64,000 nucleotides of DNA from assembly GCA_963920765.1 (NCBI GenBank), contig OY987244.1:20750358-20814357 (forward strand). The letters run 5' to 3'. Made by a program: the position numbers and the translations under genes. Numbering within the stretch: position 1 is the stretch's first letter; each line of letters begins with the position of its first letter. Shown here piece by piece: positions 1 to 64,000 of this stretch. The notes under the pieces are model-generated. The model saw only the letters and a list, made by a program, of their open reading frames with translations, made no database searches and had not been told where the DNA came from. Source of the stretch: Ulota crispa (lineage: Eukaryota > Streptophyta > Bryopsida > Orthotrichales > Orthotrichaceae).

Positions 1-368
1 TTTACAAAGTATGATTCACACCTCCAATTCATTTGAAAATTCTTCCACACTTACCTCACTTGGTCTTCTACAAGGAAAAAATAAACCTCAACTTTGCTTA
101 GAGCAATTTTTTTGATTTAGAAGCAATCAAAGACTTTTGAAATTTTGGGGCAGCATGGACGAATTTTTTTTCACTTTAGATGTCAATATCTCACTCCTCT
201 ACATCTAAAATTAGCTGATTTTTCTCTCATAATTACCTCTCATAGTCTAAGGCAAGATCCTATGATTGGATTTCCATTTTTTTTTTCCTACCTTTCTACT
301 CATTTCCCCAAAAGTGGCAGTTTTTAGTAACTTTCACAGAAAAAAAGGCTTAATCCTTAAGGGGTTAA
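1..368. mobile_element. piggyBac-like MITE, subfamily A, cut by window edge
   Basis: The right end reads CCTTAAGGGG followed by TTAA (365-368). Read in reverse, the whole stretch matches the first part of the elements at 5216-6151 and 39144-40070, including the AAAACTGCCACTT block and the ATAGGATCTTG block about 105 bp from the end. The other terminus lies outside the window. No coding capacity. Confidence 0.75.
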
Positions 369-791
369 TGTGGATCTTTCTGATCCTAGAGTTCTGATTG
401 TAAGCTTAAGCATAATGGTTGAGTAGATTTAAGTCACCAAATTAACTCAAATGTAAAATTCATAAACTCACAAACTCATCACAAGATGGAAAACATTGAA
501 TTTCAATAGCATTTTTATAAATGATAGAAATAATCACTTTTTTTTGGGTTAAATTTAAGATTTATTGTATTTCGGATTTTGAGCAATTCTAGGTTTCTTT
601 AGTATTTATTTGGTTTACATAAGTTTAGACATTTTTGCGTATTTACTAATATATAGATTTCTAAACAAACATGCCCAATACTTATACATTCATTGTTAAT
701 ATTGAAGAGAGTGAAATTAATGTTACTATGATAAAGTGATTCATTGAAAATCACAACTATTGTTGAAAAGCAATAAAAGAGAGGATGCATG
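369..791. other. AT-rich DNA, nothing recognised
   Basis: No coding signal, tandem repeat or terminal inverted repeat was found. Short open frames here look like chance. Confidence 0.5.
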
Positions 792-874
792 TACAGTGGC
801 CTCACAAAAATATTGTTGCGTTTTTCTCTTTCCTACAGAGGAAAATGCGACAATATTTTGGTGAGGCCACTGTA
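792..874. mobile_element. Tc1/mariner-type mini-MITE (83 bp)
   Basis: TA at each end flanks near-perfect inverted arms: CAGTGGCCTCACAAAAATAT on the left and its complement on the right, around a short loop. TA duplication plus CAGT-type ends is the Tc1/mariner/pogo pattern. The transcript would fold into a single long hairpin. Confidence 0.75.
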
Positions 875-1229
875 CAAGCAATGTTCTTACGTTATGGACA
901 ATCAAAATGGCAATTAATGAACTTCATTGTTTTTTTAACACAACAAACTAGTAATACTAGCAAATTGGAAAGTTTATTACATGTTGGAACACTATAGTGG
1001 TTGCAAAAATGAACATTTGTATAAGTGTAACATACTAAATTTCAAAATCAACAAATTGATTGATTAGAACAAATTTATAGTATAAGTTATTCAATGCTAA
1101 AAACTTGCACAAAACCACATCTAAAAGCCATATAGAGTCACACGAATGAAAAAAATAGTTGTAGGATCTCAAGAAGAACTTGCTTGCTCAAATTCAAAAC
1201 AAAAGGAATCCAAATTTATTAATAAATTG
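875..1229. other. AT-rich DNA, nothing recognised
   Basis: No gene or repeat structure seen. Confidence 0.5.
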
Positions 1230-1320
1230 TTAACCCTTAAATGTCAAAGGGGATGATTTTTGTCCCCGCAAATACATAGTCTCGTGTACCCATGGTGACC
1301 CCCCGGCACTTAAGGGTTAA
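1230..1320. mobile_element. piggyBac-like mini-MITE (91 bp), subfamily F
   Basis: TTAA at 1230-1233 and 1317-1320. Inside are CCCTTAA and TTAAGGG ends, with little between them except sequence such as GGGGATGATTTTTGTCCCC. It resembles the 95-bp element at 11898-11992 and the ends of the longer elements at 2754-3455 and 7811-8187. Probably an internally deleted derivative. Confidence 0.75.
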
Positions 1321-1860
1321 ACAAGTACAAAGAAAAAAATAATGCGTGACAAAGTTTTTTATATAGTCAAATGTTTTTTTGAATACAAAGGAATATGAGA
1401 TTCAAACATACTCAATAATTTTCAAGAATTTGGAGTTACAACAATGGAAGTGTTGTTTCCTAAGTTAGGTGTAGTCAAGGCCTATTTTATTTGACTACCA
1501 AGAAATGATTACTTCCAAGCATCCTATGTTGTATCCCTCAAGCTCCGTGCATGGATTTTGACACAAGGTAGGAACACCCATAAGCGTGGAACTAAGGATT
1601 TTGAAGTAGGAAAACTAGTTGATGAACTTTGAAAAAAATAGTGTTAAGGTAGGAAGAAGAAATTAAAAATATTGGTATCAATTTGAAAGTTCCAATTGTA
1701 AACATTTGTTCACAAAGATTTTTCAAAGTCTAACATCTCTAAAAATGCACAGTTGTGAGTAGGAGATGTCTTTAGTGTTCTCATATGCTCATAATACTAA
1801 CTTGAGGAATTCTTAAATAGTAAGATGAGGCACTCAAAACCGTCATGCCAGTCACCCATA
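1321..1860. other. AT-rich DNA, nothing recognised
   Basis: No feature supported. Confidence 0.45.
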
Positions 1861-1986
1861 ACCATCACTTAATCACCCAAAACCATCACTAAATCACCAA
1901 AAACCATCACTAAATCACCTAAAACCATCACTAAATCACCCAAAACCATCACTTAATCACCTAAATCCATCACTTAATCACCCAAA
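1861..1986. repeat. 21-bp minisatellite, six copies
   Basis: Six consecutive 21-bp units of the form ACCATCACTWAATCACCYAAA run without interruption. Differences are single substitutions. The reading frame is not conserved with neighbours, so this is a non-coding tandem array. Confidence 0.9.
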
Positions 1987-2753
1987 AGTCCAAAACCATC
2001 ACTATGTCATCCATAACTAAGTTTTTTTGAATATTCGTCATTGACATATGCTCTGACACAAGTAGATTTAGGGGATGGGGACACCAACGGAGAGAGATGT
2101 TCCTCAGTGTTTTTTTTGGGCCTCATGAGGCCACCCTATTAGAAATTGGACCAATGCTCCTTTCTCCCTCTCAAAATTCTCCATTCCTGAGAGGACATGT
2201 GGCGTGTGGTAGCTGAAAAAAAAAACACTGGTGTTCCTACCTTAGTCTTTATCACAAGGCAATCTTCAATTGTACTTGGAAGTTGGAACATGCTGAACAT
2301 CAAATTATTTTCAAGGTTTATATTGAAATTTCCTAAGAAAAAAAGTTAAGAATATTGTAAAGTAATCAAACTCTACTAGCGTGATCTTGGAATGATTATT
2401 TATTTCCAAAAAAATTCATATGGACTTCGAAGAATGATTAGTTTTATTAAATAAATCCAATATTGAAATGGAAGCTTTCATTCTTGTTCTTCTTAGTAGC
2501 AGTTTTTTTTCTATAGTTGTGTCTGAGCATTATTTTTTATATGGATGAAATTAACAAAAAAAATATATCCAAATTGTATTCAAATTTGGTTCATATGGAA
2601 TCGCTTTTAGTGTGCATGTATTAATTTGGATGGAAAGTAAATTCATATTAATGATTTGCAGAACAGCCTCACCATTCTAGTCAAGATTGCAAATTATAAT
2701 ACCTTGAAAAACTAAAACTCAATCCCCGTTTTGCTACATACATGCATTAATTC
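1987..2753. other. Intergenic DNA with one imperfect hairpin
   Basis: Around 2107-2232 a CAGTGTTTTTTTT segment is matched in reverse by AAAAAAAAAACACTG, enclosing a palindromic GGCCTCATGAGGCC, so a degenerate small inverted-repeat element is possible. The rest is AT-rich and unremarkable. Confidence 0.35.
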
Positions 2754-3455
2754 CTCACCCCTTAAACAACAAGGTCGACTGATTTTGTCCATCTTACACT
2801 TACAAAAAAAATGGGTCCCTTACCTGTCAATTGGGTAATTACTACCTGGTTACGTGGATGGGGTGGATGGGAACGTGGGGATGGGGTGGATAGGGGACGG
2901 GATGGGAACATGGGGATGGGGTGGATAGGGGACGGGATGGGAACATGGGGATGGGGTGGATAGGGGACGGGATGGGAACATGGGGATGGGGTGGATAGGG
3001 GACGGGATGGGAACATGGGGATGGGGCATGGGGGACAAGAGCACATGGGGGGCATGGGATGGATAGAAAAAAAATTAATCCTCATACTTGCATTTACCTT
3101 GGTAAATGGGTTTACATGACTCGTTAGATAACAAAAAAATACTCTATAGGATGGAAAAAAGTAGTTTTTCATCTAATGTTTTGTAGAAGTGATCATAGAT
3201 ACATGATCCAAAATGGAAAGCAAAAATCAACCTCATCAAATGCAATTATACTATTAGTAACCCAAATTGTGAGAAGATTCATATATACAATGTTGAGTCC
3301 CACTCTATCTTTCTTGCAAATTTTTCCAGAACAACATGCACTATTGACTTTTGCAACTTTTGGAAATAGTATTATAATGGGTGGGCACTTGACATACCAC
3401 TATAGCGCTAGAGTAGAAAGTAGCTACAAAGACTAGTCTGACGTTTAGGGGTTAA
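2754..3455. mobile_element. piggyBac-like element, subfamily F, carrying a minisatellite
   Basis: The right end is GTTTAGGGG-TTAA (3452-3455). The left end near 2757 (CCCCTTAAACAACAAGG) matches the starts at 1234 and 11902, although its flanking TTAA has decayed. The part near 3340-3440 aligns with the reversed or forward interior of the element at 7811-8187 (CACTATTGACTTTT block). The G-rich array at 2869-3026 lies inside it. Confidence 0.55.
2869..3026. repeat. 35-bp G-rich minisatellite with quadruplex motif
   Basis: About 4.5 copies of a 35-bp unit. Each contains GGGGATGGGG, then GGGGACGGG, on the plus strand. Four runs of at least three G with short loops recur in every unit, so the array could form G-quadruplexes. 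Two long minus-strand open frames here are only the Pro/Ser translation of the repeat. Confidence 0.9.
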
Positions 3456-4021
3456 ATACCAACTCCATGGCCACATAGCTAAAAATAATTTCTAGGTTCA
3501 ATATGACCTTCAAAGTTTCATACTTTTATAGAGTGAATGTTTTGGTTATTTATGAAGGTAATGAATTCCATTGGCTTTTGAAATGAACTGAATTGTTGAA
3601 ATTTTTCAACATAAAAGGTATCAAACTTGGTCAGATCTAACTAAATAAAGCCAACCAATTCAACACTTTTACTCAAGATGCAAGAAGCAAACTAATAAAG
3701 AAGTGTAATGTCAGGAAATTTTTAAATACTCCGTCGTAGTTATATTTTAAACCTAGAATCCGTAGATATGATCTTAAATCAAATTACTACTACCCAAGAG
3801 AAATTTAGAAATTAAGTGACTGAATAACAAGCTTTCAACGTTTTTAAACTGAATGAAAAGTCTTAAATACATTTATTTACCTTTCCGATTTATTGTGAAC
3901 ATTTTTGTTGCTAATTCTGAAGAACATTCTAAAAATTACAGCGATTTGAAATTACCAATAAGTTTGAAGGATAGAGTGAAAAAATACAGCACGCTGGGTA
4001 ATCTGGATTTTAGTTACATAA
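3456..4021. other. AT-rich DNA, nothing recognised
   Basis: No gene, RNA or repeat could be supported. Confidence 0.45.
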
Positions 4022-4822
4022 TAGGGGTTTCAATTATGGCATTCTCCACCAAAATTGTCCACGTGAATAAAATTCGTGAAAAATTGGAGTGAACGAGCCA
4101 TGACAACATTCAGAGGTCGTGACAGCATTTTCACCGGCGTGAACAAAAACTCGTTCACCTCCATTTGTTCATTATTTTTTTGTGATATCTAAACCCCCCT
4201 AGTTTCAGATATCTCAAAAAAATGGTGAACGAATGGTCGTGAACAAGTTTTTGTTCACTGGTGAATATGAAGTTACAAAAGTGAACAAGCCATGAGGACC
4301 TCTAGGAGGTCCTCATGGCTCGTTCACGCGTGAAAGACGCGAAGCCTCTCCCTCCTTGCCTCTCCCGCTAGCTCTGCTTGTGTTCCTGTCACTCCCGCGC
4401 CTGTTGTTGCCCGCCTCTCGGCTCTCGCTCTGTGCCTATAGCTCTCGCTCCACGCCTGCGGCTCTTGCTTCGCTTCTAGACAGTTTGGATGCAGAGTTGA
4501 TTGCCAGGTCAAGGTCATTTAAGGAATTGCAATGCGCAAGAAGCAACAATGCTGGAGCTGAAGAGATCCTGATTAGAAGCGGACAATTGTGGAGCCAAAA
4601 GGGTTCTAGATTAGAAGCGACGACAATGAAGTCTAAGAGATCTAGATTAGCTTACAAGATTGGTGATTGTGAGCAAAGTTGAGAGGGTGGTGAGTAGTGC
4701 ACTACAATTTGGATATTTGAATGGGTAATCGCGAGGACATGAATAGTGACTTAACTAACTTGTTCACCAATTTCATTCACATGAACAAAATTGGTAGTGA
4801 ACGGCATATTTGAAACCCCCTA
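4022..4822. mobile_element. hAT-like non-autonomous element with GC-rich core
   Basis: The ends are TAGGGGTTTCAATTATGG (4022) and, reversed from 4822, TAGGGGGTTTCAAATATG. TAGGG-type ends fit hAT elements. I see no convincing 8-bp duplication, so the class is tentative. The interior repeats GTGAACGA/TGTTCAC motifs in both orientations. Positions 4320-4480 are a GC- and CT-rich stretch, unlike the rest of the window, that may be captured sequence. Confidence 0.5.
4281..4327. repeat. 47-bp near-perfect palindrome
   Basis: CCATGAGGACCTC and GAGGTCCTCATGG flank a three-base loop (TAG). Outside them, GTGAACAAG and CTCGTTCAC continue the pairing with one mismatch. It lies inside the hAT-like element and is a candidate subterminal or recombination structure. 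Confidence 0.85.
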
Positions 4823-5215
4823 ATGTTTACTTTTGCAAGAACTCGTTGAATCATGAGAACGTTATATTTCTAGAAAATGGAGTAGAAACTGCAGGTGGAT
4901 TCACAAAGTCTCATTTGTTTATTATTCAAATCCGATAGAGTGGATAAATTCAAAGCTATAATTAAATATTGGCCGAGGATGCAGGGGCCTTTAGCGGTTG
5001 AGGGATAGCATCGTGACATGCACTGATTTCTCTTTTCAGCGCACTCTATAAGACTTAAGGTAGAAATTCCATAAACAGTTACTGCCCGATAATGGCAGAG
5101 TAGAGTGTTCTTAAACCAACAAGAGTTGGTTTTGAAAAAGATTTCAGAAAGATGCTCTTTCCTTGCATTTGATTGGTTCAAGTTTATTTCGGAACAAGGT
5201 TCTAGAGGTAACTGT
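4823..5215. other. Intergenic DNA, nothing recognised
   Basis: Moderate GC. A minus-strand open frame of 103 codons (4870-5181) has no recognisable motif, and I do not call it. Confidence 0.4.
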
Positions 5216-6151
5216 TTAACCCTTAATGGACTAAGTCATTTTTTCACTGAAAATCACTCAAAATTGTCACTTTTGGAGGGTTAGTAAGAAGGTAATTTTT
5301 TTTGAAAATTTGGGAAATCCAATCATAGGATCTTGCCCTAGACTAGATTAGGCACTTGCGTAAAAAAGAATTAGATCATTTCAGATGGACATGAGTGAGA
5401 TATTTACGTTTAAAATGAAAAGATTTTTTTTTTTTTTCATGCTGCTGCAAAATTTCAGAAGCCTTTGACCATTCTTACATGAAAATAATTGCTCTGCGCA
5501 ACTTTGCGCTTTGTTTTTCCCATGTAGGGGATCAAGTTAGCTATGTGTGGGAGATTTTTCAAATCAATTGGAACTACACAACACATAGGAAAAATCAATA
5601 AGTAAAAAGAAGTAGAGAATGAGTCAAATCACTAAATTGTTAAGAATTTAATTATTAGAATGAAAAATGCTAATCCCAACGGTCATAATATTGTGATAAA
5701 CAATCTATATCTTTTGGTTTTGATTTTTTTCCAAGATAATAAAAATTGAGTAAAATAAAGGACTTCAAAGTTTATTTCAAAGTAGAGATTCCATAATTGC
5801 ACGCAAACAAAAACTCCTCATAACTTTCATGTATTTGATTGAAATTGAATGATTCAAAGCTTCTCACCTATAAAAAAAAATCTAAAGAACCAATTTCAAT
5901 TTTTAATTTATTAAAAAAAATTAAATTGTTTTTGGGCTGCCCGGGCTGGCAGTCCTCCCTTGCTTTTCAGATTTTCAAGCATAACTTCTTCAATAATTAT
6001 CGGTTGAGGGAAAAATTAGATGCCCGCGTAGATCTTTGAATTCCCCACCTTCAATAAAAGTTTCAAAAAATCACACAAAGTAGCTTATCCAAAGGTACAT
6101 GCCTGAACTCCCACCTGTCCCCCCAAGAGACAACAATCCTTTAGGGGTTAA
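5216..6151. mobile_element. piggyBac-like MITE, subfamily A (936 bp)
   Basis: TTAA at 5216-5219 and 6148-6151, with CCCTTAATGG and CCTTTAGGGG ends. It has the ATAGGATCTTG block about 115 bp from the left end and the GCAACTTTG and GATCAAGTTAG blocks shared with 1-368 and 39144-40070. No transposase frame. Confidence 0.85.
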
Positions 6152-6565
6152 GGTGCACCTATGAAACTAGAATTAATTTAAACCATAAATCCACATTTAC
6201 ATTGCATAAAATATTCATTTTTGAGTTTTTTTTTTTTTTTTTTTTTTTCACTCTTCCTTATCCTTGTTTCTCCACAGATTCAGCTTAATTTCTCAAGAAA
6301 CTCCCCACATCCTCAGGCTTATGTGCCTTATTTTAACCGTTTATGGTATTTCTACAAGCCAGTAACTAGTTGACCGTGTGGATGCTGGGATGGAGATTGG
6401 ATCGGGCGATGTTACACGCACTGGCTGCACTTTTTAAAAGTAAGCCGTACTTTACGGGGGCTCTAAGCTTAGAAAGTAGAAATTGATCATTCCAGGCTGT
6501 GGACCTGGTGTACTGTTCTGTCAGTTCTGTGCCAACCTCCATTGGGTGCACACCAAATCTCACCC
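6152..6565. other. Intergenic: poly-T tract, then GC-richer segment
   Basis: A T tract occupies about 6224-6248. From about 6360 the composition becomes GC-richer. A 65-codon minus-strand frame (6366-6563) is not recognised. Confidence 0.4.
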
Positions 6566-6620
6566 TGGATTTGATGACTGCGACACCTCGTTTGTAGGGC
6601 CAGGGTGAGAACTGAGAAAG
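6566..6620. repeat. Possible Mutator-like terminal repeat
   Basis: GTTTGTAGGGCCAGGGTG resembles the inner part of the terminal repeats at 50179-50229 and 51241-51295. An inverted relative is at 10608-10660, so an old, heavily invaded 4-kb element could span 6.57-10.66 kb. This is inference from short matches. Confidence 0.3.
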
Positions 6621-6883
6621 CGGAGCTCTTTCACGTGCAAGAAAATATAACTTTAGAAACTTACTACTATATCGGGACTCGGGAGATTGAATGTGGGCAT
6701 TTTCAATTTAAAATTCGGATTCACATACCCTGAAGCAAAATACCAGTATGGAAGGACATAAAATTTACCAATTACGACTACATGATAGGGGCAGATTTTT
6801 ACTTACTCCTGTAACTGTTAGTCTGATTCTAGTTAGTTAGAAAGTCGGAGTTTTTCCAACACTTGGTCCACAATCCACATACT
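6621..6883. other. Intergenic DNA, nothing recognised
   Basis: No supported feature. Confidence 0.4.
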
Positions 6884-7205
6884 AGTTAGGGCAATAAAAT
6901 CGCTCACTTTCTCAAATGAACATTTTTAGTACATGTTCTTATTCAAAGCCCTTCAGTTATGTACAGTGGTCGTACATGGTCGTACATTTAAGAAGGTGGG
7001 CAGTTTTATAGTCCTATGACCTTCACACTTCAAAATTTCATAACAAATTTCATAAAACTCCAAAAAATATGAAAAAACTTGGGTTAGATGCCAATTCCTC
7101 TTGTTTTTCAAGTAAAAATTATTGAAAACTATTTCCGAAAGTTCCACCTCCCCAAATTTTGTTTTAGCCCTTAGATGGTTGGTTTATGAGCCTCTTACCT
7201 TTGGG
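6884..7205. mobile_element. Unclassified TIR element, family R (degenerate)
   Basis: It shares the GGTTAGATGCCAATTCCTCT block, the CACCTCCCCAAA block and the TTATGAGCCTCTTACCTT end with 56451-56790, and is distantly like 52028-52356. Its left end is not clear. Confidence 0.5.
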
Positions 7206-7583
7206 GTAGTCACGGCACTTTCTTGTGCTAATTTGGAGAATGAGAACTCGGTGGTGGCGCATTGCTAGTGGCTGCAAGAGCTTCGGACACAATTAGCGTG
7301 TGAAACTTCTCAGAGCTCCATTATTCTCCTACAAAGGTGAAGAAGGGAGTGGAGAATGAGTTAACGTGTGAACTTCTTACCATGGTCTACTTGTTTTTCC
7401 CGTTGGTGAATTGCTTTTCATGCTAGCTATTTCTGCTCCTCCAATCACTGACTGTGCTACCTTTCTCTAAGTAAACCATTCTCCATTCTCCATTCTCATT
7501 CTACAACACACACAAACGAGGATGTCACAGCATCTTCATGAAGAACGAGCTTCTATTGACTCCTCCTTTCTCTCCACAACTTT
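7206..7583. other. Intergenic DNA with CCATTCT-rich tract
   Basis: Around 7480-7505 a short CCATTCT-type tandem tract occurs. Nothing else is recognised. Confidence 0.4.
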
Positions 7584-7814
7584 TTAACCCCTAAGTGCCC
7601 AGAGTTATTTTTGGATTTGGGAGAAAATAGGGGGTTTAATGGCCACCTTAGCTTGGAAAATTACATCTAGAAAAAGTGACCGTAGGATTTGAAAAAGGAC
7701 TATCTTCTCTGCTGATGGGGACCAGCCATGATTGTTTTCACTGTACAAATTAATAGAAAAAATGAGATAAAGTTGTGGGCTCCAACTACAGGATCTTGTC
7801 GCTGGGGTGCTTAA
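7584..7814. mobile_element. Short piggyBac-like element (about 231 bp)
   Basis: It starts TTAA-CCCCTAAGTGCCCAG and stops at a TTAA (7811-7814) that is also the left TTAA of the next element. The right terminus (CTGGGGTGC) matches the left one only in part, so that end is probably truncated. An ACAGGATCTTG block occurs near the right end. Confidence 0.5.
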
Positions 7815-8187
7815 CCCCTAACTGTCCAAGAGGACAAAAATCATCCTTTCAATGTCAAAAACACATCCCGAGGGTGGAAAAATAATTTTTTTTCAAATTT
7901 TTTTTCTTGAAAGTGGTCAGAGAGATGTGCCACATCACTGAATGCCAAAAATAGCTACTTTCAATGCCTCCATATTTTTTTAAACACCAATTTGTAAAAA
8001 GATGTACAAGGTTCATGTTGCCCTTTTTGTGAGGGCAAAATACACTATTGACTTTTCCTTCTTTCAAGGAGAATATTATCTCTCTTGAACACATGCCACA
8101 GGCTGTTTGCTGCACATGAACAGTGCACTCTCCTCTATCTAAGCCCTAGGTTGGCCACGGGTTCAGGGTCAGTCCTCTAAGGGTTAA
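7811..8187. mobile_element. piggyBac-like MITE, subfamily F (377 bp)
   Basis: TTAA at 7811-7814 and 8184-8187, with CCCCTAACTGTCC and CCTCTAAGGG ends. The interior is related to 2754-3455. It abuts the preceding element through one shared TTAA. Confidence 0.75.
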
Positions 8188-8838
8188 TCTCCATTCTCGA
8201 AAGTGCCATAAATACCCCTACTGTATACCTCTACTGTATAGTACTGGAATGAGCAATATACCGGGGCTGGCATAATCAGTATGATCTGGAGCCAACCACG
8301 GTGATGAGCAGTGTGAACCGGATTCGAGGCAGAAGCGTATAAAGTGGATTATTTAAAGGCGGAATGAAAGCATTTGGTGGAGTACCGCCGATCCATGACA
8401 GGTGTTGGAAAAACAGATGACCGCCATTTCCAAAAGGGCTGTCAGCGACCTGGCAAGCGCACACCTCACAGAAACAGAAATCCTGCAGTGCCGCAAGAGG
8501 TCACAACTGTCGCCGAACCCTGCATTTGGGGTTTGCGAAAGGCTATATACAGTAAGATTTGGTCGTCTCCAGCTGGCAAGTGGCGCAAATTAGGTTCCAT
8601 TCCAGGAGGCTTTTGTTGAGGTGGCCGTTCGAGACCAAGTGTCAACATCTTGGTATCCCCCACTCCTGATTTCCCTACAGCCTGTTGTCTTTGATCTTGC
8701 AGCTATGGAGTCCATCGTGGTTCCGGCCTCCTCTTCCAGATTCGTCCCAATAAAAAGATCCTCATTGGTTCATTGTGCTGCACTCTGCACATGACCATCA
8801 ACAAAGTCAGGAACACCAAAGCTCATTCGATTGAGAAC
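8188..8838. other. GC-rich island of unknown origin
   Basis: About 8230-8780 is close to balanced GC, unlike the AT-rich surroundings. Overlapping open frames of 60-80 codons exist on both strands, none with a recognisable domain, start context or splice pattern. It may be a decayed gene exon or a captured gene fragment. Confidence 0.35.
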
Positions 8839-9366
8839 TTTGCGCTACTTTACGCTAGGAGTCAAGGTCATGAAAATTTGGGGCCATTTTGGTCAAAATC
8901 TTAGTACAAATGGTCTTGAGTGTTCATTATAGTATGAATATAGTGGGGGCTAACTCTCTTGTATGTAAAGGCTTTGAGGCCAAAAAGTTGAGGCTAATAG
9001 AATAAATTTTTAAAATTTTAGGAGAAAATGGATAGAAAAAGAAACTAAGGATAACCATTCATATTTTTTACTACATCCCATAGTGTTTCATTAATACCTC
9101 AAAATAATATTTTTTAATGAAAAATATATATTTCAATAAAACCTAAAAATGGCCCAAGGGCCAAGAATTGGCTTCACATTTTTAGGAGACTTGATTTTTG
9201 GAGTTGGGGCCATCTTAGATCTTGTCTCCTAAGTATAAAAATATGTTTTGAAAAATTGGCCTTGACTCCTAATGCAAGGGCCTAGAGGCCTTTTTTTAGA
9301 ATATGAGCTAATAAGAATCCAAGATTGGGCTTGTCAGAGGCAACTCCTAGTGTAAAGCGGCCCTTA
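8839..9366. mobile_element. TIR element, family T (Harbinger-like), intact copy
   Basis: The left end is GCGCTACTTTACGCTAGGAG. The right end, reversed, is GGGCCGCTTTACACTAGGAG. TTT on the left and TTA on the right fit a decayed 3-bp duplication. This copy is the uninterrupted relative of 16545-17922: at 9229-9232 it has CTAA where the other copy holds a piggyBac-like insertion. Confidence 0.6.
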
Positions 9367-9525
9367 TACTCTAAGGTAGGAGGCCTTAATTTAATAACTA
9401 GGCCCACCTAACTCATCAATGACAGTAATAGATATTTGAAGGAACATGTTATCCACTCCTAAAAGTGATCATAATTAGAAGAATGTTTTCAATTAGAGCC
9501 TCCTACATTAAGCAATGCATGTAGG
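9367..9525. mobile_element. Small family R-like element
   Basis: TAAGGTAGGAGGC near 9374 and GAGCCTCCTACATTA near 9501 form inverted ends of the same type as 56451-56790, enclosing about 140 bp. Confidence 0.4.
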
Positions 9526-9926
9526 TTGTCTCACACTAATATCTGGACATCTTGCTCTGTATATTATTGGTAGCACAATAATTTATAGCAATGTTTACTG
9601 CAATAAAACTTAATCAATAACAATAAGGACTTGGCAACAACAACAATGTTGTTGAAAAGTAAACTAGCAACATCAAGATCAAAAACCATGTGAAATCATG
9701 ATATTTAGAGAGTCACATGCGCCTCCAAGTGGTGAGTCATAAGATAACTTCTCAAAGGAATGCAAACTAATTGTGAGGGCAACCTAAATGTTCTATTTAG
9801 TGTAGTAAACTTACAAAGTGGTCGGCACTAGAGGAGCAGTTTTAAATCATATGTGTTTATAGGACCAAGGTAGAAAAACTCTAATTTTACAATTTCTAAA
9901 TAATGCAAGAGTTTAGAAATTTACCA
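9526..9926. mobile_element. TIR element, family U (second copy) and flank
   Basis: GTAGGTTGTCTCACACT (9520s) faces GGGCAACCTAAATG...TTTAGTGTAG (to about 9807). These ends, and an internal CATGCGCCTCCAAGTGG block, match 56829-57134 in inverted orientation. About 9810-9926 is plain AT-rich flank. Confidence 0.5.
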
Positions 9927-10187
9927 TAACATTCAATAACGCTAGTAAAGGCTGCCCTCCCTCCAAGAGAATGGTGTGGAATATTCCACACCAATCTTTA
10001 GCTATGGGGACACTTGACTGAATTTGTCAAAGTTTATGAAAGAGAGGCTCAGTTTAGTGCACATACTTTGATGTGGGGGCCTAGCCATGTCAGAGGGGAG
10101 AATTTTTTTTTTTTTTTGTCAAGATGAAGTTCGTGGATGATACCTAAAGAGAGGGAAAGCAGCCTCTCTTTAGGCTACTGAATGTTA
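9927..10187. mobile_element. Unclassified MITE, family V copy 1
   Basis: Ends TAACATTCAATAA and CTACTGAATGTTA are inverted repeats. The interior has the palindrome TGTGGAATATTCCACA and an AGCCTCTCTTTAGG block. A closely similar copy lies 117 bp downstream. Confidence 0.6.
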
Positions 10188-10303
10188 CAACCATCACAAA
10201 ATTAACTAGAAGGATTTTGGATTGAAAGGCACCAATTTGGTCTAGAAGCACAAAAGAGTATACAAATTAATACAATTTACCAATTCCAAAGGAGGGGCAT
10301 ACA

Positions 10304-10577
10304 TAACATTCAATAGCACTTAGCAAGCATGCCCTCCCTCCAATTGAAGTGTGGAATATTCCACACCCATTAGTAGCTAAGAGGACACTTGGCTGAATTT
10401 GTCAGAGAGTTTATGAAAGAGAGACTCAATTTAGTGCACATATGTCAATGTGGGGGTTAGACATGTCAGAGGAAAAAAAACAAAAAAAACAAAATTTGGG
10501 TATGTGATGATGATGAAGTCAGTGGATGATAGCTGAAGAGAGAGAAAGGCAGCCTCTCTTCAGGCTACTGAATGTTA
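10304..10577. mobile_element. Unclassified MITE, family V copy 2
   Basis: Same ends and interior as copy 1, including GTGTGGAATATTCCACACC and GGCTACTGAATGTTA, in the same orientation. The closeness of the two copies suggests local duplication or repeated insertion. Confidence 0.6.
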
Positions 10578-10908
10578 TGTACAGTATTATGATTTTTACC
10601 CTTGTTTATAGAAAAGCTGAGATTTTCCACCCTGGCCGCACAAACACGAATGTGCAGTAAGTTACACCAAGCCGACACTGGTGCTTGCTCTCTGACATTT
10701 ATGTAAGTTGTCAGCAATTTTGCACACCTAGATTTCAATCACAGCCACCTCATATGGAATCCTTTATAGAAATGTCCACCCTGTCCATGGTCCCACAAAC
10801 TGGCCTACGACCATGTACCCTGTGTGTACAGTTATCACACAATGATTCAGTATGAGCCGGTTGTGAATGTGGATGACATCCTGTGACTTTAGTGTATTAC
10901 GGAGTACA
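10578..10908. other. Intergenic DNA with possible Mutator-like end
   Basis: Near 10608-10660 the sequence GCTGAGATTTTCCACCCTGG resembles the inverted terminal repeat at 51243. It may pair with 6566-6620. Nothing else is recognised. Confidence 0.3.
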
Positions 10909-11828
10909 TTAACCCCTAAAATTCTTTCGTGTTTAGAGGCCCAAAACTGCTTCAAAATATTAGTCCCCAAACTAGGGTCAAAATATTTAATGAAACTTAC
11001 TTTTTAACAATTCCAATCATAGGATTTTTTGGTTGACTTGCACAAGTGCATTGTCCCAAAATTTCAAAATGAATATCCCCACCAATTGCAAGATCAATAT
11101 GCTTAAATTTCAAAATGTAGGCTTTTCTAGTCCTTCCAGAAGGTGAAGTTTTGTTTTTCAAACTTTTTAGAGAAAAACACATATGTTGTATTTCTTGTGC
11201 AATTTTTGCAATATGTTGGAAAATGGGTTGAAAGCATATATAAAAAAATTAACCAAAAAAAACTTTGGATTCATCTTTACATAAATTGTAAAGTGAAAGG
11301 TATTGATGAATGAAAGATATAACTAATATGCTAATAAGTTTTGGAAGAATTTGAAATTGTTAATCCCAATGGTAAGAATGCTCTAACAGACAATTAGTAA
11401 CTTTCATTTTCATTTTCATTTGAAAATTTTCAAAATTGAGAGTAAAAAATAACTTTATATGTTTTTTCTACCCTCTTCCTACCTTCATTGCCCGCAAAAT
11501 AAAACTCCTTTGAGCTCTTACCTCATTATTTGGAATTGAGTGGTTCAATTTTTTTTGAGTAGGTATCAATCTATAAAGTTCTAAAAAAAGAAAAAAGAAA
11601 AAAAAAAGGATATGTTTTTTGCTACCCGGTTTGACATTGAAATTGAAAAAACCTTATAACTTTTGCATTACTTATTGGAATGACATGAAATAAAGCTTCC
11701 CATGTAGATTATGATGAGTAGCATCCATCCTAAAAAACTCATGAAAAATTTCCAAATTATGAAGTCAATAGAACCTGCCCGAGTTCTCATAGAGCCCAAA
11801 GTGGGCTGCTTGGGCCTTTAGGGGTTAA
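10909..11828. mobile_element. piggyBac-like MITE (920 bp)
   Basis: TTAA at 10909-10912 and 11825-11828, with CCCCTAAAATTC and GGCCTTTAGGGG ends. The CATAGGAT block is about 110 bp in, and an AATCCCAATGGT block near the middle is shared with subfamilies A and B. A diverged member of the same 0.92-kb family. Confidence 0.85.
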
Positions 11829-11897
11829 GCTACTCGGCTCTAAAAGCATTTGATCATTTTGAAGTGACCACGTAGGGTTACAAAAACATAGAGGTTC

Positions 11898-11992
11898 TTA
11901 ACCCTTGAACGACAAGGCGAATGAAAATTGTCTGCAAGGTATACACTATATCAGTGCAACCACGGTGACCAGCCCAGGCATTCAAGGGTTAA
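11898..11992. mobile_element. piggyBac-like mini-MITE (95 bp), subfamily F
   Basis: TTAA at both ends with CCCTTGAACGACAAGG and GGCATTCAAGGG. Resembles 1230-1320 in length and in the GGTGACC block near the right end. Confidence 0.75.
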
Positions 11993-12074
11993 ATGAGTAA
12001 CATTTTTTTATGTTTAGAAATTGTACTTGTACGTGCATTGTTTTAGAACCTCAAGAGAGTGACATGAGCTATCA

Positions 12075-12895
12075 TTATTCCATTAAACCTTGAACGGCCC
12101 GAAAGCCCTTTGCATTTGTATGTACAGATGTACTTGAGCTGCTCTGAGGGCTTTTCAATTTTTTTATGCACCCACCGTCATACAACCCTTCAATATGTGT
12201 GGTTGTGACACTTAATTTCCAGCTGATTCAAACTTCTAAATATTGGTTGCAACCATATTTGGTACCGTATCTCCAGAGCCCAAGGGCCCTTTAGGGGTTA
12301 AGGTCCATGGTCAATTCTAGGGGTGCACAAGGCCTTTTTTGGTGTTTTGGAAAAACTCATACTAACAAAGAATATGAATGCGTACAGAAAATCCAATTGT
12401 ACAGATGGCAATGTCATGAATGGTTTATGGGTATGCATCATTTTTTAATGTTTGATTTCATTTGCAGGTAGGTTTAAATGTGCATGTATGCATTTTTGTA
12501 CAAATATGGCGGTCTCTACGGTGGTGGATTGTATTTCTTTATGGACTGATATTTTTTGTTGCTAAATGGACCATGTGGCAATTCTTTAGGATGATGATGG
12601 ATTTCAAGGAAACCTGGATTCTTGGGAACAAGTACAAGTACTCAATCTTTACCAATTGAGACCATCTTTCTACATTCATTCTTGTATTTTGGCAGCCAAT
12701 ACTTCTTGAGTTTTTCCAATGCCCTAACCACATGGCAGCTCAGCTAAACTTGAGTTTTGTTCCAAGCTATGGGATTCCTAATTGCCTACACCCGTCACCT
12801 TTGCGACATCCTCAAATTTCTTGACATGCTTTCCCTACCAACTAAAAAGTGACAAAATTGACCAAAAATTGGTCGACCAGACCTTAATGGGTTAA
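12075..12895. mobile_element. piggyBac-like MITE, subfamily E, split by another
   Basis: The right end GACCTTAATGGG-TTAA (12892-12895) complements a left end made of TTCCATTAA (before 12087) continued by GGTCCATGGTC (after 12301). The left terminal repeat is therefore interrupted at an internal TTAA by the 219-bp element at 12083-12301. Related elements are at 22443-23068 and 24474-24881. Confidence 0.6.
12083..12301. mobile_element. piggyBac-like MITE, subfamily D (219 bp), nested
   Basis: TTAA at both ends; ends are ACCTTGAACGGCCC and GGGCCCTTTAGGGG. Closely related to 41533-41761 (shared GTTGTGACACTTAATTTCCA-type block and the ACCATATTTGGTACC-type block). Inserted at a TTAA within the left end of the subfamily E element. 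Confidence 0.75.
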
Positions 12896-13029
12896 CTGTG
12901 CTTATTGGCCATGATTGTGTTGAGTTTTGTTGTTCAATAAAATATAGATATATATCATACTAAAATGAACAAAAACATGTCCTCAATCATGATTTGAGCA
13001 TTGGAATATGGAATTTGTGCTTGCACGCT

Positions 13030-13790
13030 TTAACCCTTGAGCGCCCAAGCTGATTTCACCAAAATCAAGGTTCTTGGAGATCAACAACTTTGATGCATTG
13101 TATCTTAGTCAATCAGATGATCTACAAAAAGTGACCATTGAAAATAGTGGAATACCTACTTAGAAAATGGCTTGCAAATTTGGGAACAATTCACCGTGGG
13201 AGATGGGAGATTATAACATTTGATCAAACAACATGTGATGAAAAAATCTCATTTTTTGGTAGGTAGTTGCTACTTGATGATTTTTACAAAATTCTATAAG
13301 CCCCAGATTCATCTCAAACTTTGTGAGCAATAAGATTAGATGTGAATGCACACATTTGTAAATTATTGAAGATTGCTCTTCTTTTTATGTCAAGTTTTAG
13401 GGCTTCAAATTGCTATTGCATGGAAAACAATGACCTGTTCAATTGGCAAAGGTTGCCATAATAAGGGTCTAGAACATGCTTGAACCCTTACCAATAATTT
13501 TCTCACTACTACAAAGCACACACAAGGAAGCTTGCAAGGGATATTGACTAGTTGCAGCATGTAAAACTCTACTTGCCACCACTCCCCTTATGGTATTTTA
13601 CCCAATCAAATCTCTTGCAACACTTGTACAACATTTGGCTTTCTTTACCATTACTCCATTGACATGGACAACTTGAATGCCTTCATAATTGTAGTTTATA
13701 GCAAGATCAAAAAGTTAGATCAAGTGCCTCAATCCAGGTTTTGAAAACTGCAGTGACCATAATCTGGTCTTTGGGGCGCTTAGGGGTTAA
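13030..13790. mobile_element. piggyBac-like MITE (761 bp)
   Basis: TTAA at 13030-13033 and 13787-13790, with CCCTTGAGCGCCC and GGGGCGCTTAGGGG ends. The interior is unlike the other subfamilies and has no long frame. Confidence 0.75.
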
Positions 13791-14142
13791 GAGCCTTATT
13801 AGAGCATTCTTGGCTTTGTAGTGGTTGCTTTTAGGACTCATGTACTCCATTTACAAGCTACCTTTGCATCATGAATGCTACCACCTGTGATCAATAATAG
13901 ATACCTATGCACCTTTTGCTTCAATGATAAATTGTAGTTAATTCATACCAACTCAAAAAAAATCAATTTAAATAACCGTAGAACATTTTCTTCTTTGACT
14001 TTCCGCCAAAAATATTTTTAGAATGCTAAATTGGCTCAATTTTTGCACAGATGCCATCTTTCCCTTAGATGGTTAGTTTACAAGCCAACTACCTTTGAGC
14101 TTCAAGGTTGTGACATTGAAACTGCTTGAAGAGTTGGAGTTC
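13791..14142. other. AT-rich DNA, nothing recognised
   Basis: A TTAGATGGTTAGTTTACAAGC stretch near 14055 faintly resembles family R ends. No element can be delimited. Confidence 0.35.
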
Positions 14143-14556
14143 TTAGGGCATCCTCAGTCCATACTTGGCAAACAACCCCCGTGCAAGTACAAAGATAGCT
14201 CCATTGTGGGGCTTTCACCAAAAGCAGGCAAAATAGCGATCAGAGCGACACAACATAGACTTGGCAGCTAGAGCGCTCTGATTAAATCTGGAACACGATC
14301 AACATGAAATATTGGATTCTTTCATGAAAATTGGTGTCTAGACCTGTAGACGCTCTGATAAGCAGTGTAGATAGCGATTTGACGGCATTGCAAAGAACGT
14401 TGAAACTAGCGGGTGTGGCCAAGTTTTTGGTGACTCTTGCATCTTGATGGGGAACGTGTCGGATGCATTGGATTGCAGTTACTGTTAAAAATGTGGACCC
14501 CAGTGTGAAAGTATCAGTAGAGGCCTATTAACCCAACTAGACAGAGGATGCTCTAA
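14143..14556. mobile_element. Tourist/Harbinger-like MITE
   Basis: GGGCATCCTCAGTC on the left and GACAGAGGATGCTC on the right are inverted. The flanks are TTA and TAA, so the 3-bp target pattern is only approximate. It ends one base before the TTA of the next MITE. Confidence 0.6.
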
Positions 14557-15097
14557 TTAGGGCATTGCCAATGCAGCCGTAACTAGGCCCGGTACTACCC
14601 ACATTTACTTTTTGATTGGTTATTTTATCATTTAAAAAAATAGATTCATTGAATGACATGACTTTTCTTGTTGTAAAAACACAATAAAATTTAGATTTAG
14701 GGTTTAGGGTGATTTAGATATATGACATCAAATATTAGCTACAGTCCAAAAAATTTAAAGGCCTCACCAAATCAAGCATATAGAGGGGAAAATCAGCCAA
14801 ATACACGGTATAAATGACATTTATACCGTGCATTTGGTCATTTATACAGTGCATTTGGCTGATTTTCCCCTCTATATGCTTGATTTGGTGAGGCCTTTAA
14901 CTTTTTTGGACTGTACCTAATATTTGATGTCATATATCTAAATCACCCTAAACCCTAAATCTAAATTTTATTGTGTTTTTACAACAAGAAAAATCATGTC
15001 ATTCAATGAATCTATCTTTTAAAATGATTAATTATTAATCAAAAAGTAAACGTGGATAGTACCGGGCCTGGTTACGGCTGCATTGGCGATGGCCTTA
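14557..15097. mobile_element. Foldback Tourist/Harbinger MITE (541 bp)
   Basis: TTA duplication (14557-14559 and 15095-15097) around GGGCATTGCCAATGCAGCCG and its complement. Inverted arms of roughly 270 bp cover almost the whole element and meet at a short core near 14820. Each arm includes TTTAGGGTTTAGGG, two plant-type telomere units. Transcription across it would give a long hairpin RNA. Confidence 0.85.
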
Positions 15098-15147
15098 GAC
15101 ACAATATAGATCTGAGGTCAACAACAGAGCATCAACGCTAAGTTGAG

Positions 15148-15213
15148 TAGAAATAGGGTACTGAGGGCACCAAGTTCCAGCGTCAGAACTCGGTACTCAG
15201 CACCTTATTTCTA
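15148..15213. repeat. 66-bp hairpin repeat
   Basis: TAGAAATAGGGTACTGAG is matched in reverse by CTCAGCACCTTATTTCTA around a short loop. A tiny inverted-repeat element or MITE remnant. Confidence 0.6.
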
Positions 15214-15393
15214 CCAGTGCAATTTCACAAAAATAATACATCATTACAACAAACATCATGCTTTTCCAAGTATACATCTGAAAAAGAATTGGTTTGAAAG
15301 AAAAATAGTTCTGACCTTTCTTGGGTTCGACTTACTTAGGAGATTGGTTATAAATGATCTTAGTTCAACTGGTTGAGATTGACACAAACATTA

Positions 15394-15774
15394 TACTCCC
15401 TCCGTCCCAAAATGATCTTCTTATTACATAAAATGTTATAAGTACATAAAATGTTATAGATTAAGCTTGAAAAGAACCATTTTTCAAATGTTTTTTGACC
15501 TATGAATAGAGTTTGATGTCCTCCTATTGTTCTGAATTTTTGAGATTCAAATTAATTTTCAAAATGTGATTTTATAGTGCTTAAAAATTGAATTTTTGAA
15601 GTATTTGAGAAGAGCACCGGTAGCCACTCACTTGATGGCATGGGATTGGTTAGCATGCCCATGCTTTTGGACTATGTGCAAGTGTTGCTAGCTCCATTCC
15701 TCTTCCAACAAGAAGATCATTTTGGGACACTAAATAAAGGTCAATAGGAAGATCATTTTGGGACAGAGGGAGTA
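15394..15774. mobile_element. Stowaway MITE (Tc1/mariner)
   Basis: TA at both ends; CTCCCTCCGTCCCAAAATGA on the left and its complement with one difference on the right. This is the textbook Stowaway terminus of plants. An inner copy of AAGATCATTTTGGGACA near 15713 duplicates the right end. Confidence 0.9.
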
Positions 15775-15794
15775 CTAAGTTTTCATGAAAGTTA

Positions 15795-16480
15795 CTAGTA
15801 TGATAGGACACACTTTGGAAAATAACCCATTAAATGCAGTAAAATGTTTATCGTTTTTTAACAAACATTTCCTTGCATTAAAGCATTATTTGTTTTGTAC
15901 CCACAAAATAATTTACCCACATAGTAAAAGGAACATCATTGTCTTCTTACACCTAAAAATATTATTTATTTTTTACCTACACAAATATTTTACCCACATA
16001 GTAATCATTCACGCAATTTTTTATACTTGTTGTTTTTTACCCAAGCAATTTTTTTATACATGCCATTTTTTACTCATGCAATTTTTCACCCATGCAACAA
16101 GTTTTTCCATATGCAAGTATTTCCATATACAAGATTTTTTACCCATAAGTTTTCATTATGTTGCAACTAATACAAACAGACAAACAACCTAATCTATTAC
16201 ATGTATGCATAAAAACATTATGTGTTGTTTACCTACACAAACACTTTACTCCTCAAATTTTACCCACATAGTAATCGTTCAGGTTTTTATTTTATTTTAT
16301 TTTTATTACCCACGCATTAAACCCAACCCATGCAATTGGTTTTGCATTTTTACCATCACATGAAGTTTTTAATAAAAATAACCCGAGCATTGGTGCAGTT
16401 CCACGTACCCTTGTCAGACCGACAAATAAAACTGAAACCACGTTTATAATAAACATAGGCAGATCAATTATTAGTATAGA
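15795..16480 (-). mobile_element. Helitron-like element H5
   Basis: On the minus strand it begins A-TCTATACTAATAATTGATC (from 16480) and ends CTAG-T (15795-15798). The interior is a string of degenerate ACCCACAYA and TTTTTTACCC blocks shared with the Helitron at 54264-55150. The 3' hairpin is poor. Non-coding. Confidence 0.6.
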
Positions 16481-16544
16481 TAGGGATAAGTTCATAAGAA
16501 TATCAAGTTGATGGATTAATTACATACAAGTCACTAATGCTATG

Positions 16545-17922
16545 CATTTATTTAGTAGGAGTATGTGGGTGGAAATTCATGCCAAGAAAAATGGGGTCAT
16601 TTTGAACCAAAATTTTCACACAAGTGGACCCTAAACCAACTTCAAGCACTCGTTATGATAAGAGTATGATGGGGTAATTTCATTGCGTGAAGCTGTGAGG
16701 TCAAAAAGTTGACACCACATGTGCAAACCTTGAATTTTTCAAAATAGAAGGGATTGAAAAAGAAACCAAATAGAACCAATAGTATTTTTATTCCATCCTA
16801 AGGTGTTGATTATCTTAAAATGATGTTTTTATAATTCAGATAATCATACTTTAATATAACATACTAATTGTTCCAGGGTCAAGGATTGGCATTCCACTTT
16901 TGGAAAATCCAATTTTTTTGGGTTGGGATTATATTAAGTCTTGTCTTCTTAACCCTTTAAAGACCACAAGTATTTTCACAAAATTCATTAGAAATTGGGG
17001 TAGTAAACTTGGATGTGCATTTGAATCAAATATGGACGTAATTTCAATAATCCAACCGTACAAATGGGAACTACACCTTGTTTACTACAAAATATCAAAA
17101 TTTCAACTAGATCTACTGATGGAAGTGAAATATTATAATGTTTGAATGAGTTGTAGGTGGAAAATCTCTAGTTTTTGTGCTTGTGTAGTTTTGGATCTTA
17201 CTACTTCATACAAGCTTTGTTTGAAAAGAGCCTTATATTTCTAAAAATCATGGTATCTCAACTTTCTAATGAGACTAGTTTCACACAAAATGGATAAAAA
17301 TATCAATCGCAAGGTGTAGCTGAGTGGACAAAAAGGGTTAAAAATCCCACTTTATTTGCTACCCAAAAACAATTTTACAAGAAAACTGATATATGCTATG
17401 GAAAATCCAATCGGTGAAAACAATAAAGAATTGGCCTTAAATGTAGAACAACAAAGTTTTAATATGGAATGATAGCACCATTTTAATAGATTTTCAAATA
17501 TTACAATTATACTACTCCCGTATAGAGAAACAAGACAAGTGTATTTCTTGAGGAATTTGAAAAAAATTAGGAGTGCACAATTGAAATTTGACATTCTTCT
17601 TGAACGTTTGATGAATTGTGTTGTTGCTTTGATCCATCTATGACCAAATATGGATACGTGTTTTGAGGCCATGCCGTATAAACATCATTATTTATCAACT
17701 CATATGCCTAATTTCATTGTTTTTTCTTTGGTTGGATGCAAAATTCTTGTGAGCACAAGCATTCTTCAAAACTGGTGTCCAAATTGTTGAACAATTTTAC
17801 TCTATAAGCCAAAAACCACTCTCCCAAACCAAAATATGGTTTGGTGGTCTCTAAAGGGTTAAGTAGTAAAAAAATATCCTACAAATTTGGCATTAGTTCC
17901 TAGTGTAAAGGCTTTGAGGCCA
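16545..17922. mobile_element. TIR element, family T, split by a piggyBac-like insertion
   Basis: Outside 16949-17862 the sequence follows the 8839-9366 element: ATGGGGTCATTTTG and GAGGTCAAAAAGTTGA blocks on the left, then TTCCTAGTGTAAAGGC near 17897 on the right. The left end is eroded. A Helitron begins directly at its right end. Confidence 0.6.
16949..17862. mobile_element. piggyBac-like MITE (914 bp), nested in family T
   Basis: TTAA at 16949-16952 and 17859-17862, with CCCTTTAAAGACC and GGTCTCTAAAGGG ends. Joining the flanks at one TTAA restores the order seen in the family T copy at 9220-9240. The interior is not closely related to subfamilies A or B. Confidence 0.85.
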
Positions 17923-18297
17923 TCTATATATATAATAGAATACACCTTAAAAGTGTCCTTGGTGGTAGTCCTTGACAATTCCGTAACTAAGGACAACAAA
18001 TCCGTAATCGAATTATGAGGATGTGAGTGCATAGGGTTTCGTAACCAAATTGTGGGAATGTGAGTGCATGGGGGTTTGTAACTGAATTGTACGGATATGA
18101 ACGCATGGGATTTCATAACCAGATTATGGAGATGGGGGGCATGGAGATGGGGGGCATTGATATTAAGGGCACGAGGATATTTAAGGGGCACAGGGATATT
18201 TAAGGGGCATAGGGATATTTAAGGGGTACGTGTATAGAGGGACCGGGGAAAGGGGGCACAAGGCTCAATCTGTTGGTACAACGGGTTAGTAATATAG
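17923..18297 (+). mobile_element. Helitron-like element H4 (375 bp)
   Basis: Preceded by A, it begins TCTATATATATAATAGAATA. It ends with a hairpin (CTGTTGGTACAACGGG), then TTAGTAATATAG-T. The final ATAG departs by one base from the CTAG consensus. The 3' part carries G-rich, AGGGATATTTAAGGGG-type tandem units related to the C-rich arrays in the Helitrons at 20.85-22.3 kb. Confidence 0.65.
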
Positions 18298-19447
18298 TTT
18301 TAGGATAATTAACCAATGGGAGGCCTACATTGGGAGTGTTGGAGATTAGAAACCAACATTGACTTGCACTGCAGAGTTGTCCTAGAATGACACTTAGAAT
18401 TTGTTTCATTAGATGGTACTGCTTGTTGGATTTTGTTTGTGACCTTGGTTCATGTTTAGGGAAATGAGAGAAACTTTCTCATATGAACAAATTTTATGAA
18501 GGTTGTGTTTTTTTTTAAATAAATGTTACACATGTATGCATGAAACAGATTTTTATTTTGAAATTATTGTTTATATTAGCAAGTTTGGAAATATTCTAAG
18601 TAGTCCAGCAATGATATTAGCACATTACACAATGTGTGGAAAGTGCATATACACTGAATATTTAGATTAAAACCATTGCAGCAACTTAGGGAATGGCAAC
18701 TACCAATTCAAATTCAATGCAAGGCTTCTAAAACTTGCAAAGTGACTGGCAATCACCATCTCTTCTTTGCTAAACCTTGTAAATCTCTCGGTAAATCTAC
18801 AAAAAACCTGCTACTTGTACTTTATTTTAAAGTATTTATATGAAATGAAACAATCCAACACCTAAATCAAAATCATAATTTAGATATAAATCACACCCTT
18901 GTGCAAATATCTAAATGTTAGAGGTTTGATAGAATGCGTGACCACATCAATAATATGGATCTTGATAATATTACGTATAAAAAAAAAATCCTATCAAATG
19001 GTAGAACAAGTTTAGAAACTACTATTTTACACCAAACTTTGAAGTTTCATATCCAGCTTTTCAAATCAGGAAATAAACTTTAGAGCTACCTATATTATAT
19101 CTTATGATTGCAGTTAATTTCAAAAGTAGAAAACTGATGGAATTATGCAATTAGGTCCTTTTTAGCTTCAAGTTTATCAAAGTTTCTCCTTCTTTGTTCT
19201 ACCCTTTTGTAATTTCATCTTGCACTTTCATTTTTTAAGAGCAATGTCAATCCATTTACTAAGGATAAAAAAGCGTGTATTTTTTTTGTGAGAAAATTAT
19301 TCTATGAGACCTTCTAAGATCATGACAACCCAAACCAAATTATGAACATAAAGAGGTGTAGACAAACCACCATTGTCTATTAAAGGTGATATTTGTGCAA
19401 TCATCATTTTGAGATAATATTTGACCATCAAAGTAGTTCAATTTTGT
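18298..19447. other. AT-rich DNA, nothing recognised
   Basis: A 1.15-kb stretch with no supported gene, inverted repeat or tandem array. Confidence 0.45.
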
Positions 19448-20373
19448 TTAACCCCTAAAGGACCATGGCCTTTATTTTGTCAAAAGACACTCAAAACTGC
19501 CACTTCTATGGCAAAGAGTAAAAAAGTTTAAAAATTGGTCTTTTTGCATATCTAACCATAGGATCTTCTACTAGACTTGTATAAGAAAGTGTCATTCAAA
19601 ATTTAAAAACTCAACTAACAAAAATTGCAAGATATTTGCGTTTAAAGTATAAAAAACAAGTTTTTTTGCACCTTGCAAGACTAGATTATTTAACTTTAAA
19701 CTTTTTTAACTAAATTTTTTTGCACCATGGAGTTTTGAGGTTTATTTTTTTATGCTGGGGAATTGAGTTGAGAATCTTGGAAAAAACCCATAACAAAAAA
19801 TACTTCATTTTCATTCTTTAAAAAAACATTAGGTAGAAGAAGGTATGAGATTGAACAAAAACTTAAATTGCTAGTAACCTTGCAATGGAATTGAAACTCA
19901 ATAATCCCAATGGTGAGGTTGTTCTAGAAAGCAAACTTCTACCTCTCCAACAATTCATTTTGAAAAATTGTTAAACCCACATTCAAAAATGAAGTTTATA
20001 AGTTATTTTTTCAAGAAGATGCTTGAGTTGCCCAAAAATCAAGATTGTCCATAACTTTCTCATAACTAGTCCAAATGGAATGAATCAAAGCTTCAGATGT
20101 AAACAAAGATATAATCTACAAGGGAAATTTATATAAAAACGAAATCAAGTTTTTATAAAAAAAATTTGCTGCCCGGACCCCCCAAATTTGTGCTTATTTG
20201 GGCATAGCTTTTGCTCCTTGGCATTGATTGGAATAAAAATTATGTCCCCCTAAAGCTAATCTATTTTTTTGTTTTTGAAAAAAGTTTCAAAAACCAGGAC
20301 AAAATTGAGGCCGTAGATACTTGCCCAAAATCCCATTTGTCCCCCAAACGAACAATGGTCTTATAGGGGTTAA
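19448..20373. mobile_element. piggyBac-like MITE, subfamily B (926 bp), young
   Basis: TTAA at both ends, CCCCTAAAGGACCATGG start. Over roughly the first 810 bp it is almost identical to 43639-44564, with only a few differences, which implies recent spread. The last 100-120 bp diverge sharply between the two copies. No long coding frame. Confidence 0.9.
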
Positions 20374-20849
20374 TATCACTAGAATTCCTCCCAAACTTTG
20401 TCACCTTTGAATCCCTTTGGCTTATAATGTATAATATGTGTAAATGTTAAAGATTGTGCAAATTGAAAATTACAATGAATATTCTATTGACAATTTTATT
20501 TTCCCAAACCTCAACATGCAACACTCTTTGTACAAAAACAAATACCTTACATGAGTTTTCAATATAAAAACACTTCATTTGTTGTTAATGGACTTCCAAC
20601 TCCAACAACAATGATTATATTGACTATAATTAAAGATTGAGTTGACTAAAAGTTCAAAAAATTGTAAGATATTTTAAGTTACCTTAAATAGGAGAACTTT
20701 GAAATTTTGCTATCATTTTTTAGATGGAGCCCATAAACAATTTGCTCCAAATCAACAATTTTTTGCAAAACAAATTCGTGACATTCAAATAATATATTAA
20801 AACGATCTTGTCCATAAATTTCATTTGACATTTATAGTGTTATTTGAAA
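20374..20849. other. AT-rich DNA, nothing recognised
   Basis: No supported feature. Confidence 0.45.
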
Positions 20850-21540
20850 CTAAATGACTCACCCGTTGTACCAATGGGATTATGCTCCCACCTCCTATTC
20901 CCGTACCCCCTATTTCCATGCTTCCTATCCATATGTTTCATATCCTTGTGTCCCCTATCCTATGTCCCCCAATCCCCATGCCCTCTATCCCCGTGTCCCC
21001 CATATCCCCATGCCCCCATATCCCCGTGCCCCCCATATCCTCGTGCCCCCCATATCCCCATGCCCCCATATCCCCGTGCCCCCCATATCCTCGTGCCCCC
21101 CATATCCCCGTGCCCCTCATATCCTTGTGCCCCCCATATCCTTGTGCCCCTCATATCCCCGTGCCTCCCATATCCTTGTGCCCCCCATATCCCCATGCCC
21201 TCCATATCCTTGTGCCCCCCATATCCCCGTGCCCCCCATATCCCCGTGCCCCCCTATCCTTGTGCCCTCTTTTGGCCAAGAAAAAGTTGTGGTGCAATTG
21301 CTAGTGATGAGAAAGTGGTAGTGCAACTGCCAGTGACTTGTTGTTAACGTCTAGTGAAGCATATAAAAGAGAGTAGTAGGTGATTTTACTTTATTCCATT
21401 TATAACTTTAGTTAAACTTGTATTCTACTCTCTTTTTTAGGTGTAATTGAAGATGGACTTTGCAAAATTGTCCTCCTCACCTATGGAACCGTGGAGTGCG
21501 ACCACCATCACCATCGCTCAATATTTTGTTATTATATAGA
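20850..21540 (-). mobile_element. Helitron-like element H3 with minisatellite cargo
   Basis: Read on the minus strand it begins TCTATATAATAACAAAATAT (from 21540). It ends with a hairpin CCCATTGGTACAACGGG followed by TGAGTCATTTAG-T (20850-20853). The hairpin and the TC start identify a Helitron; TTAG replaces CTAG. Most of the interior is a tandem C-rich array. Three overlapping Pro-rich open frames are translations of that array. Confidence 0.75.
20940..21266. repeat. C-rich minisatellite, about 19-bp unit
   Basis: Around 17 units of the type CCCCCATATCCYCGTGCC. The minus strand has recurring runs of four to six G separated by short spacers, a G-quadruplex pattern. It lies entirely inside Helitron H3. 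Confidence 0.9.
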
Positions 21541-22313
21541 CTAGTTTACTCACCCGTTGTACTAACGGATTGATCTTTGCGCCCCTTTATCCTCATGCCT
21601 CCATACAACGGTGCTCCCCCTATCCTCATGCCCCTTATCCCCATGCCCCTATCCCCGTGCCCTATCTCCATGCCCCTCATTCTTGTGCCCCTATTCCCAT
21701 GCCTACTATTTCTGTGCCTTCTATTCTTGTGCCTTCTATTCCCGTGCCCTTATCCCCGTGCCCCTCTATCCTTGTGCCCCCCTATATCCGTGCCCCTCTA
21801 TCCTTGTGCCCTCCTATCCATATGCCCATCTATCCTCATGCCCTCTTATCCATATGCCCATCTATCCTTGTGCCCCCTTATCCATATGCCCATCTATTCC
21901 CATGCCCCCTATCCATATGCCCCTCTCTCCCCGTGCCTCCCTATCCCTGCCCCCCTATCCTTGCCTCCCTATCCCTGCCCCTTTATCCTTGCCTCCCTAT
22001 CCCTGCCCCCCTATCCTTGCCTCCCCATCCTTGCCCCATATCCCTACCCCCTATCCATATGCCCCTCTTCTCGTGCCCCCTATCCCTGCCCATCTATCTC
22101 CATGCTCCCTATCCTTGCCCCCCTAAACTTGTCCCTCTATCTTTGTGCCCCCAAATTTTACTTTATTCCATTTATAACTTTAGTCAAACTTGAACTCTTC
22201 TCTATTTTTAAAAGGAACTAAAGATGGACTTTGCAGAATTGTCCTCCTCACCTATAAAGTCGTCGAGTGCGACCGCCACCACCACCGCTTGATATTCAAT
22301 TATTAATATAAGA
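21541..22313 (-). mobile_element. Helitron-like element H2, joined to H3
   Basis: On the minus strand it begins A-TCTTATATTAATAATTGA (from 22313) and ends with hairpin CCGTTAGTACAACGG plus GTGAGTAAACTAG (21541-21544). The next base is the T of the TC that starts H3, so two Helitrons lie head to tail. Both share a flank with AAGATGGACTTTGCA and the GAGTGCGACC block. Confidence 0.75.
21590..22150. repeat. Degenerate C-rich minisatellite
   Basis: Units of 12-20 bp such as CCCTATCCYTGTGCC repeat for about 560 bp inside Helitron H2. Length varies more than in the array at 20940. The three long overlapping plus-strand frames (171-214 codons) arise only because the repeat lacks stops. Confidence 0.85.
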
Positions 22314-22442
22314 TGTACAATATCAATATTTTCAAATAAATTAAAAATCACAAATCAAATGTTGTAAATATGCAACAACTATGTAACTTCAACAAGATGA
22401 CATTCCAAAATAGCTATCAAATACTATCACAACTTTTGGACT

Positions 22443-23068
22443 TTAACCCTTTAAAGACCGTGGTTGATTTAGGAGGTGGGCAAGGCTTTTTTTGGCCGCA
22501 ACTCATGAATGGATATAACCAAAAATGGGTGTAGGGTTTTAGATATCTAACCCTACAGATGCGCTTGGCGCATGGTGCTTTTGTCAGGTAGTGAATTTTG
22601 GGGAGAAATGTAGCTCAATGTGCAATTTTATAATACATCTATGAGGCCATACATGCTAAGATGTAGAGCGTATAGGTGATGTACATCTTTGGAGCATATT
22701 TTGTACGATGAAGTATTTTATGTTGTGAGAGGGGCATGTGGCATTTCTTTCAACGTGATGATGGTTAGCATGGAGATGGGGTCCTTAGGGTTTGCCTCGT
22801 CAAAGCATACAATACTACTTCTTTTGCATTTATGGCCATCTTTTGTGTATTGATTAATGTATTTACGGCCACCCCTAAGTTGCTTTTTTGAGTCTCATTT
22901 CCAAATGCCAACATAGTTTCTTCTAATTCTTGGCCCAATAAATGTGTTTTACTATTTGCTACAATTGTTTCCTTTTGTGCACACCCAAATTCATAACAGA
23001 ATTCCGTCTAGCATTCAAAAAGTACCAAAATCAACCACAAATAGGTTGACCACTCCTTAAAGGGTTAA
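22443..23068. mobile_element. piggyBac-like MITE, subfamily E (626 bp)
   Basis: TTAA at 22443-22446 and 23065-23068, with CCCTTTAAAGACCGTGG and CACTCCTTAAAGGG ends. It resembles 12075-12895 at both ends. Confidence 0.8.
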
Positions 23069-23960
23069 TATTGACTCCAAGCCAACATTTTTGCTAAAAT
23101 CAATAATAGAAAAGTGTAGTTTAAGACAGAATCAAAAAGAAAATAATTAGAAGACTAAGTTTCAAGAAAGTCATGGGCAATTTTGTTACAGTGTTATGTT
23201 TCTTTACACTTCCATTTGTGATTGCGTTTTTAATAATTTTAAACATCACCAATTAGCTCAAATTAGGTTCATAAAAAGCAAACCAACATTCACTTAAAAT
23301 TTATAATTTTTCATCCATCCAGTAGCTTGGATCTAATGGGGGTTTAAAACCAAGAAGGTGAAATGTCACATTATATGGTTTGCAAAAATTCAAGTTCACA
23401 AGGTGGCATGTATTGACTCCCATGGCAACTACAGTTCCTACCAATCTTGTTAGTTGTAACTAGATTTGTGATTTTCTTTGCAACTAGTAATGGAGCATGT
23501 TTATGTAATGTGCCATGCTGTCATTGGATGTAAATATCACATAATAGGAGTTATAGGCATTAAGATCCTTAATCTAGTTTTTTAATGGACACCACAATTA
23601 AATGTTCTTTCTCTAATAATTTCAATTTTGTCTAAATCAATCCTAAATTTATCCAATGTAATTGTTAATGATAATTTCTATTGGAAACATTGTGGATTTC
23701 AATAATAACAAAAGCTGTAATTTTTTTTTTTTTTTGAATTTAAATAAAATATAAAAATGAATGGTTATAATCCCAATGCTATTCCTTTTTATGGTTACTA
23801 TAAAGTGAGCAATCTTTTGTTTCACATAAAAAATAATTACACAAACAAAGAAGCAATGATACATAATTTCTTTCATAATTTCAAAATATTTTGAATGTAA
23901 TGATAAAGATTTTGTAGAAGAAAAGCAAGGACTGCTCCTTGAGTGACTCCTATTATCATA
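23069..23960. other. AT-rich DNA, nothing recognised
   Basis: A short T tract at 23719-23735; otherwise no supported feature. Confidence 0.4.
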
Positions 23961-24403
23961 CTAGTATACATGCACACGCTTAACGCAAATTGGAAATGTA
24001 TGGGTAGTGCAACATTCAAATTTACAAAAAATCAGTATCTCATAAATTAGTTGGTTTAGAATCTAACACTGATGTATTTTACATCAAAATCACCTTCTCA
24101 CAGCTTGTTTAGAATCAAACCCTCATGGACCATCATTGTGGTTATTTTTTGAGACCAAAAAGACCAATTTCCTTTGTTACAATGCTACTCTTTAATACTA
24201 TATTTGGAGGTGCTTGGCGTATTTTTGATTCTCTAGCACATGGTTGGAGGGCACTTGGTGTTTTATATTTGGGGCATGGCTTATTGTTTCAACTTCCACC
24301 AAAAGTTTTAGAAAAGTTTGAAAAAAGACATGGTTGAAGGGCATTTGGTGTTCTATAGCTTGCACGTTCTTTGTTGCTTCAACTTACAAGAAAAAGTTCT
24401 AAA

Positions 24404-25061
24404 TACCATATTAGGTAATCTGGGCAAAAGGGAGGTACTATTTTGTACTCCACCTTAAACTCAAAAAGTTACCTTAACCCATTAACGTTTGGTCGACCAA
24501 TTCCTGGTCAATTTTGACTCTTTTCAGTTTGTAGAGAGCATGTCAAGGAATTTAACGACGTGGCAAAGGGGACGGGTATGGGGAATTGGAAAGTGAAGAG
24601 TTTAGGACAATAACGAGGCCAATATGAGGTGGCATGTGGCTAGAGGGTTGAAAAAACTAAAAGAGTACCGACTAAAAATTAGCCAATAAATGCAAAAGAT
24701 GACCATAATAACTAAAGAGTGAGCATAATTCATGATGCATAACACTAAACCCAGCAAGATACTTCCATCTGTACAATTATATATGTGGTAGACATCTGTA
24801 TTTAATAGTTTTAAAATTTCCCCCAAATGGCCATACAAAGGATTGCCCACCCCCAATTGACCACAAGCAATAATGGGTTAAATCATATTTGAAGGTATCA
24901 GATTCAGTATGAGCCACTAAGATTTTTCCCCTCGCAAATTCCTCCTCTAAGGTGAGGGCACGTGTACCAAAAAAAATGCTGGAGCTCAATTTTAGGTGAT
25001 CACCTAAAACCTTCAGAAGTCCTAAAATGTACCATATTGGCCCAGATTACCTAATATGGTG
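24404..25061. mobile_element. TIR element, family Q copy 1, split
   Basis: The ends TACCATATTAGGTAATCTGG and CCAGATTACCTAATATGGTG are inverted. GTTCTAAA before and TTTCTAGA after (6 of 8 identical) suggest an old 8-bp duplication, as in hAT elements. The related Helitron at 49080 has the uninterrupted site GTTCTAAAAGATTTTAG. Confidence 0.7.
24474..24881. mobile_element. piggyBac-like MITE, subfamily E (408 bp), nested
   Basis: TTAA at both ends; ends CCCATTAACGTTTGG and GCAATAATGGG. Family Q copies at 53512 and 54912 carry a single uninterrupted CCTTAAAC/CTTTAAAC at this point, so it inserted into Q at one TTAA and duplicated it. Confidence 0.85.
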
Positions 25062-25198
25062 TTTCTAGAAGATTCTAGAAAAGAGCGCACTCAAAAAATC
25101 CCTCCCACTTAGTAGTATAGATTGTCCATTGATTATTATAAACACAATTTGGAATTATTATTTATTCATTGGTTGTTACAATTGGTTAGCGGTTGTAA

Positions 25199-25446
25199 CA
25201 CCATATTAGGTAAATTGGGAAAAATAGTACATTTTGGGATTTTCACTATTTCTGTCATTATGTAAAATCTAGCATATTACAAAAAAAAAATGTAATTTTT
25301 TGTACAATATTGAAGTCTCAATTGTCTACAAGAAGTTCAAATAATTTTCAAGTTTGAGCTATAGCTATGCCTACATATATTGTATGCAAGATTAAGGTGG
25401 AGTACAAAATGGTACCTCCATTTTTCCCAATTTACCTAATATGGTG
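25199..25446. mobile_element. TIR element, family Q copy 2 (248 bp)
   Basis: CACCATATTAGGTAAATTGG on the left and its exact complement on the right; the perfect inverted match runs about 26 bp. Flanking 8-mers agree at five positions. Confidence 0.75.
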
Positions 25447-26028
25447 TTTTGTATATAGTGACACTTGCAATAGATATTGTATTGTTGTAATTGTAGAATA
25501 ATTATGCTATATTGATTGCACCATGGGTTTAGTGTTATAAAGTTGAACAATCATTTCTTGTTTCCAAGTCAATTTAATCATATTCTGCTCAGAATCAGTT
25601 GCTACAATAATAATTTCATGCATTCTGTTGCTAACATAAAAATGACTATTGCCAAATTAAATTTACCATCCGCTTTCATAATTATATATATAATTCAGCA
25701 AAAAATATATATTACAAAGAGGCACACTTGGCTATTGCTCAATGAAGGACGAGTGTTTTTTTAAAATGAAAATGACTTTTGACTCTAGATTTGTTAATCT
25801 TAAATAGTTACAATGTTAAGAATTGCCCAAGAGGGGATTCAATGTATTTTTGGTTGCAAAGTGCATTTACACCTACCATTTCTTGTATTAGTTTATGTTC
25901 AGTAACTTCATTTGGAATCATAAAAAAATAAATAAAAATGGTTTGTATGCCTCATAAACAATTATTTAGAATCACAAATGTAAAATAGATTGAAATAAGA
26001 CTTGTGCTATTCTTATAATTGTTAGAAA
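25447..26028. other. AT-rich DNA, nothing recognised
   Basis: No supported feature. Confidence 0.45.
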
Positions 26029-26368
26029 CCACATTAGGAAAAATATGGGGGTCCGTAAGGCCTTTATAAACAAATTTGGCCCTCCAAATATTTTGTTCCC
26101 GATGTGGGGAACCAGCCCTTGCAAAAGGCCAGAAAAATTTAATTAAAGAAATCCGAAAAATCCCAAAAAAAAGTCTTAGAAAAAAATAAGAAACTTTTTT
26201 GGGCTTTTGATTTTATTTTATTTTAGTAAAAAAATTCAAAAAAGTTGAGGTGGCATCAATGATGCCACCTTAGCCTGCACATGATTTTATTGGGAACTGG
26301 GTTCCCATGTTTAGGGACCCCCCAAACTTAGGGCCTTATTGGGGCCCCATATTTTTCCTAATAATGCC
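26029..26368. mobile_element. TIR element, Q-like (340 bp)
   Basis: CCACATTAGGAAAAATATGG faces CCATATTTTTCCTAATAATG. The interior has a second inverted GGGGTCC/GGGCCCC pair. End sequence resembles family Q, but the interior is different. Confidence 0.6.
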
Positions 26369-27910
26369 ATCAAGCAAGTGAGTAATTTAGAATCATAATC
26401 CACATCTTCACCAATCTAAAATTACTCTAAAATCGTACCCAATTAGCCAATCACATTCAAAAAAATCATGTAAGATTTATATCAAAGAGCTCTAGTCTCA
26501 ATATTGATAAAAATATTTCCAATTGAAATTCTATGTTAATGGTAAGATTTTAAAAAAAAAAAAAAATTGTTCTCCTACCTGTAAGCCACTTCTCTTTAGG
26601 TCTTGTTTTTTCTAACTATTGTTCTCTAAATCCATACAAATACATTAGACACACACAAGAGTGGTCAGTTTGAACCAAGAGGTTCACAAGTCTTCTATTT
26701 GATAATTTTGCAAATTATTATTCCTAATTTATATCACAACAAAACACATCTAAAAGCATATGGTAGAGGCCGGTTGTAATTTAGAAATATTTAGCATCAC
26801 TACTTTTATAACTTGACTGCTACTTAGAATGCAACTTTGATTGTTAGTAACAATTACAAAAAGCTTATAAACCTTATAATTACATCAACAATAGCAATCT
26901 ATTGAAAGTTCAAAGTTTATTCAAACTTGCCTAAAATATGTAATTTTCATTGTTTGCCATTTTGAGTGAAAGTCAAATAGTTCCTCATCACTATATTTCT
27001 ATTTTCAACCATGGTTTCTACGCATAGCAATTGACACATAATCATGTTTGCATTGGTTTATAAGAATGTTTGCACGTAGTTTGCTTCAACATGCTAGAGT
27101 TGTAGATTTGTGCGTTAAGACTTGAGGTGGGCATTTTTAGCACGCACTTGAGTGACATACTCTCATTGATTGTTGTAGAACCTCCTACAAAGTAATTGGC
27201 ACAAAAATCAAGCAAAATTGTTTTATTTTATGTTAAAAGTATAAGAGAGCAATTAAGAGCAATTAACTTCTTTCCAATTTAAGTGCAAGAAAATAGTGAT
27301 GGTATAAACAAAATCAGCAACTCATAGAAGGAAAAAAAGAGCAATGATGGCAGTTGTGCAATAAGAAAAAGGAGTCCAGAAAAATGGGAAAATCACTAAT
27401 GCTATTGGGATTCAAATATAAAGAGGCAAAATCATGAGTGCTTAGATGCAACTATTGATGCCACTTCTTGCTTGTGATCTCATTAAAAGAGTCATTGTTG
27501 CAATCTAATTAAATGGGTCCTATAAGTAACAAATGGCTTGCTTGCATGCATTTAGTAGCTAATCTCATTGCTTAAGAGGGAGGTCTTGTTTGCAAAGTTC
27601 AAAAACTTAAAGCTATAACGCCACCTTATTACATGCTAGTTATTATCAAAAAAGTTGTGTTGATAGATTTTATGCAAAGGTTCATTCACTATTTGTTATA
27701 ACATGCGTTATAGTAAATTCTTCTTTGCAATATTAATTGCTTCCAAGGTTGAAAGTCGCAACTGTGCTTATGTGTAAGGCATATTATAAAATTTTCTCAA
27801 ATGTATATAATTTAGTTAAATTGGAATTTGTCAAGTAGATATAGCTAAGAACACAACTTAATTTGAAATGGAATTTCTTCATTCATTTTTTCAGACAATG
27901 ACATCCATTA
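26369..27910. other. AT-rich DNA, nothing recognised
   Basis: A 1.5-kb stretch without a supported gene or repeat; an A tract lies near 26552-26566. Confidence 0.45.
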
Positions 27911-28543
27911 TACAGTTGGGTACAGTAATCTTACGAATATTTTTGCAGTGAACTTCAGTCAATAGTTCAGCAATTTTAGGAAGCCATAACTTCCTCAACA
28001 CTGTCCGTTTTTTAAACCAAAAATTGCATTGGAATCCTATTGAAGGGTACTGCATGATTTGATAAAAATAAATCTGAAATTTTGCAAATGATAAAAAAAA
28101 GTTTGGTTACATTCTATATAGTGTCTACCATCTAGTACTTCCACCTCTTGCTGAAATCACTACTTGAATGATTGGGCATACTTGCAATAAGAGTTTGTAA
28201 TTGCTCCATGGATAACTCATCCCATACGCTTTGAATGATGTGTATCATTTCTTGCTTATTCTTTGGCTGTTGGTGGTGGTATAGCCCAATCAAATTTGAG
28301 CTGTGATTTTGGCAAGAGGTGGAAATACACTATGTAGGAAGTAGCCCAATTTTTTTTATCATTTATAGAATTTCAGATTTTTTTTTGAATATCAAATCAT
28401 ATAGTACTCATTATTAGTATTCCAACACAATTTTTGGTTAAAAAAACAGACAATTTTTGAGGAAGTTATGGCCTTTAGAAGTCTTTAAAATTGGCTGAAG
28501 TTTCACTGTAAAAAAATTCGTCAGATTACTGTACCCGACTGTA
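27911..28543. mobile_element. Tc1/mariner foldback element (633 bp)
   Basis: TA duplication at 27911-27912 and 28542-28543. The ends CAGTTGGGTACAGTAATCT and its near-complement start inverted arms of about 230 bp (to about 28146 and from about 28310). The loop and inner arm keep a piece of transposase on the minus strand, so the class assignment rests on both target site and protein remnant. Confidence 0.9.
28132..28311 (-). pseudogene. Tc1-like transposase, C-terminal remnant
   Basis: The minus strand reads an open stretch of about 60 codons that ends at the stop at 28132-28134. It includes VWDELSMEQLQTLIASMPN, which fits the Tc1 family ending (W..L....IQ.LI.SMP.R....I...G..TKY), and closes with RWKY. 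Just before it, QNHSSNLIGLYHH resembles a degraded QSPDLNPIEHLWHH, the block carrying the last residues of the DDE catalytic motif. In the family this transposase cuts and joins at TA. Here the N-terminal DNA-binding part, the first catalytic residues and a start codon are missing, a short segment after HH appears deleted, and the catalytic block is altered. It is not functional. The identification as Tc1-like is strong for the last 45 residues and moderate for the rest. Confidence 0.75.
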
Positions 28544-29905
28544 CAATGCCATATCCATTGTAATACCTCTAGTAGAAATGGGACGTGTGGCCTTATCGCC
28601 ATGGGATGGATATGCTTGGTAGAGAAACATATGAAAACTTTGAAAAATTATGTGCAAAATTTTGCAAGTTCAAAATGTTGATGGTATAGGTTTTTTTTGA
28701 AGAATTAACGTATTTAATTTATTTACAAAATGTTTGCACTAATCTGATATTGTATAGTAGCAAATACGGAGTGCACAAAAAATGGAAGAACCAACATGAT
28801 TATCTTAACTCTATTGGACTTTGTCCATAAATATATCTGATAAACATATCCATAAGGAAAATTTGTTCATGTAAATGAAAAGAATCTAATGCATATTTGC
28901 CATTGCACATAGATACATATAATTGATGCACATTGTGGTTTTTGTACCTAAATTGCATCTTCGTGTTGATATATATACGAGGTCACATAAATGGCTGAAG
29001 CTGTTGTGCACATGGAAAAAATACAAGATAGAGCAAGAAATACATCGTTATGACGCACATTACTTGCATTTGATACGAAAATGGTGTTTGAAATAAGTAT
29101 TTTGTTGTAGTTCAAATATTTGAGTATACATGATTGAACAAGTTTTAAAACACACATGAAATTATCATGATTTGAATGCATATACACAACTTTTGATAAG
29201 ACAATGATATAACAAACTTATTTATGAATACACAAAGAGTTGCAAGTTAGTTGCATTAGCAATCTTATGAACCCTTTAGATGCCCCATCTAAATCCCTTT
29301 CAAAGTACCCCTATAAAGGTTTTAATTTGTATTCTCAAATATGAAAAATACCTTACAATCTACTTTTCCTAATCCTAAGTTTTGAGTGCAATGATGACTT
29401 AGAGCCTTGGGTTCCAGTGGAAACAAGGTACCCATTCAATCATGATGGTGCACAACACCAAAAAATCATAAAAATTTGTGGCACTATACTTGATTGTATC
29501 AATTGAAGTTTGAATACCATATTAAATCCATGCTTTTGTAGCGCTTAATATCTGTACACAAGGAAGTCATACAATGTTGCCACACTTCACACGCACTCCA
29601 ATGTACCCAAATTAAACTCAATACATTTTAAGAGAGACAAAAATTGAGAGACACTTAGAGGGCTCATAATTTTGCCAATGCTCATTTTTAAATACCTTTT
29701 CAAAAGCTTGCTCAAAGAAGATCTAGCAAAATGAACATGTATTCCAATACATACAAATTACAACCATAGAAGCTCAGTTGCAAATTTGGAAATACCCAAG
29801 TTGGCAAGTGGGTTCATTAGTAATTATCAAAGAGCTGCACAACAAGGTGATTTGAAAACTTCTCCAAGTTGCTAAATGAAACCATCCAAAAATATTTGCA
29901 CCAAT
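28544..29905. other. AT-rich DNA, nothing recognised
   Basis: A 1.36-kb stretch with no supported gene, TIR or tandem repeat. Confidence 0.45.
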
Positions 29906-30816
29906 TTAATCCCTAAAGGACCATGGCCTTTATTCTGTCAAAAGACACTCAAAACTGCCAACTCTATGGCAAAGAGTAAAAAAGTTTGAAAATCAGGCAT
30001 TTTGCATATCTGATCATAGGATCTTGTGCTAAACTACTATAAAAATGTGTCATACAAAACTCAAGAACTTTGACCGCACAGATTGGAAGATATATGTGTT
30101 TAAAGTGTAAAATAAACTTTTTTTGCACCTTGCTTGATTAGATTTTTTAACTTTGAACATTTTTAACTTAAATATTTTGCACCACAATTTGGAATTCTAT
30201 TCTTGCATGGTAAGAAGTTGAGTTGGGAATCTTGGGAATTTAAAAAATATAATAATACTTAATTTTCATTCTTTAAAAAAACATTAGGTAGAAGAAGGTA
30301 TGAGATTGAACAAAAACTTAAATTGCTAAAAAACCTGCAATGGAATTGAAACGCAATAACCCCAATGGCGAGATTGTTCTAGAAAGCAAACTTCACCCTC
30401 TCCAACAAATTTTTTTGAAAAAATGTTAAACTTGCATTCAAAAATGAAGTTTATAAGTTATTTTTTCAAGAAGATGCTTGAGTTGCCCGAAAATCAAGAT
30501 TGTCCATAACTTTCTCATAACTAGTCCAAATGGAATGAATCAAAACTTCAGATGTAGATAAAGATATAATCAGAAGAAAAAAAAAATTAAAATTTTTTTT
30601 TCAAGTTTTTATAAGATTTTTTTTGCTGCCCCTAGTCCCCAAATTTTTGCTTATTTGGGCATAACTTTTGCTCCATGGCATCAATTGGAATAAAAATCAT
30701 ATTCTCCAAAAGCTAATGTGTTTTTCTATTTTCAAAAAATGACAAAATTTAAGAATGTAGATACGTGCCCAAAATCCCATTTATCTCCGTAGGGACAATG
30801 GTCCTTTAGGGGTTAA
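29906..30816. mobile_element. piggyBac-like MITE, subfamily B (911 bp)
   Basis: TTAA at 29906-29909 and 30813-30816, TCCCTAAAGGACCATGG start and GGTCCTTTAGGGG end. It shares most of its length with 19448-20373, 43639-44564 and 49131-50057, including the GGATCTTGTGCTA block 110 bp in. It lies just upstream of the gene 1 island. Confidence 0.88.
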
Positions 30817-31198
30817 TAATAGCAACTACCCCTACAGACCCCTGTACCACCTGGGAAAAGACCTGTCTAGCCTACCAGACTTTGGAAGATCGAGAGAATA
30901 CCTACTAGTGGTGGGATACCGGGCCAGCCGACAAGGCCAGCCCCACCAGTCTCGTCATCACACCACACAGCATCTACACTAATCCTAGAGTTAACTCGAA
31001 TTCAGTGAAAAGGCAGAAACGTCAAGCAAATTGGGTGACTCGACCCGGCATTTCGGCTTTCACGGCACGTGCTGGATGCTTGTTGAAACACAGCAAACCA
31101 ATGCGCCGGGGCACGTTGGGACACTCCTGCCTTCAAATACCTTCTTGAACCGTCAGTCGTGCAGCTCACTATTAGTTGGTTTTTGGTGCATGTATTAG
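30817..31198 (+). promoter_or_regulatory. Upstream region of the VP-repeat protein gene
   Basis: GC rises abruptly right after the TTAA of the preceding element. The region holds no repeat I recognise and precedes the probable transcription start. I infer promoter function from position only. Confidence 0.4.
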
Positions 31199-31204
31199 TA
31201 TAAA
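31199..31204 (+). promoter_or_regulatory. Possible TATA box
   Basis: TATAAA precedes a CT-rich stretch (CTCCTCTCTCCCCTCCG), a common start-site context, by about 5-30 bp. It lies about 80 bp upstream of a good splice donor in the presumed 5' leader. Confidence 0.35.
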
Positions 31205-31281
31205 CTCCTCTCTCCCCTCCGTTATCGCTACGAACCTCTCTGTACGCCGTCCAGCTTCTGTTTCGACTGTTTAGTTTCCAG

Positions 31282-31510
31282 GTAAGGCTTCTCCCAAGTG
31301 GAAGTTCTGGCTTTTTGTGCTCAGATCTTGCAGCAGGTACCTTGACTGTGCTTATTTGATTGGAGGTTGGTAGAGCTTTTGTCTGACGCATTTGGTATCG
31401 ATGACCTGAGCAACGAGTAATAGAATCGGTGTGCAAGAGCTTTGGCAGTTGCGATTGACATCTGCATGGACTTCGTTAAAACTAAGACGTGGTTTTGACT
31501 TTGGCAACAG
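31282..31510 (+). other. Probable intron in the 5' untranslated leader
   Basis: TTTCCAG followed by GTAAGG gives a strong donor at 31282. GACTTTGGCAACAG gives an acceptor ending at 31510, 37 bp before the start codon. Leader introns are common in plants. Not confirmed by transcript data. Confidence 0.5.
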
Positions 31511-31547
31511 GTTGTAATATCCCCAGCGCTGCTAGCTAGCAAAAACG

Positions 31548-33594
31548 ATGGCCACTGTTGGAGAACGAGCTGCCATGGGCGCGACAGAAGCGCGCATGGA
31601 GGGGAAAGGTGTGGTTGGTCAGGGCATCGAAGCCGTCAAGATGGCAGCCACGGGACGTACTGGCGGCACTGGACGTCCACGCACGCGTCTCCCAGGACAC
31701 AACAGGAGTCGCAGTAGCTCGTACAGCAGTGATGACGACGAAGGCATCCGTCGTCATCATCATCGTCGGGGACTCCGTGGCGCCGAGGGCATGCTTGGCG
31801 CCGAGGGCGTCCGAACTGTTGTCAGCAATGAGGGCGAAGCTTACTGCCCCAACCCCAATACAAGGAACATGGTGAGTATCTCTCGCTTCTCCTCAGCGAT
31901 TACCCCTGTATGAATCTTGTGTCGTGCTCTGGGTAATGATCATAAGTTAGAGCATGCCTTAGCTCAGAGGACGGAGACTTGTGTTACGTCTCGAAAACTG
32001 ATTCTTTTAAAATGATTGTAAAATATCACTGACTTTGATGGGGATGCTTCGCTGCTGCTGAACATATCAGAGATTAAGTTTAGAATCGGGTCTGCTTCTT
32101 CCCGTGATGGTCTTAAGTTGATGTGCTTTGGTTTTGAGGAGTTGGAGACGTGTGTTGGTATGCTGAACGTGGAACCATTTCATTGCAGCCGAAGGAGTAT
32201 GAGACCAGGGTACAGGTTATCCAGCGTTACCCTGAGATGCGCACAGTCGAGAAGACTGATTATGTGAAGGAAATTGTTAATGAAGAGCGAATGATTATTG
32301 TGCCGAAGACGAGAGTTGTAATGGACGAAGTGCAGCACGTTGACCGAGTTCCCATTATCAGGGACGTGCCGAAGGCGAGAATTGAGATCGTGCACAGGTA
32401 ACCTACCCCATATCCATTCGCTTCAGGCGAATATGAGTGATGGACCTTGCCTCCTGGAATTACGGAGCTTGGTGCCATCGGGAAAAGCACGTATGGGTTT
32501 AATATATTGTTTTTACCTATAAATATTATTAAATAAATATGATTCTTAAAGCATGATTGGTTACGATTGAACGTATACAAATATTCCAGGCCAGATGTAC
32601 TCTACTTTCACATATTTCGAGTCTGAAACCTGCGATAAAGCACTTCAAAACACGCTTCCAAGTGTTGCAGCTGCCTATTTTCTTATTCTGTCCAATGCGT
32701 TGCTCTACAGTGTACACTAGTATTAACGCTTGGGATTTCATGACTGCAGAGTTGTGCCGGAAGAGCGCGAGGTTACGGATATGGTGCCCGTCATTGAATA
32801 TGTTGACACCCCGAGAATCGAGAGGGTCCCCCGAGTTATTGTTGAAGACATCGAAGAACGAATTAGAGTGCCTGTTGTAAGGGAGGTGCCAGTTACTCGC
32901 ATGGTTGAGGTGCCTACCGGAAAGTACGTATCAAAGAAATTCTGCCTTCCTGTGTCTCTTCCTGTTTTCTACAGTATTAACGGAAACCAAATCCACAAAC
33001 GATCTTAAAAGTTTTAAACGGGTAACAAGGGGATTTACAGCATTTTAAAATTGGTCATGTTGCTTTGTAATATTGAGGTATGTAAGTTGATAGGAATAAT
33101 GAATGCTCATGGAAGAGAATTGTTGCATTGTTTGCAGCTACTGCGAGGCTCCAGCAGGCGAATTTGTCAACCCCTCTCACTTCAACCTACTCGGCCATAA
33201 GCACGGCAATAAAACCGGAGGCATTCTGAACAGGTCAATCAGCTCTTCCTCGTCTGATGCGGAACAGGGCGTGCTTAACACGTCCGGCACTCACGGTCAT
33301 CACCATAACCCGCTTGACACCTCTACCGGAACGACCAACGTGCAGGGTGCTGGTCTATCTGGTACAGGTGTTCAGGAAACAGGCTTTCCTGGACAGCAGC
33401 AGTACAGCCCTGTCGACACAACGTCTGGTACAACCGGCGTTACCGGTACTGGTCTTCCTGGTCATCAGCACACGAACTCATTTGACGGCACCGGCGCACC
33501 GAACACCGGTTTTGTGAATTCCACCTCCACGTCCAACCCATCAACTCCGAGGCAGAAGAGGCCAGGCCTGCTCGGAAAGATTCTCCACCACTAG
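31548..33594 (+). CDS. Val-Pro charged-repeat protein, alveolin/articulin-like (4 exons)
   Basis: Exons 31548-31871, 32189-32397, 32750-32923 and 33138-33594 join in frame (1,164 bp, 387 residues). All three introns (317, 352 and 214 bp) are GT-AG with TGCAG acceptors; the coding phase is carried across as AG+A and AA+C. The start ATG has A at -3 and G at +4. Residues 1-108 are basic and Ser-rich with a His cluster (RRHHHRR). Residues 109-236 are a charged repeat with nine Val-Pro pairs (IIVPK, DRVPIIRDVP, ERVPRV, IRVPVVREVP, VEVPTG), resembling the charged VP repeats of alveolins and articulins, which form membrane-associated filament sheets. Residues 237-387 are Gly/Thr/Ser-rich with two loose repeats (PLDTSTGTT, PVDTTSGTT) and end KRPGLLGKILHH. 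No signal peptide or membrane segment is seen. A cytoskeletal or stress-related role is a guess; the gene model itself is well supported. Confidence 0.8.
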
Positions 33595-33827
33595 TTTTAA
33601 ATTCCAATGATTTGCCGTGAGCGGATATTGCCAATCTCTTTGTGTAACATGGTCTACAACAATCGGTCTAATAATGTTTGAGTGATAATTTTCATTAAGC
33701 AGTTTTTTAGGTTACTGCCGGTTGTCAGTATATAGCCAAGCTAATAGGTTGAATTATGTGTTTTGTTCACCTCTGTACATTGGCTCATTACATTGTCAGT
33801 GATTTTTGTATACAATTTCTGAGGTGT

Positions 33828-33833
33828 AATAAA
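33828..33833 (+). terminator. Polyadenylation signal of the VP-repeat gene
   Basis: AATAAA, overlapping TGTAA, lies 234 bp after the stop codon. TG-rich sequence (CTTCTTGTTC) follows. Confidence 0.6.
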
Positions 33834-33850
33834 GTCGTCACTTCTTGTTC

Positions 33851-34874
33851 AAGTACTGTACATAATCTGGTTTTGTAGAAGTAATTTGATGAAATTATTG
33901 TTCGCGCCTTTTCGTATCTGACATCTGGTAATTTGATAGGAGAAGTATATATCCGTATATCTACAGAAATATTTATTCATTTCACAATTGAGGTGCATTG
34001 AAAGTCTTTAAAAATCATCATATGAATACTTCTCTGTACTAAATAAACATGTGGAAGTAACATGGAATGAGTAAGACCGAATGGAGGTTTATGTATTACT
34101 AAATACAAATTGTAGACGCGTAGCATCGCTTGCTAACGATATTTATACAGTTCTAATGAAACATATAATTTCTAAAATACATCTCAATTGATTGAAAATG
34201 AATAATGTGATAGTTTTAATTAACATTATGAATGTAAAGCAAGGCTTTAAAAACGAGTTAAAAATTTCTATATACTGGTTCTGAATGTAGTCCCAGTGCA
34301 CATCTGTCTATTTTCAACTACTTGACTGCAAATACGGGTTTCCAAATGTAGTGAAACAGCATCCTCACTCTATGCACGGAACCTGGGTTTTGCCCCTGTA
34401 AACAAATGGAGTGAGTTCCAAGTCATCTTTGGTCATGGCCTACGTACCGATCCCAAGCTGTCAATTGAACTCTAAAAAGCATTTGGCGCCTGAATTTGCG
34501 TAGTGCTTAGCGTGAGCAGCGCGGGTGAACGGTGAACTGACTATCAATATATAGCTAGCCTGTAGAAAATAGCGAACTTTTTTTGGTTGTATTTTATGCT
34601 AATGGGGAGTACTTTTTTTTTACAGAGTCTAACTTTAATTTTAAGCAAAGCAAAATTTAGAACCCTGCAAAAAATGGTTAAAAATGGGAAATACTGGATT
34701 TTATTTAATGAAGTTCAAAATTTCTCCAAAGATTGGCTAGAGTGAGGAGTACAGGAGAGAATTGCTTGGGTAATGCCAAATCCAGGATCGCAACAAGGTT
34801 TGGAAGAAATCCAATAATGAGCAGTATGAGGAAGGACTTATTCCTAATGCATTTAGGGTGATGCTGGAGCACTC
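33851..34874. other. Gene 1 downstream flank
   Basis: Mixed-composition DNA without recognised repeats up to about 34560, where AT-rich DNA resumes. No further gene is supported. Confidence 0.45.
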
Positions 34875-35038
34875 TTAGGGCTTCTTTCCATGTGAGGGGG
34901 GTAGCCGATGGAGTTAAAATAGACCACCAATCATGTTGTTAGATGAAATTTTAGTTTTTTGTACCCCGATATGACTGGTGATTGTTGGTCTATTTTTATT
35001 TCCACTGGCCACCCCTCTCACATGGAAGGAGGCCCTTA
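34875..35038. mobile_element. Tourist/Harbinger-like MITE (164 bp)
   Basis: TTA duplication on both sides. Ends GGGCTTCTTTCCATGTGAG and CTCACATGGAAGGAGGCCC are inverted, and pairing continues inward (AATAGACCACCAATCA against TGATTGTTGGTCTATT). Confidence 0.85.
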
Positions 35039-38000
35039 GTATCTCAAAAAAAAGCTCAATTTTGGAGAGAATATGTTGGGAAAGAAGTATCAATGTCTAT
35101 TGTGAAGAAGAGCTATATCACAAACAAATGTGCAATGAATACTCTGCAAAGATTTTGCCTTTGACGCTTTAAACTAAGTTTACACTTTTAACTCTTGGAT
35201 TGATCAATAACTCAATATTGTAAATAGGCTAGGTTTGTCATTGTTGCAAAAATGTATTGCAAATATTTGCATATTTGTGTATGGTGTTTTGACAACAATT
35301 GAAAACACTACTATAGAGGCCAAGAGACAATTCACAAATGCAATGCAAGGGGTTTGAATTGACTTTCTTGTAATAGCCCACATGGGAAGGTCTCTAGAGG
35401 CACGTTGATATTAACTTTGAAATGCCCAAGGCATCAAGGTTTAGTGTGAAAAACACCAAAATTTTGTGCATGGGCATTTATCTAGGGATTGATAAGGCTC
35501 ACAATATTCTTAACATGTTTGGAATTAACATGTTTGGAGGTTGGAATTGCATGCTCCTAACGTGGAAAATTTGTTTAACTAAACATTGTAAATTTGAAGA
35601 TGGTAGGAGCACCCAATACCAATAATGTATTTAACAATGTCACTCTCTACACAAGATGTTCATTCTAAAACTTAAATCTAGGTAAATACAATTGACATTA
35701 CTTGCTCACAAATGACATTTAATCTTAAATGAGGTTATTTTGTGCAATCCATTTAAGCTTTGCAAAGGGACACAAATAATCATTTTACAGAAATACAAGT
35801 TGTTGTGAGTGAAGATGTTGAGTAAATTTTTACAATTTTCAAAGTGCGTTGTAAGAGTGTAAAAAAAGGGTGCTAGCAATGGAATTTAAAGACTATAAAC
35901 AACATTGGAAGATGTTGCAGAGTTTTGCACAATATGACTATACATAATGACTGGAGAGAAAACTTTGAGCTCATTTTTGTATCAACCACTACAAAGAGAA
36001 CACATGCACATAATCTGCACATTTTGTGAGAAATTTAGAGACATGTGAGTGAGAGTGTAACCATGGGTTACGTTCTTGAGCAACTTTGTGCACTTTTAAA
36101 GAAAATGGTAGGATTTGAGTATGAGTTTTTGTTACAAACATAAAACACAAAGAAACAATTGACTTTTTCTATGTGTTTTTTCATATCAATTAGCTTCACT
36201 TAAATGCATTTGTGCCCTTCATTTCAAAGGCTATGGAAAGGTGGGCTAATTCCTTGCTCATTTTTACTATAGAAGGACAAACATTTGCTCAAACTCACAC
36301 ATGTTAAATTCAAATTAGACTTCCCAATTGCACTTCATTTTAGCTTAAGATCTCTATTTTGTATATGAAAGAAATACTGATTTAGCATGTTACTATAGTA
36401 CACACTAAAAAAAGGCACTTGGAACTTGCTAATAGTTGGTGCCACCATTGAGTAGCTAATTTTATTCCCTTCCCACAAGTTCACACTTGTACACTCAAGC
36501 ATTTGGCACCATCAAAACATCAACAAAAAAAATGCAACTCTTTAAAACAATTAATTATATTTGAAGAACAAAAAACTGTGATCCTTTCACGCTCATATCT
36601 TGCAAAAAAAAAAAAGAATATAAATTGATATCTTGCATCCTCTTGTAGCCTAAATAAGTTTCAAACATTACAGCAACAAATTATGACCAATAATTAGACC
36701 TTGCCTAAATTAGAACCTCAAAAAGTTGACTAGAATTTTGGTTTGTACAATAGGCTTTGCGAATAAATCTTAAGCATGCCATATACAATTAAAAAAGGAG
36801 TCAAGTATGGTCTCTTTTCAAAAACCCAGTTAGGCTCATTTGAACATAACAAAATAAAATGATTTTTTTTGAATTTAGTCACTGTTCACAAACTTAGTCA
36901 AATTTCATAGATTATGTAAACTAGAGAGGTTGTAAACTTGTCAAGTATTACTTTCTTTTCTTTTGTGGATACTAAAACAGTACAATAATATTTAAATCCA
37001 CATAAGTATAAATTTTTACTACATTTTATCTTTTTGTAAATTAATGCCACACACACAAACCAAAACAAACTAGTTTTGTTCTTGTGTTGAAACATCTAAC
37101 ATGACTTGATGTTACATGCACTTAATATCTAGATGGAATCAATGAACCAGTTCATTTTATTTAGTCTTGTAGTATATCCCCTAAATGCCTGTGGCACCAA
37201 ATTTTGATGTTGACAGTACTTTGAGGTCCAACAAACCTAACCAAGTTTCTATTTTTAGTAGTTTTTATTTTGGAATCATTCTTTTTGAAGTCTAATTTTA
37301 GTATCAAAAAACCAATTTTGAACATGATTGATTTTGATCTTTTTATTCAAGATTTTGTGCAAGGGTCTTGACTTTCCTTAGTGTTGAGAGCTCTTGGAAA
37401 TGAACCTCAAATACACTAGATCTTAGAGAAAAATTTACACTAGAAATTCATTATAAAAAATTGTAGAGGAGATTTTTAAAAACCATACCGTGATTTGAAT
37501 TATGTATGTTATGTCCAGTGACCTTATATTTTTTTGGTGACCAATGTTTTAGATCCAACATGTGAAAAGAGAATTGAAAGACTCCAAGTCATTTTTGCAG
37601 TTTTAACACCCTCATGATTAAACATTACAATCTTTCAATCCATAAATAACATTGTTGTGTTTTCTTTTCCTATGTGATCTCTAACATATCTAGTTTGAAT
37701 TAATACGGTTATTTAAACTTAATACATCTTATCAAAATGTTGGCTTTTTGTTCAGTTTAGAACAAATGCCTAGATGCTCAAGAAAGGCCTCAGGCATTTC
37801 GGGGATAATCAATCAGAAGTGGGTACATTAAATGCCATTCCAACTTTGTGAATTGATTGGTTGATTTGAAACTACCAATGCAGCAAGCGCAGCCTTTTGC
37901 CTTCAACTCATGATTTCTTACTCAACAAAGAAAACAAAATCCCGTACACCTATTCCAATGGCAGAGTCAATATATCTTTGCCAATGATTTGTTATTTTGC

Positions 38001-38604
38001 GAAATTCCAAGTTTAGCATATCAAGTATTCTTCAAATGCTTTTCTAGATTTTTTTTTTACTAAACAAATTTGGCTCTTATAAGTTAGCAACACCCATATC
38101 ACTGCACCCATAACCATCATCTTTAAAATTTTGAAAAATCTGTGGAAGTGAAGAGATGTAATTACAAGGATGTACAATATGTGAACATGACACCTTAGTG
38201 TTGGAATTAGGTGTAATTGTAATTGGATTTTTAAAAATTCACAACTTATTCTCACAATATCTAAATAATATATTCAAAAGTGCAAACTTATCATTTTTCT
38301 CTTGCTAATAGGATCATGTAATTTGCTAAATTTTTATTAATAATCATCATGTTCAAAACCCTTAATTTGACAGTTATGGGTGCTACTACATTAGTCATTT
38401 TTTTTTTAGAATTTTGAAATCTTCTTGTGGAATCACTAGAAGGAAAACGTGTCCTAAACAAGTGGTTCACAACAACTACAAATATCCATAATGATCACAA
38501 TTGAATCATTCAATAATTGTTATATAACCATTGAAGACATTTGCAATTGTTGACCAATTATTTAGGACATTGTTTTTCTTCTATTGAATTATTGCATGTT
38601 GATT
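35039..38604. other. 3.6 kb of AT-rich DNA, nothing recognised
   Basis: The longest stretch without any element I can delimit. Short open frames (60-80 codons) have the random Leu/Phe/Lys/Ile composition expected of AT-rich DNA. It may hold old, fully decayed repeats. Confidence 0.5.
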
Positions 38605-39147
38605 CTATCCCCTAAAGGCCCAAGGGGGTAAGGGCAAAACATACATGTGTTATAAAATGGTACTTTTGTAACTTTGATGAAATTTTCTTCAAAAGAGAAA
38701 ATAAGAATCATAATGTTAAGTAATTATCTGTACGGTCAAACACTCAAAAAAAGCTTTGGATTCTTATGTAATGAATTTAGGAGCTGTTACAATTTAATAT
38801 TCACCAAAATTACAAATTTTGCTCTTAGATTTCAAAACTTGGTATGATTAGTTAAAAATAGACATTCTATCCTAAACCTATAAAATGCAAGCTTTTGAAA
38901 GGGGAGAACATCATTAGTTTCCCGAAATAGTAGATTTTATAGCACTAGCAAATATTGAAGTGTTTGTCTTTGAAAAATTCTCCTTAGTGGAGTTTAACTT
39001 GGATTGACATGATTCAAGTTAAGTTGGAAAGTAGACTTGATTTTCTATCACACAAAAAAAATTTGAAAAAAGATTTTTTTTGTCTCAAATAGCCCAAAAA
39101 AAATGGGCGGCGACCAAGAAATGGCTGATTGGGCGCTTAGGGGTTAA
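38605..39147. mobile_element. piggyBac-like MITE, subfamily C (543 bp)
   Basis: CCCCTAAAGGCCCAAGG start and GGGCGCTTAGGGG-TTAA end. The left target has decayed to CTAT. It carries AATTTAATATTCACC at 38791-38805, the uninterrupted form of a site that is occupied in the related element at 42104-43581. Its right TTAA is shared with the next element. Confidence 0.8.
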
Positions 39148-40070
39148 CCCCCAAAGGCCCAAGCCTTTTTTTTGTGAAAATCACTAAAAGTTGCCACTTC
39201 TAGAAGGTTTAGTAAAAATGGATTTTATGTTTTGTTTTTGGAAAATCCAACCATAGGATCTTGCCCTAGACTAGAAGAGGTACTTGTGGGAAAAAAATCA
39301 GCTCATTCCAGATGGAGAGGAGTGAGATATTTCCATCTAAAGTGAAAAAAAAAGTTTTTCCAATGCTGCCTGAAAATTTTAGAAGCCTTTGACCACTCTT
39401 ATAACAAAAAATTGCTTTACCCAAAGTTGCACTGTATTTTTTCCATGTAGGAGATCAAGTTAGGCATGTGTGGGAGAATTTTCTAATCAATTGGAACTAT
39501 ACAACACATGGGAAAAAAATAGTAAGTAAAAAGAAGTAGAGAATGAGTCAAAACACCAAATTGTTAAAAATTTAATTATTGAAATGAAAAATGCAAATCC
39601 CAATGGTTATAATGTTGTGATAAGCAATCTACTTCTTTTGGTTTAATTTTTTTCCAAAATATTGAAAATTAAGTAAAATACTGAACATCAAAATTTATTT
39701 TAGAGTAGGGAATCCATAACTGCCCGCAAACAGAAACGCTTCATAACTCTCATCTCATTGATTGAATTGAATGATTCAAAGCTTCTCACATATGAAAAAA
39801 ATCTAAAGAACCAATTTCAAAATTTTATTTAAAAAAAATGTAATTTCTAAAAAAGTTTTTGGGCTGCCGAGACGGGCAACCCTCCCCAAAATTTCATGAA
39901 TTTATGTATAACTTCTTAGTCAAATGTTAGAATGAAGAAAAAATTAAATGCCCACATGGATCTTTGAAATCCCCACCTTCAATAAAAATTTCAGAAAATC
40001 ACACAAAGTAGCTTAGCCATAGGTACATGCACAAAGTCCAACCTGTCCCCCTTGGTCCTTCAGGGGTTAA
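39144..40070. mobile_element. piggyBac-like MITE, subfamily A (927 bp)
   Basis: TTAA at 39144-39147 (shared with the preceding element) and 40067-40070, CCCCCAAAGGCCC start and CCTTCAGGGG end. Collinear with 5216-6151, including the CATAGGATCTTGCCCTAGAC block and the GATCAAGTTAG block. Confidence 0.88.
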
Positions 40071-40227
40071 TGTATGATATGCACAATGAACTTATAATGC
40101 GTCAGTTGCTTATTAATAGTGTTGTTGGAATATGACCAAGACACCATTACACAATATTAAGGCATCAAGGTTAGGATAATACTAATAGTAGTGGAATAAC
40201 ACAATTTTAAGGGAGAAATTAAAGTAA

Positions 40228-40643
40228 GGAACTGATACATGTACCACCCCTTCTTGACTATTCTACCACACCCTACTATAAATGGTCAATATTTAAAATA
40301 CTAAAATAAGTGTGTACCACAGGAAAAACATCAAAAATTTGAAAACACAATTAATATAGAAGATGTAGTTTAATTTTGTTGTTGAGCTCTTAATCTTGCT
40401 CATAGTATTAATTTTAAAAAGTAGAAATTAAACTAAACATAATTTAGATTTTTTAATTAATACTATGAGCGGGATCTAAAGCTAAAAAATAAAATCAAAG
40501 TTGCAACTTCTATGTTAAGTTGTATTTTCAAATTAGTGATGTTTTTCTTGTGGTCCACAACCACTTTAGTATTATAAATATTGACCATATATAGTAGGGT
40601 TTGGTAGAATAGTCAAGAAGGGGTGGTACATGTATCAATTCCC
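40228..40643. mobile_element. Foldback TIR element (about 416 bp)
   Basis: GATACATGTACCACCCCTTC and its complement near 40613-40636 begin long inverted arms (also TTGACTATTCTACCA and TGGTAGAATAGTCAA). A second inner palindrome (CTCATAGTATTAATT against AATTAATACTATGAG) forms the core. Superfamily not determined. Confidence 0.75.
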
Positions 40644-41532
40644 TTAAGGTAGAGATCAACATTTGGGGCTCCATAAATACTATGATGCTCCCTGTTTTTT
40701 CATTTTCTTTTGCGATCCTCATAGTTCTTTGAAATTTTTTTACTTACAATTTTTTTTAATGAATCTAGGTGATTTTGTAGCTTAATTGTTTTGAAAAGTA
40801 CACATCTATGGATTTGCTTTGTTACAAGTTTATTATGGTTTATTAAAGACTATTTCATCAATTTTGGTCTCTATGAATCTCAAAATTTCATGCTATCAAA
40901 TGTTTTGTATTTAGATCCACAGGAAACTTATGTACAAAGAACAATTTTTTGGAAACATGTACATGACAAAAATATTCTTAGTTTAAAAAAAAGGATAACT
41001 CCTAGCCCGGTTTTTCAAATTCAAACATCTACTTTGGACTTGAGTTAGTAACAAAAGCTTCAATCTAATAAAATTAATCTCCAGCCAAGCGCCATGTTTC
41101 CACTATAGGTTTGATTTTGGCCATAGATTTTTGAAAAAAGAGATCGTTCCATCTGCTCCACAACGAGGTGCTATACCTTAGTTTGTCTTAGCTTTTTGAT
41201 TTAACGGAGGCCTGACCTAATTTTGTAGCTCAAAATCTCTACTGTGGCAAGAAAAGGAAAAAAAAACAAGAACAAATTAAAATGAAAAGTACATAATAAT
41301 AATCAATAAGGAATTTTTTTCTCTGCAATGAGAACCTAAACACAATACATATTTACAAGGAAATTTTGACATCAATTATAAACGGCCTTCTTTTCAAATC
41401 ATTATCTTCATGTAAGTGAATAAAAGATTATGTTTTTACACTAGATCCAAAATATTCTCTTGTACCATTGCTTAAATTTTGTATGGTTTCTTGCAATAAT
41501 TCAAAATCATTTTGTATGATTATGCTTATAAT
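40644..41532. other. AT-rich DNA, nothing recognised
   Basis: No supported feature. Confidence 0.45.
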
Positions 41533-41761
41533 TTAACCCTTGAATGGCCCATCGGCCTTTTGTGGCCGTATGTATGGTCGTATGTACAGCCGTAGTTGAG
41601 ATGTTTAAGGGTTTTCCAAAAAAGTTATGCACCCATCATTGTACAACTCTTCAATATGTATGGTTGTAAAACTTAATTTCCAACTAATTCAAACTTCTGA
41701 ATATTAATTGCGACCGTATTTGGTACCATATCTCTAAAATCCAAGGGCCTTCAGGAGTTAA
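41533..41761. mobile_element. piggyBac-like MITE, subfamily D (229 bp)
   Basis: TTAA at both ends, CCCTTGAATGGCCC start and GGGCCTTCAGGAG end. Sister copy of the nested element at 12083-12301. Confidence 0.8.
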
Positions 41762-41881
41762 GGAAATATTGCATATGATTTGTAACAGACTTGGATACAA
41801 TCACGTGAATGGTCAAAGACCTTGATGTTACATGAAAATAACAACAAAATATACAAAAAAAAAAAAAATTTAATATTTAAT

Positions 41882-42006
41882 CACTACAAGAAAATGGGCA
41901 TTGTATCTTTATGACCCTGAGTTATGCTTGTGTTGAGTCATTCATAATTCTAAATGACTCACGACAATCAAAAGTCAAATTCATAAAATGCCCATTTTTT
42001 TTAGTG
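41882..42006. mobile_element. CACTA-type MITE (125 bp)
   Basis: CACTACAAGAAAATGGGCAT on the left and ATGCCCATTTTTTTTAGTG on the right. The CACTACAAGAAAA terminus is characteristic of En/Spm elements. Flanking triplets AAT and AGT agree at two of three bases. Confidence 0.75.
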
Positions 42007-42294
42007 AGTGGTCTTTGTTTTTTATTCATTTTTATTTTAAAATATTTTATAAACAAAAAGGTATGTATATATAAAAGTTGATGTATTTTATGTCATGAGA
42101 TACTAAACCCCTAAACACCCAAGGGGGTAAGGGCATAATATAGATGTGTTATAAAATGATACTTTTGTAACTTTGATGAAGTTTGCTATAAAAGAGAAAA
42201 TAAGAATCATGATGTTTAGTAATTACCCATACAGTCAAAATATTCAAAAAAAAATTTTGGACTCTTATTTAATGAATTTAGAAGCATTTATCAT

Positions 42295-42878
42295 TTGACC
42301 CCAAAAGGCCCAAGTGGCCCCTCGAGAGCCAAGTGGGGTTTTGGGCATGTACTTACAGCTACACTACTTTGTGTGTTTTTTTGAAACTTTTATGGAAGTT
42401 GGGGAATTCAAAGATCTGCGCAGGTATCTAATTTTTTCTTCATTTAGACATTTATTGAAGAAGTTAAAAATGGATTTCTGGAAAATAAGGGAGAGCGAGC
42501 AGCCCAAAATCTTCTCCAAACCACTCCTGCCTGCAAACTAAAACTTCTCATAACTTTCATCTCATCTGTCAAAACTGAATGATTCAAAGCCCCCTACGTA
42601 CATATAAGTCTAAAGAGCTTATTTTTTGTTTTTATTTTCAAAAAATGTAAATTTTGAAGAAGTTTTTGAGCTGCCTGCCCTCCTTTGTTTTCCAGAATTT
42701 CATTTTTAACTTCTACAATAAATGTCTAAATGAAGATAAAATTAAATACCTGTGTAGTTTTATGAATTCCCCATCTTCCATAAAAGTTTCAAAAAAACAC
42801 ACAAAGTAGTGTAGCTGTAAGTACATGCCCAAACCCCCATTTGGTCCCAAAGGGGCCACTTGGGCCTTCAGGGGTTAG
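42295..42878. mobile_element. Foldback piggyBac-like element, subfamily A ends (584 bp)
   Basis: TTGA-CCCCAAAAGGCCC and CCTTCAGGGG-TTAG. Both halves are inverted copies of the right half of subfamily A (AAACTTTTATGGAAG against CTTCCATAAAAGTTT; TTCAATAAATG-type and CTCATAACTTTCATCTC blocks). It sits where the related element at 38793 has a single TTAA. Confidence 0.75.
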
Positions 42879-42959
42879 TATTCATCAAAATTACAAATTT
42901 TATTCATAGAATTCAAAATTTGGTGTGATTGGTTAAAAATTGACATTATACTGTACCCG

Positions 42960-43288
42960 GAGAGCAGATTTGGCAGTTAGATGCTGAATTAATTAATTTT
43001 TCAGAAAAACTAGATTCGGCAGTAGAGTTTATAATTTCTTTAAGATTCGGCAATAAAAGAAAACTGATATTACTTGGCAATTAGCCCTTGGTACAGAGTT
43101 CAGGATAGATTGAGCCTTCTAAAATAAGCCTAGACTTTCCAAAGCTAACTAAACTTAATTTAATGATTTCTAGAATGTTTGGTATTTCAATTTATTGTTT
43201 TTTTTTGTACATTGGGCATTTTTGGAGAATAATATATGAAATAATTTGGCTAAATTTAGAAAAATTGTTTTATGGCAAATCTGCTCTC
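42960..43288. mobile_element. Short TIR insertion, unclassified (329 bp)
   Basis: GAGAGCAGATTTGGC and GCAAATCTGCTCTC form its inverted ends. The segment is absent from the related element at 38605-39147, which shows it is an insertion. Internal GATTCGGCA repeats occur. Target duplication not resolved. Confidence 0.55.
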
Positions 43289-43638
43289 AACCTAAAGTAT
43301 TCAAAACTCCAAAATGCACTTTTTTTGAAGGAGAGAACATCATTAGTTTCCAAAATAGTAAATTTTGTAATACTAGCAAATATTGAAGTGTTTGTCTTTG
43401 GAAAATTCTCCTTCACGAAGTTTAACTTGGGTTGACATGATTCAACTTGAGTTGGAAAGTAGACTTGCATTTCTATTTGAAATTATTTTTCATTTAAGAA
43501 AAAAACTTTTTTGCATTTCAAGCAAGCCTGCAAAAAAAGGGCAGCATCTAGAAAATGGTCAATTGTGTGCTTAGGGATTTAGGCATATTAGTGGAGGATG
43601 CTAAACTTGACACAAAGTTCCACACAAGTATACATTGT

Positions 43639-44564
43639 TTAATCCCTAAAGGACAATGGCCTTTGTTTTGTCAAAAGACACTCAAAACTGCCACTTCTAT
43701 GGCAAAGAGTAAAAAAGTTTAAAAATTGGTCTTTTTGCATATCTAACCGTAGGATCTTCTACTAGACTTGTATAAGAAAGTGTCATTCAAAATTTAAAAA
43801 CTCAACTAACAAAAATTGCAAGATATTTGCGTTTAAAGTATAAAAAACAAGTTTTTTTGCACCTTGCAAGACTAGATTATTTAACTTTAAACTTTTTTAA
43901 CTAAATTTTTTTGCACCATGGAGTTTTGAGGTTTATTTTTTTATGCTGGGGAATTGAGTTGAGAATCTTGGAAAAAACCCATAACAAAAAATACTTCATT
44001 TTCATTCTTTAAAAAAACATTAGGTAGAAGAAGGTATGAGATTGAACAAAAACTTAAATTGCTAGTAACCTTGCAATGGAATTGAAACTCAATAATCCCA
44101 ATGGTGAGGTTGTTCTAGAAAGCAACTTCTACCTCTCCAACAATTTGTTTTGAAAAATTGTTAAACCCACATTCAAAAATGAAGTTTATAAGTTATTTTT
44201 TCAAGAAGATGCTTGAGTTGCCCAAAAATCAAGATTGTCCATAACTTTCTCATAACTAGTCCAAATGGAATGAATCAAAGCTTCAGATGTAAACAAAGAT
44301 ATAATCTACAAGGGAAATTTATATAAAAACAAAATCAAGTTTTTATAAAAAAAATTTGCTGCCCGGACCCCCCAAATTTGTGCTTATTTGGGCATAGCTT
44401 TTGCTCCTTGGCATTGATTGGAATAAAAATTATGTTCCCCTAAAGCTAATGTATTTTCCTATCTTCAAAAAAAATTTAAAAAATCAAGAAAAAGTTTGAA
44501 GTTGTAGGTACCTTCCCGAAATCCCATTTGTCCTCCGAACAGACAATGGTCCTTTAGGGGTTAA
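43639..44564. mobile_element. piggyBac-like MITE, subfamily B (926 bp), young
   Basis: TTAA at 43639-43642 and 44561-44564. Nearly identical to 19448-20373 until about 44450, after which the last 110 bp differ strongly. Confidence 0.9.
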
Positions 44565-44963
44565 CTTAGTCAAATATGGATTAGTTTATCTAATTACTTT
44601 CAATGAAGATGGAAACCTTTTATGCTTACATTTAACTAAATTTAACGCATTATTCATTAAATTGGGAAAAGGGAGTTTCCCAAAACTTATTTTTGGAATA
44701 CTAGATTTTGTATTTGTGAGAATATTTCAACGATTTGAAGTGATTTTTTTGATAATTCTTATAAGGTATTTCATAATTGATGTAAGATCTTGAAGAAATC
44801 ATCATAATATTCACTCTAAATTACCTGAAAACTCTTAAAAGTGAAAAATTCAAAAGTCCCAATATGTAAGTTTTTTTTCCAATTTAATGAATAATGCGTT
44901 AATTTGGATTGTACAAATTCTGAAATTTGTCATTTAGTTGTAGGAGACATGTGAAGAACACTA
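44565..44963. other. AT-rich DNA, nothing recognised
   Basis: An AATTTAATGAATAATGCGTTAA-type segment near 44880 is an inverted match of 44637-44662, so a degenerate TIR element may span about 44637-44903. Confidence 0.35.
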
Positions 44964-45068
44964 GGAGATGTGTGGTGTACATTGGGAGATGTGTGGTGTA
45001 CATTGGGAGATGTGTGGTGTACATTGGGAGATGTGTGGTGTACATTGAGAGATGTGTGTAGAACATCA
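44964..45068. repeat. 21-bp minisatellite, five copies
   Basis: Units of GGAGATGTGTGGTGTACATT plus G. The first four are virtually identical and the fifth is diverged. Because 21 is a multiple of three, all frames show a seven-residue peptide repeat, which explains the short open frames on both strands. Confidence 0.9.
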
Positions 45069-45691
45069 AATTGTGTTTCCAAAACATCAAGAGAGGTACG
45101 TCCCTCAGATAAGGAGATCTCTTTCTGTTTTGCACACAAAGTCCAAAAACACATGAATAATCCAAATCCAGTTAAATGTGTGTTTTTTTCTAAACATGGA
45201 CAAGATTAAAAAAATGTTCTTTGTTGCCAATTATTTTCATTGATACATATGAGTGAATTGTATATTCAATTAATTAGAACATTGCACGTGATTGGATGAA
45301 AAGCATCCAATCATTCTAGATATGTGCTAATCAGTTATTGAAAAAATCAAAACTTCAATCCATTGTTAAGATTTTGGGTAAGTCTAAACAAGTGCAATAT
45401 TTGTAGTCACTTTGTGGTATTCGGACCAAACGTATGTTTCATTACTAGCTTCAAGGACTAGAAAATGTTACAACAGTTCAAGCTTATTATCGAAGTTATG
45501 CTCCAAAAAGCTTTTTTTTGGTTGGAGGCCAAACAAACAATTGGTATATATGGCCCAACTTCTTACCACCATTACCCCCAATGGTGCCGATTTCGGAGAA
45601 GCTTCAATAAATAAAACCAAATGGATGAGAAGTGCGTACCCTCCAAAGTTTACCCTTTTGAATGATGAAAAATTTGGACCACCTTGTACTG
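45069..45691. other. AT-rich DNA, nothing recognised
   Basis: A plus-strand frame of 96 codons (45412-45702) has no recognisable motif or splice context. I do not call it. Confidence 0.4.
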
Positions 45692-46588
45692 TACAGTACT
45701 AAAAAGAAAGAGTACATAACACCCTTTTATGGCATCCAAAGCAAGAGATTCAAAGAAGTATATATAACTAGGTATAACAAAGAATATAACTGACATTTCA
45801 TTTTCACATTTTTAATATGAGATCCTCATGCAATCTTGATCAAGCACATCGAATTTCAGTTACTAAAACCCAAAATCTTATTTTTGGTAAATGGTTTTGC
45901 GTTACAATCATGGTTTTACAAGAAAGTTGATTAATAAATAGTGGTGATGAATTTTTGAGATTTGATTGCATGGATATGTAGGAGACATCCATACACACAT
46001 CTTCCTTTCAAACAAACATTTCCAAAGAAATTCAAAATTTCTTTTGCAGAGATTTTAATGTTAAAGTGATCATCACCAAATTTAGTAAAATACATATTTC
46101 TTCATGGAAATTAGTTTTTGGCAAAGAAAACATATCAACATGTTTAAGGGTACAAACTTAATCACAATGTATGAGTCAAATAACAAAAACTAATTTTCAT
46201 GAAGAAATATGTATTTTACTAAATTTAGTCATAATCACTCTGACATTAAAATATCTACATAATGAATTTTGAATTTTTTCAGAAATGTTTGTTTGAAAGA
46301 AAGATGTGCGTATGGATGTCTCCTACATGTCCATGCAATCAAATCTCAAAAATTCATCACCATTAATTATTAATCAACTTTCTTGTAAAACCATGATTTT
46401 GACACAAAATCATTTACCAAAAATAGGATTTTGGGTTTTAGTAACTAAAATTTAATATGCTTGATCAAGATTGCATGAGGATCTCATATTAAAAATGTGA
46501 GAATGAAATGTCAGTTGTGTTCTTTTTTATACATACTTCTTTGGATGCCATAAATGGGTGTTATGTACCCTTTCTTTTGGGTATTGTA
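45692..46588. mobile_element. Large foldback element 1 (about 0.9 kb)
   Basis: TA at both ends, CAGTACTAAAAAGAAAG start. Arms of about 430 bp are inverted copies (GAGATCCTCATGCAATCTTG against CAAGATTGCATGAGGATCTC; ATGGATGTCTCCTACATGTC block). A short core lies near 46140. TA target and CAGTA ends fit Tc1/mariner loosely. Confidence 0.75.
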
Positions 46589-47449
46589 CAGTACCCTACA
46601 AAAAGTATATGGAAGTCCTAGTTTCGTGCTTAAAGACTTCATTTTGAAATCAAAATTAGGGGATGCTCCGCTGAGATTTTGGACAAAAATTTTGAACAAA
46701 AAGAACTCAAAATTTCTAGGAGAACAATTTTTGTTCCTAGCCAAATAGCTTATTTTGCATGCATAGTAAGTGATCAATCAACAAAGTGGAAAGTTGTACG
46801 TTCAAGGGCAATTTTTCAAATCTCAATTACTCCATCATTTACTAAGATTCTGAAAGAAGTTTCTAAAAAGAAACAACTCAAAACTTACACAAGAGTAACT
46901 TTCATTTGAGGCTCAAAAGCTTATCAAGCATGCCTTGTTCACAAATGAAGCCCAAACAAGCATGGTGGAGAGTAGATGGGGTTTTTTTTGGAACATTCGC
47001 CTTTGTGGGGTGAGAGTTGCACATCCACACAAATATTTGCACACTTCCTATGTGGTCCACTTGTTTGAGCTTCATTTTTGAACCACAAAAGCATGATAAG
47101 CTTTTGAGTCTCAAATGAAAGTTACTCTTGTGTAAGTTTTGAGTTGTTTCTTTTTAGAAAGTTCTTTTAGAATCCTAGTAATTGATGGAGTAATTGGGAT
47201 TTGAAAAAATTACCTTAGAATGGACAACTTTCCACTTTGTTGATTGATCACTCACTATGCATGCAAAATAAGCTATTAAGCTAGGGACAAAAATTGTTCT
47301 CCTAGAAATTTTGAGTTCTTTTTGTTTAGATTTTTTTTCCAAAATCTCAGCGGAGCATCCCCTAAATTTGATTTTGAAATGAAGTCTTTAAGCACAAAAC
47401 TGAGACTTCCATATACTTTCTTTTGGATACTATATTGTACAATACTGTA
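46587..47449. mobile_element. Large foldback element 2, joined to element 1
   Basis: It begins at the TA that ends element 1 (CAGTACCCTACAAAAAGT) and ends near TATTGTACAATACTG-TA. Arms of about 380 bp pair (GGGGATGCTCCGCTGAGATT against AATCTCAGCGGAGCATCCCC would differ by only a base or two). Its outer 20 bp resemble those of element 1, but the interior is unrelated. Confidence 0.7.
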
Positions 47450-47468
47450 CAACTAATTTTTTTTCAGT

Positions 47469-47744
47469 ATGCACTACAAGAAAAAAGGGCCGTTTTTGAT
47501 TAAGGATTTTGATTACAAAAAAGACTAACACGACTCAGAGTAAATGACTAGTCAGATGACCACATGTAATCATAAATAATGTAATTAGTCATGAATGTAA
47601 TCATAAATAATTTAATTTATGATTACAGGTAGTCATAAAATAAATTATTTGACTCATACTAGACCAGTCAAATACTTTGAGTTGTTGTACTGTTTTTGTA
47701 GTCAAAATCCTTAGTCAAAAAGAGCCCTTTTTCTTGTACTGATG
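47469..47744. mobile_element. CACTA-type MITE with ATG duplication
   Basis: ATG duplication at 47469-47471 and 47742-47744. Ends CACTACAAGAAAAAAGGGC and, reversed, CAGTACAAGAAAAAGGGC. The 3-bp duplication and CACTA terminus identify En/Spm. The interior has further inverted GTAATCATAAATAAT-type repeats. Confidence 0.88.
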
Positions 47745-48733
47745 ATAGATGTGGCATGTTAATATGAAAATTTTCACACATGTTTGTAAGTAGTGCACTT
47801 TTTATACAACACAATTTCAAGAGTGACAAATTCACATGACTTCCAAACTCTGCAAAATTAATTTTCGTCCTTCGTGAAAAATTGAACAGTCCCATCATTG
47901 AATGTCACAATCGTATCAGTGGTCACGATTTAAATGCAAAAGATGATAGTTACCTTACAAAATTAAGTTGACTTTGAGACCATACTATCAAATGTACTAT
48001 AAAATTCCCCAAAACTGCACTACAAATGAGTTTGCGTTGTTTTCTGAGATGGTTAAATCTTTGGCAGTTTTGAACACACAACCGATTACTTTGGGATGGA
48101 TTTGTACAGTACTGTAGAGTATAAAATAGAGTCACCTACTGAAGCTTAGTAGCAACCCCTGCTAAAAACTGGAAGACAGTAGTGCCTCCCTAAGATGAAC
48201 CTCTATAAGGAAAAAACGCTTAGCTAAGATGAAGTAGATGGCTATCCCTGGTGGTTGGGGAGTTATAAAAGCTTGTTTATTTATAATGAGTGTTTTTCTT
48301 ACATGAAAGGAATATACTGTTCGGATACCTTCATTGTATCTAGGCACTATTGTATCTCAAAATGTCATTGGGCATGTTGTCCCCACGAACTTCAAGTACC
48401 TTGGGATTGGTATCTCAGCTTCCCTGATATGAATTTTTGAAGTTGAATGTATCAAGGGGCTATTCAGACCAAGCCTCATGTACCGAGAGTGTGATTGGTG
48501 TAGAGTCAAAATTTGGGACTTGGCATTATGCCTCAAGTCTCACATCCCAATTCATTACATTTTGCTTACATGGTAACATTTTTTAAAACTTTGATGCTCA
48601 AGAGGGTGGGACTTCATTCAAGGTTTGGATCAACTATTTGCTAAACCAAACTTTCAATTCAAGTCCCACCAATATTTTTGTATAAAATATTTATGGCTTT
48701 CTTTGGTACTTGTTTTTGTCCTTAATAGCCTAA
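47745..48733. other. Intergenic DNA, nothing recognised
   Basis: Mixed AT-rich sequence with no supported gene; overlapping 61-codon frames on both strands are not convincing. Confidence 0.4.
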
Positions 48734-50066
48734 CTAGTATATGGGCATGAGTAGTGCACAAGTTGGATTTGCTTGGATAATGCAACATTGAACTGATTTT
48801 ACAAAAAACCAATATCTCACAAATCAAGTGGTCTAGAATCTAACCTTGATGCACTATTATTTTGGTTCTCCTTTGTCTCATGAAGTGACAATCAAAAACA
48901 ATAATTGCCTTTGTTACAGTGCTACTCTTTTGTACTTTGCTGGGATGTTGGGCATTTCTATACTTGGGGCACTCACTTCAATATCTTAATATTTTGTTGG
49001 TTTTGTAGTGCATGGTTGGAAGGCGCTTAATGTTTTGCATTTGGGGCATCCTTTATTGCTTTGACTTATACCAAAAAGTTCTAAAAGATTTTAGAAAAGG
49101 GCAAGGAGTGATGGAGAAAAATTCTCTTGCTTAACCCCGAAAGGACCATGCCCTTTATTTTATCAAAAGACACTAAAAACTGCCACCTCTATGGCAAAGA
49201 GTAAAAAAGTTTGGAAATCAAGCATTTTGCATATTTGACCATAGGATCTTGTGCTAGACTATTATAAGAATGTCTCATACAAAACTCAAAAACTTTGACC
49301 GCACAAATTGGAAGATATATGCATTTAAAAAGTAAAAAAGAGCATTTTTTGCATCTTGCTTGATTAGATTTTTTAACTTTGAACATTTTTAACTTAAAAA
49401 TTTTGCACCACATAGTTTGGAATTCTATTTTTGCATGGTGGGAAGTTGAGTTGGGAATCTTGGGAAAATTTTTGAGAAAAAAATATTTAATTTTCATTCT
49501 TTAAAAAAACATTAGGTAGAAGAAGGTATGAGATTGAACAAAAACTTAAATTGCTTATAACCATGCAATGGAATTGAAACACAATAATCCCAATGGCAAG
49601 ATTGTTCTAGAAAGCAAACTTCACCCTCTCTAAAAGTTTTTTATGAAAAAATGTTAAACCTGCATTCAAAAATGAAGTTTATAAGTTACTTTTTCAAAAA
49701 GATGCTTGAGTTGCCCAAAAATCAAGATTGTCCATAACTTTCTCATAACTAGTCCAAATGGAATGAATTAAAGCTTTAGATGTAGACAAAGATATAATCT
49801 ATAAAAAAAAATTAATTAAAATTTTCAAGTTTTTATTAGAATTTTTTTTGTTGCCCCTAGTCCCCAAAGTTGTGCTTATTTGGGCATAACTTTTGCTCCC
49901 TGGCATCAAATGGAATAAAAATTAGATGCCCACGCAGATCTTTGAATTCCCCATCTTCAAAAAAAGTTTCAAAAAACTAAGACAAGAATTGAGGCCGTAG
50001 GTACTTGCCCAAAATCCCGTTTGTCCCCTGTAGGGACAATGGTCCTTTAGGGGTTAATAGTATAGA
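48734..50066 (-). mobile_element. Helitron-like element H7 holding a piggyBac-like MITE
   Basis: On the minus strand it starts TCTATACTATTAA (from 50066) and ends CCATATACTAG-T (48734-48737). Related to H6 (23961-25121) on both sides. The base before TC is G rather than A, and the 3' hairpin is weak. A subfamily B element is inserted 10 bp from its 5' end. Confidence 0.55.
49131..50057. mobile_element. piggyBac-like MITE, subfamily B/A mosaic (927 bp)
   Basis: TTAA at both ends. It follows subfamily B from the left end to about 49918, then switches to sequence typical of subfamily A (ATTAGATGCCCACGCAGATC, TTTGAATTCCCC). Inserted in Helitron H7; related H6 has CTTAGTAGTATAGA at the same place. 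Confidence 0.85.
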
Positions 50067-50314
50067 CAAAGCTAAGATCTCCTATTGAGATGGGATTTGC
50101 AAAGATGGGACTTGGGACGTAGTGTGATCCGCCTCTAAATTTATATAAGTTTGAGGTCTCCACATTATAAAAGTCCTTGCTAAGGTTAGATGACATGCAG
50201 TTTCGTGGGGCCAAGGTGGAATACCTCACTTTTTTTTCAAATGAGGGTGAAAAAACAATAATTTACCTTTTACGTTGAAGTTTGTCAGTTTTGTACTTCT
50301 TTATAATGTTAAAT

Positions 50315-50782
50315 TAAGGCCCCCTTTACACTAGAGCCAAGAAGCCATGGAGAGCACAATTTCAGCTAATGAAAACTTCAAGAATTGAGAAGACCAAGAA
50401 ATGTCAATTTAGATGGGAATTTTTTTTTTCCAAGGGACAAGGAAAGGAGAAAATGAGGTGTACAACACTTTTGTCCTCTGTGGCATTGAAAAAGCACAAG
50501 CAAAGGGTCTCTTGGAATTATAGTTAGGCCCACCTAAAGAGGTGGGCCTGACTTAAATTTTGGGGACCATTGCCAAAACATCTTTTTTTAGAAAAATATC
50601 GTAAAAAAAAAACTCTTAAAAAAACATATCTCAAAAGCTATACATATATATAATGTGGCCCCTTCTCACTTTACATTACAACAAGAAGCCTTTACCTCCA
50701 AAGGTCAGCCTCTCAAAGGCAAACCCTGGCCCATGGAGGATTTTCTTCACAGTTTCTCGGCTCTAGTGTAAAGGGGGCCTAA
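50315..50782. mobile_element. Tourist/Harbinger MITE nested in Mutator-like element
   Basis: TAA duplication at 50315-50317 and 50780-50782. A perfect 21-bp inverted repeat begins GGCCCCCTTTACACTAGAGC. The end resembles family T (8839-9366), which supports placing T in the same group. Confidence 0.9.
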
Positions 50783-50879
50783 ACCAGGGTCTCTAAATCC
50801 AAAGGTGAATTTGAAACTCTCAAGTTTAGTCTCTTGATGGCAAAACCTAACCTCTTAGGGCATCTTCTGCAGCACGCTT

Positions 50880-51240
50880 TCCAAGCCCTAGAAAAATGAG
50901 GTTTCATGGGGAGAATGACGTGAACTTTCATGGCAAGGCTTGAAGTTCTCTTGCAACCTTGGAGGTTTTAGGGCATGCACCTACATTACAACGAATCGCA
51001 CGAGTACACCTGGCTATGGAGTGGGGTCGTGCGTGAACAGTGCTTGGCAAGGACTGTGAAGGGGGCTTGGAGAAAGCTTGAATTTGACACAAACGAGGCT
51101 CAATTTGAATGCCCCTTGACTTGCACAAGGATATATCGAATGCTGCTGCGGACTTGGAGCGCAAAAGCCGTGTTTGCTAAGGAGCGCGGGGCTGTTTTGA
51201 CTTGCTACAGGAGATGCTCTTACATTTTCTGGCTGGTGGC
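50880..51240. other. GC-rich segment, possible captured gene fragment
   Basis: A 186-codon plus-strand frame (50975-51535) runs through it and past the right terminal repeat. I recognise no domain and it crosses an element boundary, so I do not call a gene. The composition is the main reason to suspect captured coding DNA. Confidence 0.35.
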
Positions 51241-51295
51241 AAAGCTGAGATCTTCCACCCTGGCCCCACAAAACGGCATGTCATCCAACATCAGT

Positions 51296-51608
51296 ACCTC
51301 AGGCCAAGTCATCCCTGTAGGATCCGCATCAACTGATCACAGAAATAGTGCAGAGCCGTGGTGGAAAGCCACCCTTCCGCCGTATGCGTCTGCAGGGGTG
51401 AGCCCCTGCAAGGCTGGACCTCATGCGGAGCGCAAGTGCAGGAGATTACGCAGGAGCTCTTCTGAATCTGGACACCTGAGCCCAGTGGCTCCCTCCTCCG
51501 TTGCCCTGCTTGCCAGGCTGAGATCCCTCACGTAGGCTGCATGCCAAGCCTGGCATTCCTGCCACACCCCCCGTAGACTTAGCTCTCTCATACCTCTTGT
51601 GCGAAGGA
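51296..51608. other. GC-rich spacer between two Mutator-like elements
   Basis: Contains short repeats of GCCAGGCTGAGAT and TGCCAAGCCTGGCA that echo the terminal repeats. No gene supported. Confidence 0.35.
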
Positions 51609-52027
51609 AGTAAATCTGGCTGGGGTTAGATGGCATGCCATTTTGGCTGGGGCCAAGCTGCAGCGTGGTTCTGCCAGCACTTCTTGCCCTACCCCTCTTG
51701 TTCGCTTCCTTCCTCGCTTCCACTCGTTTTTTTCTACCTCCAGCTTTTTCCCTCCGGCTTTCTCCCTCCCGCTTGCTTCCTATTAAGTTGTTGTAAGAAT
51801 GTCAAGAAGCTAACAACACCAAGAGCAAGCAAAATGGAGCAACACAGCAACAGCGTAACAGGAAGTGCACAGGAGGGAGGAAGTTGGAGGGAGGAAAGAA
51901 GCAAGCAGAAGAGAGGAAGTAAGCAAGCAAGAGGAGGGGTCGGGCAGGAAGAGCGGGCAGGGACACGCTAAAAAGCAGTTGGGCCCCAGCCAAAACGGCA
52001 TGCCATCTAACCCCAGCCAATAAATCT
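51609..52027. mobile_element. Mutator-like MITE with 9-bp target duplication
   Basis: AGTAAATCT (51609-51617) and AATAAATCT (52019-52027) flank 44-bp inverted ends that begin GGCTGGGGTTAGATGGCATG. A 9-bp duplication is diagnostic of Mutator-like elements. The CT-rich left arm and GA-rich right arm also pair in part (GCTTGCTTCC against GGAAGTAAGCAAGC). Confidence 0.85.
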
Positions 52028-52356
52028 AACGTAGGAGGTTCATGAATGTATCATTTAGGGGTTGAAACTGAATTTTGAGGAGGTGAAACTTTTTGATTTT
52101 TATTTTGTAAATTTCCCTTCAAAGTCAAGAGGAATTGGCATGTGGCCCAAGTTGTTTCATATTTTTTGGAGCTTTGTGGAAATAGTTATGAAATTTTGAA
52201 GTTGAAATAATGGTTCAAGCTCTAAAACGACTCACCTCCTCAAATGAAGATTGTTTGTATATTGTTGAAGCCTATGAAAAACAACATGTACAAAAATAGT
52301 ACATTTGAGGAGGTGATCCATTTTAGAGCCTGAACCAAATTAGAGCCTCCTACCTT
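52028..52356. mobile_element. TIR element, family R copy (degenerate)
   Basis: AACGTAGGAGGTTCAT at the left and AGAGCCTCCTACCTTAA at the right. An internal ATTTGAGGAGGTG and CACCTCCTCAAATG pair and the AGAGGAATTGGCATG-type block match 56451-56790 in reverse. The Mutator-like MITE sits against its left end. Confidence 0.55.
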
Positions 52357-53139
52357 AAGCCTCCTCTTTCCACTAACTTCACAACAGCTTCACATTCACC
52401 CCTTTCCCCTGCATGCCAATCCACCAAAGTTGGTCTATTGTAGTGTGACATGGGTTTTTTTATTATTTCAAAAGTGTTAAAAAAAGAATTTCCAGAAAAT
52501 GTTACAAAACAAATAACAAAATGTATGAAAAATGAATAAGAGATGTGACAAAAAGTTCACTAATAAGACATCAATGTCCTTTGGCACTTAATGCAACACA
52601 TGAATCACAGCATTTGGCACAAAATGTGTTTTTATAAATCCATTGTCTATATAGGTACATTGTATATTCACTATTCATTCACTGCCATACTCAAACATCT
52701 TTTCAAATCCAAATCTAATACTTTCTCTTCCTCGCTAATTGTTTCAAGCTTATACAATAAATGAACCACTACCTTCAACCATTCAAGCTTATACAATAAA
52801 TGAACCACTACCTTCAACCGTTACCAATTCAATTAAAACGCGTTACACCCACTCCACTTTCATTCATTGTAAATAAATTAAATGTTTCCATTTTAATTGT
52901 CCCTTTGAAAGGATATGATATTTCATTCACATTAAAAATTTAAATATATAACAAATAGTCAAATAAGTATGTACTTATAAACTCAAAATCATCATTATTC
53001 CACCTAAACATAAACAAACCACTTTAAGTAAAAATAATAATTATTCGATCATTGCAAAAACTAAACCTATGTCACGTTACGGTATCCCATCCTTGTACCT
53101 CACCTTCATCCTACTATATCACTCACTAAAAAATAGGAA
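52357..53139. other. AT-rich DNA with one 39-bp tandem duplication
   Basis: TTCAAGCTTATACAATAAAT followed by GAACCACTACCTTCAACC occurs twice in a row at 52743-52820. Otherwise nothing recognised. Confidence 0.5.
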
Positions 53140-53445
53140 AATTTGATGCATACTCTTGAAGTTCGTCATATTTGTACACATGCTCCTGGTTTTTCAGAAA
53201 TTGCACAAATACCCTTGGATCAAAATTTACAAGCCTCCGTTTTATTGTGCACACCATTTTTTTTCCCTTTGTGGGCACACAAAACAAGAAAGAAGCAGCA
53301 AGTGTACAAAGGGAAAAGAAAATAGCGTGCACAATAAAACAAAGGCTTGAAAATTATGGCCCAAGGATATATGTGCAATTTCTGAAAAACCAGGATTATC
53401 CTTACAAAACTACAAATATGGCAAACTTCAGAGGTATCCATAACA
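53140..53445. mobile_element. Foldback element (about 306 bp)
   Basis: CTTGAAGTTCGTCATATTTG is matched by CAAATATGGCAAACTTCAG; pairing continues inward (CCTGGTTTTTCAGAAATTGC, TTTTATTGTGCAC and GTGCACAATAAAA) to a core near 53285. Superfamily not determined. Confidence 0.7.
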
Positions 53446-53696
53446 CAATATTCATTAAAAGGGGAAAAATATGTGTATCATTTTGTATTTCACCTTAATC
53501 CAAAACAATCACCTTAAACCATATTCAAAGGTATCAGATTTAGTCTGAGCCACTAAGATTTTTTCCCTCTCAAATTCCTCCTCTTAGGTGAGGCCATGTG
53601 TACCAAAAAAATGCTAGAGCTTGGATTCAGTGACCACCCTAATCCTTCAAAAGTCCCACTTTCTAAGCTTTTTCCCCTTTTAATGAATATTGTGTT
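53446..53696. mobile_element. TIR element, family Q copy 3 (uninterrupted)
   Basis: ACACAATATTCATTAAAAGG and CCTTTTAATGAATATTGTGT. The interior shares GGTATCAGATTTAGTCTGAG and CACTAAGATTTTTTCCCTC with 24404-25061. The CCTTAAAC at 53512 is the unoccupied form of the site holding a piggyBac-like MITE there. Confidence 0.75.
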
Positions 53697-53939
53697 CCAT
53701 CCAATTTTCACCAGAAAGTGTAAAGAGCACTATAGAATTTTTCACAACCTCCTCAAGCAAACAAACAATGAATTTCACTAAATGAGAGTTAACTAGATAC
53801 AACCCTTTAATATGTGCTTGAAATGTTCGGAACTCTCTCTTCTTTAAGAAGTTGTGACAATGGTTTGGAAATACGTATAATCACGAAGATTCTATCAGTA
53901 TCACCGACACCGCAAGTTTGATTCTTTGGTAGGCTTTTA
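53697..53939. other. AT-rich spacer
   Basis: Nothing recognised. Confidence 0.4.
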
Positions 53940-54000
53940 TTTATATATATATAGATATAGATATAGATATAGATATAGATATAGATATAGATATAGATAT

Positions 54001-54046
<46 letters not shown>
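53940..54046. repeat. Microsatellite: (ATAGAT)n then (AT)n
   Basis: About ten ATAGAT units followed by about 20 AT units. The minus-strand frame rich in Ile-Tyr is a translation of this repeat. Confidence 0.95.
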
Positions 54047-54049
<3 letters not shown>

Positions 54050-54263
54050 GATTAGAAGAAACATAGGGTTAATCATTAATTTCTTAAAAGATCAAGGGCG
54101 CTCGGGAAGAATGTGTTAGAAGTGCAACTTAAAAGAATAATTTGAACTTGATGGTGTGACTAATGCTTTAGAGTAATGTGTGTATGACACATTGATCATA
54201 TCCACGGGGTTGAACTCAGGGTTGTACTCCAAAATGCCAAAATCAAAATTAATTATTTTCACA

Positions 54264-55150
54264 CTAGTATAGGCACCAGTTGGTCCGACGGGGCGCAAAA
54301 TAATTTCAGGCCCACCTGCGCAAAATATTTCCCCCTCAAGAAATTAATTTTTATTTTTTATCCGTGCATTTCAATTTCAAACTTTAATCATGCAACCGAA
54401 CATTTATCTTTGATTACAAAACATTCCCTTGCAATAAACCATTTTTTGTTTTATACCCATAGAATTTTTTACCCCCACAATAAAAAGAATGTCACTATTT
54501 TCACACAAAGTGAATACTATTTATTTTTTACCTACACAAATTTTTATCCGCACAATAATTATTCACGCAATTATTTTTGTATATTTTGTTTTTTACCCAC
54601 ACAATTTTGTTATGTATTTTTTTATTTACACTTGCATTTTTTACACATACAATTTTTTGCCCATACATTTTTTCCTCATGCAAGTTTTTGCCTATGCAAG
54701 TTTTTGCTCAAGCAAGTTTTTACCCACATATGTTTATTTATCCATATGGTAAAAAGATTGCCACATAGTAAATCATATTTTTGTTACATGCATAGATTTT
54801 TTTTACCCACACATGTTTATTTACCCAAGCAATAAAAGGATTGAACACAATATTTGTTAAAATGGGAAAAATAGGGGTTTAATTTGTTTCCCCTCAAACC
54901 CAAAACGTTACTTTAAACCAGATTTAAAGGTACCAGATTTAGTTTAAACCACTAAGATTTTTTCCCTCGCAAATCCCTCCTCTCAAGTGAAGGCACTTGT
55001 ACAAAAAAAAACACTGAACTTGATTTGAGGTGATCACCTCAAACTTCTGAAAATCCCAAAATGTACCATTTTTCCCAAATTAACAAATATCCTGTTATCG
55101 GGTAAAAGGATCGCCACAGCCTACAATCGTATTCTGTTATTATATAGAGA
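54264..55150 (-). mobile_element. Helitron-like element H1 (887 bp)
   Basis: On the minus strand it begins A-TCTCTATATAATAACAGAAT (from 55150) and ends with a GC-rich hairpin (GTCGGACCAACTGGTGC) and CTATACTAG-T (54264-54267). Flanking A and T match the Helitron target. The interior is degenerate ACCCACAC/TTTTTTACC blocks as in H5. A family Q element is inserted at 54846-55094. Confidence 0.75.
54846..55094. mobile_element. TIR element, family Q copy 4, nested in H1
   Basis: CACAATATTTGTTAAAATGG faces CCAAATTAACAAATATCCTG. It shares the ACCACTAAGATTTTTTCCCT block with copies 1 and 3. Confidence 0.7.
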
Positions 55151-55474
55151 TGGTGATTTTTTTTTGGAATATATGAAATAGAAAGTTAATTGTAAAAATG
55201 CTTATGAATTCCTTATATTCGTTAATGCTTGAAGTCAAATTTGAGAGCCTATATTTGAGCTGAAACAGTCAAATTTTGATGTGAAACATACTTGAGCATT
55301 TTGAGATCCAGAGCAAATGCAAAGAAAATTCATGGAGATCTATATCGTACCAATGTTAGAAATCTGACACACATGAGTCATGGGTGTGGATGGATGTCAA
55401 AAAGAGTTTCCATATAAATGAGACTTGTTGATTTTTATCCATTGTTCAAACTTTGAATCTTTACTCTTTACACC
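55151..55474. other. AT-rich DNA, nothing recognised
   Basis: No supported feature. Confidence 0.45.
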
Positions 55475-55627
55475 TTAGAGCTTCTCCAATGCAACCGGTA
55501 AACAGACCTGAAATACCCAGCGTGACATATTAATAGCCATTAGACCATGATCCGATGGATATTAATATTAATATGTAAGGTTGGGAATTCTAGATCTATT
55601 CATCGGTTGCATTGGGGATGTTCTAAT
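55475..55627. mobile_element. Tourist/Harbinger-like MITE (153 bp)
   Basis: GAGCTTCTCCAATGCAACCG and, reversed, GAACATCCCCAATGCAACCG. Flanked by TTA and TAA. Ends are of the GAGCATCTCC type seen at 61252-61597. Confidence 0.7.
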
Positions 55628-55721
55628 ACTAGGGTTAATCTACAATTTCACTTTCTTTAAATCATAAGGTGGGAGTTTGTTTGCTTAGGCATAAGTAAGG
55701 GTAGTCTTAACTAGAGATAAG

Positions 55722-56454
55722 TTAATACCTAAAGGACCATTGTCCCTTCGGGGGACAAATGGGATTTCGGGCATGTACCTATGGTTAAACCGCTTTGTGT
55801 GATTTTTTGAAACTTTTATAGGGTTTAGGAATTCAAAAATCTAGGTGGGCATCTAATTTTTTCTTCATTCCAACGTTTATTGAAGAAGTTAAAAATGAAT
55901 TTATGAAAAATGGGGGAGGCCGAGCATGCCAAAAACTTCTTCAAATTCTTTGCTTTTTAAAATAAAAATATGAAATAGGTTCTCTAGACTTATATATGTG
56001 TGGAGAGTTTTGAATCATTCAATTTCAATTGACAAGATGATAGTTATGAGAAGATTTAATTTGCAAGTAGGTAAGGTTTCTCTGAAAACCATACCTACCC
56101 TCACTTGAAAATTTCTCATAACTTTCATCTCATCAATTCAAATTGAATGATTCAAAGCTCCTCATATATATATATATATAAGTCTAAAGAACCTATTTCA
56201 TATTTTTATTTTTAAAAAAATGCAATTTTTAAAGAAGTTTTTGGGCTGCCCGCCCTTCCCCGTTTTCTAGACATGCATTTTTAACTTCTTTGATAAATGT
56301 CGGAACGAAGAAAAAAATTGGATACCCACGCAAATCTTTGAATTTCCCATCTTCTATAAAAGTTTCAAAAAACCATGCAAATCAAAGTAGTTGTAAGTAC
56401 ATGCTTGAAATCCCATTTGTCCCATAAAAGGGCCAACGATCCTTTAAGGGTTAA
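55722..56454. mobile_element. Foldback piggyBac-like element (733 bp)
   Basis: TTAA at 55722-55725 and 56451-56454, with TACCTAAAGGACC and CCTTTAAGGG ends. Each half is an inverted copy of the right half of subfamily A, meeting near 56090 (GTAGGTAAGG against CCATACCTAC). No left-end sequence of the family remains, as in 42295-42878. Confidence 0.8.
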
Positions 56455-56790
56455 GGTAGGAGGCTCATAAGCTACCCATGCTCTAAAATTGCCCATCTTT
56501 TCAAATGTATTTTATTTGTACATGTTATTTTTCATTAGTTTCAATTATGTACAAGAAATGTACATTTGAGGAGGTGCACCATTTTAGAACCCTATGCCAC
56601 TTCAACTTCATAATTTCATAATTAATTCCACAAAGTTTCAAAAAATATGAAACAACATGGGTTAGATGCCAATTCCTCTTGTTTTTCAAGGAATATATAT
56701 TGAAAAAATATTTCAAGAAGTTTCACCTCCCCAAAAGTCAATTTTAGCTCTTAGATGGTCCGTTTATGAGCCTCCTAGTCTCCTACCTTA
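56451..56790. mobile_element. TIR element, family R (best copy)
   Basis: TTAAGGTAGGAGGCTCATAA on the left, with TTATGAGCCTCCTAGTCTCC and TACCTTA on the right. The first TTAA is shared with the foldback piggyBac-like element, so that element landed at the tip of this one. Confidence 0.65.
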
Positions 56791-56828
56791 GCACTGACGG
56801 ACCTCTTATTGTCCAGGGCACCTACAAT

Positions 56829-57134
56829 CTACACTAAATGATGCTATTAGGTTGCCTTATCAATTAGGTTGCCTTACCTTAAAAAATTACCTCATAAGTC
56901 ATTGCTTGGCCACTTGGAGGCACATGCAACTATCTACATACTAGGATTTCATAATTTACAATATGAATGCGTTTAGTTTGATTTTTTGCAGCTTTGTTGT
57001 TGTTGTTAAGCCCTTCAATTTTTTTTGTTATAGTAATTATTGATGAAAATTATTGTAGAGTAAGTAAGTATTTATATAGTGTAGAATGTTGAGAAACTAG
57101 TGTGGGGGCAACCTAAACGCAATATTCAGTGTAG
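56829..57134. mobile_element. TIR element, family U (306 bp)
   Basis: CTACACTAAATGATGCTATT with TTAGGTTGCC faces GGCAACCTAAACGCAATATT with CAGTGTAG. Related to 9526-9810 in opposite orientation. Superfamily unknown. Confidence 0.65.
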
Positions 57135-58066
57135 ATAAATCTAAGATGATAGGCACCCTTGGCAATATTCAGCCCCATCGTTGTTCTTAAATCACTTCCT
57201 TTCATTAAGGTGCGTATGTCTACAAAATTAACACCGAGGGTACGAGTGTCGCTAGTAAACAGCAGATAAGATATTCCTTGCTAAACAAATATCTACATCA
57301 ACCTAAAGTAGGCGTTTGCCAGACCGAAGTTCAAATTTGTGAGCAAAATGGTACTATTTTAAGATGGATGGTTAATTTGGAGTTTATTAACACTTGAAGT
57401 ATGATCAGCCCAGCCTCATTGTAATTACGGATTCCAAACGCACGTTACACTCCGACAGCATCGTCACCGTGATACGATCTGCTGAAATCTTCTGGAGCGT
57501 GCGAACCCCACATCTGGTGTCATGACAAAGTAAGACTATGACTCACTCACAAAAATGAGCATAGCAAGGAACGCATTATTACATCAGGGAAATCTGTTTC
57601 AAAATCCCTTCTCTCGACACATGACTTTGCATGTGAATCGTCTCTCCTCGAACTTGGTCACGCGAACAACAATTGCGGCTCAGAGCTACCCTCACCCTAG
57701 AGAAGCCAAAAAAAGGTCATGTATAAATCCTTCCAGGCGAGTCAACCAGTCCTTAAGCTCTTGTCTTCATTTGCACTTGAGTTGCGTCCCTACAACGATC
57801 TGCAGATCATTCAGAGTTAGAGATTTAAATTATGTTGTAGTGCGGATACGACTAAAACATGAATCCAACAGTGTAACTGGAGGAAGATCAGCACCTTCAG
57901 GTTGAGTATTTATTTCCATTGATTACTGATAAACAGATTAGATTTACAGAGAACAGGATTAGAGCAGTGGGTGGGTTATCAAATCTTTGTGTGTGCAAAT
58001 TGTCACCTGGCTGTGTCGAAGGCGGGGGAGATTTTCAGCCAGTGAGCTTGGTGAAGAGACAACAGC
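57135..58066 (+). promoter_or_regulatory. Upstream region of the GPR1/FUN34 gene
   Basis: GC rises from here on and repeats stop. A 116-codon frame (57555-57905) and a 148-codon frame overlapping the gene in another frame have no recognised motif. The region may contain promoter and leader, possibly with an intron. No clear TATA box was identified. Confidence 0.35.
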
Positions 58067-58791
58067 ATGACGCAGGAGATTCGAATTGCAAACCCTGCGC
58101 CCTTGGGGCTATGCGGGTTTGCCCTCACGATGTTCGTGCTTTCATGCTACAACGCAGGCATCTTTGGCGTTTCCTTGACCACGCCCCCGAACGTTGTCAC
58201 TGGGCTTGCGCTATTTTACAGTGGTATTGCACAACTGTTGGCAGGAATGTGGGAATTCAGAACAGGGAACACGTATGGTGCCACGGCATTCACTTCGTAT
58301 GCCGCTTTCTGGCTTGCGTACGCAGCACTTTTAATCCCCGGGTTCGGGATCAAGGAAGCTTATGATGGCGGATACGAGCAGGAGTACATCGATGCCATCG
58401 CCATCTTTCTTCTGGGGTGGACCATCTTCACCTTCCTCATGTGGCTGGGCACTCTCAAAGCCAACATCGCCATCAGCTCCATGTTCTTGCTCTTGGCCCT
58501 CTCCTTGGCACTGCTCACCATCGCCGAATTCAAACGCTCCCTTGGATACAAACGGGTACGTCCTTCAGCTTTTGGGTTGCAGAACTTCAAACTTTGAAAT
58601 CAACCTTCTGTGTGCATACTGTGATGTTCGCCGCTGTTCATTTACGGTGTGGTCTGGGGGATTGCTTTCAGGCTGGTGGCATCTTCGGCATCGTTACCTC
58701 GTTTGTCGCGTGGTACACCGCCTTTGCTGGAATATTTACACCCGAGAACTCATACTTCACCCTTCCAGTTGGAAACCTGAGCAAGCATTAG
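58067..58791 (+). CDS. GPR1/FUN34/YaaH family membrane transporter (2 exons)
   Basis: Exons 58067-58555 and 58672-58791 encode 202 residues. The 116-bp intron is in phase 0, donor CGG-GTACGT, acceptor GCTTTCAG. The protein carries the family signature NPAPLG at residues 9-14, and GNTYGATAFTSYAAFW at 67-82, and has six likely membrane helices (about 14-34, 43-61, 72-90, 109-128, 133-151, 164-184). The C-terminal exon supplies helix six (AGGIFGIVTSFVAWYTAFAG) and the conserved FTPENSYFTLPVG. In bacteria (SatP) and fungi (Ato) these proteins form acetate/succinate channels in the plasma membrane. The length matches the compact bacterial form and lacks the long N-terminal tail of fungal Ato proteins. 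It appears complete. Substrate is inferred from family, not from sequence. The family is patchy in green lineages, so transfer from fungi or bacteria long ago is possible. Confidence 0.93.
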
Positions 58792-60480
58792 TTTGGAGAA
58801 GTAGTACTGCATTGGGGCTGAGAATGGACGTAAGCCCCTTCCATCTTCTTCCTCAGCAAGCATCAATTACACGTATTAATTTAGTTAGCTGAGCTGCAAT
58901 ATACTTCGAGTCCTACAGACTGGAAGAGCTGCATGATTAAGTTTGCGATGCACAATAACTTTGAACATACTGAAGTAGATACATGAGGGCTTCACATGGC
59001 ATATTACATCCTCAGAAACATGAGGCCGATTGACCTAGGGAGCATGTACCACTAACCCAATTTTTCCAGCGGTTTAGTAAAATTTCAATTTTCATGAAAC
59101 TTGTTGAATAGCTGTTGGCAACTATCCAGAATTGTCAGTCAGTTAAGGTGCTTTAAATCTTCCTAAAAATTGTCCTCCAGAATTTATCTGTGCATAATCG
59201 ATCGCACTATTAGAAAAACAATGGTGTTATGTTCAAGCTGAGACGACTGAATGGTCGCATCCAATCCTTGCGATTCACCAAGAATGCCAGGATTCAGCCT
59301 ACCCTTCTCTGCGTTTCTTTCATTGAACTTGGGAAACACTTCGTGTCACATCCTATTAGAACCTGCAGGTGACAGGCAGCCATACATAAAACTGGAGCTC
59401 TGTTGTAAGCCATCATCACTCCCGTCGTTCCAATTTCTGTTTTGACTCTCAGCGATCCATCTCACCATTAGGTTACACCTGAACATGTAGCATCCTCATT
59501 GAGAATATGCTAGAAAACTAAAATCTGTTCAAAGTACCTATGTTGAAAAACTGGCTGATGGTTCCACCTAAAGGTCCATCGTGCAGAGACCTTCAACTCT
59601 CTCACAGGGTTACAAAAAGGGGAAAACCTGAGAGACAAGGTGTTGAACCTCTATATCTAGATAAGTCTAGAAGTTTTGTATGATTACTCCAGTTCACAGA
59701 GTTTTTTCTGCTATCCACCAAAGAGCTGCACTTGCAATCAAGTACGCTGGTATACAATTTTACTTTCACATCTTCGTAATTTAAAAGAAACCTGAGTCCC
59801 AGTCTCTTGGCGCTCCCGGTTTTTTCCCTGAAAGAGGCTTTTTCAAGTATGCACGTATATACCGGAAAGAACTTGATGCAAGACTCAAGTAACAATCGAA
59901 ACATGATTATCTTCGTTAAGCACATTCGTAAAATCTACCAGTGTACACGATACGAGGCAATAGGCCATTTTCGAGTTCTCAAATCGCAAGGAATTAATTA
60001 ATCCCAAAAATGATAGCTCAGCACAAGTAGTTGCAATAAAAATCAGGACAAGAAAGGGCGATTTGAAGTAATTCTGAGAAACATATTATTGGTTTTTCGA
60101 ATATAATAGAATCTCTGTAAAGAGTGAAAGAGTTGATTAGAACCGTTTGAACCATGAGAGCACATAGCAAGTGAGGTTTCAGTTGCCTCTTACTCATCCC
60201 CATTCCGCTGTCACGGTGTCACCTTCTGTGCATACTGCAAAGCCAAAGGATCTCAACTAGCCGAATGAAACTGCGACGTAATTGAAGAATTTGTGAACAC
60301 TCAAACGTATGGAAAGAAGGTATGGACAGAAAGGAACAACCAACAAAAGATTGAACTGAACAGGTGATGCTATATTCCCTTAGTTGCAACTCTAAAACAT
60401 TCGGTTTTGAACAGGACAAGACCTCAACGATGAAGTAACCACTCGGCTCGCATTCCTGATGATAGCTCCCAACGTCATAT
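58792..60480. other. Gene 2 downstream flank, unique DNA
   Basis: GC-richer DNA with no repeats I recognise. Minus- and plus-strand frames of 60-107 codons lack motifs. The first few hundred bases are likely 3' untranslated, but no canonical AATAAA could be assigned. Confidence 0.4.
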
Positions 60481-60569
60481 TCGTTAATTTGGGAAGAAAC
60501 CCTGATTTTGGGAGTTTAAGGTAACCACCTTAAACCTCTAGGTGTAAGATGAGTACAAATTGAGAACGG
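60481..60569. repeat. Fragment of family Q
   Basis: TAATTTGGGAAGAAACCC and GGGAGTTTAAGGTAACCACCTTAAACCTCT resemble the termini and the AGGTGATCACCTNAAAC block of family Q. One broken piece at the edge of the gene island. Confidence 0.35.
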
Positions 60570-61059
60570 GATTTTCAATTAGCAAAACCAACCATTAGAA
60601 ATTTGTTTTGCAAAAAATCTTAGTATACTAGTGAGATTTTTTTAACACATGTTTGAAATGCAAGCTCATGAAAGGAGTGTTTCCAGTCTTTGTTGGTCAT
60701 GAATACTTGTGGAAATATGCCTAAAATGATTTAGAGTATGTTGAACAAATCTCTTGTGTATCCATAGTGCAAGAATTGTTCACAATATGCACTCAAAGGG
60801 ACCTGAAAATTTGAGGTAGATGTCACATAAACCATTTGTACTAAATTCAAATACTCATATCTCTCAATCCAAATGGTCAAACTCCATGAAAATTTTACCA
60901 TGACTTCTTGCATATGTCTAATACAAGATCCTACAACTAGATTTGTAAAATCAAGAAAAAAAAAAAAAAAAAAAAACATTGTTCTTGGGATCAAACGACT
61001 GGAAATGACAATTTTCTTTGTTTTTTCAAAAACAGTGGGCTTAGGAATTTAGGGGTTAA
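60570..61059. mobile_element. piggyBac-like element, right part
   Basis: The right end is GGAATTTAGGGG-TTAA (61056-61059). Read in reverse, it has the TGTAGGATCTTGTATTAGAC block about 120 bp in, as in subfamilies A and B. The left end could not be located and is probably lost. Confidence 0.55.
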
Positions 61060-61251
61060 GACAACCTAAATGTAGCGTTTAGTGAATTGTTATAGCACTA
61101 CTATTACCCATGCATTATTATTCTTATTCAAACATATGGGAAGAAAGCTAGAGATGCTCTACAGGACCGCGGCAACAGTGCTGTCCACGTTCCTATGCTG
61201 TCCACGTTCCTACCCTTCAACCTTACCCAACTGTACCTTCACTTGCCACTA
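61060..61251. other. Spacer with short tandem duplication
   Basis: CTGTCCACGTTCCTA occurs twice at 61180-61212. A piece of family U (ACAACCTAAATG...GTTTAGTG) lies at 61061-61085. Confidence 0.45.
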
Positions 61252-61597
61252 TAAGAGCATCTCCACCACACAAGTGGCATAACATCCCAGGGAAACGCCG
61301 TGGCTTTATTTCAGCCCATTGTTTTGTAATTTTCCCACCCTTGCAAATAGGCAAAATAGTGCTCAATCAATAATAAGCTTCTTCATTTGAAAAAGTAGAT
61401 AGAATCTCCATCACTACCTATTCAATATATTAATTGACCCAAAAAAAGTGATGTTTAGAGGAGTTGCTTTGCACTGAATATTACAAATTTTGCAATGCAA
61501 GGAAGAATCTTTTGACGGATCCAAGCATCAAGAGCAACCTTTTCATTCAAAAGCGTATCTAAAAACTGTGTTTCTCCATATGGATGGAGGTGCTCTA
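61252..61597. mobile_element. Tourist/Harbinger-like MITE (346 bp)
   Basis: TAA duplication at 61252-61254 and 61595-61597. GAGCATCTCCACCAC and, reversed, GAGCACCTCCATCC. This GAGCATCTCC terminus is typical of plant Tourist-type MITEs. Confidence 0.8.
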
Positions 61598-61697
61598 ATC
61601 ACAAAGCATATGATTCTTGCCCATGCTGTTGTGGGACATTAGTTGTACCACTGTAACATCGTGCTCTTGTGAGCAAAATATTTAGACAAAGTCCATA

Positions 61698-63788
61698 TTT
61701 ACCCCTAAAGTACTAAGTGGCTATTTAACAACCACTTAAGAAATCGGGTAGGGTCATATGGAGTTAATTTTTATTGGATGTTCTCAAAATCATTACAAAA
61801 GGAACAAATATGTATCCCCAAAGTGGAAATGTAACTTTTTACCCAATTGGATGCCCGGTTCAAAAGTTATGTTGTCCAAAAGAAATTGGGCAGCTTGGGC
61901 AATTTGGGCATCTTTGGAGAACCTTATGCTAAAGGGTAGTTGCAAGAAACACTTCACGGTTTTGTGTCAAAATGCCTCTTTTTGGATGTAACATTGGGCA
62001 ATACTACTAGTACTGCAAGTACTACATAGTGTCCGTGCAATGGAAATCTAAACCATCCCTCCCATCCTAGATCTATTGGGAACAAGGAATGTGGTATGTC
62101 ATTTAGGAAGGCCAACTATCAATAATGGCAATTCAATGAAAGGATGAAAAAAAATTCACATCCTCAGATGATGTTAGTGGTCAGTGGTCAGTGGTCAGTG
62201 GTACTACATAGTGCTAGTAACGGTACAATAGTACTATTGAGGCCTCTACACCAAAAATTAGCTGAAATTCAAGGTTGCCACCTTTTCAATTTTTGTAATT
62301 ACAAGAAAAATATCAAAATTATAACAAAAAATAGGCATTTGGGTACCTTGTTAGGGGCATGGACTGATGCAAACAGGTTTTGAAAAATGTTTGTTTCCAT
62401 GCACTAAAGTCTGTCCAATGGATGTCCACTTTGAGGGAAAGTGGAGGGCATATAATTTACATTTTTCTAAACCCCTCAGCAAATCCATGTAATGTTCAAT
62501 GGTGAACAACTTCCCAAATTTGTAGCACCAAATTCCTTTTTTTTGCCTTAATGCAATACTGAAAACCCACAAAACGGCAAAGGTAGACATGCCATTGGGG
62601 TCCATGAAAAATTAATGAATGATTTTTTTTAAAACCCAAAAAAACATAGTAGGTCAATAACTTTAGTGTAAACCTTCCTCTAAATTTTCACGTGAAAAGA
62701 AGTTAGTAAGCAAAAGATACACCCCTAAAACCACAAACTGTGCAGCAAGGGGACAAAAAGCAAGACAGGTGTTTCTTGCAACTACCCTAAAATTCTCATC
62801 AACTTTTGAAATTTGGCAAGTATGTAACTAAAAAAACATGGTGTACACTTGTCAAAAAAAAAAAAAAAAAAAAAAGAGTTCCCACATCAGATTTTGCAGG
62901 GAGTCAAACTTTGTTAACTATGTTTGGGTAGTTTCAAGAAAAAAAAAAATTCCTTTAACTTCAGGCCCTATTATCTTTCAATCTATAAATCCCAAGCTCT
63001 TGAAATTTTTTTTCACATGTTCCAAATGTTTGTCTTTGACTTTTCACGATTCAAATTTCAAATAAAAGACTTCCTTAGTGCACAAGAAATCATGAAAGAA
63101 CAACTAGTGTATTGCCAATTCACTAAACCTCCTTGCATTGGGACGACGCTATTTTATGAGCGTAAAATGGTGAGCTTGTGAGCTGTGAGCCAAGATTTGG
63201 GGAGTAAGAATCAATTTTGATCTCAAAATCAATGAAAAAACTTTAAAAAGCTGACTTTTTCAAAAGATAAAAGTTTAAAATGCATAATTATAGGGCCCTA
63301 TGTACAAAGCTATAGGTGAAATTGAGTGTTTTGACAAAAATCTAGGCTCACCACGATCATGGCTCACGGATCCCCGCTCACAAAATAGCATCCCCCCCTT
63401 GCATTGCAAGGTGATTTAGAGTAAGCTAGGTTCTATATTTGCATCTAAAAATTTTCATGAGTAAACCTAATATCATATACTTGTGAATGGTCAAAAAACT
63501 CATTTTTGTGTAGAGCAAAAAATTTACTCTAGGAAGACTCAAAGTCTGCTGACCTTGTTTTGCAGGAATGAACAAAGTTGTTTTTCTCACGTCAAACGTT
63601 ACAATCTTAGTATCCACATTGTCAAATGGGCTGAATATTTTGACACACTTTAATTTGTTTGTTTTACACACTTTTTATAATTAAAATTGAGAAAAAAGAT
63701 TTTTAATTTCTCTTTTGGGCAATGCACTAAAAGTTGGCAGTTTCTGAGATTTTTTTAAAAAAAACACTCTTGGTCCTTTAAGGGTTAA
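61698..63788. mobile_element. Degraded piggyBac-like DNA, composite
   Basis: It starts TTTA-CCCCTAAAGTACTAAG (61698) and ends GGTCCTTTAAGGG-TTAA (63785-63788). Inside, GGGTAGTTGCAAGAAACAC (61935) is matched in reverse at 62768. Further poly-A tracts (62856-62875) and non-repetitive DNA lie between. It may be one foldback element of about 1 kb (61698-62720) followed by a second, separate element whose right end is at 63788. Confidence 0.4.
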
Positions 63789-64000
63789 ATGGCAATTTCA
63801 TTAAAATGGCATTTGCGGTTACTTTGGCACAGTTCACGCTCCGCAGCCTTAGTAAGCTCATAAACCCAGAATCTGCACTGGACTGGAATCAGTCTCTCGT
63901 GAGATGATTTTTGTCACTACATAAGATTGTTAACCAATGTTGGGGCTCCCTTTGCTCCCCGCACAAGCAGGAGCCCCAGCGCTATAGTCCAACAGCTCAG
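63789..64000. other. Window end with a small hairpin
   Basis: TGGGGCTCC (63941-63949) pairs with GGAGCCCCA (63970-63978). Composition rises in GC toward the edge. No gene can be assigned. Confidence 0.4.

Follow-up and report, generated by a model that had tools for sequence, protein, structure and literature searches.

The short TTAA-flanked elements found throughout the 64,000-nucleotide stretch analysed here (the window) are almost certainly non-autonomous transposons (MITEs) of the piggyBac superfamily, and the plant that carries them, probably a moss to judge from its plastome, harbours piggyBac itself, with copies that, from their sequence, are candidate sources of the transposase. We draw this conclusion for a land plant because its genome contains transposase-bearing elements, because these share their type of ends with the MITEs, and because one element of the window is a deletion derivative of such an element. 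The piggyBac superfamily is defined by inverted ends beginning CCY...RGG, and such ends are present both in the window and in elements elsewhere in the genome.

A strict scan of the window (TTAA and CCC with at most one mismatch together per end, no more than 4 mismatches between the inverted 14-base ends, length 60-1300 bp) recovered 18 end pairs, against 0-4 (mean 1.4) in 30 dinucleotide shuffles. The same scan of the real window with other palindromic tetramers gave 3 pairs each for AATT, ATAT and TATA and 0 for TCGA. As none of the 30 shuffles exceeded 4 pairs, the TTAA flanks and CCC ends described in an earlier note on this DNA are clearly real. Three of the 18 pairs (10595-10981, 44642-44902 and 54820-55638) were discarded as chance or another family, one (7164-8187) was replaced by 7584-8187, the right end being common to both, and two elements missed by the strict scan (41533-41763 and 55722-56454) were added. 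This leaves about 17 complete non-autonomous elements, 91-936 bp long, flanked by TTAA and bounded by CCC...GGG, including a doubtful one at 24474-24881.

The main family, which is the largest and has CCCCTAAAGGACCA ends, is represented on the plus strand by strict-scan elements of 926 bp (19448-20373 and 43639-44564, 96% identical to each other), 911 bp (29906-30816) and 927 bp (49131-50057). Also found by the strict scan on the plus strand was a 927-bp MITE (39144-40070) that adjoins the right end of another element, a single TTAA (39144-39147) being common to both. The strict scan further yielded MITEs of 95 bp (11898-11992), 219 bp (12083-12301, 80% identical to 41580-41763) and 761 bp (13030-13790, ends CCCTTGAGCGCCCA / CCCCTAAGCGCCCC), and, together with BLAST searches using a library of elements, MITEs of 91 bp (1230-1320, TTAA followed by CCCTTAAATG.../CCCTTAAGTG...) and 914 bp (16949-17862, ends CCCTTTAAAGACCA / CCCTTTAGAGACCA). 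Library BLAST identified a 604-bp MITE (7584-8187, ends CCCCTAAGTGCCCA / CCCTTAGAGGACTG), one of about 230 bp (41533-41763), a 733-bp fold-back MITE (55722-56454) and a partial MITE (60595-61059) with the right end TTTAGGGGTTAA and 70% identity to the L033 element. Two MITEs are additionally backed by an empty site: one of 936 bp (5216-6151; scan and BLAST), with an uninserted relative at L071:367-644, and a 584-bp fold-back MITE (42295-42878; scan) with decayed TTGA/TTAG flanks, whose empty relative (38646-38869) holds one TTAA. The window edge cuts a minus-strand MITE of about 930 bp ending in ...TTAAGGGGTTAA (1-368, 85.7% identical to the L038 element), and towards the other end lies what is apparently one interrupted element (61698-63788, in the parts 61698-61933, 62783-63141 and 63394-63788, 85.7-86.9% identical to the L035 element).

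With the library of 42 elements, 16 of which come from the window and match themselves by construction, BLAST marked out 25 segments of 40 bp or more, which together take up 12,794 of the 64,000 bases (20.0%); four of the segments (at 3133, 11354, 12844 and 35440) are short or weak, and three belong to the broken element at 61698-63788. Exact 18-base ends number 12 in the window, against 5.3 expected from the genome-average density. The earlier note had spoken of about 25 elements filling roughly a quarter of the window: about 17 are complete, a total of 25 takes in broken pieces and single ends as well, and a quarter slightly overstates the share. Its size range (91 to about 940 bp) agrees with ours, and so does its statement that the window holds no transposase, as tblastn of four transposase fragments against the window gave no match at E up to 1.

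Across the genome, the 18-base end occurs in 22,705 exact copies, against 5 for a reversed-pattern control, and in 49,031 copies with one mismatch, against 119. Whole-genome counts place TTAA directly before 7,555 of the 8,876 exact CCCCTAAAGGACCA sites (85%), and among the 18-base-end sites listed, the ends form a graded series from family to family. A search for empty sites gave spanning matches for five of 36 elements, 12 in all; three further ones (L031, L034 and L050) were dropped, being the element's own locus. Clean paralogous empty sites with one TTAA-like word were obtained for three elements, those at 5216 and 42295 in the window and the L051 element, and L041 gave an additional short (62-bp) match. 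Only two empty relatives, the one at 38646 and a short one in L055, have an exact TTAA, the remainder having TTAG, TTGG, TTGA or TTGC in its place; in each of the L035 element's three relatives, and in the minisatellite match of L041, the site is gapped or holds an insert. Two copies of one transposase-bearing element, on contigs C3 and C10, have internal identities of 90% on the left and 96% on the right, and the match breaks off at the TTAA ends; the ends of the C10 copy lie no more than one base from where the C3 offsets place them, and its left flank reads TTCA. TTAA therefore behaves as a duplicated target, since clean empty sites hold one TTAA-like word and copies diverge at the element's ends.

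The transposase that the earlier note proposed to look for in the assembly is there: 116 scored sequences out of 527 candidates gave 120 matches over the cut-off to PF13843 (DDE_Tnp_1_7), and several of these lie within elements of 5.0-6.0 kb with TTAA and CCC ends. Five transposase fragments match PF13843 at E values of 6e-60 to 2e-64, four of them being 35-55% identical to the fifth. All four catalytic aspartates (DDD and a fourth D) are kept in seven of 11 transposase loci, the other four showing D to N changes, and eight of the 11 have a C-x2-C...C-x2-C motif no more than 200 nt from the DDE domain; a stricter eight-ligand cysteine pattern was found in none of them. Many copies contain stop codons. 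A conserved region with the motif NCLQE...RQIAKLLGW lies some 1.7-3.3 kb ahead of the DDE domain, and in the two loci scanned the N-terminal region gave no match to any Pfam family. Viral contigs scanned with the transposase alignment yielded no relative. Left and right ends pair with at most 3 mismatches in 14 in five of the 11 loci; the pairs of L008 (4/14) and L054 (5/14) are poor, L055 has a single end only, and L003, L007 and L053 have no convincing ends. End pairing alone is modest evidence, as 16 of 110 control pairs of left and right ends from different loci do equally well.

One window element with a link to a transposase-bearing element is a 626-bp minus-strand element at 22443-23068. 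One half of it aligns to each end of a 5586-bp element that carries a transposase, the one around L005 (328 bp at E 9e-30 and 270 bp at E 1e-27), and because of this we call it a deletion derivative of that 5.6 kb element, with the middle lost. For the main family, no transposase-bearing copy with the identical CCCCTAAAGGACCA end was found at 12 transposase loci, some of them read only in part; the nearest ends among those read are CCCCTAAATGCCTA (L004). The distant autonomous partner that the earlier note took to be implied is thus borne out as regards transposase elements with the same kind of ends, but not as regards the main family's identical end. At E 1e-3, five of the 42 library elements match one or other of eight transposase elements, mostly over short lengths, and one shuffled control also matched.

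It could be argued that only some of the families are piggyBac (the element at 22443 certainly so) and that an unrelated system with convergent ends moved the main family of about 930 bp, which is only weakly similar to the sampled transposase elements (L028 against L004: 29 bp, E 9e-4). The graded series of ends between families, among the sites listed, and the TTAA before 85% of exact main-family ends leave little probability for such a mixed origin. The TTAA target is not unique to piggyBac, Kolobok and Sola3 also duplicating it, and no autonomous partner of the main family turned up at the transposase loci read; another TTAA-targeting superfamily might then have made the MITEs, with piggyBac merely present in the same genome. 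This is very improbable, as the transposase within TTAA/CCC-bounded elements is PF13843, the element at 22443 is made of both ends of a PF13843-bearing element, and ends grade between families among the sites listed.

Finally, piggyBac, being typical of animals, would be unremarkable if the nuclear genome were non-plant and the plastome a contaminant. The nuclear genome carrying the window (274.8 Mb) is, however, a plant's, in keeping with the plant-like look described in the earlier note, since the assembly contains a plastome contig and, of 56 matches to the light-harvesting protein family PF00504, 52 fall on the large contigs C1-C9. The 37 Mb contig C2 carries an insert of scrambled plastid DNA, most of it 93-99% identical to the assembly's plastome, and rbcL fragments occur on C1, C2, C4, C5 and C7, so that a non-plant genome has a negligible chance of being the explanation.

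Under the piggyBac reading, the MITEs, which end in CCCYTNANNGMCCA-like inverted repeats within a duplicated TTAA, would depend on the larger elements of the same genome that have like ends and a predicted piggyBac DDD transposase, often with the C-terminal cysteine motif. The transposase of these 5.0-6.0 kb elements would have acted in trans: after binding the ends that both kinds of element have in common, it would have excised the MITEs and placed them at new TTAA sites, with the TTAA being duplicated; most of the copies would by now be in decay. We favour, with some reserve, a long-resident, plant-specific moss branch of piggyBac that comprises several families, with autonomous-type elements of 5-6 kb and an unrecognised conserved N-terminal region, that has given rise to tens of thousands of MITEs, and that accounts for several per cent of the genomic DNA. 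If this were true, a land-plant genome would have piggyBac among its major components.

To our knowledge, piggyBac is as a rule recorded from animals and some protists and not from land plants, and in this moss it is a very abundant class of DNA transposon. This raises the question of whether bryophyte piggyBac was inherited or horizontally received, and whether it was lost in vascular plants. Plant repeat pipelines that ignore TTAA elements may miss or mislabel such transposons, and a native plant piggyBac could serve as a plant genetic tool.

Among the matches listed in our literature search, which lay outside Repbase and most subscription literature, no title or abstract opening concerned piggyBac in a moss; 'piggybac' in a Niphotrichum moss paper proved to be the word 'piggybacking', and the terms searched were absent from PMC9946827. 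One review, speaking of plants, mentions PiggyBac when it lists superfamilies of DNA elements in general (PMC10794571). The repeat table for the fern Ceratopteris has a 'PiggyBac' line of 1,230 copies and 122 kb, or 0.00% of the genome (PMC6890710); as far as that table goes, both are land-plant genomes with PiggyBac-labelled fragments, and, unlike that table line, the evidence in the moss extends to transposases, element ends, duplication of the target and a derivative formed by deletion.

The moss elements resemble piggyBac of Trichoplusia ni and piggyBat of Myotis in their predicted DDD+D transposase, the L006 fragment aligning to piggyBat 9c0f (E 2.4e-25) and piggyBac 6x67 (E 6.4e-24). They also resemble them in the C-terminal cysteine motif, the TTAA target and the CCC... 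ends, which piggyBac likewise has. They differ from piggyBac, which is about 2.5 kb long, in their length of 5.0-6.0 kb, and from both piggyBac and piggyBat in the conserved region before the DDE domain, which matched nothing in Pfam in either of the copies scanned. Insects have piggyBac-derived MITEs that are short and non-autonomous, with a TTAA target and piggyBac-like ends. The moss MITEs are like these in all such respects and unlike them in their land-plant host and in the number of their ends, 22,705 exact and 49,031 with one mismatch over 275 Mb.

The TTAA-flanked elements of the window are genuine members of the piggyBac superfamily, which is present in this moss both as autonomous-type elements and as short non-autonomous ones with CCC...GGG ends (MITEs). 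The piggyBac reading of the earlier note is borne out by the TTAA target, transposases matching PF13843 (DDE_Tnp_1_7), boundaries shared by copies on contigs C3 and C10 and a deletion derivative.

Aligned with itself, the window displays repeated blocks of about 930 bp along with fold-back blocks. A strict scan found 18 end pairs in it, against 0-4 (mean 1.4) in 30 shuffles of the window and 0-3 for other palindromic tetramers in the same scan. Matches to our 42-element library, to which the window itself contributed 16, fall into 25 segments and amount to 20.0% of the window, and about 17 elements (one doubtful) have both ends there. The earlier figure of about 25 elements therefore holds for segments rather than both-ended elements, and that of roughly a quarter of the window is slightly high; the absence of a transposase was correctly called, as none was found anywhere in these 64 kb. 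At 39136-39147 two TTAA elements adjoin with one common TTAA (GGGGTTAACCCC), which suggests insertion exactly into another copy's target. Other repeats comprise inverted-repeat elements (41881-42007 and 47472-47741) whose CACTACAAGAAAA-like ends resemble those of plant CACTA elements; two long fold-back elements (45686-46594 and 46581-47445) with arms matching at about 83% and GTACTGTACAGTAC-like ends, overlapping by 14 bases as if one lay at the other's end; a large, imperfect minisatellite at 20979-22160, its units (CCCCATATCCCCGTGCC) about 14-17 bp long; and minisatellites at 1831-1998, 2830-3039 and 44922-45087 (units of 21, 35 and 21 bp).

Genome-wide, the generic end TTAACCCYTNANNGMCCA has 22,705 exact occurrences (reversed-pattern control, 5) and 49,031 when a single mismatch is allowed (control, 119). 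If every two ends stand for 0.6-0.9 kb, the elements would, as a very rough estimate, make up 2.5 to 8% of the genome. The end of a second family, TTAACCCCTAAATGCCCA, was counted 3,235 times without mismatch, and the distances between listed sites point to members of about 650 and 79 bp, among other lengths. For one query from the main family of about 930 bp, the top non-self match among the best 40 of 4,161 candidates (96%) lies likewise in the window and the remainder reach at most 91%, suggesting, among the matches listed, that the burst of this subfamily was not very recent.

TTAA is the target of these elements, as had been proposed from their flanks: it directly precedes 7,555 of 8,876 exact genomic occurrences of CCCCTAAAGGACCA, and uninserted relatives carry one TTAA-like word. 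The latter were sought by joining the flanks of 36 elements at one TTAA and comparing them with sampled sequence. Fifteen matches spanned the joint, of which three were dropped, each being the element's own locus, and 12, from five elements, were kept. For the element at 42295-42878, which is today flanked by TTGA and TTAG, a relative lacking the insertion lies about 3.5 kb away and carries just one TTAA; the uninserted relative of 5216-6151, in L071, has TTAG at the site. The element of locus L051 is nested in another MITE, five uninserted copies of which are gap-free at the site with one TTGG, TTGA or TTGC; that of L041 has a short (62-bp) empty-site match with TTAA. Against this, the alignment is broken by a gap or an insertion at the site in each of the three relatives of the L035 element and in the minisatellite match of L041.

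The transposase expected elsewhere in the assembly is abundant: of 527 candidates 116 were scored, giving at least 120 PF13843 matches above the threshold, spread over contigs C1 to C11. In a few cases two of these matches are pieces of a single copy. Compared with PDB, a fragment from locus L006 matches piggyBat (E 2.4e-25) and piggyBac (E 6.4e-24). All four aspartates are intact at seven of 11 transposase loci, D to N changes occurring at L002, L007, L008 and L055. A C-x2-C...C-x2-C motif lies within 200 nt after the DDE domain at eight of the 11, and a stricter cysteine pattern at none of them. An NCLQE...RQIAKLLGW region, 1.7-3.3 kb upstream of the domain, was detected at 9/11 loci (E <= 0.05 with at least one of three queries, the query loci themselves being counted), the exceptions being L003 and L004; it matched no Pfam family in the two copies scanned. 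One match, G000:C1:1180709-1181995, has an uninterrupted 563-aa frame, making it a candidate domesticated gene or young copy. Copies of the same or nearly the same score in opposite orientation (C7:18203169/18223004, C10:676128/785346 and C2:36765124/36779670) suggest large inverted duplications or assembly artefacts.

Joined stretches gave paired-end elements of 5,027 bp on C3 and 5,102 bp on C2. Ends pair with at most three mismatches in 14 at five of the 11 loci (L001, L002, L004, L005 and L006); since left and right ends from different loci pair equally well in 16 of 110 combinations, end pairing alone is a modest test. Stronger evidence comes from the boundaries shared by the C3 and C10 copies. 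The C3 copy predicted ends for the C10 copy 2525 bases ahead of the domain match and 1365 bases behind it, and they were found at 2525 and 1364 (two 701-base pieces, 90% alike at the left and 96% at the right). The similarity starts exactly at the left end and ceases one base beyond the right, outside which the flanks are unrelated (TTCA on the left in C10); transposase-bearing elements with such ends, as the earlier note anticipated, are thus present.

The 626-bp element at 22443-23068 links window and transposase. Measured against L005, an element of 5,586 bp, its first 328 bases correspond to one end (E 9e-30) and its last 270 to the other (E 1e-27), nearly 5 kb, transposase included, being missing; it also resembles the single known end of L055 (E 1e-27). 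Control alignments of the 42 elements gave one match when shuffled and none when reversed. This is the classical structure of an internally deleted, non-autonomous copy. Wider use of the link is limited, because just 5 of the 42 library elements match transposase elements at E 1e-3 and the main-family match is short, with L028 and L004 aligning over 29 bp (E 9e-4). Given the shared ends, the transposase of the autonomous-type elements would move the MITEs in trans.

The window occupies G000:C3:20750358-20814357. The 274.8-Mb assembly (157 contigs) includes a 112.5-kb plastome, C157, with rbcL, a 312-aa accD, ycf2 (2292 aa, a length consistent with mosses), psbA, psbB, psbC/D, psaA/psaB and ndh genes, named by eye from translations; the top PDB matches of its psaB protein, 6l35, 8htu and 7ksq, are presumably Physcomitrella photosystem I. 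The nuclear genome is a plant's, since 52 of 56 light-harvesting (PF00504) matches fall on contigs C1-C9, C2 contains plastid-derived DNA mostly 93-99% identical to C157, and rbcL fragments occur on C1, C2, C4, C5 and C7. The C2 insert, L011 (G000:C2:30606175-30609465), contains nine pieces of the plastome in scrambled order, with 93-99% identity to C157.

Among the matches listed, no publication describes piggyBac in a moss as far as titles and abstract openings show, Repbase and most subscription papers lying outside the search, and earlier notice elsewhere is possible. A repeat table of the fern Ceratopteris has a small PiggyBac line (PMC6890710), and a review names PiggyBac in a general list in the context of plants (PMC10794571).
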